Shown piece after piece: positions 1 to 64,000 of a DNA stretch of 64,000 nt. Every line of letters starts with the position of its first letter. Position 1 is the first letter of the stretch. The notes under the pieces are model-generated. The model saw nothing but the letters and a program-made list of their open reading frames with translations, was not told the DNA's origin and did not search any database. This DNA is from Nymphaea colorata (Eukaryota > Streptophyta > Magnoliopsida > Nymphaeales > Nymphaeaceae): contig NC_045149.1 in NCBI RefSeq assembly GCF_008831285.2, positions 21,219,035-21,283,034 on the forward strand, in the 5' to 3' direction. The position numbers and the translations under genes were made by a program.

Positions 1-1010
1 GAAAGACTCGATTATAATGAGATGTTTGCATCAGTCATGAAAATGGATGTGAGCAATGCCTTTTTACATGATCATATTCAATAAGAAGTGTATATGCAGG
101 TGCGGCAATGATATACCAAACAAAGGGACAAACAAGTGTGTAAACTGCATGAGTCACTCTTACGGCTTAAAGTAGTCCCCATGAAACTGGTTCCACAAAC
201 TCTCGACAACCCTAAAAGAATTCAGGTTCATCTAATCTAAGTAAGATCATTCCTTGTTCACATATTGACAAGGTAATATTTTTCTTGCTGTTTTGATATA
301 TGTTGAGATTTATTAATTGCAGAAAAGCAGAAGCTAACATTACAAAGTTCAAGTCCTTCCTTTGCCAAAAATTTCACATGAAAGACTCGAGAAAGCTAAA
401 ATATTTTCTAGGTATTGAAATTGCTTGCTCATCTAAGGGTATTTATCGATCACAACCAAAATATGCTTTGGATATTATTCAAGAAGAAGGTCTTTTGGGG
501 GCCAAACTGGGTTTTAGTTGAATTTCCGATGAAGCCAAGACATGGCCTAGATGCCGATCAAGGAGAATTCATCAAAGACCCTACTCATTATCGTCGTATA
601 GTAGGAAGGTTGATTTATCTCAACATTACTCGATCATATATATATAGTTTGCAGTACATGTCCTAAGTTAATTTATGCAACAGCCCCATCTACCTCATCT
701 TCAAGAAGCATTACGTGTTGTTCAATAATACACACCTAAGTGTGTTCTGTGACTCAAATTGGGCAGCGTGTCAGAAGACAAGGCACTCAATAATTGGCTA
801 TTGCATATTTCTTGGAAAGCAAAGAAGCAGCAAACTGCATCCGGATCATCCGCCGAAGCCGAATACAGGTCAATGGCTAACGTGGTGTGCAAGATTACTT
901 GGTTGAAGAATTTTTTACATGATCTAGAAGTAAATCAAACACAATCCGCCACTGTCCCCCAGTGGCTGTAAGAAACTGCTGCAAGCCTGCATGGAAAGAT
1001 CTTTTTGAAA
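1..1010 (+). mobile_element. Degenerate Ty1/copia retrotransposon pol fragment (reverse transcriptase to RNase H)
   Basis: Three-frame reading gives the ordered signatures of a copia polyprotein broken by stops and frameshifts. First comes a reverse transcriptase stretch like MKMDVSNAFLHD followed by EVYMQV and VCKLHESL (about 40-170). Next is KLKYFLGIEIA with QPKYALDII (about 390-480), then HYRRIVGRLIYL (about 580-620). The RNase H signature [13 protein letters not shown] lies at about 840-885. The catalytic YVDD box should fall near 290-310 but reads YVEIY followed by a stop, so reverse transcriptase is dead. No LTR, primer-binding site or target-site duplication was seen, and the left end lies outside the window. 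It is an old truncated insertion with no intact protein. Confidence 0.88.
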
Positions 1011-3075
1011 CTTTACATCAACGATGTTTTCTTCATGTTAAATATGCAATTGCTTGGTTGTCAGAACAGAGACTGTGGGTACTGCTTCCCAACAATGAAT
1101 TATCTGATTCTACGTAAAGAAGTCATTAAGATATTTCCTTGTCTAATGGCTAAGCGATGTCTATGTTGCAGTAGATAAGGAATTAGCTGGTGTAGTTGCT
1201 ATATATTTTCTTCGGCAAACTGTTGGTATACACACTTTGAAATTCTTCCAATTTCTACGATCCACGGTGACTACTAAGAACACTTTCAATAGCAGGTCTC
1301 CTAAATTAGTTCGTTGATTTTAGGCCCCATTTTCCTAGTGAAATCTGCAACGCGTCGGCTTAGATATTATATACTCACGTGAATGTATGACCATTATTTA
1401 ATATTTTCCTTCTTCTTAAATTTTTTGCAGTATTTTTAAATTAAATTCTATCTTTGGAAAGTAGACAGCTTAAGAGAGTCGACAGTAAAATGCTTATAAT
1501 AAAAACACAAAAACACATACTGCTGGTTCCGGCTTCCGGGGCGTACTACTATGCGGTCTTTACTGCTTCGTTCATGAGGATCCCTACTATATATTTATAA
1601 AATCTGTGGTAAGACTAAAAATGATGAATCTATCACCGAAAGCACTATAAACTATTATTGCTAAAGTGTCATGAATGACTTTGGTACACCATAAACTGTC
1701 CCTAATGTTGTCTGTAGTGATTATTGACAGATTTTCAAGTTTTAGGCAATCGACATATTTGAACTCATTAATATATATATATATATTTGAAGTCAGTGAA
1801 TACTAGGCAATTGAGCATTTCTCTCTCTCTCTCTCTCGTTTTTGTTCATGCTTCTATTTTTATTTTTGTATGCTTTTTACTCTTGCTTTCTTTGTTATTT
1901 TTTCTTTTGCTGCTTTACCCTTTTTCTTTTATTACTTGTCTTGTCTTTTGGCGACACCTTATCACTGTTTTTGTCATGAATGAATGCCAATTTTGTCCTC
2001 TCTCTCTCTCTCTCTCACTTGTGTGTGTTTTTGTAACTAGGGACTTCTTGTCCTCAAATTTTTGTAGGTAGGAGACTTCTTATCCCTAAATTTTGATATA
2101 TATTCCCATTTTATTGGCTCTCTCTTTCTCTACGCACACACACACACCGATCATTTAATAATCATGGCACTTCACTCTCTTTTTCAATGAATTTTTCTTT
2201 TTGAATGGTTAGATATAAATTTATTGTTTTATTTTTGCACCAATTATCTAAGGAAATTTATACGAGTTTATCTTTTACATTTATGGAAAATCATTGGCAT
2301 ACATCTAGTCAATTATCTGAATGCTCATTCCAAGTAAACGGGCTACAGCAAATCTAACAAAACTAATCGATCAATTTGATTGCAAAACTCTGAAATGGGC
2401 TCCAGAACTCTTCTCCTATCTACTCCTATCTAGACTTGATGATTTGCAGCCTTTTTTTCTACCTTAACTAACCTTGTATTTAGATCATGAATAAAACGAA
2501 GGGATTGGATCAGTTTGAAAAGGGATAAGTAGTAAAGGTTATTTTTTGAACCATTTTATGACAAAATTAAAAACTGGTAGGAATAATAAAGAGATAAAAA
2601 AACAAAATTTACATATTTCTACATAACATAAGTCATATAGAAGAAATGCAAGGGATAAAGTGACTTGATCAATTTCTACCACAATTGGAAACTTCGTGAA
2701 GTTACTGTGGATGAAAGGCGACTCACATAATATAGTTTCATATGGCCTATTTCTAGCTAGGGGCGATACGATATAATATGCATATAATATAATAAGTAAA
2801 AATCCCATTTGAATAGCCACTTTTTTCGCAGGCAATTCATTCAATTTCATCAAACTCTTCTTGATCTTGAGTCTGAATACTGTTTGTGCATTAACACGCA
2901 AATGCCTTAGTCATCCTGTTCTTCCTTTCAAGAAACGGTTTTGGAAAGAGAGAGTCGAATCTTGAGTATAAGTATCAACTGTCACGTTCTTCACCATCAA
3001 CATATTCATTTCTGAAGGGCAAGTTGGCATTCGAGAGATTGAAGAGACTGGGCGAATTCTTTTGGAAGATTCATA
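1011..3075. other. Intergenic stretch, no gene recognised
   Basis: AT-rich sequence with short TC microsatellites near 1820-1837 and 2000-2018 and a CA run near 2133-2147. A 120-codon open frame on the minus strand (2539-2901) has no recognisable domain and no relatives elsewhere in the window. From about 2905 the sequence becomes homologous to the upstream region of gene C (about 28060 onward), so the last 170 bases are the 5' flank of gene A. Confidence 0.6.
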
Positions 3076-5682
3076 ATGCCTCACAAGCCAAGGTCCTTCT
3101 CTGCACCACCACCACCACCATGACCATCTTTTTTCTTTCTATTTCTTTTTCTCTCGTCTTCAACTTTGACTATCCTCTTGGAGTTCTTGACTCTGCAATT
3201 TGCTTTACATTATTTTAGTTGTTTTTTTTTCGCCTGGTGAAGCGTTATACTCGATGTGATTGTAGTTGCTTTTCAAACTTGAAACTCTTTATTTCTCTTT
3301 TCCCTTTCCTTTTCCAGCTATCGTGACTGTAGTTCTGATTCAGTTTGTTGGTTGATTGTGGAGCATTAGGAAGCTTGGGTTTAAATGAATTTGCGGTAAA
3401 TAATAATTTTGAAATTTTCATTATACAATATCTCTTTGATATGAATTTTTGCTGCTGTGGGCTTCTTTTTCTATTCATTTCTACAAGTAGTTTATGTTTA
3501 GGAGAGAAATATAGAAGCTCATCTGCAGCAGCAGCGTTTCTTTTGATCTGATTAAGCTCATATCGGTTGAGTTTCTTTTCTTTGATGAACAATGTATCTC
3601 CTTGCTAGGACTTTTCACGTTGGTACCTCTCTTTCTTTTTGGAGAAGCATTTTCATATTTATGAATCTTTTTTTATGGACTTCCTTTTTCGATACATTTC
3701 TCTTTGCAATTCTTTTGCGCAGATTCATCGTTATTTTGTCTGTCTTGCTCACTTCATGGTAGTGTCATTTTCTGCTCATAAGAAAAGATGAAAGAGTAAA
3801 CTCTTGTAAGGAGCACCACTTCTTGGCTGCACTCTTTCCTTTTACCTGGACTTTTTTCAATTGATGCTGGTTTTGCTTTCTTTAAATTGGAAACATTTTA
3901 AATTGGTTAGATTTGTAGGCAGTCGACTGAACTAGCAATTACTTTCCAAATTCTTGAACAGGACGTTCTACATGATCATCTTCATTTCTTTTGCGCCCAT
4001 TTAGATATAAATCGCCCACTTCTGAAAATTTTGATGCAAAATTTTTGAACAGGGTGTTCTACCAGATCATCTTCCCTTCTTTTGTGCCCATTTATATAAT
4101 ATAAACCGCCCGCTTCTGAAAATTTTGATCCCTACTCTCAACGCCTCCATTCCTCCATGGAAGCTATGTCTTGAACTCCGCTTCTTGAATGCAGGAACCC
4201 CAAGAAGAAAAAGAACAAGACAGCTGCTCAGAAGCAAAATACATCACATGGTTCGGTTGGAGGGACTTCACTACGGCTTGGTAATTAGTGGTCATCCTGC
4301 CTTTTGATGAAACAATACAAGTTCAAATCTCTTAGACTAACAATTGTTTCATAGGGTCTCAATCCCCTGAACGAGCACCTCTTGATGAAGGAGATGTTAT
4401 GCGCGAGTTGACTGCAGAAGAAGTTTGTGAAATCGCTGATATGCTTGAGGTCCAAGTTGTCTCAGCACGTATTCTTGAGAAACTCCAAGCGGCAGATTCT
4501 CGAAGGAGTGATGATCCTTTACCTGAAAGTGAGCATAGGCGTTTCACACAGCCAGCATTATGCTGGAAATCTGTTGATTCCAGTTGCACTAGTTGCTCCT
4601 TTCTATCTATGGCCGCAATCTTGTTCAAACTTGAGAATTCATACTTCAAAATCCATGCTAATGTCTATGGAATTATAGTATAACTTCAGTCTTTTATGTT
4701 ACCCCAAATGGTGCTCTTAATGTTAATTTGTATAACTGCAATGTTTCTAGCGACACACTTGTTTATCCTTCCACAATGACTAATCACATGTTTCCAGGGT
4801 TGCAACCAGTGGTGAGTTCAATACGTGAAAAAGCAGTCGCCTACTTGTCACAAATTCTCCACATGTTGGAAGATGATGATGGTGAGTCTTCAGAACGCTC
4901 GGAGAATTTAGCTCCTGAACCAATGCAGCGAAGAGATCAGACTACCCCGAAAGAAGAAGATCCACCACAGCCCGGACAAGTTCCTTTTCATTTTCACATA
5001 TATGCTTCAGCTTTGCACCCTGAGCCATACGTGGCGCAGGGTTGGCATTACGTTCCTGTTCTACAACATGGAGCACCACCTCCAGCAGGGTGGAACCAGT
5101 CCGTTCCTGTTCTACAACATGGAGCACCACCTCCAGCAGGGTGGAACCAGTCCGTTCCTGTTCTACAACATGGAGCACCACCTCCAGCAGGGTGGAACCA
5201 GTCCGTTCCTGTCCAAGAGCATGTAGTGCCGACTCCAGCAGGAGAATACAAATCTGTTCTTGTTCATCAACAAAGAAACGCCATAAACCACATGCCTATG
5301 CCTCATGTGCTATCCACTAACGGCCCTGGATATCTACAACACAATCAGCGAACAGAAACCTCAGCACCCCCACATGGAAACGAAGAAAGGCAGCAAGATT
5401 CTCAAGCTAACAACCCTTCTCAGAATAATTCTCTGAAAGATGGAGTTTCTGAAAATAATCCTGGAGCTCACCTATGCACCCTGGGTGAGCTATTTTACAC
5501 TTTTCTTGTTTCATTCAACTTTATTATGTCATTTTCATCTAATGTACATTGTTATGTGCTTGCAAATTTACTTGTCTATGTTTTTTGTTTCTTCTTTCCG
5601 TTTTCTTGTTGATATGGGTGCGCGATATTTTGCAGGAACACAAACAGGTGAAACCCAAGGAGAAGAATCTGCTGCCCATTAA
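3076..5682 (+). CDS. Gene A: uncharacterised multi-exon A-type family protein, Pro/Gln-rich
   Basis: I do not recognise this protein. Proposed exons are 3076-3092, 4195-4280, 4355-4528, 4798-5484 and 5636-5682, which join in one frame to 336 codons plus stop. Exons 2-5 have good AG/GT borders; exon 1 is tentative because its donor (AAG/GTCCTT) is weak, although its phase fits. Exon 2 encodes a basic NPKKKKNK cluster that could be a nuclear localisation signal. Exon 3 (residues about 36-92) carries the family segment EEVCEIADMLEVQVVS and ends in LPE. Exon 4 opens with a helical-looking segment (LQPVVSSIREKAVAYLSQIL), then an acidic patch, then a Pro/Gln/His-rich tail containing a 17-residue tandem repeat. 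The C terminus is GEESAAH. Gene B (inverted, downstream) and gene C are close paralogues. Exons 2-5 are supported by conservation in B and C; function is unknown. Confidence 0.6.
5051..5203 (+). repeat. Three perfect 51-bp tandem repeats inside gene A exon 4
   Basis: Three identical 51-bp units start at 5051, 5102 and 5153, and a diverged unit follows at 5204. Each encodes 17 residues of the form SVPVLQHGAPPPAGWNQ, so the array keeps the reading frame. Gene B has only one such unit followed by the diverged one, and gene C is cut off within the first. The expansion is therefore specific to gene A and recent, because the copies are identical. Confidence 0.95.
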
Positions 5683-5949
5683 ACAGCTCGCTCAAATAAT
5701 CAGTCTGCAATATTTTCAACCTCTCTTCTCTGTAGAGTGCTCGACAACGTAGACATGTCTCTGATTCGTTATGCGACAGTCGGGCAGATTATGTTCACCA
5801 TTTCTTACTGGCCGTCCAAGCAATTGAGTCAAGTTACTGCTAATCCTTGATGCGACTTCTTCTTTTTTCCGACTGTTTTCTACTTGCCTTTTTCAATGTC
5901 AGCTCTTATCATCCTGCAGTTTCATGTACAAAAGCACAAATTAATGAGT

Positions 5950-5955
5950 AATAAA
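5950..5955 (+). promoter_or_regulatory. Polyadenylation signal of gene A
   Basis: AATAAA lies 268 bases after the stop codon. The surrounding 3' UTR, including the block around GTTTCATGTACAAAAG, is conserved in the 3' flank of gene B, where the AATAAA is also kept. This supports both as real transcript ends. Confidence 0.6.
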
Positions 5956-5975
5956 CTTTGTTACTTCTGTAACAG

Positions 5976-7200
5976 TTTTCTCTCGATAAGCAGAACCAAG
6001 CCGATCCAAGAGTACACCCAAAAATTTGTACAGACCTTCGTCGATTCAGCACAATCCTTTTAATACGGCCCGAGTTTTGATTGAATCATGCATTAAAAAA
6101 GCAGAGATCAAATAATTTTGAACAATGAAATAAAATTCTGCTAAAACCAACTACGGCACTTTACAAAGACAATCTCATGAAAAAAAATTACGTCTCTTAT
6201 TACTATTAGCTTATAAATTTTCTTAATCTACAATATATTTATACTGTGAAGACCTGCCCTTTGCCTACACTTTTCCAATACGGACCTCACTTTTGTTGAC
6301 GGCAGCCAAAAAGGGCGTCAAGGTTCAAGTTAAACCATTGCATGCATGGGGAACTAACATTGTTCGCTTATAAAATTACACAATTTTTCCACTATTAAAA
6401 GGAAACGGATATTATTGCCATTTTTATTATCATAACTCGTATTTTAACCAAATTTAGTGGCCAGTTCTTCTAACTACAAAAGTTCTGATCATAAGTTGCG
6501 CATGACACCATGTGACAATCTAAGTTCTTCAAGGAGATGCTCAAAAGTAACTTAATTTTTTTAAAAAAAACGTGAAAAACCAAAAAAACGTGGTTTTAAC
6601 TCGTTTTTTCACCTTTTTTTTTAATTTTTTAATGCCAAACAATTTTTCTATTTATATTTGTTGCAAATCTATTTATATTTTGTGTTTGTGTTATTATTTT
6701 CTCATTTTTAATTTTTTATTTAGTTCTTTTTCCATGGTTTATTTAGTTCTATTTTTATTTGTTGCAAATTTTGCCGAAAAAAAGGGAAAAACAGTCGAAA
6801 TAAAAAAGGGGAAAAGCACGTTTTCGGCTTCTCAACGAACAGAGACACTCATCGATCGGCTGTGTTCTGCTTGTCGAGATGCCCTTCATCGACTTGTTAA
6901 AAGGAAAGCAAATGTGCTCTCCTTCGCATTCACAAGAATGCATGCAATGATGTTCCGCCCAAGATCTTACGCACAACAACAGAAAACTGGAGAGAAAATG
7001 AAGAGTGAAAGATATTCGATTGAAAAACCAGAGTGCGTGTAGCGTTTTAGGGTTTTCTTCAAGGAGCCCTCTGTAGTGATCAAAGAATCTCTCATTCTAC
7101 AAAGTAGATGCTGGGCTTATAAAATAAGCTTCCTTAGATTCCCCATATGCCCAGCTTGGCAGCAGTGAGTTACAACCTTTTCAGTTTTATCACCACAACT
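5976..7200. other. AT-rich spacer between convergent genes A and B
   Basis: No homology to the gene family or to a known element was seen. A 156-codon open frame (6572-7042) begins with low-complexity Phe/Tyr/Leu codons from T-rich DNA and has no recognisable domain, so it is not called. The two genes point toward each other across this spacer. Confidence 0.55.
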
Positions 7201-7239
7201 GCAAGGTATTCATCATGAGCTATTACAGGAGTATCAATG

Positions 7240-7245
7240 TTTATT
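7240..7245 (-). promoter_or_regulatory. Polyadenylation signal of gene B
   Basis: TTTATT on the plus strand reads AATAAA on the minus strand, at the position matching the signal of gene A within a conserved 3' UTR. Confidence 0.55.
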
Positions 7246-7702
7246 ACCCATTAATTTTGTCTTTTGTACATGAAACTGAAAAGATAAAGTGAACTGATCA
7301 CGAAAAAAGTAGGAAACAGTAGGAAAAAAGGAGGTCGCCGCAAGCAAGGATCAGCAGTAACTGGATATGTCCACATTGTCTAGCATTCTAACAGAGCAGA
7401 GAGGTTGAAAACTTTGAAGGCTGATCATTTGAGCGAGGTGTTCAATGGGCAGCAGATTCTTCTCCTTGGGTTTCAGCTTTCTGTGTTCCTGCAAAATACC
7501 ACATACCCATCTCGATAAGAAGAACGAAAAGAAAGAAAAACACATAGACAAGTAAATTCATAAGTAGATGACTATGTTCAGTCTACTTCAATTCATTAGG
7601 TGCCCACCATTACCGGTTTCAGTATGCATCTATCAACATTGATATGGACACAAAAATGACAATAAAGTTCAATGAAACAAGAAAAGTGTAAAACAGCTCA
7701 CC

Positions 7703-8798
7703 CTAGGTGCATTGGCGGGCTCCAAGATTATTTTCAGGAACTCCATCTTGAAGAGAATTATTATGAGAAGGGTTGTTAGCTCGAGAATCCTGCTGCCTTT
7801 CATCGTTTCCATGTGGGGATTCTGAGGATTCTATTCGCTGATTGTGTTGTAGATATCCCGGGCGGTAAGGGGATGGCACGTAAGGCATGGGCATGTGGTG
7901 TATGGCGTTTCCATGGTGATGAACAAGAACAGATTGGTATCCCCCTGCTGCAGTCGGCTCTCCATGCTCTTGAACAGGGACGGACTGGTTCCCCCTTGCT
8001 GGAGGTGGTGCTCCATGTTGTAGAACAGGAACGTAATGCCAACCCTGTGCCACGTAAGGCTCAGGGAGCAGAGCAGAAGCATATATGTGAAAATGAAGAG
8101 GAAGTTGTCCAGGGTGTGGTGGATCTTCTTCTTTGGGGGTAGTCTGACCTCTCTGCTGCATTGCTCCAGGAGCCAATTTCTCAGAGTTTTCTGCAGAGTC
8201 ACTGTCATGTTCCTCTTGCAACAAGTGGAGAATTTTTGACAAATTTGCCGCTGCTTCTGCGCGTAATGAATTCAGCTTTGATTGCCAGCCTGGAAAAATG
8301 GGATTTAAGCATTCCAGTTGGATGGCTAAATCTGTAAATATTAGCATGAACTATGAAAAGTACTCAAGTTTGAACAAGATTGCGGGCATAGTTGGAAAAG
8401 GAGCAAGCTAATGCAACTGGAATTAACACATTTTCAGTATAATGCTGGCTGTCATGTTCTATTAAACGCCTATGCTCACTTTCAGGTAAAGGATGATGGC
8501 TCCGTCGAGAATCTGCCTTTCGGAGTTTCTCAAGAATATCAGATGAGATAAGTTGAACCTCAAGAATATCAGCGATTTCACCAATTTCGTCTGCAAACAT
8601 GCGAGCCTTCACCATGGCATCATCTTCAATAGGAGCCACTGGTTTGGCTTCTGACCCTGCAAAACAATTATCAGACAAGAGATTTGAGCATGTATTTGAC
8701 AAAAGGAAGGATTGCCGCTCATTACCATGTTGTGATGTCTCTCCAACTGGACCATGCGAAGTATTTTGCTTCTGCGCAGCTGACTTCTTCTTCTTCAT
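7703..8798 (-). CDS. Gene B: A-type family protein with early stop before the last exon
   Basis: This is an inverted paralogue of gene A and has no recognised domain. Exon 2 is 8808-8726, exon 3 is 8656-8480 and exon 4 is 8289-7702, all with AG/GT borders and the same intron phases as gene A. The first-exon ATG seen in A and C is destroyed here, so the start chosen is the in-frame ATG at 8798 in exon 2, followed by KKKKSAAQKQ. This gives 278 residues. Exon 3 carries DEIGEIADILEVQLIS. Exon 4 starts with a helical-looking segment and ends in a His/Pro/Gln-rich tail. A TAG at 7705-7703, one base before the donor, ends the frame and cuts off the 15 residues that the last exon (7488-7442) would add, which remain open and end in GEESAAH. 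B could still encode a slightly shortened protein. Confidence 0.55.
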
Positions 8799-8808
8799 CT
8801 TGGAGTCC

Positions 8809-10692
8809 CTGCATTCAAGAATAGGAATTGAAGAAAGAAAGGATCAAGAGGATCTGCTAGAACATCTAACGCAAGCAAAGAAAGGATGGGGGCCTGCCCC
8901 TCACGCAGCCATTTTCCGGAACAGTAAACAGCTGACCTGAGAAATGGAACTCAAAAAATAAATCACGATTGGCTAAAGGAAAGATTGAATTCGGCTAACA
9001 ACTTAATCTTTTTGTTGCAAACAAGTTGCCTGTTCAATAATCTGGTAGACTTCTGGTGACCAGAACACATGGCAAGAAGACAGGACACCCAAGAAAACCT
9101 AACCACATATATTATCAAAGAAACCAGCATCACTTGAAAAAGCGCTTGCGTCAGATTAAAGAATGGCGCCAAGAAATGGTGCACAGTTCAAGACTTTTCT
9201 ATTTTTTCTATGAACGGAAGGTGTTGCATTTCCAGTTGAAGAAAGCAACACAGACAAAGAAACCATGGTCCATGAGATATGCGCAAAAGGCTTTGCACAG
9301 AGACTTTTATCAGAAAAAGAAAGCCAATCAAGAAAAACCATCTAAGGTACCAGAAATGCTTCTCCAAAAAGAAACAGAACATAAACACCGGAGTTTGGAG
9401 AAAAAGGAAAATCCATCAATGTAGAGAACAATGCGCCAGAGAAAACTAAAATAATGTGAAACAAGAACCCATGAATAGAAGCTTATTGTCATTCCAAGAC
9501 AATCAAATTTCGAAGCGAAGAACACCAAGAGGATAAAAAATGTTGAAGATGGTATAGAACAAAAAGAAAAAGATGGTCATGAACCATGATGGTGGTGCAG
9601 AGAAGGACCTTGAGTTGTAAGGCTGTATGAATCCTCCAAACGAAATCTTCCAGTCTCCTCAATCTTTTCTATGCCAACTTGCTATTCAGAAATGAATGTA
9701 TTGACGATGAAGAGCGTTCTTGTTCACACTTATACTCGAAGTCAAACTGTCTTTCTCAAAACCGTTTCTTGAAAGAAAGAAGAAAAAGATAACCAAAGCC
9801 TCTTACTTCAAGCGGGGTACAAGGGGTTTATCTAAAATTAAGAAGAAATCAGGAGATCCATTTGGAAAAGTTCCAACAAGCGTCAGCGTAAAGATTTCAG
9901 TTGCACCCGAATCCAAATCCAGACGTCTCTTGCATGCATTAAACATCTGAATCCAAATCCAGACATCTAGATCCATATCCAAGAACGACTGAATCCACCA
10001 TAAAAGAAAAGCATTAGTCCCAACATCAAGGGGACCAGAAACAGAGACCACCTTTGGCAAAACGAGACTTCACACGTAGAAAATTGCATTAGTTATAGTG
10101 GAAATCAGGTCCGGAGTTTGGATCAGCATCACCATAATTTCTAATCAGATCTTGTTCGCATCAGCATCACCATAATTTCAAATCAAATAATCTAAACAAT
10201 AATAAGATTTTTTAATAAACTATGGTTGCATTAATAAAAGTTCGGAACATGATTCTATTGGTGTAAAGTTCTGTTATATTATGTGCATATTATATCGTAT
10301 CTTCCCCAGATAGAAATTGATCATCAAGTCGCCTTACCACTTACATTTATTAAATGATTTTTCTTGAAAAATGTTCAAGTTTAGTTGTTTTCTGTTTCTT
10401 TTTCCTTCCTACCATCCTTGCCTTGTCATAAAACATTGTTTTAAAAATTATTTTTCACCACCTGTACATCAGTATCCAAACCCATCAGCCCCCATCTTTA
10501 GTCATGACAAATACAAAATTAGTTAAGGTTAAATAAAAGAGTCCCCAAAACCGTCAAGTTTATATGGGAGAAGAGTTTTGGACCCATTCCAATTTATGCT
10601 CATACTTTCATATTCAAATGGTACAATTAATTTTGGCAGGATATGTCATTCAGGCTACTGAGAATAGATATGTGATGATTTTTCACAAGGTA
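8809..10692 (-). other. 5' flank of gene B, homologous to the palindrome cores of the array
   Basis: Read on the minus strand, this region holds the same ordered blocks found in the arms of the array: a block like TTTCTGGTCC (about 10040), then an about 170-base block around 9590-9780 matching the gene A leader. The leader's short ORF has lost its ATG here. Open frames on either strand (for example 9056-9424) show no domain and are not called. The order gene D, this flank, gene B appears to be the ancestral two-gene arrangement from which the palindromes derive. Confidence 0.5.
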
Positions 10693-10716
10693 AAAAATTA
10701 AACACATAAAAAGTTT

Positions 10717-10750
<34 letters not shown>

Positions 10751-10774
10751 AAACTTTTTATGTGTTTAATTTTT
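10693..10774. repeat. Perfect 28-bp inverted repeat with a TA-rich loop
   Basis: The left arm 10693-10720 and right arm 10747-10774 are exact reverse complements, separated by 26 bases of alternating TA. It would fold into a long hairpin or cruciform. It lies at the left limit of the segmental duplication. No similar copy was seen elsewhere in the window. Confidence 0.9.
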
Positions 10775-11304
10775 ATACATATATATGTTATGTATATATA
10801 TACATATGCAGGTCCTCTAGAAAGGGATCTTATACAAACACGTATAATAAAGCACCAGAAAAGAAGAAAGCAAGATGTAATTTGAGACAGAAAGTCTGTA
10901 ACAACGGTTACTGTTTTGGTAGTTTGTACACATTGCCATGAACCCATTACAGGTGACACTGCAATATCAGCTCATAAGGAAACGAGAAGCGAATGGAACA
11001 AATCTGAAGGAAGTTTCTGCCAACAGACTGTCGAAGAGAAACGTATCGTAACTGCATCACTTTCCTTACTTCCTGCAACATAGAATGCACATGTCACTTA
11101 GCCGCTTCCTTTCTAGTCCACGTTAGGGAACGAGTCCCTCTTCATACAAGCAGAGAACCCATTCTAGTTGATTCTGTAATATATGATTACTCCATTATTA
11201 TATACATTACCAACCAGCAGTTAGTCTTAATCTGCTCGCATTAACATGAAGACAACGCCCCTAAGATGATAAAACGAGAGAACAACTCACCCCAATTTGA
11301 CCAA

Positions 11305-13381
11305 TCATTCTTTTTGAGCATCTGATTGGCATGCAAAATCTTGAGAAGGCTGACCTTTAGTTCCAAAAAGATCCTTCCATGCAATGGTCCCAAACGGGAT
11401 TCGCGGTTTCGCACTCCTTTCAGGTCGGGTTGCAACATTTTGAGAAGCCTGATGCTGCGGCGTGTTTGCACTCGGTTCAGATGGGGATGGAACATCTTGA
11501 GAAGCCAGATCCTGAGTTTGTGGGTCTGCACTCGGTTCAAGTTGGGATGCAACATCATGAGAAACCTGATCATGAGTTTGTGGTTCTGCACTCGGTTTGG
11601 ATAGGGAATATTCAACATCTTGAGAAGCCTGACTCTGAGCTTGCGGGTTTGCATTCAGTTCAGACATGGATGCGACATCTTGAGAAGTCTGATACTGCAT
11701 TTGTGATTTTGCACTCGGTTCAGATCCGGATGCAACATCTTCAGAAACCAGCTGATACTGAGTTTGAGAAAGACCTGCGCATGCAAGTGTTGAGGACGGC
11801 GTCTGTTGGGTTTCTGCAACTTGCTGTTGATGTTGTTCATTTGCATCTTGAGGAAAATGGGAGGGAGGAAGCGAAAGAGTTGTAATGGAATCACTCAATG
11901 CCAGTCTTTCCAATGGCATTGTTGGGGGATCTGTTGGCTGATGCTGCTGCTTGTTAAGGGCTGGATATTGGGATTCAAGGAAATCTCTCCATGCAGCTGC
12001 TTCCCTGGGGGTATGCTGCTGTTCATAAGCGTAGGATTCTGGTTGGGATCCAATAACTCGGGGAGGATGTTCACGAGCGCTAATGGAATCCATAGATGCA
12101 GGTCTTCCACGTTGCTTTGGTTGGGCTCCTAGCTGCTGATGCTGCTGATGCTGCTGTACTGTTTCATAGCATTCAGATAAGGATGTAGCATTTTGAGATG
12201 TATTATACTGACTCTGCGTTTCGGCTCTCGGTTTAGATCGGAATGCAACATCTTGAGAAGCCAAGGAGTTCAAATGGGAATGCAACATCTGCGTTTCGGT
12301 TCTCTGTTGTTGATGCTCTCCACATAGAATGCAGGATTCAAATGGGGATGTAACCAAAGGAGGAGAAAGAAGACAAGGACTTCTGATTTGTAGGGCCAGT
12401 TCTGGCTTTTGGTGCCGTGAATATTCATCGAATCCAAATTGAGAGGCAACCCTTTGAGAAGGCTCATAATGAGCTTGACGAAGATTTTGCCATGAAAGGC
12501 TTCGACCGCATGGCAATCTTGGGGCTTGTTCATACTGATACTGACGAAGCTGACGTGCATGAACAAGTGGCATCTGAGGCCGTTGAACCATGCTGGCTGC
12601 TGAGTATTGGGACTGTGGCGATTCATCATGTTGAGCAGAAATAGTGTCCAGAGCAAGATTTCTCCAACAAAGGGGAGCCAAGCTGTGTCCCTGTCCAGGA
12701 GGCTCAGCGCATTGAGGTTGAAGTGTATCAAGCAGATGTGACCGTTCCAGCATGGACAGAATCTGAAACAATGTTTGAGTTACCCTCTGCGCAACCTGAA
12801 GCAGCAGAGGCGGTGCGCCTGAATAATTGGCATTAGACATATGTGGGTAAAATTTCAGTTAGGAACAACGTCTACAAAAAGAAGTATTAAACAATACATG
12901 AATGGCAGTCACATGAATAACAAAAAAGCTATTTTATAGAAATGATCGACTTCCAGAGTTCTGTTTAACCATCGCTGAGAGAGAGAGAGAGAACGATGCG
13001 AGAGACAGATAGAGAGTGAGCGAGAGAGAGGGAGATTAGAATGTTCTACAAAAGCCTAATGGTTACTCACCTTCAGGTACTTGGAAATAGTTGTGGCTCC
13101 GATCTACAGGACCAAAAAAAGGAGGTGCCTGGGAGAACTGGGATTCGAATATGGTACGTACAGTAGCCGCTAGGTCGAGTCTTCTTAGAATATCAGCTGC
13201 CAATCTTTCAATTTCAAACATTTCTCGAGTTACTTCAGCAAAAGCTTCTGCTTGAGTGGATCATGAACTTATGATCAGAGGATGATAAATATAATTGACA
13301 GGGAGATATACACAGTTTTAAAGGATGCAATATTCATTAATTACCATGTTCATGTGTCCATTTCCTTGAATTATTTGACAT
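11305..13381 (-). CDS. Gene D: large Gln-rich D-type family protein
   Basis: No known domain is recognised. Exons are 13427-13345, 13247-13071 and 12818-11305, with AG/GT borders and the same phases as gene A; exon 2 (83 bp) and exon 3 (177 bp) match gene B in length. From the in-frame ATG at 13381 in exon 2 the model gives 575 residues. An upstream exon resembling exon 1 of the array copies (about 14250-14360) contains an in-frame TAA and an altered donor, so the exon 2 start is preferred. Exon 3 carries TREMFEIERLAADILRRL and ends VPE. Exon 4 opens with a helical-looking segment (PPLLLQVAQRVTQTLFQIL), followed by about 400 residues rich in Gln, Ser and Pro with internal repeats. A GT donor just past the stop and an AG at about 11085 suggest a 3' UTR intron. 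Gene E is a near-identical copy. Confidence 0.6.
11405..11765 (-). repeat. About 60-bp degenerate tandem repeats encoding a 19-21 residue Gln/Ser unit in gene D
   Basis: Six successive units follow the pattern SQDVAS-SEPSA-PQTQ in the C-terminal third of gene D. They are imperfect, so older than the 51-bp repeats of gene A. The same units occur in E (about 30950-31310) and in the inverted partial copy at 34190-34480. Confidence 0.85.
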
Positions 13382-14619
13382 ATCTTGGTCGTCAGCACAA
13401 CTGTCCTGTCCTGTCTTCTTAAAATTTCTATACGCAAGAAAATATTGATGAATGCAGAGTTATGATCGGAGGAATTACATTCAATTATCAAACAATCAAA
13501 AGCCAAATTATAGTGACGAGAAAAGCAGAATTTTATAATTAATTAGAAGTACATGCATAAACTAGGCCAAGAACCAAGGGAGTTGGTTGTGTGTATATGA
13601 TTCTTGCATTGTTAATTAGATGCGCGCTTCAATTCTTTCTTCTTCTTCAAAACTATCACATTTTTGAATGACAAGAAGTGAGTTACATGACCGTTATTCA
13701 AGAACTGTACTGTTGAGAATAACTGATTATCAACTAAAAGTTCACCGAACAAAATAACTTCACCAAGAGAAGAAAACTTAAGCACACCACAAGAATAAGC
13801 CGCCAGATAAGGAACAGCGTCTCATTGTTTCTTGGCAACAGGAAAAGCTGTTCTATTCGTAAGAAAACAATATAGTGAAAAAAATGAAAGGAAAAATCTC
13901 ACTCCAAGAATGATCCATGATAGTTTCTCAGCGACAATACTATTCATATGGACAAATAATTCATATACACCTGACGACATTTTCAGTTCCCTAATCAGCT
14001 AAGACTCTGAAATAGAACAACCAACAGCAACAAGACATCAGAAAAGAAAAGCAGAAAAAGATCAAGAAGCGCAGAAGCAACTAAAATTCGCAGGCGGCCG
14101 AAAGGTAGGTTAGCTAGTAACATTCATTTCAGAAATTATTCAATACCGCAAGAGAAGAAGAAAGATTTAGAACACCAAGAAGACGAAGTAGAGAAAATAA
14201 AGAGACACGGATATAATGGTGCAATTCGAGACGTTGGAACTTAACTCCCTTCAATGGTTTCTCCCTGATCGTTGCTTCGCGCCTTGCACTTCTCTGCGTC
14301 TTGGACCCTTTCTTAGTCTTTTTCTTTCTCTCTCAGTGCTTCGTTCCAACCATTGTTAGCCATGGCATTTTTCTGAAATGTAATCAACCAACTACTCCTC
14401 TCTCTCCCTCTTACGGTTAGGGGTGGCAAATGGCGATATAATTCAGGACGAGTCGAATCGAGTCGGCTGCATACCGATTCGATTCAGAGCTCATTCCAGT
14501 CCAGACAAAAATCGGGCGGTTTTTGCATGAATCGCCGAGTTCTGCAGGGCCTAATTCCTCCGTTCCGCTTTAGACTTCAGCCTCTCTCGCTTTATCATTC
14601 TTGATTTTCTGTTGTTGTG

Positions 14620-15585
14620 CAGCCGCTGGGTGACCGGGATCGGCACAACAGCGAACGGCGGCAGCCGCCTAGTCCACGACGTGAATGGTTATGTTCCCTT
14701 CCGGCGAGGCGAACCATCTCTCTCTTTCTTCTCCTTCCGATGGTAAATACCTTCAATCAGGAAAATACAGGACACTGATTCAATCACATAACATGAGATC
14801 ATGAGATTCATTTGATCCGTGAGTTGCAACTCTTTTTATTTATGTGCTTGATAACATTCAAATTTCAGTAGTTGTATTGCATATAACATGCAAGCGTGTG
14901 AGTTGTTAAACACTTACTGAATCACATTCAGGCATGAGCAAAGGAATCACAGGTAATTTTGTCACTCTTGACAGATCCAAAATGAATGCTTCCTAATTAG
15001 AGGATGTATATTTTATTAGTTAATACTTGTCAGTGCTGAAGCATGTTCATTCGTCCCGACCCTGTATTCATGCATGATCCAGTCTGACTAGTTACAAGGG
15101 CCAGGAACCCAATGGGCTGAAATCTGGATAGATCATGCAGAAATAAGACAATCAACATGCACCACCACTGGCAATTACTAACTAGTAACTATTAAGATAT
15201 ACATCCTTTAATTAGGAAGCATTCATTTTGAAACTTTCAAGAGTGAAAAAATTCATACGAGTACGTCATTCCTTTGCTCATGCGTGAATGTGATTCAGTA
15301 GTATAACTCACACTCTTGTATGCCATATGGGATAAAAGTACTGAAATTTGAATGTGATCAAGCAAAAAAAAGATGCGACTCAAGGATGAAATGAATCTCA
15401 AGTTACGTAATTGAATCGGTGTCCTTTCCTTTCCCCTATTCTGATCATAAGGATCCGACGGACCTCCAACAGGAAGCCATCCCCAGTGTCGCCATCTGCT
15501 ATCTCGGCGTCTACAGCAGCATAGCCCTACGTCGCCGTTTCGTAAAACCTCAACAGTAAACACCGGGGACGCTCCCGTGCCACTG
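14620..15585. repeat. Fold-back sequence with an about 270-bp imperfect stem
   Basis: About 14755-15040 and 15170-15425 are imperfect reverse complements, with matching blocks such as GAATCACATTCA, GAGCAAAGGAAT and AATGAATGCTTCCTAATTA, around an about 130-base loop. It sits between the 5' end of gene D and gene G, exactly where copy 2 carries an inverted fragment of gene E. It may be a MITE-like fold-back element or a rearrangement footprint. A 108-codon minus-strand frame inside it (15237-15563) has no recognisable domain. Confidence 0.7.
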
Positions 15586-15749
15586 GTTGAAGAGAATCAA
15601 CTCTGTAACCGAATCTGCTCCCCATATATATGAACACCCAATACGGGAAAAAGAGAAGGAGGAAGAAGAACGAAAACTAGCAGGTTCATCTCGACCATGT
15701 CCTTGGTCATCCTTGTCTTCGAAGGAAGAGATCTTTCCACTTTAATATT

Positions 15750-16633
15750 TTAACTAAATCGGAGTCTTTGGCGGGAGAGAGCTTTCCTCTTTAAGATCTG
15801 AATCAAATGGTTCAACTCTATCGGCACGAAGGTTAGAGAGCAATCCTTAACAGTTGGGATTCCGTTGTGATAAGGAATGATGAGAAAGCTCATCCCCTCG
15901 AGTTCTTCATACTTATCCCAACCACCCAATCGTCTGGTAAAAAACAAAGGCAATTAAATATGAGTTTTTAGTGCGTGTAAGCGGATGAGTCATGAACTGC
16001 CCAACAACCCAATCGTCGTAAAAAAACACACACACACACTTTATAACAGTTTCATAAAAAAAAAAAGTTTATAACTGTTTCATGAATTTATCATTATAGC
16101 AAATGATATTTCAACTACGGAACTACCCATAAAAGATATATGAGATTAAAAGGTCAAATTTACAAAAACACTGTTCAACTTTTTCATGCAGGGTAACAAA
16201 CACACTCTCCCGAGTCCAGACTTGCTTCAAGTGACGTTGCTAAGCGGAAGAAATTCAAGTCTAATCGTGTTTTTCGTATATACCAACAGAACTTAGAGCC
16301 GTATTTAAAGCCTCAAGGCAACTTACTCTCCGTGGAAGCCAATGAAATCTTCCTCTAAGATCTCCAAATCTGTCGTTGTAATCCTAAACGAACCACTTGC
16401 AACTGCACGATCATCATCATCATCTTCATCCTCTGTTTTTTTTAATATAAAATTCAAAAGGCGGTTAGGGTGTACATTATAAATAAGAGGAGCCTCCCTC
16501 CATTGTTCTCCATTCGTCGTAGAGCCGCAGGGAATGGAGTTCCCTGTGAAAGGTTGCTTCGGCCATTGATGCCGAACAAATCGAGGGCCTTCCCTATTAC
16601 ACCTTTCTCAATCTTCTTCTCTTCTTTCGTCAT
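15750..16633 (-). CDS. Gene G: small uncharacterised 106-residue protein, acidic N-terminal half
   Basis: Three exons on the minus strand are proposed: 16633-16603, 16432-16327 and 15933-15750. All borders are AG/GT and the phases join to 107 codons including the stop. The protein starts MTKEEKKIEK and continues through an acidic EDEDDDDD tract. It then has a mixed segment (TTTDLEILEEDFIGFHGE) and a C-terminal part containing WDKYEELEGM and FLIIPYHNG, ending RQRLRFS. The second and third exons look convincingly coding; the first is a guess chosen for phase. I do not recognise the family, and it does not resemble the A/D-type proteins. Alternatively these are the last exons of a longer gene. 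An apparently identical copy, G', lies 19,615 bases to the right. Confidence 0.5.
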
Positions 16634-17678
16634 CTGGCTTGATTCTGATCAATGCTCAGCTTTCTCTTTGTGATTTCATCGTTCTGTTCGCGTTCATTGT
16701 AGATGGCATTCTTATGATGTGTCCTGATCTTTTTCCGATGCTCTCTCTTCGTCACTGTATTTTGGTTTCAATCTTATCCATGCATCGGGAAAAAGAAGTT
16801 TCTCCCACTTCTTGGGAGTCTTGTTCTTGTTGTTTCTTAAAGGCTTGTGATGATAAACATTTTCTTGACTAATTACCTTTTCTTAGTGGTAACTTAAAGT
16901 ACGTATGCATGAATCATTAATTTCTACAAGCCGGTCGACCGAGCGAGGTGATCGTGAAGCTTCTGTTGGCTGTTTTAACCGGCATTGTAAAGTGATTTGT
17001 TGTGTTTTCTTTTTCTCTAAGCAAGGAGTAGCAACGCCGATCTTCCGACGGCACCGGTGTAGGGAATTCAGTCGCATCTAGATATAGCTCTGATATAGTT
17101 TTGGATTTGTGTATAGCTCAAATACAAATTATCGATGCCTTATTATAGCTTTTCTTTCTTGAGATCTTGAGCTATTTCTCGACTTTGGTAGGAATAAAAC
17201 ACTTATAGAATTGTATAGTTTAAAAAATTAAAACCCACGGAAATCAAACTGTCCAAATATTTATAAAATCCGATAATATGAATGTATATGCTAAGCCCTT
17301 GAAAATAATAAAAAAGGTTCGGAGCTTATCATTTCGGATGCGGCCTACAAACAATCACCTCCCGACAGTATCTTGAACTGCACCATCATCGCCGTTTCTC
17401 TTTATTTTCTCTACTTCTTGCGGTTCTTGGTGCCTTTCTTACTGTCATAGAATCATCAAACAAAACCTGCTTCTTTAATCTCCATCGAATCCTGCTTCTT
17501 TTGCGGTGCCGAGGTGGCTGATTTCTGAAATGAATCTTAATAATTAACCTGCATATATTAGTTTTTTCTTCGGTTTTTGGCCTTGTTCTTTTTCTTTGCT
17601 AATGTCTTGTGGTTGTTCATTATTCTATTTCAAATTCTTGGTTGATTTGGAACCTTTCGAACGGGTTCTTGCGTGTAG

Positions 17679-18414
17679 AAATTTCAAGAGGACAGGACGG
17701 TCTGGTTTGCTGACGATCAAAACTTGTCAGGTGATTCGAGGACATCCGCTCGCGTAGTGCAAGATTCTTTTTGAATGAATATTGTATCGTCTCAGAAATT
17801 AAACTGTTTCCCTTTCCTATCAATTATACTTATCATCCCCTAACCATAAGTCCAGAATCCACTCAATCCAAAGCCTTAGATGATTCGACTCGGGAAATGG
17901 TTGAGCTTCAAAGTTTGGCAGCCGATATTTCAAGGGCACTCAACCAAGCGCATTATTCATGCATATATGGGATTAATGGCTATTCAGATGTACTTCCCTT
18001 GCTGCTTGAAGTTTGGCAGAGGGCAGATTTGTTGCTTAATCGGATTCGGCTCATACACAGCCTCCTGGTCAGAGACAGAGCTCGGATCCCAACCCTGTTC
18101 CTGCTCAACAAGATGGGCAGCCATCATCATCACGGACTCAACACTCTGTAGCTTCCATGGTTCATCAGGTGCCCTCTGTCCATATAGATCTGGACAGTCC
18201 GTATCAGCACGAACAGCAAGCACAACCCCCACAAATCACAACTCGTTGGCTTCTTCCTCTACATTTTGATCATTCCCCATCTGAATCTGATGCATTGGAA
18301 CAGCGTCCGAATCAAGCAGAAGCTCAACAAATGATATCATTATCACCTGCATGTACAGGTCAAACAAGCAAGAGCGAAGAACAGTCCAGCCAATCTGCCT
18401 CTATCAAAAAGTGA
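17679..18414 (+). pseudogene. D-like copy U1, broken
   Basis: Exon 2 (17679-17730) is open and encodes KFQEDRTVWFADDQNLS. Exon 1 is deleted. Exon 3 has lost its acceptor (TAG changed to TAA) and its 3' half, and it runs straight into exon 4 (about 17951-17990) because intron 3 is missing. A 25-base deletion near 18057 shifts the frame in exon 4, although the last 85 codons (18157-18414, ending SASIKK) remain open in another frame. It is the counterpart of gene F in copy 1 of the segmental duplication. Confidence 0.75.
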
Positions 18415-19008
18415 ATACAGACATAATGTAGACTATTCTAATGATGATAGTATGCAACTGTACTTGCTTTAGTTTTTTCTAACTGTTGTTGCAATTTAGA
18501 ATTACAGAAGCTCTTATTCATTACCTGAATTGCTTTTTCCTGCTGCTATTGGTAATGGGCAAGAGAGAAAGCACCTGCGGCTTTACACCAGTAACGTTAT
18601 GTCTTGGACTTTCGTAAATGAAACCATCAGTTTATTATGGACGTTTCGTTTTTATTTGAAATTATACATAGTGATGCTGCCAAGATCCCATTATACTATG
18701 AAGCCGATTATAGTTAATTAAAAAATTAAATTTGATACCTGATTATTTCATTTGTAACCATGTAATTTTTCTAGTTTCTGGTTCAGTTGATCCCTATTGG
18801 GAAGAATATATTTTCTTTCTTGATGGATTCAGTTGATCCTGGATATGAGTTATTGAGTCTTAACATCTCTTACTGAGTTGGATTTAGAGGAGAATCACGA
18901 CACCCACAAATATTAATGCGGTGCAAGACGTTTGGATTACGATCCTTGAACATAATTTTTCAAATCGATCTCATTTTTTTCCTAGTTTTAGATACTCAAC
19001 CCAATATC

Positions 19009-19044
19009 AACATCTCTCAACGCCAAGAGATTGGGAGAGATGTT
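19009..19044. repeat. Short hairpin conserved near palindrome centres
   Basis: AACATCTCTC and GAGAGATGTT form a 10-bp stem. The same hairpin recurs near 26050, 39300 and 45300, at the equivalent place close to the centre of units P3, P4 and P6. Confidence 0.7.
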
Positions 19045-19924
19045 GAATCGATCAATGCAGTTAAAAAGAACAAGAGGCGATCGTCCTTAAAGAAGAGATG
19101 TTGAACAACGACAACTCCAAGAGAGTTCAAGTTCCATATTATGGTAATCGATCTCATTTTTTCGTAATTGCAAAGATCCTAGAGAATAAAAAAAAGTTGA
19201 AAATGAGAGAAATTTTTTATATGTCAATTTAATTTTTTAAAATTTATATGACAATTGAAAATTTTTAAATTTATGTCTTTTTCTTTTTTGTGTTGAGGGG
19301 AGGCCTGCTTGCCCCCCACCTTGGCTCCACCCTTGGGTTGAGTGTCGTTTATCCAAAATCAGGAAAAAAATGGAAAAGTTTCCAAAAACTATCAGCGTGC
19401 AAATCTCTCGTCTACATGAATCCAAATCCATACATCTTGCGTGCATTATTACCTGTGGGTGTCCAGTGATTTTTCTCTCGGTCCATATCAAAAAAGAACC
19501 CACGATTAAAGAAAAGACATTAGGCCCAACAGTGACCAACTGGACCAGAAACAGGAATCACATTTGTTTAAACGAGACTTGTTACATATAAAAGTTGTTA
19601 ATTTCATGCTTCATAACATAATTGCATATTGTTGAAGGAATCACATTTGGCTAAACGATTTGAAATTTGGTTTCATTTGTAAAGTCCAAGGCAATCATAT
19701 TGGTGTAAAGCGGCAGGTTCGTACTGCTTTCTCCCTTGCCCATTACCCACGGTTGCAGGAAGAGAGGTGCGGTTCAGATAATGAACTCTTGATCGCCTTC
19801 AACCATTTCGTGGATATCACGATGAATTAGAGCTTTTGAATTTCTAAATTGTGGGGGCAGTTAGAAGAATAATGGCTAGTGTGAGTACAGTCTCATATAT
19901 CATCACTAGGATAGTATACATAAT

Positions 19925-20195
19925 GTCTCTGCCCACTTTCTGATGGAGGTAGATTGGCTGTACTGTTCTTAGCTCATTCTTTTTTGATCTGCACATGCAA
20001 GTGTTAGGGATAACATTTGTTGGGCTCCTGTTGGCTTTAGACTCTGTTCATATGCATCTGATTCAGATGGGAAATGATCAAAATGGGAAGGAAGAAGCCA
20101 ATGAGCTGTGATTTGTGGGGCTTGTGCTGGCTGTTGGTGCTGATACTCATGTTGCAGATGTGAATGAACAGAGCAACTTTGGAGTTGATAATTCA
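19925..20195 (-). pseudogene. D-like exon 4 fragment V1 (right arm of P1)
   Basis: Reverse complement of the C-terminal half of D-like exon 4, with frame breaks. It matches V4 at 40265-40535 essentially base for base, which shows that P1 and P4 are duplicates. Confidence 0.75.
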
Positions 20196-20215
20196 GGTTT
20201 GTGATCTCATCTTTG

Positions 20216-21084
20216 CTAATCTAATTATAGAATGCCAATTGTCCAACTTTATTACATTTTTTAGAATGCTGTTGAAGTATGCAGTAGCATAGACGTGCGT
20301 GTACAGGACACATGTATTGTCTTGCTGTAACTAGGAAGAGTGGATGGCAGTTTTAACTAAGTTGTAGAAGGCTGTAAAATAGCTGTGGAAATGTGCAGAA
20401 GCTGAGTAAATTTGTGTAACTAATCAAGCACTAATCAAACACGCTGTAAACTACTAGACATCAGACGCCTGATGATGAACTGGTGCAAACCGTGCTGAAT
20501 GGTCGAAACCACCACCCTTGCTGGCCAAATATGCACCCAAGAACAAGAAGGTACAGTACAATATTTGAGGATTATTCAAAAAGTGTCCTGTCTGATTTTC
20601 AACTTTTTCATTTTCATTTTTTGTAAAGATTAATTTTTTTTTTTACTGACCATAGATTAATCTTTTTTGTACACCTGGGAGAAGTATAATCTGCTTCGCC
20701 CTTCCTCCTCTCTTGGGGTCCAATCTTCTTCGGGACGTGGGTGATCTTAAGGTTACATCTGTAAGTCAATTCGTGTCAATTGGAGTGTATCGCCTGCTTC
20801 CATTTGTATTCCAAAAGACTAACACTCACAGGAATAGATGTATATACTTTTTTTACTAGACCTTTCTAACTGGAAGTTTGTCCACACATGTGCTTAATGG
20901 CTGTTGAGGTGTACTTCCCCTGCGGCTTCAAGTTTGGCGTAGGGAGTTGCAGAGGCGATCTTCCGATGGCACCAGTGTAGGAAATTCAGACGGATCTCTC
21001 TCTCTCTCTCGCTATAGGTGCAGTTCACGTATCTTAGATATACTTGTTCTACTACTAGACCTTTGTAACTGGAAGTTCGTCCAT
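20216..21084. other. Spacer between palindromic units P1 and P2
   Basis: No gene. Blocks around 20220-20420 and 20690-20850 recur in the other spacers (for example near 27240-27450, 46660-46860 and 47380-47530). The block at 20920-20990 matches the region upstream of exon 1 in the fuller copies. A TC run at 20997-21012 precedes the next unit. Confidence 0.7.
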
Positions 21085-21107
21085 ACATATGCTTAATGGC
21101 TGTTCAG

Positions 21108-21604
21108 GTGTACTTCCCCTGCTGCTTCAATGTTCGGAGAGAGGAGCTTTGTCGCTTAATCGGATTCGGCTCATGCTGTCACGTTCAAATCAGCCAAAAA
21201 CAATTGGAGACCAAAGCTCACCAGTCAATGCCAATGGCGGCCAGCATCATGGACAGAGACAAAGCTCGGCTCCCCACACTGTTGCTGCTCAACAAGATGG
21301 GCAGCCATCGTCATCACAGTCTCAACACTCATCAGTCTTGATGTTTCAGCTGCCTCAGGGGCCCTCTGTTCATATATGTCCGGACCGTTGGTATCTACAG
21401 GAACAGCCAGCATAGCCCTCACAAATCACAACTCGTTGGCTTCTTGCTTGCCATTTTGATCGTTCCTCATCTGAATCCGATAAATATGAACAGGGTCGGG
21501 ATCCAGCAGAAACTCAAAGAATGTTACCCTTAACACCTCCATGGTGAGATCAAACAAGCAAGAGCCAAGAACAGTACAGACTATCTGCCTCCATCAGAAA
21601 GTGA
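21108..21604 (+). pseudogene. D-like exon 4 copy U2, interrupted
   Basis: The acceptor CAG and the opening segment (VLPLLLQCSERGALSLNRI) are present. An in-frame TAG at 21413-21415 stops the frame at the position where F reads through; matching sequence continues to the final stop. No exons 1-3 lie upstream. Confidence 0.75.
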
Positions 21605-22349
21605 GCAGAGACATTGTGTAGACTATTCTACTGATGATAGTATGTAACTGTACTTGCGTTAGTTTTTTTCTAACTGTTGCTGCAATTTAGAATCACAGAA
21701 TCTCTAATTCATGATGATATGCATGCAAAAAAGTTAAAGGTGGTAAAGAGGTCATTACCTGAATTGTGTTTTCCTGCCGCCATTGGTAATGGGGAAGAAA
21801 GAAAACACCAGCCACCACCGATAACATTATGTCTTGGACTTTCATAAATGAAACCATGAGTTTATTATGGACGTTTTCGTTGTTTATTTTATTTGAAAGT
21901 ATACATATATAGTGATGCTTATATACGGACAAGATCCGATTATATTATGAAGCCGATTATAGTTATGAAATTAAATTTGGGATCTGATGATTTCATTTAT
22001 AACTATGTAACTTTTCTAGTTTCTGGTCCAGTTGATCTCTACTGGGACTAATGCATTTCCTTTCATGGTGGATAATGATTGTTCCTAGATACGGATGATT
22101 AAGTATTAGTATCTCGTACTGACTATGACTTAGATGACAATCACGGCACCCACAAATATTAATGAGGTGTAAGACCTCTGGATTAGAAATCTGCACGCTG
22201 ATAGTCATTGCAAATTTTTCAAATGGATCTTATTTTTTCTAATTTTATATAAGGTCTCGGTTCCCAATTGAAATAACATGCTTTGGTCATTTTATATAAG
22301 GAATGTTTTGATAAAAAAAATGAACAAGGACACTTCACCATTGATATAT

Positions 22350-22599
22350 TCTTTTATAAGAGCAAGTTGGCATATGAAAGATTGAAAAGTGGAAGAATTC
22401 TTTTTCAGGCTTCATAATGCCTTGCAAATCAAGTCCCATTTCTGCATGATCACCACCATGACATCTTTTCATTTCCATTACTTCCATCTCTTCTTCAACT
22501 TTTTTTTATTCTCTTGGACTAGTTCTTGATTTTGCAATTTGATGCATGGTCCTGAAATGATAATAAATTGACGAATACCAACATCTCTTAATGCTACAC

Positions 22600-22656
<57 letters not shown>

Positions 22657-23100
22657 ATATATATATATATATATAATATGTATCATGGGAATCTCTTTCT
22701 GATGAGTTTCACCCAGTAGGGCTTCAGCGGTTTAGGAAAGCTACACAGATGCTTCACAGGCAAGAACACGACTTAAAAATAGTGTATAGCAATAAAGAAC
22801 TCATGAATAGAAAATTATTATCATTCCAAGACCATCTATTTGCAAAGTCAAGAACTCCAAGAGAATCAACAAAGTTGAAGATGAGAGAAAAGAAACAGAA
22901 TGGGTCACGGTGGAGACGCAGAGAAGGACCTTGATTTGCGAGGCATTACGAATCCCCTGAAAGAATTACTCTTTTTAATGCCACACTTGCTCTTCAGAAA
23001 CGAAATACATTGATGATGAATCGTGTACAATTTTATAGTCGAACTCTCTCTCTCATATCCTTTCCTTGAAAGAAAGAAATTAAGAACCATCAGGACCCTT
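22350..23100. repeat. Centre of palindrome P2 with A-type leader in both orientations
   Basis: The left side (22350-22520, +) and right side (23080-22890, -) are both homologous to the leader of gene A, separated by GA and TA microsatellites (about 22602-22675). The minus copy contains a 13-codon ORF at 22946-22905 beginning MPRKSRSFSA. Everything downstream of the leader in gene A (exons 2-5) is absent, so each arm is truncated here. Confidence 0.75.
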
Positions 23101-23659
23101 TATTTCAATTGGGTGCTGACCATGAAAGAAATGAAAGTAGGCCCAAAGGTGATCAATTGGACCAGAAACAGGGATCACATTTGGCTAAACGAGACTTCTT
23201 GCATAGAAAAGTTACATAGTTATAGACGAAATCAGATCCTGGTTTGGCCTACAAATTTAATTTCGTAACCATGACCGACTTCATAATCTTATTGCATATT
23301 GTTGAATGTTTAGATCGATTTGAACAGATATATCAGCATCACCATGTATAATTTCTAATAAAATAACGTAAACAATAATAACGTCTTTTATATAATTTTA
23401 GTTTCATTTGTAAAAGTCCAAGACTCAATCATATTGATGTAAAGCAGCGTGGATTCTTCCTTGCCCATTACCAACGGTTGCAGGAAGAGAGGCGCGGTTC
23501 AGGTAATGAACTCCTGACCACCTTCAACTATTTCATGGTTTTCACCATGAATTAGAGCTTCTGAAATTCTAAATTGTGGAAACAGTTGGAAGAATAATGG
23601 CTAATGTGAGTACAGTCACATATTATCATGCAGTAGAAGAGTCAACATAACGTCTGTGC

Positions 23660-23935
23660 TCACTTTTTGATGGAGGCAAATAGTCTATACTGTTCCTGGC
23701 ACTTGCTTGTTTGATCTCTGCATGCAAGTGTTAAGGATAACACTCGTTGGGTTCTGCTGGATCCCAATGCTGTTCATATGCATCAGATTCAGATGAAGAA
23801 AGATCAAAATGGGAAGGAAGAAGCCAACAAGTTGTCATTTGGGAGGCCTGTGCTGGCTGTTGGTGTTAATACATGTGTTACGGAAATGAATGAAGAGAGC
23901 AGTTTGGGGCTTGGACATCAATGATGGGAGTTGAT
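23660..23935 (-). pseudogene. D-like exon 4 fragment V2 (right arm of P2)
   Basis: Inverted, degenerate copy of the C-terminal half of D-like exon 4 with no continuous frame. Confidence 0.7.
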
Positions 23936-24771
23936 AATTCAGGTTTGTGTTCTCATCTTTGATAATCTAATTATGAGACTGCCAATTTCTACCTTTATTA
24001 TAATTGTTAGAATGCTGTTGAAGTATGCAGTAGTATAGATGTGCATGTGCAGGACAGAGGTATGGCCTTGCAGTAAATCGGAAGATACGCAGTTGTAACT
24101 TGACCGTATAGCAGTTTAATTAAGTTGTGGAAGGCTAAAAATTAGCTGTGAAAGTGTGTAGAATTTGAGTATTACAATCTGTATAACGGATCATATAAAT
24201 TATTCATCTCTAAATGAAAAAGATAGATCGTTATTTTTCATCAGAGCACAACTGTCATCTCTGTTTCCTGCGTTCTCTGATAGCTTGGTTTTCTGTATCT
24301 GAGTCTTTCTGCAAATGCCAATGAGTTTTTTTTTTTTTTCCTTTTCTACTTTTATTCTATAGCAGAAGCTGTTCTTATTGCAGTGTGAAGCACCATGAGT
24401 GCCTGTCTAGCTAGATAAAATCAAGCACCAAGTCGCATGCCTAATGATGAACTGGTCTACACGGTGCTTAATGGCAGTTTGATGACAGGTCGATGCTGAA
24501 CGGATTATCAACAGACTAGAAAAGCTACGTCACTAGATTAACAACAGTGACTTCACTTGGTAACTTCATTGACTCAAGACTCTTGACCATTTGTTACCAT
24601 AAAAACAGCCGCATCGAATCCTAAAACGACATTGTATGAACGTTCTTGTAAAAAACTGATGGAATCCTGATCGAAATTAAATGACGCAAATGACTAGAAT
24701 GAAAGTTTATAGCTCTCCAAGCAAGGAGTTGCAGCAGCGATCTTCCAATGGCACCCGTGTAGGAAATTGAG

Positions 24772-24798
24772 ACTCTCTCTCTTTCTCTCTCTCTCTCT

Positions 24799-24834
<36 letters not shown>
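24772..24834. repeat. Compound TC/AC/TA microsatellite
   Basis: Runs of CT, AC and AT follow one another directly upstream of unit P3. Related runs sit at the same place before P2, P4, P5, P6, P7 and P8, within what was intron 3 of the D-like genes. Confidence 0.9.
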
Positions 24835-24836
<2 letters not shown>

Positions 24837-24929
24837 GAAAAGGTGCAGTTCACGTATCTTAGATCTACTTCTTCTACTAGACCTTTCTAACTGGAAATTC
24901 GTCCATACATGTGCTTAAAGGCTGTTCAG

Positions 24930-25411
24930 GCTACTTCATTGTCGGAGAGGGGAGCTTTGTGCCTCATCGGATTCGGCTCATACAGTTATTCTCTGATCTG
25001 CCAAGTACATTTGGAGACCAACGGTCACCAGTCAATGCCAAAGGCTCCCAGCCAACTGGACAGAGACACAGGTCGGCTCCATAAACTGTTCTTTCTCAAC
25101 AAGATGGGCAGCCATCATCATCACAGACTTAACACTCGGCAGCTTCCATGGTTCAGCTGCCTCAGGTGCCCTCTATTCATACAAATATGGACAGTCCGTA
25201 TCAGCACGAACAAGCAGCACAACCCCCACAAATCACAACTTGTTGGCTTCTTCCTTTTCATTTTGATAGTTCCCCATCTGAATCTGATGCATTGGAACAG
25301 CGTCCGAATCCAGCTGAAGCTCAACAAATGTTATCCTTATCACCTTCATGTACAGGTTAAGCAAGCAAGAGCTAAGAACAGTCCAGCCAATCTGCCTCCA
25401 TCAAAAAGTCA
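24930..25411 (+). pseudogene. D-like exon 4 copy U3, broken
   Basis: It retains most of exon 4 but has frameshifts in the first half, a TAA inside the tail (about 25360), and the terminal TGA changed to TCA. No upstream exons are present. Confidence 0.75.
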
Positions 25412-26172
25412 ACACAGACATAATGTAGACTATTCTACTGATGATATTATGTAACTGTACTTGCATTAGTTTTTTCTAACTGTTGTTGCAATTTAGAATT
25501 ACAGAAGCTCTAATTCATGATGATATCCATGTGAAAAGTTTAAGGTCGTTCAAGAGTTCATTACATGAATGGCTTTTTCCTGCTGCCATTGGTAATGGGC
25601 AAGAGGGAAAGCACCTGCGGCTTTACACCAGTAACGTTACGTCTTGGACTTTCATAAATGAAACCATCAGTTTATTATGGACGTTTCTATTTTTATTAGA
25701 AATTATGCATAGTGATGCTGCCAAGATCCCATTATATTATGAAGCCGATTATAGTTAATTATAAAATTAAATTTGATACCTGATTATTTCATTTTTAACC
25801 ATGTCATTTTTCTAGTTTCTGGTCCAGTTGATCCCTAATGGACCTAATCTATTTTCTTTCTTGATGGATTCAGTTGTTCCTGGATATGAATTATTGAGTA
25901 TTAATGTGTCTTATTGAGTTGGATTTAGAGGAGAATCACGACACCCACAAATATTAATGCGGTGCAAGTGGTTTGGATTACGATCCTAGAACTTAATTTT
26001 TCAAATCGATCTCATTTTTTCTTAATTTTAGATACCTCAACCCAATATCAACATCTCTCAATGCCAAGAGATTGGGAGAGATGTTGAATCGATAAACGCA
26101 AAATTCATGTCTAATAATTAAAAAAGAACAAGAGGCGATCGCCCTTAAAGAAGAGAGGGGAAGAGAAAGTCC

Positions 26173-26211
<39 letters not shown>

Positions 26212-26945
26212 CATGAATAGAAGAGTATTATCATTCCTAACTGCAAAGACAAGAACTCCAAGAGAATAAAAAAAGTTGAAAATGACAGAAATTTTTTTAT
26301 AAGTCAATTTAAACTTTTAAAATTTATATGACAATCAATTCTTTTTTTGGGAGGGGAGTGGCTCCACCCTTGGGTTGAGTGTTGTTTATCCAAAATCAGA
26401 AAAATATGGAAAAAGTTCCTAAACTATCAGCGTGCAAATCTCTCGTCTACATAAATCCAAATCCATACATCTTGCATGCATTAATATCTGCGGGTGTCCA
26501 GCGATTTTTCTCTCGATTAAACAAAAGACATTAGGCTCAACAGTGACCAACTGGACCAGAAACAGGAATCACATTTGTTTAAACGAGACTTGTTACATAT
26601 AAAAGTTGTTAATTTCATGCTTCATAACATAATTGCATATTGTTGAAGGAATCACATTTGGCTAAACGATTTGAAATTTTGGTTTCATTTGTAAAGTCCA
26701 AGGCAATCATATTGGTGTAAAGCCGTAGGTACGTACTGCTTTCTCCCTTGCCCATTACCAACGGTTGCAGGAAGAGAGGCGCAGTTCAGGTAATGAACTC
26801 TTGATCGCCTTCAACTATTTGGTGGATATCACGATGAATTAGAGCTTTTGAATTTCTAAATTGTGGGGGCAGTTAGAAGAATAATGGCTAGTGTGAGTAC
26901 AGTCTCATATATCATTACTAGAATAGTATGGCATAATGTCTGTGC

Positions 26946-27203
26946 TCACTTTCTGATGGAGGTAGATTGGCTGTACAGTTCTTGGCTCTCTCTTTTTTGA
27001 TCTGCACATGCAAGTGTTAAGGCTAACATTTGTGGGGCGGCTGCTGGCTTTAGACTCTGTTCATATGCATCAGATTGAGATGGGAAACGATCAAAATGGG
27101 AAGGAAGAAGCCAACGAACTGTGATCCGTGAGGCTTGTGTTGGCTGTTGGTGCTGACATTCATGTTGTAGATGTGAATGAACAGAGGAATTTGGGGCTTG
27201 CAC
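26946..27203 (-). pseudogene. D-like exon 4 fragment V3 (right arm of P3)
   Basis: The best-preserved minus-strand fragment: 85 codons remain open, including QASRITVRWLLPSHFDRFPS and a C terminus ending STSIRK that aligns with SASIKK of F. It lacks the opening segment and all upstream exons. Confidence 0.7.
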
Positions 27204-27235
27204 ATCAACTTGGGAGTTGATAATTCAGGTTTGTG

Positions 27236-28060
27236 GTCTCATCTTTGCTAATCTAATTATGGAATGCCAATTGTCCAACTTTATTACAATTTTTAGAATG
27301 CAGTTGAAGTATGCAGCAGTATAGACGTGCGAGTGCAGGATACATGTATTGTCTTGCTGTAACTAGGAACTAGGAAGATACGCAGTTGTAACTTGAGTGG
27401 ATAACAGTTTAACTAAGTTGTGGAAGGCTGTAAAGTAGCTGTGGAAGTGTGCAGAAGCTGAGTGGATGGATCGTCATTTTTCATCTGCGCACGACTGAGT
27501 TCTCTCTGTTTCCTGTGGCCTCTGAGAGTTTGGTTTTCTGTATGCGAGTCATTCTGCAAATGCCAATGATTTTCTTTTTTCTCCTTCATACTTTTATTCT
27601 ACAGCAGAAGTTGTTCATATTGCATTGTGAATCACCATGAGTGCCTATCTAGCTAGATAAAATCAAGCACTAATCAAACACGTTGTAAACTACTGGACAT
27701 CAGACGCCTAATGATGAACTAGGTACTGAATGGCGATTCAATGAGAGGTCGAAACCACCACCCTTGCGGGCGAATGAATTGTGTGCACAGGGTGTACACA
27801 CAGCAGATATTTGATGATTATTCAAAAAGAAATATCCTTTTTGATTTTTAACTTTCCCATTATCCCTTTTTATCCTTGACAACAGATTAATTTTTTTGTA
27901 CTGAAAAAAGATTAATCTCTTTTGTACACTTGGGAGATTGATAACCACCTTCGCCCTTCCTCCTCACTTGGGAGATTAATCTTACGGTTACGTTTGTCAA
28001 TTGGAGCGTAGCGCCTGCCACTATTTCTACTCCAAATGACTAACACTCGCAGAAGCAAAG
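27236..28060. other. Spacer between palindrome P3 and gene C
   Basis: Array spacer sequence similar to 20216-20850 and 46656-47530. No gene is seen. Homology to the gene A flank begins at about 28060. Confidence 0.6.
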
Positions 28061-28227
28061 GCCTTAGTCATCCTGTTCTTCTTTCTTTCAAGAAACGGTT
28101 TTGAAAAGAGAGTCCAATCTTAAGTATCAAGCGTTACGCTCTTCACCATCAACATATTCATTTCTGAAGGGCAAGTTGGCATTCGAGAGATTGAAGAGAC
28201 TGGGCGAATTCTTTTGGAAGATTCATA

Positions 28228-30334
28228 ATGCCTCACAAGCCAAGGTCCTTCTCTGCACCACCACCATGACCATCTTTTTTCTTTCTATTTCTTTTTCTCG
28301 TCTTCAACTTTGACTATCCTCTTGGAGTTCTCGACTCTGCAATTTGCTTTACATTATTTTAGTTGTTTTTTTTCGCCTGGTGAACCGTTATACCCGATGT
28401 GATTGTAGTTGGTTTTCTTAAAACTTGAAACTCTTCATTTCTCTTTTCCCTTTCCTTTTCCAGCTATCTTTATTGTAGTTCTGATTCAGACTGTAGGTTG
28501 ATTGTGGAGCATTAGGAAGCTTGGGTTTAAATGAATTTGCGGTGAATAAGAATTTGAAGTTTTAATCTATTTGATATGAATTTCTGCTGTTCGCTTCTTT
28601 TTCTATTCATTTCTACAAGTAGTTTATATTTACGAGAGAAATATAGAAGCTCCTCTGCTGCAGCAGCGTTTCTTTTGATCTGATTAAGCTCATATCGGTT
28701 GGATTTCTTTTCTTTGATGAACAATATCTCCTTGGTAAGACTTTTCACGTTTGGCACCTCTCTTTCTTTTTGGAGAAGCAGTTTTATATTTATGATTTTT
28801 TTTTATGAGTTTCCTTTTTTGATACATTTCTCTGTGCAATTCTTTGCGCAGGTTCATGGTTACTTTGTCTGTCTTGCTCACTTCATGGAAATGTCATTAT
28901 CTGCTCATAAGAAAAGATGAAAGAGTAAACTCTTGCAAGGAGCACCACTTCTTGGCTGCATTCTTTCCTTTTACCTAGTGATTTTTCAATTGATGCTGGT
29001 TTGGCTTTCGTTAAATTAGAAACATTTTAAATTGGTTAGATTTGTAGACAGTCGACCGAACTAGCAATTACTCAAACTCTTGAACAGGATGTCCTACATG
29101 ATCATCATCCTTTCTTTGTGCCCATTTATATATAAATCGCCCACTTCTGAAAATTTTGATGCAAAATTCTTGAACAGGATGCTCTACCAGATCATCTTCC
29201 CTTGTTTTGTGCCCATTTATATAATATAAACCGCCTCCTTCTGAAATTTTTAATCCCTACTCTCAACGCCTCCATTCCTCCATAGAAGCTATGACTTGAA
29301 CTCCGCTTCTTGAATGCAGGAACCCCAAGAAGAAAAAGAACAAGACGGCTGCTCAGACGCAAAATACATCACATGGTTCGGTTGGAGAGACTTCACTACG
29401 GCTTGGTGATTGGTGGTCATACTGCCTTTTGAAGATACAATACAAGTTGAAACCTCTTCTACTAACAATTGTCTGATAGGGTCTCAAGCCGCTGGACCAG
29501 TACCTCCTGTTGAAGGTGATTGTATGCGCGAGTTGACTGCAGAAGAAGTTTGTGAAATCGCTGATATGCTTGAGGTCCAAGTTGTCTCATCACGTATTCT
29601 TGAGAAATTCCAAGCGGCAGATTCTCGAAGGAGTGATGATCCTTTACCTGAAAGTAAGCATAGACGTTTCATACAGCCAGCATTATGCTGAAAATCTGTT
29701 GATTCTAGTTGCACTAGTTGCACTAGTTGCTCGCTTTTATCTACAGCCGAATCTTGTCCAAACTTGAGAATTCTTCAAAATTCATGCTAATGTCTATGGA
29801 ATTGTAGTATAACTTCAGTCTTTTATGTAACCCCAAATGGTGCTCTTAATTTGTAATTTGTATAACTGCAATGTTCTTAGCGACACACTCGTTTATCCTT
29901 CCACAATGACTAATCACATTTTCCCAGGGTTGCAACCAGTGGTGAGTTCATTACGTGAAAAAGCAGTCGCCTACTTGTCACAAATTCTCCACATGTTGGA
30001 AGATGATGATGGTGAGTCTTCAGAAAGCTCAGAGAAATTGGCTCCTGATCCAATGCAGCAAAGAGATCAGACTACCCCAAAAGAAGAAGATCCACCACAC
30101 CCTGGACAAGTTCCTCTTCGTTTTCACATATATGCTTCTGCTCTGCTCCCTCAGCCATGGGTGGCGCAGGGTTGGCGTTACGTTCCTGTTCTACAACATG
30201 GAGCACTACCGGTCCACCTCCAGCAGGGGGGAACCAGTCCGTTCCTGTTCAAGAAAAGGGACGAAAAATGTAATACGAGACGGAAAGTCTGTAACAACGG
30301 GTTACTCTTTTATTGTTTGTACACATTGCCATGA
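28228..30334 (+). pseudogene. Gene C: truncated A-type copy fused to D-type 3' flank
   Basis: Exons 28228-28244 (tentative), 29320-29405, 29480-29653 and the start of exon 4 at 29928 match gene A closely in sequence, length and phase. Exon 2 again encodes NPKKKKNK, and exon 3 EEVCEIADMLEVQVVS. In exon 4 an 8-base insertion near 30209 shifts the frame. At about 30256 the A-type sequence stops and abuts sequence that in copy 1 lies downstream of gene D (about 10870). The frame runs on into this foreign sequence and ends at 30334, giving 227 codons with an unrelated tail of about 45 residues. The Pro/Gln-rich tail and last exon are absent. It may be expressed as a short chimeric protein, but it looks like a rearrangement product. 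Confidence 0.65.
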
Positions 30335-31222
30335 AGCCATTACAGGTGACACAGTAATATCCGCTCATAAGGAAACGGGAAGCAAATGGAACAAATCTGA
30401 AGGAAGTTTCTCAAGTCCCAAAAGTGGCTTTTTGATTGAAACGCTTGCACAGGTGACAACAATTGTTTGAACGTAATCTGCCAAACTGTTATATGGAAAA
30501 TCACAATCGATGAGAATAACACCACGGACCCTAGGGATTGAATCGATTGCAGTGTGCGTTTCTGAGAACAGACTGTCGAAGAGAAACGTATCGTAACTGC
30601 ATCACTTTCCTTACTTCCTGCAACATAGAATGCACATGTCACTTAGCCGCTTCCTTTCTAGTCCACGTTAGGGAACGAGTCCCTCTTCATACAAGCAGAG
30701 AACCCATTCTAGTTGATTCTGTAATATATGATTACTCCATTATTATATACATTACCAACCAGCAGTTAGTCTTAATCTGCTCGCATTAACATGAAGACAA
30801 CGCCCCTAAGATGATAAAACGAGAGAACAACTCACCCCAATTTGACCAATCATTCTTTTTGAGCATCTGATTGGCATGCAAAATCTTGAGAAGGCTGACC
30901 TTTAGTTCCAAAAAGATCCTTCCATGCAATGGTCCCAAACGGGATTCGCGGTTTCGCACTCCTTTCAGGTCGGGTTGCAACATTTTGAGAAGCCTGATGC
31001 TGCGGCGTGTTTGCACTCGGTTCAGATGGGGATGGAACATCTTGAGAAGCCAGATCCTGAGTTTGTGGGTCTGCACTCGGTTCAAGTTGGGATGCAACAT
31101 CATGAGAAACCTGATCATGAGTTTGTGGTTCTGCACTCGGTTTGGATAGGGAATATTCAACATCTTGAGAAGCCTGACTCTGAGCTTGCGGGTTTGCATT
31201 CAGTTCAGAAGTGGATGCGACA
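30256..31222. repeat. Left arm of a 1-kb inverted repeat flanking gene E
   Basis: This segment (3' flank and C-terminal coding part of E) reappears inverted at about 34178-35175, with about 3 kb between the arms. Both arms contain the about 155-base segment missing from copy 1 near 11018. Confidence 0.85.
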
Positions 31223-32944
31223 TCTTGAGAAGTCTGATACTGCATTTGTGATTTTGCACTCGGTTCAGATCCGGATGCAACATCTTCAGAAACCAGCTGA
31301 TACTGAGTTTGAGATAGACCTGCGCATGCAAGTGTTGAGGACGGCGTCTGTTGGGTTTCTGCAACTTGCTGTTGATGTTGTTCATTTGCATCTTGAGGAA
31401 AATGGGAGGGAGGAAGCGAAAGAGTTGTAATGGAATCACTCAATGCCAGTCTTTCCAATGGCATTGTTGGGGGATCTGTTGGCTGATGCTGCTGCTTGTT
31501 AAGGGCAGCATATTGGGATTCAAGGAAATCTCTCCATGCAGCTGCTTCCCTGGGGGTATGCTGCTGTTCATAAGCGTAGGATTCTGGTTGGGATCCAATA
31601 ACTCGGGGAGGATGTTCACGAGCGCTAATGGAATCCATAGATGCAGGTCTTCCACGTTGCTTTGGTTGGGCTCCTAGCTGCTGATGCTGCTGTACTGTTT
31701 CATAGCATTCAGATAAGGATGTAGCATTTTGAGATGTATTATACTGACTCTGCGTTTCGGCTCTCGGTTTAGATCGGAATGCAACATCTTGAGAAGCCAA
31801 GGAGTTCAAATGGGAATGCAACATCTGCGTTTCGGTTCTCTGTTGTTGATGCTCTCCACATAGAATGCAGGATTCAAATGGGGATGTAACCAAAGGAGGA
31901 GAAAGAAGACAAGGACTTCTGATTTGTAGGGCCAGTTCTGGCTTTTGGTGCCGTGAATATTCATCGAATCCAAATTGAGAGGCAACCCTTTGAGAAGGCT
32001 CATAATGAGCTTGACGAAGATTTTGCCATGAAAGGCTTCGACCGCATGGCATTCTTGGGGCTTGTTCATACTGATACTGACGAAGCAGACGTGCATGAAC
32101 AAGTGGCATCTGAGGCCGTTGAACCATGCTGGCTGCTGAGTATTGGGACTGTGGCGATTCATCATGTTGAGCAGAAATAGTGTCCAGAGCAAGATTTCTC
32201 CAACAAAGGGGAGCCAAGCTGTGTCCCTGTCCAGGAGGCTCAGCGCATTGAGGTTGAAGTGTATCAAGCAGATGTGACCGTTCCAGCATGGACAGAATCT
32301 GAAACAATGTTTGAGTTACCCTCTGCGCAACCTGAAGCAGCAGAGGCGGTGCGCCTGAATAATTGGCATTAGACATGTGTGGGTAAAATTTCAGTTAGGA
32401 ACAACGTCTACAAAAAGAAGTATTAAACAATACATGAATGGCAGTCACATGAATAACAAAAAAGCTATTTTATAGAAATGATCGACTTCCAGAGTTCTGT
32501 TTAACCATCGCTGAGAGAGAGAGAGAGAGAACGATGCGAGAGACAGATAGAGAGAACGATGCGAGAGACAGATAGAGAGTGAGCGAGAGAGAGGGAGATT
32601 AGAATGTTCTACAAAAGCCTAATGGTTACTCACCTTCAGGTACTTGGAAATAGTTGTGGCTCCGATCTACAGGACCAAAAAAGGAGGTGCCTGGGAGAAC
32701 TGGGATTCGAATCTGGTACGTACAGTAGCCGCTAGGTCGAGTCTTCTTAGAATATCAGCTGCCAATCTTTCAATTTCAAACATTTCTCGAGTTACTTCAG
32801 CAAAAGCTTCTGCTTGAGTGGATCATGAACTTATGATCAGAGGATGATAAATATAATTGACAGGGAGATACACAGTTTTCTAAAAGGATGCAATATTCAT
32901 TAATTACCATGTTCATGTGTCCATTTCCTTGAATTATCTGACAT
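30850..32944 (-). pseudogene. Gene E: near-identical copy of gene D with a frameshift in exon 3
   Basis: Exon 4 (32354-30850) is fully open for 500 codons and differs from D by a few substitutions and one 9-base deletion in a Gln/His tract. Exon 3 (32809-32634) is 176 bases rather than 177 because a run of seven A (plus strand) in D at about 13114 is six in E at about 32677. The frame then meets a stop a few codons later (TAG). Exon 2 also has one extra T upstream of the ATG at 32944. E is therefore called a pseudogene, but both differences are in homopolymers, so a base-call error is possible; if corrected, E would encode about 572 residues. Confidence 0.6.
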
Positions 32945-34177
32945 ATCTTGGTCGTCAGCACAACTGTCCTGTCCTGTCTTCTTAAAAATTTCTATACGCA
33001 AGAAAATATTGATGAATGCAGAGTTATGATCGGAGGAATTACATTCAATTATCAAACGATCAAAAGCCAAATTATAGTGACGAGAAAAGCAGAATTTTAT
33101 AATTAATTAGAAGTACATGCATAAACTAGGCCAAGAACCAAGGGAGTTGGTTGCGTGTATATGATTCTTGCATTGTTAATTAGATGCGCTCTTCAATTCT
33201 TTCTTCTTCTTCAAAGCTATCACATTTTTGAATGACAAGAAGTGAGTTACATGACCATTATTCAAGAACTGTACTGTTGAGAATAACTGATTATCAACTA
33301 AAAGTTCACCGAACAAAATAACTTCACCAAGAGAAGAAAACTTAATCACACCACAAGAATAAGCCGCCATATAAGGAACAGCGTCTCATTGTTTCTTGGC
33401 AACAGGAAAAGCTGTTCTATTCGTAAGAAAACAATGTAGTGAAGAAAATGAAAGGAAAAATCTCACTCCAAGAATGATCCATAATAGTTTCTCAGCGACA
33501 ATACCATTCATATGGACAAATAATTCATATACACCTGACGACATTTTCAGTTCCCTAATCAGCTAAGACTCTGAAATAGAACAACCAACAGCAACAAGAC
33601 ATCAGAAAAGAAAAGCAGAAAAAGATCAAGAAGCGCAGAAGCAACTAAAATTCGCAGGCGGCCGAAAGGTAGGTTAGCTAGTAACATTCATTTCAGAAAT
33701 TATTCAATACCGCACGAGAAGAAGAAAATTTAGAACACCAAGAAGACGAAGTAGAGAAAATAAAGAGACACGGATATAATGGTGCAATTCGAGACGTTGG
33801 AACTTAACTCCCTTCAATGGTTTCTCCCTGATCGTTGCTTCGCGCCTTGCACTTCTCTGCGTCTTGGACCCTTTCTTAGTCTTTTTCTTTCTCTCTCAGT
33901 GCTTGGTTCCAACCATTGTTAGCCATGGCATTTTCCTGAAATGTAATCAACCAACTACTCCTCTCTCTCCCTCTTACGGTTAGGGGTGGCAAATGGCGAT
34001 ATAATTCTGGACGAGTCGAATCGAGTCGGCTGCATACCGATTCGATTCAGAGCTCATTCCAGTCTAGACAAAAATCGGGCGGTTTTTGCATGAATCGCCG
34101 AGTTCTGCCGGGGCTAATTCCTCCGTTCCGCTTTAGACTTCAGCCTCTCTCGCTTTATCATTCTTCATTTTCTCGAC

Positions 34178-35175
34178 TTTTTGCAAACCCGCAAGCTCAG
34201 ACTTCTCAAGATGTCGCATCCATGTCTGAACTGAATGCAAACCCGCAAGCTCAGAGTCAGGCTTCTCAAGATGTTGAATATTCCCTATCCAAACTGAGTG
34301 CAGAACCACAAACTCATGATCAGGTTTCTCATGATGTTGCATCCCAACTTGAACCGAGTGCAGACCCACAAACTCAGGATCTGGCTTCTCAAGATGTTCC
34401 ATCCCCATCTGAACCGAGTGCAAACACGCCGCAGCATCAGGCTTCTCAAAATGTTGCAACCCGACCTGAAAGGAGTGCGAAACCGCGAATCCCGTTTGGG
34501 ACTATTGCATGGAAGGATCTTTTTGGAACTAAAGGTCAGCCTTCTCAAGATTTTGCATGCCAATCAGATGCTCAAAAAGAATGATTGGTCAAATTGGGGT
34601 GAGTTGTTCTCTCGTTTTATCATCTTAGGGGCGTTGTCTTCATGTTAATGCGAGCAGATTAAGACTAACTGCTGGTTGGTAATGTATATAATAATGGAGT
34701 AATCATATATTAAAGAATCAACTAGAATGGGTTCTCTGCTTGTTATGAAGATGGACTCGTTCCCTAACTTGGACTAGAAAGGAAGCGGCTAAGTGACATG
34801 TGCATTCTATGTTGCAGGAAGTAAGGAAAGTGATGCAGTTACGATACGTTTCTCTTCGACAGTCTGTTCTCAGAAACGCACACTGCAATCGATTCAATCC
34901 CTAGGGTCCGTGGTGTTATTCTCGTCGATTGTGATTTTCCATATAACAGTTTGGCAGATTGTGTTCAAACAATTGTTATCACCTGTGCAAGCGTTTCAAT
35001 CAAAAAGCCACTTTTGGGACTTGAGAAACTTCCTTCAGATTTGTTCCATTTGCTTCCCGTTTCCTTATGAGCGGATATTACTGTGTCACCTGTAATGGGT
35101 TCATGGCATTGTGTACAAACAATAAAAGAGTAACCCGTTGTTACAGACTTTCTGTCTCCTATTACATTTTGCTTC
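34178..35175. repeat. Right arm of the inverted repeat flanking gene E
   Basis: Reverse complement of about 30256-31222. It includes a plus-strand open frame (34090-34584) holding the last Gln/Ser repeat units of the D/E proteins and the true C terminus ending DAQKE. At one diagnostic codon it reads Met as in D (VASMSE), not Thr as in adjacent E, so it was not copied from the present left arm. The join to other sequence is at about 34170-34195. Confidence 0.8.
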
Positions 35176-35364
35176 CTTCTTTTCTTTGAAGAGAATCAAC
35201 TCTGTAACCGAATCTGCTCCCCATATATATGAACACCCAATACCTGATTCATCAACTAAGGGAAAAAGAGAAGGAGGAAGAAGAACGAAAACTAGCAGGT
35301 TCATCTCGACCATGTCCTTGGTCACACTTGTCTTCGAAGGAACAGATCTTTCCACTTTAATATT

Positions 35365-36248
35365 TTAACTAAATCGGAGTCTTTGGCGGGAGAGAGCTTT
35401 CCTCTTTAAGATCTGAATCAAATGGTTCAACTCTATCGGCACGAAGGTTAGAGAGCAATCCTTAACAGTTGGGATTCCGTTGTGATAAGGAATGATGAGA
35501 AAGCTCATCCCCTCGAGTTCTTCATACTTATCCCAACCACCCAATCGTCTGGTAAAAAACAAAGGCAATTAAATATGAGTTTTTAGTGCGTGTAAGCGGA
35601 TGAGTCATGAACTGCCCAACAACCCAATCGTCGTAAAAAAACACACACACACACTTTATAACAGTTTCATAAAAAAAAAAAGTTTATAACTGTTTCATGA
35701 ATTTATCATTATAGCAAATGATATTTCAACTACGGAACTACCCATAAAAGATATATGAGATTAAAAGGTCAAATTTACAAAAACACTGTTCAACTTTTTC
35801 ATGCAGGGTAACAAACACACTCTCCCGAGTCCAGACTTGCTTCAAGTGACGTTGCTAAGCGGAAGAAATTCAAGTCTAATCGTGTTTTTCGTATATACCA
35901 ACAGAACTTAGAGCCGTATTTAAAGCCTCAAGGCAACTTACTCTCCGTGGAAGCCAATGAAATCTTCCTCTAAGATCTCCAAATCTGTCGTTGTAATCCT
36001 AAACGAACCACTTGCAACTGCACGATCATCATCATCATCTTCATCCTCTGTTTTTTTTAATATAAAATTCAAAAGGCGGTTAGGGTGTACATTATAAATA
36101 AGAGGAGCCTCCCTCCATTGTTCTCCATTCGTCGTAGAGCCGCAGGGAATGGAGTTCCCTGTGAAAGGTTGCTTCGGCCATTGATGCCGAACAAATCGAG
36201 GGCCTTCCCTATTACACCTTTCTCAATCTTCTTCTCTTCTTTCGTCAT
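35365..36248 (-). CDS. Gene G': duplicate of gene G
   Basis: Exons 36248-36218, 36047-35942 and 35548-35365 correspond exactly to gene G with an offset of 19,615 bases. The predicted 106-residue protein appears unchanged (MTKEEKKIEK start, acidic tract, RQRLRFS end). Identical coding and intron sequence points to very recent duplication or conversion. As for G, exon 1 is the weakest part and the family is not recognised. Confidence 0.5.
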
Positions 36249-37350
36249 CTGGCTTGATTCTGATCAATGCTCAGCTTTCTCTTTGTGATTTCATCGTTCT
36301 GTTCGCGTTCATTGTAGATGGCATTCTTATGATGTGTCCTGATCTTTTTCCGATGCTCTCTCTTCGTCACTGTATTTTGGTTTCAATCTTATCCATGCAT
36401 CGGGAAAAAGAAGTTTCTCCCACTTCTTGGGAGTCTTGTTCTTGTTGTTTCTTAAAGGCTTGTGATGATAAACATTTTCTTGACTAATTACCTTTTCTTA
36501 GTGGTAACTTAAAGTACGTATGCATGAATCATTAATTTCTACAAGCCGGTCGACCGAGCGAGGTGATCGTGAAGCTTCTGTTGGCTGTTTTAATCGGCAT
36601 TGTAAAGTGATTTGTTGTGTTTTCTTTTTCTCTAAGCAAGGAGTAGCAACGCCGATCTTCCGACGGCACCGGTGTAGGGAATTCAGTCGCATCTAGATAT
36701 AGCTCTGATATAGTTTTGGATTTGTGTATAGTTCAAATACAAATTATCGATGCCTTATTATAGCTTTTCTTTCTTGAGATCTTGAGTTATTTCTCGACTT
36801 TGGTAGGAATAAAACACTTATAGAATTGTATAGTTTAAAAAATTAAAACCCACGGAAATCAAACTGTCCAAATATTTATAAAATCCAATAATATGAATGT
36901 ATATGCTAAGCCCTTGAAAATAATAAAAAAGGTTCAGAGCTTATCATTTCGGATGCGGCCTACAAACAATCACCTCCCGACAGTATCATTTAGAAGGCGA
37001 TCTTTTTTTGTAAAAGCGTTTGTCATTTTATGTGGCGTTTATGTGTGGCAGCTATGGATATATGAAAACATTGTGTCCGAACCACAGAAATCTTTGTGCA
37101 TTTTTTTCTTTTTTCTTTTTATTTTCTTGATGCTTCATGAGAGTATAAGAGTGGGGTTCGCTTGGAATTACAACGAAAGAAGAAAGATTTGGAGATCTTT
37201 GAAGGAAAACATCAATCTCGGTTTTTCAAAAAGAAAATAAATAAAAAATAATAATTTACAAAATGTGCGTTATAAAGACATGCATCCTCCGCAGTAGGAG
37301 ACAGAGAAAGAGAGAGATAAGAAAGCGTCCAACACGCAGAGGAATGCAAT

Positions 37351-38684
37351 ATGGGACGCAAACGATCAAGGAAAAACCACTCGGAGGAGGTAAGTACCAA
37401 AGTCTTGAACTGCACCATCATCGCCCTTTCTCTTTATTTTCTCTACTTCTTGCGCTTCTTGGTGTCTTTCTTACTGTCCTACTTCTTGCACCAACGTCTT
37501 GAACTGCACCATCAATCTTTAATCTCCATCGAATCTTTCCTCTTTTGGGTGCCGTGGTGGCTGATTTCTGAAATGAATCTTAATAATTAACCTGCATATA
37601 TTAGTTTTTTCTTCGGTTTTTGGCCTTGTTCTTTTTCTTTGCTAATGTCTTGTGGCTGTTCATTATTCTATTTCAAATTCTTGGTTGATTTGGAACCTTT
37701 TGAACCGGTTCTTGCGTGTAGAAATTTCAAGAGGACAGGACGGCCTGGTCTGCTGACGATCAAAACATGTCAGGTAATTCAAGGAAATCAGCTCGCGTAG
37801 TACAAGATGCTCATTGAATGAATATTGTATCGTTTCAGAAATTAAACTGTTCACCTTTCCTGTCAATTATACTTATCATCCTCTAACCGTAGGTCCAGAA
37901 TCCAATCAAGCAGACGTCTTAGATGAACCGACTCGAGAAATGGTTGAGCTTCAAAGTTTGGCAGCTGATATTTCAAGGGGACTCAACCAAGCGCTTTTTA
38001 TATGTTTCACACTCGCCCGCCATTCCTCTCAGGAGTATGGTCCTGGTCGCCGCCGCAATTCTCTGCGAGTACCTGAAAGTAATTCAAGCAACTATTAGGC
38101 TTTATATATATATATATATATATGTGTATATATATATAATTGCAGTTCACGTATTGTACCTTTACTTCTTTTACTAGTCCATTCTAACTGAAAATTCGTC
38201 CATACATGGGATTAATGGCTGTTCAGATGCACTTCCCTTGCTGCTTCAAGTTTGGCAGAGGGCAGGTTTGTTGCTTAATCGGATTCGGCTCATACTGCCA
38301 CACTCTTATCTGGCAGATACACAGCCTCCTGGTCAGAGACACAGCTCGGACCCCAACACTGTTCCTGCTCAACAAGATGGGCAGCCATCATCATCACGGA
38401 CTCAACACTCTGCAGCTTCCATGGTTCAGCTGCCTCAGGTGCCCTCTGTCCGTATAGATCTGAACAGTCCGTATCAGCACGAACAGCCAGCACAACCCCC
38501 ACAAATCAGAACTCGTTGGCTTCTTCCTCTACATTTTGATGATTTCCCATCTGAATCTGATGCATTAGAACAGCGTCCGAATCAAGCAGAAGCTCAACAA
38601 ACGCTATCCTTATCAACTGCATGTACACGTCAAACAAGGAAGAGCGAAAAACAGTCCAGCCAATCTGCCTCCATCAAAAAGTGA
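37351..38684 (+). CDS. Gene F: best-preserved D-like family gene, 244 residues
   Basis: Four exons join cleanly: 37351-37389 (GAG/GTAAGT donor), 37722-37773, 37893-38078 and 38227-38684. All have AG/GT borders and total 735 bases without a stop. The start ATGGGACGC gives a basic N terminus, GRKRSRKN, a possible nuclear localisation signal. Exon 2 encodes KFQEDRTAWSADDQNMS. Exon 3 carries the family segment TREMVELQSLAADISRGL and ends RVPE. Exon 4 opens with LPLLLQVWQRAGLLLNRI, then a Gln/Ser/Pro-rich tail ending SASIKK. Exon order and phases match genes A and D, but exon 4 is about a third the length of D's. Intron 3 contains a TA microsatellite at 38103-38138. Its inverted partner V4 lies downstream. 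No known domain is recognised. Confidence 0.6.
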
Positions 38685-40264
38685 ACACAGACATAATGTA
38701 CACTATTCTACTGATGATAGTATGTAACTGTACTTGCATTAGTTTTTTCTAACTGTTGTTGCAATTTAGAATTACAGAAGCTCTAATTCATGAAGATATC
38801 CATTTGAAAAGTCTAAGGTCGTTCATGGGTTCATTACCTGAATTGCTTTTTCCTGCTGCCATTGGTAATGGGCAAGATAGAAAGCACCTGCGGCTTTACA
38901 CCAGTAACGTTATGTCTTGGACTTTCATAAATGAAACCATCAGTTTATTATGGACGTTTCAATTTTTATTTGAAATTATACATAGTGACTCTGCCAAGAT
39001 CCCATTATATTATGAAGCCGATTATAGTTAATTATAAAATTAAATTTGATACTTGATTATTTCATTTGTAACCATGTAATTTTTCTAGTTTCTGGTCCAG
39101 TCGATCTCTATTGGGCCTAATCTATATTCTTTCATGATGGATTCAGTTGTTCCTGGATATGGATTATTGAGTAATAATAAGGAGAATCACAAGACCCACA
39201 AACATTAATGCGGTGCAAGACGTTTGGATTACGATCCTTGAACTTAATTTTTCAAATCGATCTCATTTTTTCTTAATTTTAGATACCTCAACCCAATATC
39301 AACATCTCTCAATGCCAAGAGATTGGGAGAGATGTTGAATCGATCAATGCAGAATTCATGTCTAATAATTAAAAAAGAACAAGATGCAATCGTCCTTAAA
39401 GAAGAGAGGAGAAGAGAAAGTCCTAATATATATATATATATATATATAGCAGTTCATGAAAGCTTGCAGAGGTGCTCCACAGGCAAAAACGCCAACTAAA
39501 AATAATGTAAAGCAAATAAGAACTCATGCATAGAAGAGTATTATCATTCCTAGTTGCAAAGACAAGAACTCCAAGAGAATAAAAAAAGTTGAAAATGAGA
39601 GATTTTTTATGTCAATTTAAATTTTTTAAATTTATATTAAAATTTTTAAATTTATGTCAATTAATTTTATTTTTTTTTGGACGGGAGGCCAGGGCCTCTG
39701 CTGGCTCCACCCTTGGGTTGAGTGTCGTTTATACAAAATCTGGAAAAAATGAAAAAAGTTGCAAAAACTTTCAGCGTGCAAATCTCTCGTCTACATGAAT
39801 CCAAATCCATACATCTTGTATGCATTAATATCTGCGGGTGTCCAGCGATTTTTCTCTCGATTAAACAAAAGATATTAGGCCCAACAGTGACCAACTGGAC
39901 CAGAAACAGGAATCACATTTGTTTAAACGATACTTGTTACATATAAAAGCTGTTAATTTCATGCTTCCTAACATAATTGCATATTGTTGAAGGAATCACA
40001 TTTGGTTAAACGATTTGAAATTTTGGTTTCATTTGTAAAGTCCAAGGCAATCATATTGGTGTAAAGCCGCAGGTCCGTACTGCTTTCTCCCTTGCCCATT
40101 ACCAACGGTGGCAGGAAGAGAGGTGCGGTTCAGGTAATGAACTCTTGATCGCCTTCAACTATTTGTGGATATCACGATGAATTAGAGCTTTTGAATTTCT
40201 AAATTGTGGGGGCAGTTAGAAGAATAATGGCTAGTGTGAGTACAGTCTCATATATCATCACTAG

Positions 40265-40535
40265 GATAGTATACATAATGTCTCTGCTCACTTTCTGATG
40301 GAGGTAGATTGGCTGTACTGTTCTTAGCTCATTCTTTTTTGATCTGCACATGCAAGTGTTAGGGATAACATTTGTTGGGCTCCTGTTGGCTTTAGACTCT
40401 GTTCATATGCATCTGATTCAGATGGGAAATGATCAAAATGGGAAGGAAGAAGCCAATGAGCTGTGATTTGTGGGGCTTGTGCTGGCTGTTGGTGCTGATA
40501 CTCATGTTGCAGATGTGAATGAACAGAGCAACTTT
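40265..40535 (-). pseudogene. D-like exon 4 fragment V4 (right arm of P4)
   Basis: Inverted degenerate copy of the C-terminal half of D-like exon 4, facing gene F tail to tail. Matches V1. Confidence 0.75.
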
Positions 40536-41019
40536 GGAGTTGATAATTCAGGTTTGTGATCTCATCTTTGCTAATCTAATTATAGAATGCCAATTGTCCA
40601 ACTTTATTACAATTTTTAGAATGCTGTTGAAGTATGCAGTAGCATAGACGTGCGTGTACAGGACACATGTATTGTCTTGCTGTAACTAGGAAGAGTGGAT
40701 GGCAGTTTTAACTAAGTTGTGGAAGGCTGTAAAATAGCTGTGGAAATGTGCAGAAGCTGAATAAATTTGTGTAACTAATCAAGCACTAATCAAACACGCT
40801 GTAAACTACTAGACATCAGACCCCTAATGATGAACTGGTGCAAACCGTGCTGAATGGTCGAAACCACCACCCTTGGTGGCCAAATATACACCCAAGAACA
40901 AGAACTCATTCAAAAAGTATCCATGGCTGTTGAGGTGTACTTCCCCTGCTGCTTCAAGTTTGGCGTAGGGAGTTGGAGAGGCGATCTTCCGATGGCACCA
41001 GTGTAGGAAATTCAGACGG

Positions 41020-41020
41020 A

Positions 41021-41076
<56 letters not shown>
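41020..41076. repeat. Compound TC/TA microsatellite
   Basis: CT run followed by a TA run, directly before palindromic unit P5, in the equivalent of intron 3. Confidence 0.9.
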
Positions 41077-41078
<2 letters not shown>

Positions 41079-41161
41079 TGCAGTTGACGTATCTTAGATA
41101 TACTTCTTCTACTGGACCTTTCTAACTGGAAATTCGTCCATACATGTGCTTAATGGCTGTT

Positions 41162-41597
41162 GCGGTGTGCTTCCCCTGCTGCTTCAATGTTCGGAGAGGG
41201 GAGCTTTGTTGCTTCATCGGATTCGGCTCATGTTGCCAGCCTCCTGGACAGAGACAAAGCTCGGCTCCCCACACTGTTGCTGCTCAAGAAGATGGGCAGC
41301 CATCGTCATCACAGTCTCAACACTCAGCAGCCTTGATGGTTCAGCTACCTCAAGGGCCCTCCGTTCATATTTTTCCGGATCGTTGGTATCAACAGGAACA
41401 GCCAGCATAGGCCCCCACAAATCACAACTGGTTGGCTTCTTGCTTGCCATTTTGATCGCTCCTCATCCGAATCCGATGCGTATGAACAGGTCGGGATCCA
41501 GCAGAAACTCAAAGAATGATCCTTAACACTTGGATGCAGAGATCAAACAAGCAAGAGCCAAGAACAGTACAGACTATCTGCCTCCATCAGAAAGTAA
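41162..41597 (+). pseudogene. D-like exon 4 copy U5, broken
   Basis: The acceptor CAG of exon 4 has become GCG. About 90 bases of the first half are missing, and an in-frame TAG at 41408-41410 cuts the tail at the same place as in U2. No exons 1-3 lie upstream. Confidence 0.75.
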
Positions 41598-42134
41598 GCA
41601 CAGACGTTATGTAGACTATTTTACTGATGATAGTATGTAACTGTACTTGCATTAGTTTTTTCTAACTGTTGCTGCAATTTAGAATCACAGAAGCTCTAAC
41701 TCGTGATGATATCCATGCAAAAAGTTAAAGGTGGTAAAGAGTTCATTTCCTGAATTGTGTTTTCCTGCCGCCATTGGTAATGGGGAAGAAAGAAAACACC
41801 TGCGCCTTTATAACAATAACATTATGTCTTGGACTTTCACAAATGAAACCATCAGCTTATTATGGATGTTTCTATTGTTTATTTTATTTCATTTGAAAAT
41901 ATAGATATATAGTGATGCTGATATACCGATAAGATCCGATCATATTATGAAGCCAGTTATAGTTATAAAATTAAATTTGGGATCTGATGATTTCATTTAT
42001 AACTATGTAATTTTTCTAGTTTCTGGTCCAGTTGATCTCTACTGGGACTAATGTATTTTTTTTCACGGTGGATTCAGTTGTTCCTGGACATGGATGATTG
42101 ATTATTAGTATCTCGTACTGACTTGGATTTAGAC

Positions 42135-42950
42135 GACAATCACCGCAATGCTCAGCCTAGTCTTTGTGATTTCAACGTTCTGTTCGCGTTCACTGTAGAT
42201 GGCATTCTTATGATGTGTCCTGATCTTTTTCCGATTCTCTCTCTTCGTCACTGTATTTTGGTTTCAATCTGATCCATGCATCGTAAAAGAAGTTTCTCCC
42301 ACTTCTGGGGAGTCTTGTTCTTGTTGTTTCTTAAAGGCATGTGATGATAAATATTTTCTTGACTAATTACCTTTTCTTAGTAGTAACTTAAAGTACGTAT
42401 GCTTGAATCATGAATTTCTACAAGCCGGTCGACCGAGCGAGGTGATCATAAAGCTTCTGTTGGCTGTTTTAATCGGCATTATAATGTAATATGTTATGAT
42501 AATTTGATAGACAATCAACTAGCATTAGTTTTCTGATTTTAAATGGAGAATTCATTTAAAGTGACTTGTTGTGTTTTCTTTTTCTCTAAGCAAGGAGTTG
42601 CAGCGCCCATCTTCCGATGGCACCGGTGTAGGGAATTCAGTCGCATCTAGATATAGCTCTGATATAGTTTTGGATTTGTGTATAGTTTAAATACAAATTA
42701 TCGATGCCTTATTTGGGTATAGCTTTTCTTTCTTCTACCCTTTCTTGAGATCTTGAGTTATTTCTCGACTTTGATAGGATTAAAACACTTATACTGACAA
42801 TTGTATAGTTTAAAAAAATAAAACCCACGGAAATCAAACTGTCCATATTTTCTTATGAATGTATATGCTAAGCCCTTGAAAATGATAAAAAAAGTTCGGA
42901 TTATCACTTGGGATGCGGCTTACAACTACCTCGCTATCATTTAGGAGGCG
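42135..42950. repeat. Third, partial copy of the region upstream of gene G
   Basis: Matches about 16645-17345 and 36260-36960 with several indels, starting just outside the coding exons of G. It replaces the right arm of palindrome P5 and leads into the D-like copy at 43.3 kb. No G exon is present. Confidence 0.75.
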
Positions 42951-43749
42951 ATCTTTTTTTGTAAAAGCGTTTGTCATTTTTCTGTTTTGCCGGCTTTGCT
43001 CTAATTTTATGTGCTTTCATGTGTAACCTTTTGTGTGTGGCAGCTATGGATATAGGAAAACATTGTATGCCAACCACAAAAATCTTTGTTCATTATTTTT
43101 TTCCTTTTCATTTTTATTTTCTTGATGCTTCAAGAGAGTGTAAGAGTGGGATTCGTTTGGAATTACAACGAAACAAGAAAGATTTGGACATCTTTGAACG
43201 AAAACATCAATATCAGTTTTTCAAAAAGAAAATAAATAAAAATAATAATTTACGAAAAGTGCGTTATAAAGACATGCATCCTCCCCTGCAGGAGACAGAG
43301 AAAGAGAGAGATGAGAAAGCGTCCAACACGCAGAGGAATGCAAGATCGGACCAAAACGATCAAGGAAAAATCACTCGGAGGAGGTGAGTACCAAAGTCTT
43401 GAACTGCACCATCATCGCCGTTTCTCTTTATTTTCTCTACTTCTTGCGCTTCTTGGTGTCTTTCTTACTGTCATAGAATCATCAAACGGAACCTGCTTCT
43501 TTAATCTCCATCGAATCTTTCCTCCTTTGCGGTGCCGTGGTGGCTGATTTCTGAAATGAATCTTAATAATTAACCTGCATATATTAGTTTTTTCTTCGGT
43601 TTTTGGCCTTGTTCTTTTTCTTTGCTAATGTCTTTTGGCTGTTCACTATTCTATTTCAAATTCTTGGTTGATTTGGAACCTTTCGAACTGGTTCTTGCAT
43701 GTAGAAATTTCAAGAGGACAGGACGGTCTGGTCTGCTGACGATCAAAAC

Positions 43750-44081
43750 ATGTCAGGTAATTCGAGGAAATCCGCTTGCGTAGTGCAAGATGCTTATTGA
43801 ATGAATATTGTATCGTCTCAGAAATTAAACTGTTTACCTTCCCTATCAATTATACTTATCATCCTTTAACCATAAGTCCAGAATCCACTCAAGCAGACGT
43901 CTTAGATGAATCGACTCGAGAAATGGTTGAGCTTCAAAGTTTGGCAGCCGATATTTCAAGGGGACTCAACAGAGCGCTTTTTATATGCTTCATACTCGCC
44001 CGCCATTCCTCTCAGGAGTCTGGTCCTGGTCGCCGCCGCAATCCTCTGCGAGTACCTGAAAGTAATTAAGCAACTATTAGG

Positions 44082-44116
<35 letters not shown>

Positions 44117-44660
44117 TGCAGTTCATGTATTGTACATATACTTCTTTTACTAGTCCTTTGTAACTGGAAATTCGTCCATACATGGGATTAATGGCTGTTC
44201 AGGTGTACTTCCCTTGCTGCTTCAAGTTTGGCAGAGGGCAGATTTGTTGCTTAATCGGATTCGGCTCATAGTGTCACACTCTAATCTGGCAGATACACAG
44301 CCTCCTGGTCAGAGACACAGCTTGGACCCCAACACTGTTCCTGCTCAACAAGATGGGCAGCCATCATCATCACGGACTCAACACTCTGCAGCTTCCATGG
44401 TTCAGCTGCCTCAGGTGCCCTCTGTCCGTATAGATCTGAACAGTCCGTATCAGCACGAACAGCCAGCACAACCCCTACAAATCAGAACTCGTTGGCTTCT
44501 TCCTCTACATTTTGATGATTTCCCATCTGAATCTGATGCATTAGAACAGCGTCCGAATCAAGCAGAAGCTCAACAAATGCTATCCTTATCACCTGCATGT
44601 ACACGTCAAACAAGGAAGAGCGAAAAACAGTCCAGCCAATCTGCCTCCATCAAAAAGTGA
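43750..44660 (+). CDS. D-like copy U6, possibly functional with alternative start and splice site
   Basis: Close paralogue of F. Exon 2 is 43705-43756 and exon 4 is 44203-44660, the latter open and the same length as in F. The F start codon is absent and F's exon 3 acceptor has mutated (TAG to TAA). Using the in-frame ATG in exon 2 (43750) and the downstream acceptor AAGCAG at 43896, as inferred for gene D, exon 3 becomes 43897-44061. All phases then join to 209 residues. The product keeps TREMVELQSLAADISRGL and the SASIKK end but lacks the basic N terminus. If that acceptor is not used, this is a pseudogene. The open frames around 43000-43385 upstream show no domain. Confidence 0.42.
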
Positions 44661-46354
44661 ACACAGACATAATGTAGACTATTCTACTGATGATAGTATG
44701 TAACTGTACTTGCATTAGTTTTTTCTAACTGTTGTTGCAATTTAGAATTACAGAAGCTCTAATTCATGAAGATATCCATTTGAAAAGTCTAAGGTCGTTC
44801 AAGGGTTCATTACCTGAATTGCTTTTTCCTGCTGCCATTGGTAATGGGCAAGATAGAAAGCACCTGCGGCTTTACACCAGTAACGTTATGTCTTGGACTT
44901 TCATAAGTGAAACCATCAGTTTATTATGGACGTTTCAATTTTTATTTGAAATTATACATAGTGACTCTGCCAAGATCCCATTATATTATGAAGCCGATTA
45001 TAGTTAATTATAAAATTAAATTTGATACTTGATTATTTCATTTGTAACCATGTAATTTTTCTAGTTTCTGGTCCAGTCGATCCCTATTGGGCCTAATCTA
45101 TATTCTTTCAGGATGGATTCAGTTGTTCCTGGATATGGATTATTGAGTAATAATGCCTCTTATTGAGTTGGATTGAGAGGAGAATCACGAGACCCACAAA
45201 CATTAATGCGGTGCAAGATGTTTGGATTACGATCCTTGAACTTAATTTTTCAAATCGATCTCATTTTTTCTTAATTTTAGATACCTCAACCCAATATCAA
45301 CATCTCTCAATGCCAAGAGATTGGGAGAGATGTTGAATCGATCAATGCAGAATTCATGTCTAATAATTAAAAAAGAACAAGAGGCGATCGTCCTTAACGA
45401 AGAGAGGAGAAGAGAAAGTCGTTCAGCAAAGCTTGAAGAGGCGATCGTCCTTAACGAAGAGAAGAGAAGAGAAAGTCCTACCATCTATTTATTTGAACTG
45501 GCATATATATATATATATATAGCAGTTTAGGAAAGCTCGCAGAAGTACACCACAGGGAAAAACGCGAACTAAAAATAATGTGCAAATAAGAACTCATGAA
45601 TAGAAGAGTATTATCATTCCTAATTGCAAAGACAAGAACTCCAAGAGAATAAAAAAAGTAAAAAATCGGAGAAATTTTTTTTGTCAATTTAAATTTATAT
45701 GACAATTTGAATTTTTAAATTTATGTCAGTTTTTTTTTTGGAGGAGGCCAGCGCCTCTGCTGGCCCCCCACCTTGGGTCCACCCTTGGGGGTTGAGTGTC
45801 GTTTATCCAAAATCAGGAAAAAGAGGAAAAAGTTCTAAAACTATCAATCTAGCGTGCATTAATATCTGCGGGTGTCCAATGATTTTTATCTCGAGCCATA
45901 TCAAAAAAGAACCCACGATTAAAGAAAAGACATGAGGCCCAACAGTGACCAACTGGACCAGAAACAGGAATCACATTTGGCTAAACAAGACTTGTTACAT
46001 AGAAAATTGGTTAGTACAAAATTTAATTTCATGCTTCATAACGTAATTGCATATTGTTAAGGAGTCACATTTGGCTAAAGGATGATTTGAAATTTTGGTT
46101 TCATTTGTAAAGTCCAAGGCAATCATATTGGTGTAAAGCCGTAGGTACGTACTGCTTTCTCCCTTGCCCATTACCAACGGTTGCAGGAAGAAAGGCGCAG
46201 TTCAGGTAATGAACTCTTGATCGCCTTCAACTATTTGGTGGATATCACGATGAATTAGAGCTTTTGAATTTCTAAATTGTGGGGGCAGTTAGAAGAATAA
46301 TGGCTAGTGTGAGTACAGTCTCATATATCATCACTAGAATAGTACGCATAATGT

Positions 46355-46630
46355 CTGTGCTCACTTTCTGATGGAGGCAGAGTGGCTGTACTGTTCTTGG
46401 CCTCTGGCTTTTTTGATCTGCACATACAAGTGTTAGGGATAACATTTGTTGGGCTCCTGTTGGCTTTAGACTCTGTTCATATGCATCTGATTCAGATGGG
46501 AAATGATCAAAATGGGAAGGAAGAAGCCAATGAGCTGTGATTTGTGAGGCTTGTGTTGGCTGTTGGTGCTGATACTCATGTTGCAGATGAGAATGAACAG
46601 AGCAATTTGGGGCTTGCAGATGAACTTTGG
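46355..46630 (-). pseudogene. D-like exon 4 fragment V6 (right arm of P6)
   Basis: Inverted degenerate exon 4 fragment, very similar to V1 and V4, facing U6 tail to tail. Confidence 0.75.
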
Positions 46631-46655
46631 AGTTGATAATTCAGGTTTGTGATCT

Positions 46656-48079
<1,424 letters not shown>

Positions 48080-48162
48080 TGCAATTCACGTATCTTAGAT
48101 ATACTTCTTCTACTAGACCTTTCTAACCGGAAATTCGTCCATACATGTGCTTAATGGCGGTT

Positions 48163-48590
48163 GCGGTGTGCTTTCTGCTGCTTCAACGTTCGGAGAGGGA
48201 AGCTTTGTTGCTTCATCGGATTCGGCTCATGTTGCCAGCCTCCTGGACAGAGGCAAAGCTCGGCTCCCCACAATGTTGCTGCTCAAGAAGATGGGCAGCC
48301 ATCGTCATCACAGTCTCAATTCTCAGCAGCCTTGATGGTTCAGCTACCTCAGGGTTCCTCTGTTCATATTATTCCGGACCGTTGGTATCAACAGGAACAG
48401 CCAGCATAGGCCCCCACAAATCACAACTGGTTGGCTTCTTGCTTGCCATTTTGATCACTCCGAATCCGATGCGTATGAACAGGTCGGTATCCAGCAGAAA
48501 CTCAAAGAATGATCCTTAACACTTGGATGCAGAGATCAAACAAGCAAGAGCCAAGAACAGTACAGACTATCTGCCTCCATCAGAAAGTGA
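48163..48590 (+). pseudogene. D-like exon 4 copy U7, broken
   Basis: Shares with U5 the lost acceptor (GCG) and the internal deletion in the first half. In-frame TAG at about 48407-48409. No upstream exons. Confidence 0.75.
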
Positions 48591-49814
48591 GCACAGACGT
48601 TATGTAGACTATTCTACTGATGATAGTATGTAACTGTACTTGCGTTAGTTTTTTTCTAACTGTTGCTGCAATTTAGAATCACAGAATCTCTAATTCATGA
48701 TGATATCCATGCAAAAAGTTAAAGGTGGTAAAGAGTTCATTACCTGAATTGTGTTTTCCTGCCGCCATTGGTAGTGGGGAAGAAAGAAAACACCTGCGGC
48801 TTTATACCGATAACATTATGTCTTGGACTTTTATAAATGAAACCATCAGCTTATTATGGGTGTTTCTATTGTTTATTTTATTCCATTTTATTTTATTTGA
48901 AAGTATACATATATTGTGATGCTGATATACGGACAACATCCGATCATACTATGAAGCCGGTTATAGTTATGAAATTAAATTCGGGATCTGATGATTTCAT
49001 TTATAACTATGTAATTTTTCTAGTTTCTGGTCCAGTTGATCTCTACTGGGACTAATGTATTTCTTTTCATGGTGGATTCAGTTGTTCCTAGATATGGATG
49101 ATTGAGTATTAGTATCTCGTAATGACTTGGATTTAGCCGACAATCACGGCAGCTACAAATATTAATGGAGTGTAAGACCTCTGGATTAGAAATCTGCACG
49201 CTGATAGTTATTGGAACTTTTTCAAATGGATCACATTTTTTCTAATTTTATGTAATGTCTCCAATCCCAATTAAAATGACATACTTTGGTTATCTTTTTC
49301 TTTCTTTTAGTCTCTGTTATATAGGGGAATGTTTTGATAAAAAAAATGAACAAGGACACTTCATCCTTGATATATTCTTTTACAAGAGCAAGTTGGCATA
49401 TGAAAGATTGAAAAGTGGAATTTTTTTTTTCAGGCTTCGTAATGCCTTGCAAATCAAGTTCCCTCTCTGCATGACCACCACCATGACATCTTTTTCTTTG
49501 TATTGCTTCCATCTCATCTTCAACTTTTTTTTTTATTTTCTTGGACTAGTTCTTGACTTTGCAATTTGATGCATGACACACACACACACAAATCATGGGA
49601 ATCTCTCTCTGATCAGTTTCACCCAGTAGGGCTTCAGCAGTTTAGGAAAGCTACAGAGATGCTTCATAGGCAAAAACACGAATTAAAAATAATTTATAGC
49701 AATAAAGAACTCATGAATAGAAAATTATTATCATTCCAAGACCATCTACTTGCAAAGTCAAGAACTCCAAGAGAATAAACAAAGTTGAAGATGAGAGAAA
49801 AGAAACAGAATGGG

Positions 49815-49856
49815 TCATGGTGGAGACGCAGAGAGGGACCTTGATTTGCGAGGCAT
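49815..49856 (-). other. Conserved 13-codon ORF from an A-type leader (P7)
   Basis: Encodes a peptide beginning MPRKSRSLSA. Counterparts are at 22946-22905 (P2), about 53722-53680 (P8), 3076-3123 (gene A) and 28228-28269 (gene C). Reading-frame length and most residues are kept. It may be the first exon of A-type genes, or an upstream ORF. Confidence 0.4.
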
Positions 49857-50739
49857 TACGAATCCCCCAAAAGAATTACTCTTTTTAATGCCAAACTTGC
49901 TCTTCAGAAACGAAATACGTTGATGGTGAACCGTGTACATTTTTATAGTCGAACTCTCTTTTTCATATCCTTTTCTTGAAAGAACGAAATTAAGAACCAT
50001 CACGACCCTTTATTTCAATTGGGATCTGACTAGGGTCGTTTAACCAAAATCAGGAAAAAATGAAATCCATTGGGAAAAGTTCCAAAAACTATAAGCGTGC
50101 AAATCTCTCGTTCTGCGTTCAAGTGATTCTTGTCTAGATACAAACCAGTATGAAATACTATCATACTGATGCTCGATTCTTATCCAGGAACAACTGAGCC
50201 CACCATGAAAGAAATGAAATTATGCCCAACGGTGATCAACTGGACCAGAAACAGGGATCCCGTTTGGCTAAACGAGGCTTCTTGCATAGACAAGTTACAT
50301 AGTTATAGATGAAATCAGATCTTGGTTTGGCCTACAAATTTAATTTCATAACCATAACCGACTTTATAATCTTATTGCATATTGTTGAATGTTTAGATCG
50401 ATTTGAACAGATATATCAGCATCACGATGTCTAATTTCTAATAAAATAACCTAAACAAATAATAACGTCTTTTATATAATTTTAGTTTCACTTGTAAAAG
50501 TCCAAGACTCAATCATATTGATGTAAAGCAGCGTGGATTCTTCCTTGCCCATTACCAACGGTTGCAGGAAGAGAGGCGCGGTTCAGGTTGAACTCTTGAC
50601 CACCTTCAACTATTTCATGGATTTCACCATGAATTACAGCTTCTGAAATCCTAAATTGTGGAAACAGTTGGAAGAAGAATGGCTAATGTGAGTACAGTCG
50701 CATATTATCATGCAGTAGAAGAGTCAACATAAATGTCTG

Positions 50740-50985
50740 TGCTCACTTTCTGATGGAGGCAAATAGTCTATACTGTTCCTGGCTCTTGCTTGTTCGATCT
50801 CTGCATGCAAGTGTCAAAGATAACATTCGTTGGGCTTCTGCGTTAGATTCAGATGAGGAATGATCAAAATGGGAAGGAAGAAGCCAAAAAGTTGTGATTT
50901 GGGAGGCCTGTGCTGGCTGTTGGTGTTGATACTTGTGTTACGGAAATGAATGAATAGAGCAGTTTTGGGGCTTGGACATCAATTA
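50740..50985 (-). pseudogene. D-like exon 4 fragment V7 (right arm of P7)
   Basis: Inverted degenerate exon 4 fragment, closest to V2, with additional deletions. Confidence 0.7.
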
Positions 50986-51887
50986 TAGGAGTTGATAATT
51001 CAGGTTTTTGATCTCATATTTGACAATCTAATTATGAGACCTGCCAATTTTCTACCTTTATTGTAATTATTAGAATGCTGTTGAAAAATGCAGTAGTATA
51101 GATGTGCATGTTTAGGACAGAGATATGGTCTTGCAGTAAATCGGAAGATATGCAATTGTCACTTGAACGTATAGCAGATTAATTAAGTTGTGGAAGGCTG
51201 AAAATTAGCTGTGAAAGTGTGTAGAATTTGAGTATGACAATCTGTATAACAGATCATATAAATTATTCATCTCTAACTGAAAAAGGTAGATCGTCATTTT
51301 TCATCAGAGCACAACTGTCATCTCTGTTTTCTGCGTTCTCTGATAGCTTGGCTTTCTGTATCTGAGTCTTTCTGCAAATGCCAGTAATTTTTTTTCCCCT
51401 TTTCTACTTTTATTCTATAGCAGATGCTGTTCTTATTGCAGTGTGAAACACCATGAGTGCCTATCTAGCTAGATAAAATCAAGCACTAATCAAACACGCT
51501 GCAAGCTACGGGGTGTCGCATGCCTAATGATGAACTGGTCTAAACCGTGCTCAATGGCAGTTTGATGAGAGGTCGAAACCGCTCCCCTTCCTCTCGCCCC
51601 TGGGGTGCCCACGGGAATTGATGCTGAATGGATTATCAACAGAATAGAAAAGCTTCGTCACTAGGTTAACAACAGTGACTTCACTTGGTAACTTCTTTGA
51701 CTCAAGACTCTTGACCATTTGTTAAAAAAGCCGTATCGAATCCTAAAACGAGATTGTATGGACGTTCTTGTAAAAGGGTGATGGAATCCTGATCGAAATT
51801 AAATGAAGCTACTATGAAGGTTTATAGCTCTTCAAGCAAGGAGTTGCAGCGGCGATCTTCAGATGGCACCGGCGTAGGAAATTCAGA

Positions 51888-51892
<5 letters not shown>

Positions 51893-51976
<84 letters not shown>
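51893..51976. repeat. Compound TC/TA microsatellite
   Basis: CT run followed by a TA run, immediately before unit P8. Confidence 0.93.
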
Positions 51977-51979
<3 letters not shown>

Positions 51980-52047
51980 GTGCAGTTCACGTATCTTAGA
52001 TATGCTTAATGGAAATTCGTCCATACATGCGCTTAATGGCTGTTTAG

Positions 52048-52543
52048 GTGTACTTCCTCTTCTGCTTCAATGTTCGGAGAGGAAAGCTTTGTTGCTTCAT
52101 CGGATTCTGCTCATTCTGTCATTGTCTGATCCGCCAAATACATTTGGAGACCAACGCTCACCAGTTAATGCCAATGGCTCCCAGCCAACTGGACAGAGAC
52201 ACAGGTCGGCTGCATAAATTGTTCCTTCTCAACAAGATGGGCAGCCATCGTCATTACCGTCTCAACACTCAGCAGCCTCGATGGGTCAGCTGCCTGGGGT
52301 GCCCTCTGTTCATATATGTCTGGACCGTCGGTATCAGCACCAACAGCCAACACTGCCCCCACAAATAATAACTCATTAGCTTCTTCCTTGCCATTTTGGT
52401 CGTTCTCCATCTGAATCCGATGCATATGAACAACATCGGTATCCAGCAGAAGCTCAACGAATGTTATCATTAACACTTGCATGTGGAGATCAAACAAGCA
52501 AGAGCGAAGAACAGTAAAGCCAATCTGCCTCCATCAGAGAGTA
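52048..52543 (+). pseudogene. D-like exon 4 copy U8, broken
   Basis: The AG acceptor is retained and the opening segment is recognisable (VLPLLLQCSERKALLLHRI). The frame stops at a TAA near 52215, about one third of the way through; homology continues to about 52543. No upstream exons are present. Confidence 0.75.
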
Positions 52544-54562
52544 AGCACAGACATTATGTAGACTATTCTACTGATGGTAGTATGTAACTGTACTTACATT
52601 AGTTTTTTCTAACTGTTGCTGCAATTTAGAACTACACATGCTCTAATTGATTATGATATCCATGCGAAAAGTTAAAGGTGGTCAATAATTCATTACCTGA
52701 CTTGCGTTTTCCTGTGCCATTCGTAATGGGCAAGAGAGAAAACACCCGCAGCTTTACACCAATAACATTATGTCTTGGACTTCCATAAATGAAAGCATCA
52801 GTTTATTATGGACGTTTCTATTGTTTATTTTATTTTATTTGAAATTATAGATGCTGATATAAGGACAAGCGCTGCTACAATTATGAAATTAAATTTGAGA
52901 TCTGATTATTACATTTATAACTATGTAATTTTTCTAGTTTCTGGTTCATGCAGTTACTCCCTATTGGGCCTAATGTATTTCTTTTAGTGGTGGATTCACT
53001 TGTTCCTGGATTTGGATTATTGAGTATTAGTATATCGTACTGACTTGGGTTTAGACGAGAATCACCACACCCACAAATTAATGCGGTGCAAGATATCTGA
53101 ATTAGGAGTCTCGTGGAACTATAATCAGCACGCTTATAGTTGTTGAAACTTAATTTTTCAAATGAATCTCAATTTTTCCTAATTTTAGGTCAACTCTTGG
53201 ACCCAATTGAAATGAGACGCCTTGCTTATCTTTTCCTTTCTTTTAGACTATGGCATATAGAAGAATGTTCTGATATAAAAGTGACTAAGTACACTCTTCA
53301 CTATCGACATATTCATTTATGAGAGTAAGTTGGCATATCAAAGATTGAAGAGATTTGAAGAATTTAATATTAGCTAGGCATAAATTTAGCATGCTTCAAT
53401 TTGGTACCATTTACACACCCATACTTGTAAATATGTAATACACAAAATGGTTGAGTATCTAGGGAATCTCTCTTTGATCAGTTGCAGCAGTAACGCCTCA
53501 GCAGTTTAGGAAAGCTAGCATAGATGTTCCACAGGCAAAAACACAAACTAACAATAATGTATAGCAATTAAGAACTCATGAATAGAAGATTATTATCATT
53601 CATTGACCATGTAATTGCTAAGTCAAGAACTCCAAGAGAATAGACAAAGTTGAAGATGAGAGAAAGGAAACAAATGGGTCATGGTGGAGTTGCAGAGAAG
53701 GACCACGATTTGAGAGGCATTAGGAATCTTCCAAAAGAATTCTTCCATTCCTTCAGACTTTTTAGTGCCAAACTTGCTCTTTAGAAGCGAACACATTGAT
53801 GGTGAAGTGTGTACTTTTCCATAGTCAAACATGAACTCTCTTTCTCATATCCTTTTCTTGAAAGAAAGAAAATAAGAACCATCAAAACCTTTCATTTCAA
53901 TTGGGGTCTGAGGGTCGTTTATGCAAAATCAGGAAAATGTGACATCCATGGGAAAAAGTTCCAAAAACTATCAGCGTGCAAATCTCTCGTTCTGCATTCG
54001 AGTGATTTTTGTCTAGATGCAAACCAGTATGAAATACTATCATACTGATGCTCGATCCATATCCAAGAACAACAGATCCTACCATGAAGGAAAACACATT
54101 AGGCGCAAAGGCGATCAACTGGACCAGAAACAGGGATCACATTTGGCTAAACGAGACTTCTTACATAGAATATAGTTATAGATGAAATCAGATCTTGGCT
54201 TCGACTTCATAATCTAATTGCTGATTGTTGAATATTTAGAACGATTTGAACAGATATATCAGCATCACCATATGTAATTTCTAATAAAATAACCTAAACA
54301 ATAATGAAGTCTTTAATAAAATTTTAGTTCCATTTTTAAAATTCCAAGACATAATCATCTTGGTGTGAAGCCGCAGGTACAGTTGTAGTAAGAGACGCGC
54401 GGTTCAGGTAATGAACTCTTGACCGGCTTCAACTGTTTCGTGGATTTCACCATGAATTAGAGCTTCTGAAGTTCTAAATTGTGGGAACGGTTAGAAGAAG
54501 AATGGCTAATGTGAGTACAGTCGCATATTGTCATCACTAGAATAGTGTACATAATGTCTGGC

Positions 54563-54874
54563 TCATTTTTTGATGGAGCCAGATTGGCTGTACTGTTCTT
54601 GGCTCTTCTTTGTTTGATCTATGCATGCAAGTGTTGAGGATAGCATTTGTTGGGTTCCTGCTGAATCTCGATACTGTTCATATGCATCAAATTCAAATGG
54701 GGAACGATGGAGACGGGAAGGAAGAAGCCAACGAGTAGTGATTTGTGAGGCCTGTTGTGGCTGTTGGTGCTGGTACTTAATATCCTTGTGGTTAGTGGAG
54801 AACAGCCATCGGACCGGATTTGTCGTAATGTTGCGGACGTGAATGAACAGAGCAATTTGGAGCTTGGACATCAA
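54563..54874 (-). pseudogene. D-like exon 4 fragment V8 (right arm of P8) carrying a mitochondrial insert
   Basis: A 103-codon open frame ends QSGSIKK, matching the F and V3 C termini, and includes QASQITTRWLLPSRLHRSP. In its 5' part an about 51-base insert adds residues that do not belong to the family (see the insert at 54777-54827). The insertion happens to keep the frame open. Confidence 0.7.
54777..54827 (-). mobile_element. cox1: Tiny nuclear insert of mitochondrial DNA (start of cox1)
   Basis: On the minus strand the insert encodes TNPVRWLFSTNHKDI, which matches the highly conserved N terminus of cytochrome c oxidase subunit I of plants. All sibling arms (for example V1 and V4) lack it and read straight from CAACAT to the TATCAGCACC region, so it is a clean insertion of about 51 bases. 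The cox1 start position reads ACG here, not ATG; in some plants the cox1 start codon is ACG in DNA and is edited in RNA. It is non-functional. Confidence 0.82.
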
Positions 54875-55379
54875 TGATGGGAGTTGATAATTCAGGTTTG
54901 TGGTGTCATCTTTGCTAATATAATTATTTGAATGCCAATTTTTCTGCCTTTATAATAATTGTTATAATGCTGTTGAAGTATGCAGTAGTATAGATGTGCG
55001 TCTCCAGGACAGCGGTATTGTCTTGCTCTAGCTAGGAAGTTATGCAATTGTAACTTGAGTGTATAACAGTTTAATTAAGTTGTGGAAGGCCGTAAATTAG
55101 CTGTGGAAGTATGCAGAACCTGAGTATAACAATGTATAACAGATCATGTAAACTCACATCTCTAACTGAAAAAGATAGAACGTCACTTTTCATCTGCGCA
55201 CAACTGAGTTCGCTTTGTTTCCTATGTTCTCTGAGAGTTTGGTTTTCCTGTATCTTTCTGCAAATGCCAATGAAATTTTTTTCTTTTCTTCTTTTATTCT
55301 ATAGCAGAAGCTGTTCATATTCCAGTGTGAACCACCATGGGAGCCTATCTAGCTAGATAAAATAAAAGCGCTTATCAAA

Positions 55380-56554
55380 CACGCTGCAAGCTACTGGACA
55401 CGATCACAGGCCTAATGATGAACTGGTCCAAAGCCTGCTGAATGGCGATTCAATGAGAGGCCGATTCAGATACTCGAGTACAAACCAAATGGAGGCTGTA
55501 TAACTTTGGATATTTCTGTTAAACTTTTTTTATGTTATTATTCTATGAATTTTTTATTAAAATGTTAAGGTATAAAAAACAAAGCGGAACAGAAAAAGTA
55601 TATCGTTTTCTATGCTTCATTTGACAATTTTTGTCTTTTAAAAATATAGTACTGGTCAATACTTAACTCCATAACAAGGGCTGACGAGGAATTGCTTTCC
55701 AAATCAATATGTTGTGTCAAACTCCTAATTCAAGTTCTTATGGTTCAGTTAATTTAAGCATTTGCGTGTGTTTGGCTTTTCACCACTTCAACTCCGTTAT
55801 TGGATCTATTTCGCCATCCATATTCATCTCTATATTCATTAGACTGTGTAGAATGTCAGTGACATCCATATCACTATCTGCACCCAAAGTCTGGATGAAT
55901 TTTCCCAGATCCACTAAAGATATACAAAAATGCTATTGTTACGCAGCTAGATTGAAATTGATCTTATTCTCGATCAAGAATCCAATTGAATTTTTAGGAA
56001 GGCATCAACGATACATACAATTAAGCTTTAGTAATACCCGACATTCTAATAATATTATTATAGATTCACTCACCATAACGGGAAATAATTATTAGATTTG
56101 GGTTTGTTTGGTCGAGGTTCAATTTTATTTTTTATTTTGCTGCTTGATTCGAATTTGGACAAATCCAATATCAAATATGTGTATATTACCTGACATTCAA
56201 GTAGTCAAATAAGTTTAGAACCATCCGAATCCATTTTCATTAAAAGCTACAACACCATGCATTTCAAATGTAAAAAAGAAGAAACATCGATCATAATTCA
56301 AATAGTTTCATGACAACAAAGATAACAATTAGAACAACAGTTACCATCCCAGCCATCCATGGAATATCCCACCAGAGAAAAAAAAAGAAAGAAAAAAAGA
56401 AGGGGTAAAAGCAGAAGTCAATTCCCGAACCACCACCCTAGCTGCATGGAAAAGCTGCCTGTTTGCTGCAGTCCTACCATGCAGCCAGGTTTGAATCTTG
56501 GTGCGCTCTTGACTCCACTATTCCCCTTCTCAGAAAAATATTGTCCCCCTCTGT

Positions 56555-56594
<40 letters not shown>

Positions 56595-56846
56595 ATATAT
56601 GTATATATATATATATATCTCTTTCTCTCCCATTCTCCCTCTTCTACAGCTTCTTTACCCTATTATTCTTATCATCGATCCTATGAAAAACCATATTTGA
56701 TCACCCCAAATACTTCTTCTTCTAATCAGAATTGGGTTAAATCTGCATTCTAAAATGATAAAACTACCCTTTGGTTAAGGCAAAAGGTATACCAAATTAG
56801 TCATACTAGGATACTATTAAGCTGATTTCTACACTAAAACTAGTAG
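55380..56846. other. Intergenic stretch between the array and the HD-ZIP IV gene
   Basis: Array homology ends at about 55460. An open frame at 55709-56095 has no recognisable domain. A TC/TA microsatellite lies at about 56558-56622. No gene is called. Confidence 0.6.
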
Positions 56847-59800
56847 CTAGGGAACAGAAGGAAGCAAGTCCGGGGAGCTCACACCCAGTGCAGCATGGAC
56901 TTGGCGAACCACGTTGAAGATGTGCTTGTTAAGTGTAATTACTGTGGCCATGCTGATGTTCGATGTTGGAACCGAGCTCGCTAGAACTTGGGAGACTGCA
57001 ATCAGGATGCAGCCGCCATGACCAGGCATGGCGCTGGTGCTCGGATAGCCAAAGTCGCCGGCGTAGTAGCTGGCTGTAGGCACCATGACGAAGCCAGACG
57101 GGAGAAGAGGAATGAAGGAAGTGTCTTCGCCGCTCATTGCTATGTTGACGCCGGCGGTGTCGATCGACGCGTACACGACCGCGCTTCCGGATGCATCGAT
57201 GTAGCTCTCCTGCACCATCAGCTCGGCAGTGGTGCTGGAGGAATTGTTTACAGACTGCACATTTCACAAGCAAATTGTTCTGAACTGAAATTAAGAAGGA
57301 AATATTTCAAGAAACAAGGATTGGCAACTAAAATCTTAGTGGGGATTCACCAATTTATGGGGAATCATACAGTGCCTTGGTGTGGTGTAATAGAACAGTT
57401 TTATAAACTGCTAGTTATCAAATACTTTAAGCCACATGGGTAATGGTATGATTAGGTACTAGATACTAGTTTAGTCACCGTAACTTTAGAAAATATGGAT
57501 ACATACAAAATAACATAAAAAAATCAAAACTAAAGCCTTATTTAAGTAAATAAATAAATAAATATATATATATATATATATAACATTATACGTTAATGAA
57601 AAATAGCTCTAAAAAGCATTAAAAAAATTGGTTGAAAAAAGTAAATCAAGTAAAATTAAATAGTTTAGATCAGCTTGGAGCTAAAAGGTGCCTAAGTGTA
57701 TCTAAGCACTCACTTTTGGATATAGGTACATGAATCTTTTTCTTTTAGATATAGGTACATGAACCTTTTTGAAATACTCATGTGACTTGGCAAACACCAC
57801 AAGATAGCTCCTGAGATGTAAGTGATTTAAGTTCGCCTTAATGATTTAAGTTGACCTCAAAGAACTTACATTTACTTGAAGAAGAGAAACATAGTTGCCC
57901 GGATGAGAGCCATTAGCAAAATGAACCACTTCTTGCAATGTGTAGCCCCCTGAAAGTGCATCCATCTGCAGAAAATATTGACAAAAACTTAAGCGGAACT
58001 AAACGCCAAAAGGCAACAATGAACAAACGATGAACTTGTTGTGGGACATGCGTTATGGTAATTTCACCTGCGACCGCCTTTTTTCACATCGGAGAAGTTC
58101 AAAAACTTGAATGTGGGACAACGGAAGCCATGTGGATGAGACCCCGCAAATGATGACACCCTGGGGCTGGCCAGGCTCCGTGCTCTTTCGCGTAGTGATC
58201 CTCACGGTGTCATCTGCAGAACCGTCCGTGAGAGCCGACCATGATCCGGCAGGGCTGATGCTCAAACTGAACATTCTCACCATCCTTCTTGCTAGGTGCA
58301 TGATGTTCCTTCTTGCCTCTATCGAATACGTAACTGCAAGGACCCAGTGTCTCCATGAGTTCACCCTAGATTTTAACTTTTAAGACAAACATTCATATCA
58401 TATATACGTTGACGCAGACCCGCTTGTATTATGTGAGTTTGTGTTATGGAAAAAATATAACAAAGTCTTAGATCTCCGAGCACATCCCCTCACTATGGCT
58501 AGATGTGCAACATGCTAAGCAAAGACCACTGTCAACCAAAGTGGCAATTTGAGAGAGTAGAAAGCTGTCCATTTCCCCCAAGTTAGATCCAGAGTTGCTT
58601 CTGAGCATCCATAGTTCTACACCACCCTTGAGTGTACCATTTACAGAAGAATAATACCCACAAGAATCCGAGCTCCCATTGGCTTACCAGCCCCGACCAA
58701 CTATGCTGCTTTCCTCGTGAAGATGATCTTAATTGGTGAAATGGATAGTTTACCTCCGATGTCCCGATCCATTGTGTTTGGGGACATGAGACTGGCTACC
58801 CTCTCGCAGTGGCGCTGCAAGTTGGCGACCCAGCGGCGAGCCCCATAAGCGGCTCCGCTGAGAACCACATGGTTGAAGATTTGGTGCTGTGGCCTGTCCT
58901 CTGCCAGTTCAGCGTGCTCCACCCATGTAACCTATACATGAAAATTTGAGCCTTTTTCATTAATGAGCAGTAGAAATCGAGATGGCAGCTTCCATAATCA
59001 CTTCAAAGATCTACTTATATAGGAAAAAAACAATTATAATGGATTCAAATGGGTATCAACTATCAAGCACTATCTCAGCTCGTCTTGGAGATGATCCCAC
59101 TCCCACACCACAAGATGGGGTTTACTGCACATTTTCTGCTGTTAATGGTGGAGAAATGAACAGCCAAGTTGGGGGGAAAAAAAAAAATCTCTGGATCGAC
59201 CGAGTTTTAGTTTTCCGTTTAACAAGTGCAAAATAAATGGAGAGAAAACGAAAGACAGTGAAGGTATTTTTACTTTAGAGTATCCGTTTGGGACTTCCTG
59301 GACGATGACGCCAGAAGGACGCCTCCTGTAGCGAGGGAAGAGGGAGGTGGTTGACGTTGGCGACTGTATGGTGGCGTCATGGAAGCCGTCGACGGGGAAA
59401 TCCACCACCACCCAGATGCCGTCGGCGCCCTGTTGGCTGCAGAACCGTAGGAAGTAGCACTCTCTCGTCGCCACCAGCGGTGACGGAAACTGAAATTCTG
59501 CGTACATCTGAAACCACAGAGAGCGTTTGGTAGCACCACCAGAAACAAATATGTATATATATATATATATATATAGATATATATATATATATATGAAGGG
59601 AGAGACCTTACCAATTAATAAAAGCAAAAGAAGCAGATACATAAGAAAAAAAATTAACAAAGAAAACATTAACAAATAACATGAAAAATAAAAACCTGAA
59701 CATAAACAAAAGCAAAAATAAAGAGAATGGGGAGAGAGAGATAGTCAAAAGCCTAGGTTTGTTCATGTGTCAATATTTTCGACTGGAACTACCAAAGAAG

Positions 59801-62800
59801 CATTTTTCAAAAGACTAGGTTTGAAAATAAATTCATAGAACACCCTCAACTTTATCAAGTTTATGTAAATTCACTATCAGAGCAGTGATGTGCTCCATAA
59901 CAAGGAGCCATGTAATATAGGCCAGAAATTACCAAAATGCCTTTACACGTTAAATGAAAAACAACCCTTGTCTTCATATGGGCAAAAGTGACACCAGAGA
60001 ATTTTTCTCCTACAATATCATAAAAATGCCCTACACTAAAACATTAGAACATGTCCTCTCATCTTAATGACATGACATGAGAAATACCATCAATTCACCA
60101 ATTCAGCTGAATTGGTCGTCAAATGGCCAAAAGTATTTAAAAACAAAAACATTTTTAAAAATAAAAAGTAAAAAATAAATTAAGATGTAAAAAATTGAAA
60201 ATTTTAAAAATAATTAAAATCTAACATGTGGCTCCTTTGAACTGGTCTAAGAATCAAACTCATTTGGGTTGACACAATTCATAATCCAATCGATCCACAA
60301 GATTGAACTCAATATATAGAAAGGCCAAACGAAGCCCATGTATAAGGAGGTTATTTGTTATGAACTGGTAAGAATGAACAGCTCGTTATAACTTGCAGTT
60401 TCAATGTGAACTAAGAGTATTAACTGGCCCATGAATTTTCATGGGCTGACTTATATAAAAAGAACGGCTCAAATTGCACCAAATTAAATTTAAGCACGTA
60501 GAAATCAATCTTTCTTTCTTTCTGTTAAAAGCAAACTCAATATTCCTGGGTAAATCTTCTCCAATTAGCAATTTAAGCATGGTTTCTAATCAACCGGCAT
60601 ATCTACATGTATACTTAAATTAACTAAGCTGGAATTATGAGTATTACCAACTGAAGGGAGCCATTAACGTGACTCCCAAGGCCAGGTGTTATGACCTGTA
60701 TCGTCCTCGCCCGTGCCACTATCGCAGGAAACATCTCCATCCATTTGTTCTGCAGCAATTAAGGAAAAAAATGAAAAAAGAAACTTTAAATGATGATAAT
60801 GATATTAATTTCATATTATAAATTAAGTGCATGCGACCAAGAATAAAGGAGGACCAAGATGATGAATTGGAGCTGGAGATATTGAACTTGGTGCTATTTA
60901 ATTTCATATTGCAGACCAAAGCACTGACTGAAACAACTTAATTTGGCTACTAATGCATGGGATTACTGAGACGTACAGCGTCCAGGAAGGCGGAGACGAG
61001 GCTGACGGCGTTCATGATAACGAGCGCAGAGTCCCTAGAAGCCTCGGTCCTGTAGTTGCCCAGCCTCTGCCTCAAACCAATAGGCCAAGGGAAGTTCCTG
61101 GAGTGCTCTTCCAGGTTCAGCACTTCCCTCTCCTGATCTCCTTCTCCCAGTCTCAACCACAGGGGCTCTCCACATTGCGACATCCTCACCAGATGATCCG
61201 TGGCGGTGATCGCGAGTTCGACGGCCACCGCCTTCTCCGACTCCAGCAGGCCGATCGCCGGAGATTCGGGCATGGGCATCGGCGCAACCATTTCCGAGGG
61301 AGATGCCATCGATTCCTGGAAATGTCTCGCGTAAACCCCCATGTCCAAGTCCAGCGATGGTTGGACTGCTGGTGGTTGGAACGCTGGGTGTACTGAGCTG
61401 AAGACCGACGGTCGCCGGCTGCTGTACCTCGACGTCATGTTGCAGATCCGGTCGAGCTGCCGGAGAAGTAAAAACAGTAGTTAATGATCAATCATGTTCG
61501 TTTAGCATCAGCTTAATTTTTCTTGCACAAGTAATGGAGGAAGATAATTTGAGCAGATGTATCGTCTATTTACTACACATGATGAACTCTGTCATGCTCC
61601 AAATATTAGCCCCTAATTTAATAGTATTTTCCCAGGGTGCGTCCTGTCTTCTGACTGTATTACGGAATCATACCTTTACAAATCTGATTTTGCAAAAGAA
61701 TTCTTGCCTTTATGACGAGCGACCGATTAGCCTTAATTTGGCTAACAAGATATTCATGAACCTTGGTCTGTGCAGTGATTATACATAATAAAAAAATGCA
61801 AAGGGTTTATGGACGTGTTTGCAACAAGGTGCGAAAATATAGAGTCTTTTTGCAAGATCCAAATAAAATAAGGACGTTTCTGCGATACCTCTAAACTAGA
61901 AGACGATTCCATTAAAGGTCGACGACAATAACTTCTATTTAACTTATTTTTTTGGGAGTTAACGAGAACCACCACTCGGTAATTTAAAAAGTTAAATCGC
62001 TCAATTTACGATACCATAAATAAATCTCGCTAACTATTTTAAGCATATCTAGAACTACACTCTAATATATGAATATGATTAAATATTGCAAATTATTAGA
62101 GTACGCTACAGGTTAATCTAAACATCCAGGCGCAATGTATTCATCAGCCACAAATGGTGCCCGAGAGTGTAAAATAGCTGGTTGGTCTAAAGAATGTGTA
62201 AATAATGTGTTCTTAGTTTGATTTTTATAAATGCTACCCTTCTATACTGCAAACGGTGGCATGTATGATACTAAAGTTAAGATGCCTTATTAAAAAGGAG
62301 CGTAACTTTTCCAATGCTTTACAGGGCATGGGCTTCATATTTAAAAGGAAGTCATTTTGCCAAATTTATAATATAATCTTTCAAAATTCTTCAAACATGA
62401 ATGTTCAAATAATTTAAAATGTGTGAAGAAAAGCTTATAAAAGATGGCAGACCCTCTTAAATGTTACCAACCCAAAGAAATAGCATGCAGGGAGAAGAAG
62501 TTACGTACACGCCTTGTACGGTGCACAACCTTTTAAGGCATGCCAACTATACCTCTGACCCACCTACATTGGTTCACGGGCCTACTTTTATGAGTACATG
62601 GCATGCCTAAAAACTTGCGCACAATGCAAACGTGCATAGGTCTGTCCATATAACCACGTTTTGCATGAAATGGGACGTATTATTATCTAAGTTCATCCAT
62701 ATAGAAAGGCCAGGTAGGCGATGGTAATTAAATCTTCAAAAAATTTGAAGAAGATCGGACAGTGTGAAGACTGCTAATTGGGTCATTAGTCTCTTTAAAT

Positions 62801-63962
62801 GATACATCGTTAATTGAATAGTGGGAGATCCTAGAGAAGATGTCATGTGCAAATATGGAGTACAAGTTCCTAATTTTAAATGCCATATTGATTCCTAATA
62901 AATAAATACAGGTGTAATATGCTGCTAATGAATTCACTTTTCACTGATTCCAACCCATGTGCAGGTTATATATGGTCAAATGGCTGGACAATTAAGTTCC
63001 TTCCCAATCTACATCAATCACTAAAATTTAAGCACACACACGCGTGCATGTGTCTGCTTGCCTACGCGCATGTGCCCATAAATCTACATGCACATATATG
63101 CACACATGTGACGTGCATCTCTGTCAGCTCGCGTGCCCGCATGTGCCCATGAATCCATATGCACATATATGCACACATATGACATGTGCATGATCATATA
63201 TTATGACCTATCATTATGGCATTTGCTTAGATGATTAATTGAAGTAATTAATTTATGCTAGATAAGCTAAATGAACATCGAATATGTAGTGTCTATATAT
63301 AAGTTCGGTTTAATGTCGATCCTATCTGACAATTTACGTAGGTAAATTGACCATCAATACAATTAGTATTCATCCAATAATGCTTGCATTCACCTAGCTT
63401 GTCATATTCATGAACTGCAATAATAATTAATTCACATCAACATAAAATCCAAACATCATTAACGAAAAGCTCATAACTAACAATATATATTTGTTAATCA
63501 AGCATGCATCAAAATCGTTTAAGAGATAACTACATCAATAATCACAATGAATCCCCTTAAACGCTAGGATAACCACCATATACCTTCATAATGCTCAAGG
63601 GGCATGATTATCGTTGCAAACTCACAAAGAAAGCATGGCTATCTATGCTAGCAGATCTCAAACAAGAAGCCATTTTGATCATTAATCTAATATTAGAGAC
63701 AATAATAATGTAGTTGCAGATGTAAAATGGTATCAAGAAAAAAAATGGAAAAACACAAGAACATATTGCCTACCTCCTCTCTAAGGTGTGCATTCTCTAG
63801 ACGAAGGTGCTGCACATCACATGATAACTCACCAAGAATTGCAGGGCCTCCACAAGTATGGCAGCTTATATTTCTCATGGCTGCTTGAAGCCTCAAATTT
63901 TCACTCTTAAGCCTTTCATTTTCTGCCCTGAGCACTCCATTATCCGCTCGATCTTGTTGTGC
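56847..63962 (-). CDS. Class IV HD-ZIP (homeodomain-leucine zipper-START) transcription factor, 3' part, with an apparent frameshift
   Basis: HD-ZIP IV proteins are plant nuclear DNA-binding regulators, many acting in epidermis. Eight exons are visible: 63962-63774, 61457-60977, 60749-60648, 59507-59274, 58931-58754, 58333-58068, 57965-57870 and 57254-56847. All have AG/GT borders and matching phases. Exon 1 here is the interrupted leucine zipper, with CHTCGGPAILGE and LENAHLREE. The START domain begins around MSQCGEPLWLRL and EASRDSALVIMN and continues with WMEMFPAIVARA and ATRECYFLRFCSQQ. The C-terminal region has VQESYIDASGSAVVY and LLPSGFVMVP and ends near LLPSVP. The homeodomain exons lie beyond 64000. 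The second exon is 481 bases, one too many: it starts in the frame LDRIC and needs removal of one base near 61439-61442 (TTT on plus) to continue into NMTSRYSS. The gene may be a pseudogene, or this is a base-call error. Which HD-ZIP IV member it is cannot be decided. Confidence 0.9.
61458..63773 (-). other. Long intron of the HD-ZIP IV gene
   Basis: A 2.3-kb intron between the zipper exon and the START exon. It is AT-rich with no element recognised apart from the 71-base repeat near its 5' end. Small open frames inside (61534-61788, 61754-61975, 62728-62937, 62919-63152) show no domain. Confidence 0.7.
63069..63190. repeat. 71-bp imperfect tandem repeat in the HD-ZIP IV intron
   Basis: CATGTGCCCAT starts at 63069 and 63140. 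The two units share the string GCACATATATGCACACAT and are made largely of alternating purine and pyrimidine. Confidence 0.75.
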
Positions 63963-64000
63963 CTAATATTAAGAGAAATTATAAATTTACTTAATCTCCA

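Follow-up and report, generated by a model that had tools for sequence, protein, structure and literature searches.

A cluster of tandem and inverted gene copies in Nymphaea colorata, possibly a young family of orphan protein genes

The window, a 64,000-nucleotide stretch of Nymphaea colorata chromosome sequence, contains an array of related gene copies that extends beyond position 44660, as far as about 55.4 kb (Table 1). Full open frames with splice sites are carried by five copies (A, B, D1, F and F2), and C, although truncated, is still open. The gene plan proposed in an earlier sequence-only reading proved to be largely real, as the NCBI predictions are identical to the spliced models of B (P0001), of both isoforms of F (P0002 and P0003) and of F2 (P0004). 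The same reading took all of its listed genes to be intact, which did not hold: D2 and E are frameshifted, and C is truncated. Note that the gene letters were assigned here by coordinates and may differ from the D, E and U6 of that reading.

Table 1 Copies of the gene family in the window, with exon positions and state
Feature	Position	Strand	Exons and state
Gene A	3076..5682	+	exon 1 3076-3092 (candidate), exon 2 4195-4280, exon 3 4355-4528, exon 4 4798-5484, exon 5 5636-5682
Gene B (LOC116266318)	7703..8808	-	exon 2 8808-8726 (ATG 8798), exon 3 8656-8480, exon 4 8289-7703
Gene D1	11305..13381	-	coding exon 2 13381-13345, exon 3 13250-13071, exon 4 12818-11305
E, broken F-type copy	17679..18414	+	exon 1 absent; exon 3 end plus intron 3 lost; frame shifted by 25-bp deletion
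Partial exon 4 tail copy	19934..20173	-	1 stop
Exon-4-only F-type copy	21076..21604	+	stops
Partial exon 4 tail copy	23660..23872	-	1 stop, 1 frameshift
Exon-4-only F-type copy	24898..25411	+	stops, frameshifts
Partial exon 4 tail copy	26946..27156	-	tail frame open through usual end
Gene C, copy of A	28228..30334	+	exon 1 28228-28244 (candidate), exon 2 29320-29405, exon 3 29480-29653, exon 4 from 29928
D2, near-identical duplicate of D1	30850..32823 (approximate)	-	exon 3 frameshift
D exon 4 fragment, inverted	34197..34584	+	
Gene F (LOC116266087)	37351..38684	+	exons 37351-37389, 37722-37773, 37893-38078, 38227-38684 (isoform X1)
Partial exon 4 tail copy	40288..40528	-	1 stop
Exon-4-only F-type copy	41133..41597	+	1 stop, frameshifts
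F2 (LOC126410590)	43750..44660	+	coding 43750-43756, 43882-44061, 44293-44660
Partial exon 4 tail copy	46361..46575	-	frameshift close to end
Exon-4-only F-type copy	48134..48592	+	1 stop, frameshifts
Partial exon 4 tail copy	50743..50932	-	tail frame open through usual end; net 24 bases lost
Exon-4-only F-type copy	52016..52544	+	stops
Partial exon 4 tail copy	54563..54776	-	tail frame open through usual end

In the A-type genes, exon 2 measures 83–86 bp and exon 3 174–177 bp, exon 4 is long, and the splice sites are GT/AG. The frame of A is open for 336 aa, provided that its candidate exon 1, which has a poor donor (GTCCTT), is used; the B product has 278 aa, and the frame of C is open for 227 aa, its truncated exon 4 passing into a different sequence near position 30254. 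D1 carries no readable open exon 1, and its frame, which begins at the exon 2 ATG, is open for 576 aa and includes a repetitive Gln/Pro/Ser-rich tail. The 504 stop-free codons of D exon 4 compare with a maximum of 379 in 1000 random sequences of similar dinucleotide make-up, and D1 and D2 are separated by 7 changes over 500 codons. The exons of F isoform X1 are 39/52/186/458 bp long, and isoform X2 uses the acceptor immediately before position 38317 instead; in F2, the ATG of exon 1 has been lost and exon 4 has the X2-like form. Among 14 further F-type exon 4 copies, 1 is clean, 10 contain stops or net frameshifts and 3 are open tail fragments.

In A, B, C, F and D1, intron 2 and intron 3 both have phase 1, as derived from the exon lengths, whereas intron 1 is in phase 2 in A and C versus phase 0 in F; the earlier claim of shared intron positions and phases is therefore limited to introns 2 and 3. 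The unification of the A-type and D/F-type genes in one family was borne out. Alignment of the two profiles with hhalign gave a score of 27.0, compared with at most 20.0 in 300 column shuffles (0 of 300 as good), and this alignment spans a common intron site; together with the common phase of introns 2 and 3, it supports, at the sequence level, the assignment of both types to a single family. In Smith-Waterman comparisons, none of 2000 shuffles was as good as the A–D alignment, whereas the direct A–F and B–F similarity is weak (55 and 251 of 2000 shuffles as good, respectively), so that F is linked to the family mainly via D.

The sequence shows one segment encoded by exon 3 and another opening exon 4, as well as a long Gln/Pro/Ser-rich tail, and a basic N-terminal patch is present in the A-type and in F. 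Both segments had been described as helical-looking, and two helices were indeed modelled in both types (residues 37–75 and 83–111 in B, 42–76 and 94–119 in F), followed by a low-confidence tail, but the mean pLDDT of the B and F models is only 50 and 48, respectively, and the helix pair is therefore weak. Read with this low confidence, the models suggest two helices and a disordered tail in both A-type and D/F-type proteins, and the exon 3/4 junction possibly coincides with the start of helix 2. Isoform X2 of F is devoid of residues 94–123, dropped by the alternative exon 4 acceptor, and modelled helix 2 (94–119) would thus be lost. A fold search with the F model returned 286 matches at E up to 10, the best of which (E 0.34) was a designed helical oligomer; among the best 50 of the 286 matches, such oligomers lead the list, and the search was regarded as uninformative. 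The best match of the B model had an E of 5.7.

No family was detected in Pfam at E up to 10 for A, the F/F2 hybrid and D exon 4, or at E up to 1 for P0001, P0002 and P0004. Protein database searches, which require shared 5-residue words, returned 1, 0 and 3 matches, every one from N. colorata, and no relatives outside this species were found in them; A and D1 were absent as proteins from their own searches, in the case of D among the best 7990 candidates, which alone were scored. The PDB sequence search gave no match with F/D and a single weak one with the A-type, cerebral dopamine neurotrophic factor (E 0.032), and this likeness was rejected as a lone match with no backing from the fold search. 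In the titles and abstracts covered by the literature searches, nothing mentioning the three gene identifiers or describing this cluster was found, and the names shown of records LOC116266318, LOC116266087 (X1 and X2) and LOC126410590 give no function. The description of the family as unrecognised agrees with the empty Pfam result, with matches confined to N. colorata and with the lack of a described family in these searches, but the word overstates the case: three of the genes are already among the NCBI predictions, as uncharacterized proteins. Elsewhere in the genome, the searches turned up two fragments: C5 carries a 273-bp piece, and C9 a broken copy. A mobile-element origin was provisionally set aside, since inspection by eye revealed neither terminal repeats nor target duplications at the edges of the C9 copy.

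The divergence between A and B is 14% in exon 4, 8.5% in exon 5, 18% in exon 2 and 23% in exon 3, versus 20–23% in the introns; exons 2 and 3 are nearly as diverged as the introns. Between A and C, it is 3.5–6.9% in exons and 6.7–14.9% in introns. The 146 substitutions between A and B include no stops, and a neutral simulation retains the frame in 0.4–0.8% of runs. The five internal coding indels of this pair comprise 3, 3, 6, 3 and 102 bases, and tail length has been altered through in-frame repeats, whereas 2 of 11 intron indels are divisible by three (edge gaps may account for 2 of the 11). Likewise, F and D differ by 129 substitutions over 140 codons with no stops, which is matched by 1.5% of neutral runs. 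At the same time, the A/B dN/dS of 0.70 equals the median of the neutral simulation (0.70), and the likelihood estimates of 0.745 for A/B/C (p 0.11) and 1.96 for F/F2/E (p 0.07) are not distinguishable from 1. Residue change is about neutral, yet the A/B frames are open more than chance allows. The rapid evolution proposed earlier is thus retained as residue change at about the neutral rate, but not as adaptive change.

The explanation that we favour, and to which we give an even chance, is that the cluster is a young protein-coding orphan family of N. colorata, arranged in tandem and inverted copies and subject to birth-and-death turnover. It is unlikely, though far from negligible, that the cluster is instead dead or dying, that is, composed of the remnants of a once-coding family whose open copies are merely unbroken so far under neutral evolution. 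Such an origin would agree with the A/B dN/dS lying at the neutral median, with the similar divergence of A/C exons and introns, with the loss of the exon 1 ATG in F2 and of exon 1 in E, with the stops or net frameshifts in 10 of the 14 further F-type exon 4 copies and with the presence of tails only in all seven minus-strand copies of this exon; it is opposed by the rarity in neutral runs of frame retention as seen in A/B, with its indels all in-frame, and in F/D, by three minus-strand tails open through the usual end and by the NCBI models, two isoforms included. The genes could also belong, as a divergent branch, to a conserved plant family that is already known, with relatives that escaped detection through over-fast protein change; this we consider quite unlikely. 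Fast change makes failure to detect relatives likely, and the word requirement and the candidate limit of the database searches would act in the same direction, but no Pfam family appeared even at E 10, the PDB sequence search yielded one weak A-type match and none for F/D, and the best fold matches (E 0.34 and 5.7) were a designed oligomer for F and an even poorer hit for B.

A non-coding locus, in which long hairpins of inverted copies give rise to small RNAs and reading frames are incidental, would account for the many broken copies and for the alternating plus- and minus-strand tail copies, whose arms of 201–276 bases are 77–82% complementary and down to 1.2 kb apart. This is very improbable, given that A, B, D1 and F combine open frames with proper splice sites, that the coding indels keep the frame and that an Rfam search of the window gave no matches. 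Least probable of all is a host arms-race family (pathogen, reproductive or genome conflict) with selection favouring residue change. F and F2 differ by 17.5 non-synonymous versus 2.5 synonymous changes, reached in 3.4% of neutral simulation runs, and in exon 4 by 8 versus 0; the F/F2/E ratio is near 1.96; and 6 of the 13 pairs with F exon 4 that have a defined ratio (E, p21, m24, m27, m46 and m55) exceed 1.14, the upper 5% point of the neutral simulation, but this simulation was run at one divergence, F is common to every pair and broken copies are included. Moreover, the likelihood tests gave p 0.07 for F/F2/E and, when run on eight plus-strand copies, p of about 0.16, the A/B/C ratio is below 1, and the F/F2 segment from exon 4 to the 3' end, 1.5–2.2% diverged versus 6–10% in introns, may be a conversion tract.

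If the cluster is a young orphan family, its product is probably a small interaction protein, a function that we infer from the modelled architecture. The helix pair would provide a dimerisation or docking surface, the Gln/Pro/Ser-rich tail would act as a flexible interaction or regulatory arm, and the basic N-terminal patch would direct the protein into the nucleus, while alternative acceptor use at exon 4 of F would supply a second form without the helix 2 surface; the protein would most likely serve conserved regulators as an adaptor or modulator. In a further elaboration, which we regard as rather improbable, selection would preserve no more than an open frame, the exon layout and the bare helix pair, with residues free or pushed to change and the helix-2-removing acceptor serving as a built-in switch, and the protein would act as a regulator in the nucleus, moulded by genetic conflict within an early-branching flowering plant.

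Tandem birth-and-death gene clusters of plants are characterized by block duplication, inverted copies and many broken copies. The N. colorata cluster is likewise block-duplicated, inverted and largely broken, but its family has no known domain in Pfam. It is interesting as a case and is not a new kind of system: a plant family multiplying and breaking inside one locus of about 50 kb is seen here in a clean example, with open and broken copies adjacent, in a host whose lineage diverged early from other flowering plants. As frame and layout are apparently kept while residues drift, the cluster offers a test of what fast-evolving orphan proteins need to function. Another lineage-restricted plant protein, likened here by description, is TaFROG, which is reported to be a Pooideae orphan protein of little-known cellular function, detected in the nucleus together with a NAC transcription factor, disorder being proposed there as one possible working mode of orphan proteins (PMC6737021). 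TaFROG belongs to another lineage; distinguishing features of the N. colorata cluster are its many tandem copies and its modelled helix pair.

Judged from the sequences, the A-type genes (A, B and C) and the D/F-type genes (D1 and its near-identical duplicate D2, F, F2 and the broken E) are a real family, and this claim of the sequence-only reading was borne out. In hhalign, exon 3 and the start of exon 4 of A/B/C scored 26.98 against those of D/F/F2, compared with a mean of 10.8 and a maximum of 20.0 for 300 column shuffles, and the exon 3/4 junction falls at the same residue when the two types are aligned; the whole alignments gave a probability of 21 and a P of 0.001. Among 2000 Smith-Waterman shuffles, the real score was matched by 0 for A-D, 0 for B-D and 5 for C-D, against 55 for A-F, 60 for A-F2, 251 for B-F, 227 for B-F2, 215 for C-F and 238 for C-F2, and a smaller run (1000 shuffles) gave 0 (A-D), 4 (B-D), 35 (A-F) and 166 (B-F). 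The family link therefore runs through D; taken alone, direct A-F similarity is not convincing.

The proposed common intron phases held for introns 2 and 3, where A, B, C, F and D1 all have phase 1, but not for intron 1: A and C have it in phase 2, F in phase 0. F carries the basic patch in exon 1, the A-type in exon 2. Within the window, a sensitive scan at the protein level picked up exon 3 at A, B, C, D1, D2, E, F and F2; elsewhere it gave only noise. Pieces resembling exon 1 of A also occur outside A and C; the ATG is kept in seven of the eight aligned, B's being without it. Each is followed by an exon 4 copy approximately 1–3 kb downstream in its own orientation, which carries little weight alone because the array is so dense.

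The earlier gene plan was largely right, with details corrected. In script comparisons, spliced B and F2 were identical, letter for letter, to NCBI LOC116266318 and LOC126410590, respectively, as was F (exons of 39, 52, 186 and 458 bp) to isoform X1 of LOC116266087; with a later exon 4 acceptor (38317), F equalled isoform X2 letter for letter, 30 residues shorter than X1. The modelling of two isoforms by the NCBI pipeline for a gene without known relatives would suggest transcript support. Exons 2–5 of A form an open frame of 330 aa; a candidate 17-bp exon 1 fits in phase and extends it to an open 336 aa, the donor of that exon being poor. D1 has an open frame of 576 aa, starting at an ATG in exon 2. 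The family, described as unrecognised, is an orphan as far as searched, but these existing predictions soften the description.

Features of the window (window-relative coordinates)
Feature	Position	Strand	Remark
A	3076–5682	+	A-type
B	8808–7703	-	A-type; spliced 8798–8726, 8656–8480, 8289–7703
C	28228–30334	+	A-type; cut short in exon 4
D1	13381–11305	-	
D2	~32823–30850	-	
E	17679–18414	+	F-type
F	37351–38684	+	F-type
F2	43750–44660	+	F-type; spliced 43750–43756, 43882–44061, 44293–44660
m27	26946–27156	-	open tail copy without exons 1–3
m51	50743–50932	-	open tail copy without exons 1–3
m55	54563–54776	-	open tail copy without exons 1–3
A-like exon 1 pieces	22411, 49436	+	
A-like exon 1 pieces	9640, 22954, 49872, 53736	-	
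Stretch 3' of F-type stop	25412–25777, 38685–39050, 44661–45026		holds a 92-codon stop-free frame
Tail repeats, A	5050–5230		51-bp units
Tail repeats, D exon 4	11400–11770		~60-bp units
HD-ZIP IV type gene	56847–63962	-	PDF2-like C-terminal match 56847–57263
Leucine-zipper-like stretch	63693–63962	-	
Copia-type fragment	297–521	+	left edge

With exon 4 of F as the reference, 14 further F-type copies were compared: F2, E, five plus-strand exon-4-only copies (p) and seven minus-strand partial tail copies (m). Only F2 is clean (1/14); eight carry in-frame stops (p21, p25, p41, p48, p52, m20, m24 and m40), and a net frameshift affects E and m46. Copies m27, m51 and m55 contain indels relative to F, yet their frame is open to the usual end across the matched stretch. 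The 12 p and m copies gave no exon 3 match in the scan of the window, and exon 3 of D2 is frameshifted. C-D2-spacer is a duplicate of the A-D-spacer block (identities 90.8%, 97.9% and 98.7%); it lacks B and adjoins E and F. The window occupies C12:21219035–21283034 of a 407.8-Mb genome (reported as 409 Mb with 31,580 genes; PMC7015852). Searches of the rest of this genome that each used a single protein, D exon 4, B or F, gave, as lower bounds, at least one 273-bp piece on C5 and at least one broken F-type copy on C9. The latter (L064, 5077–7188) retains intron sequence and so moved as DNA, not via spliced RNA.

Read together, the comparisons indicate that the frame is kept and that the residues are close to free. 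Over 279 codons, A and B differ by 42.2 synonymous and 103.8 non-synonymous changes; their omega of 0.70 equals the median of neutral simulation, so the residues look unconstrained. The frame survived in 0.8% (start B) or 0.4% (start A) of neutral runs, and the length of every one of the five internal coding indels is divisible by three; among 11 intron indels, of which two may be edge gaps, this holds for 2. By exon, omega was 0.29 for exon 2 (27 codons, p 0.039), 1.0 for exon 3 and 0.68 for exon 4. Plain A/B divergence was 18, 23, 14 and 8.5% in exons 2–5 and 23, 20 and 23% in introns; for A/C it was 3.5–6.9% in exons and 6.7–14.9% in introns. F/D gave an omega of 0.85 (neutral median 0.74), stop-free in 1.5% of neutral runs. 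F/F2 showed 17.5 non-synonymous versus 2.5 synonymous changes (simulation p 0.034), and their 3' part may be homogenised. The proposed rapid change stands as near-freedom of residues. Codon likelihood omega did not differ significantly from 1 (0.745, p 0.11, for A/B/C; 1.96, p 0.07, for F/F2/E). For the eight plus-strand exon 4 copies, one codon model gave an omega of 1.23, and another gained 0.99 log units over omega 1 (p ~0.16, by hand). Pairwise ratios against F exon 4, defined for 13 of the 14 copies, ranged from 0.66 to 1.62, and six exceeded 1.14, the upper 5% point of neutral simulation, all pairs sharing F and broken copies being included.

The two proposed helices appear in AlphaFold2 models from five-row alignments, at residues 37–75 and 83–111 of B and 42–76 and 94–119 of F, with mean pLDDT of just 50.4 and 48.1 (ten-residue blocks 51–76 in helices, 35–53 in tails). 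In the models, helix 2 would start at the codon that the exon 3/4 junction divides (residue 84 in B, 93 in F), and isoform X2, in which residues 94–123 are missing, would therefore be without it. Helical-moment p values were low in the exon 4 segments of A (0.007) and D (0.001) and in exon 3 of D (0.03), but not in F (0.12, 0.06) or in exon 3 of A (0.90) and B (0.92); the exon 3 result for A and B speaks against an amphipathic helix 1 in the A-type. The hydropathy-charge index, slightly below 0 in all six proteins tested, is weakly consistent with disorder. Foldseek against PDB, up to E 10, returned 3 matches for B (best 5.7) and 286 for F (best 0.34), and Pfam gave none for the cluster proteins. 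Our best guess is a putative interaction protein, possibly nuclear, whose helix pair would serve for docking and whose tail would be flexible. TaFROG shows that a plant orphan protein can work in the nucleus together with a transcription factor (PMC6737021); the likeness is one of working, not of membership.

Tail repeats comprise three 51-bp units in A against one in B, and further units occur in D exon 4. The stretch 3' of the F-type stop codon differs by 1.5% between F and F2 (exon 4, 2.2%), and a stop-free frame is present there in three copies. The HD-ZIP IV type gene adjoining the array (PDF2-like domain, E 1.1e-27) is a possible anchor for synteny searches; its leucine-zipper-like stretch is a tentative reading, with no Pfam match there. 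At the left edge lies a copia-type reverse transcriptase-like fragment (Pfam RVT_2, E 2.3e-7, slightly below the curated threshold).
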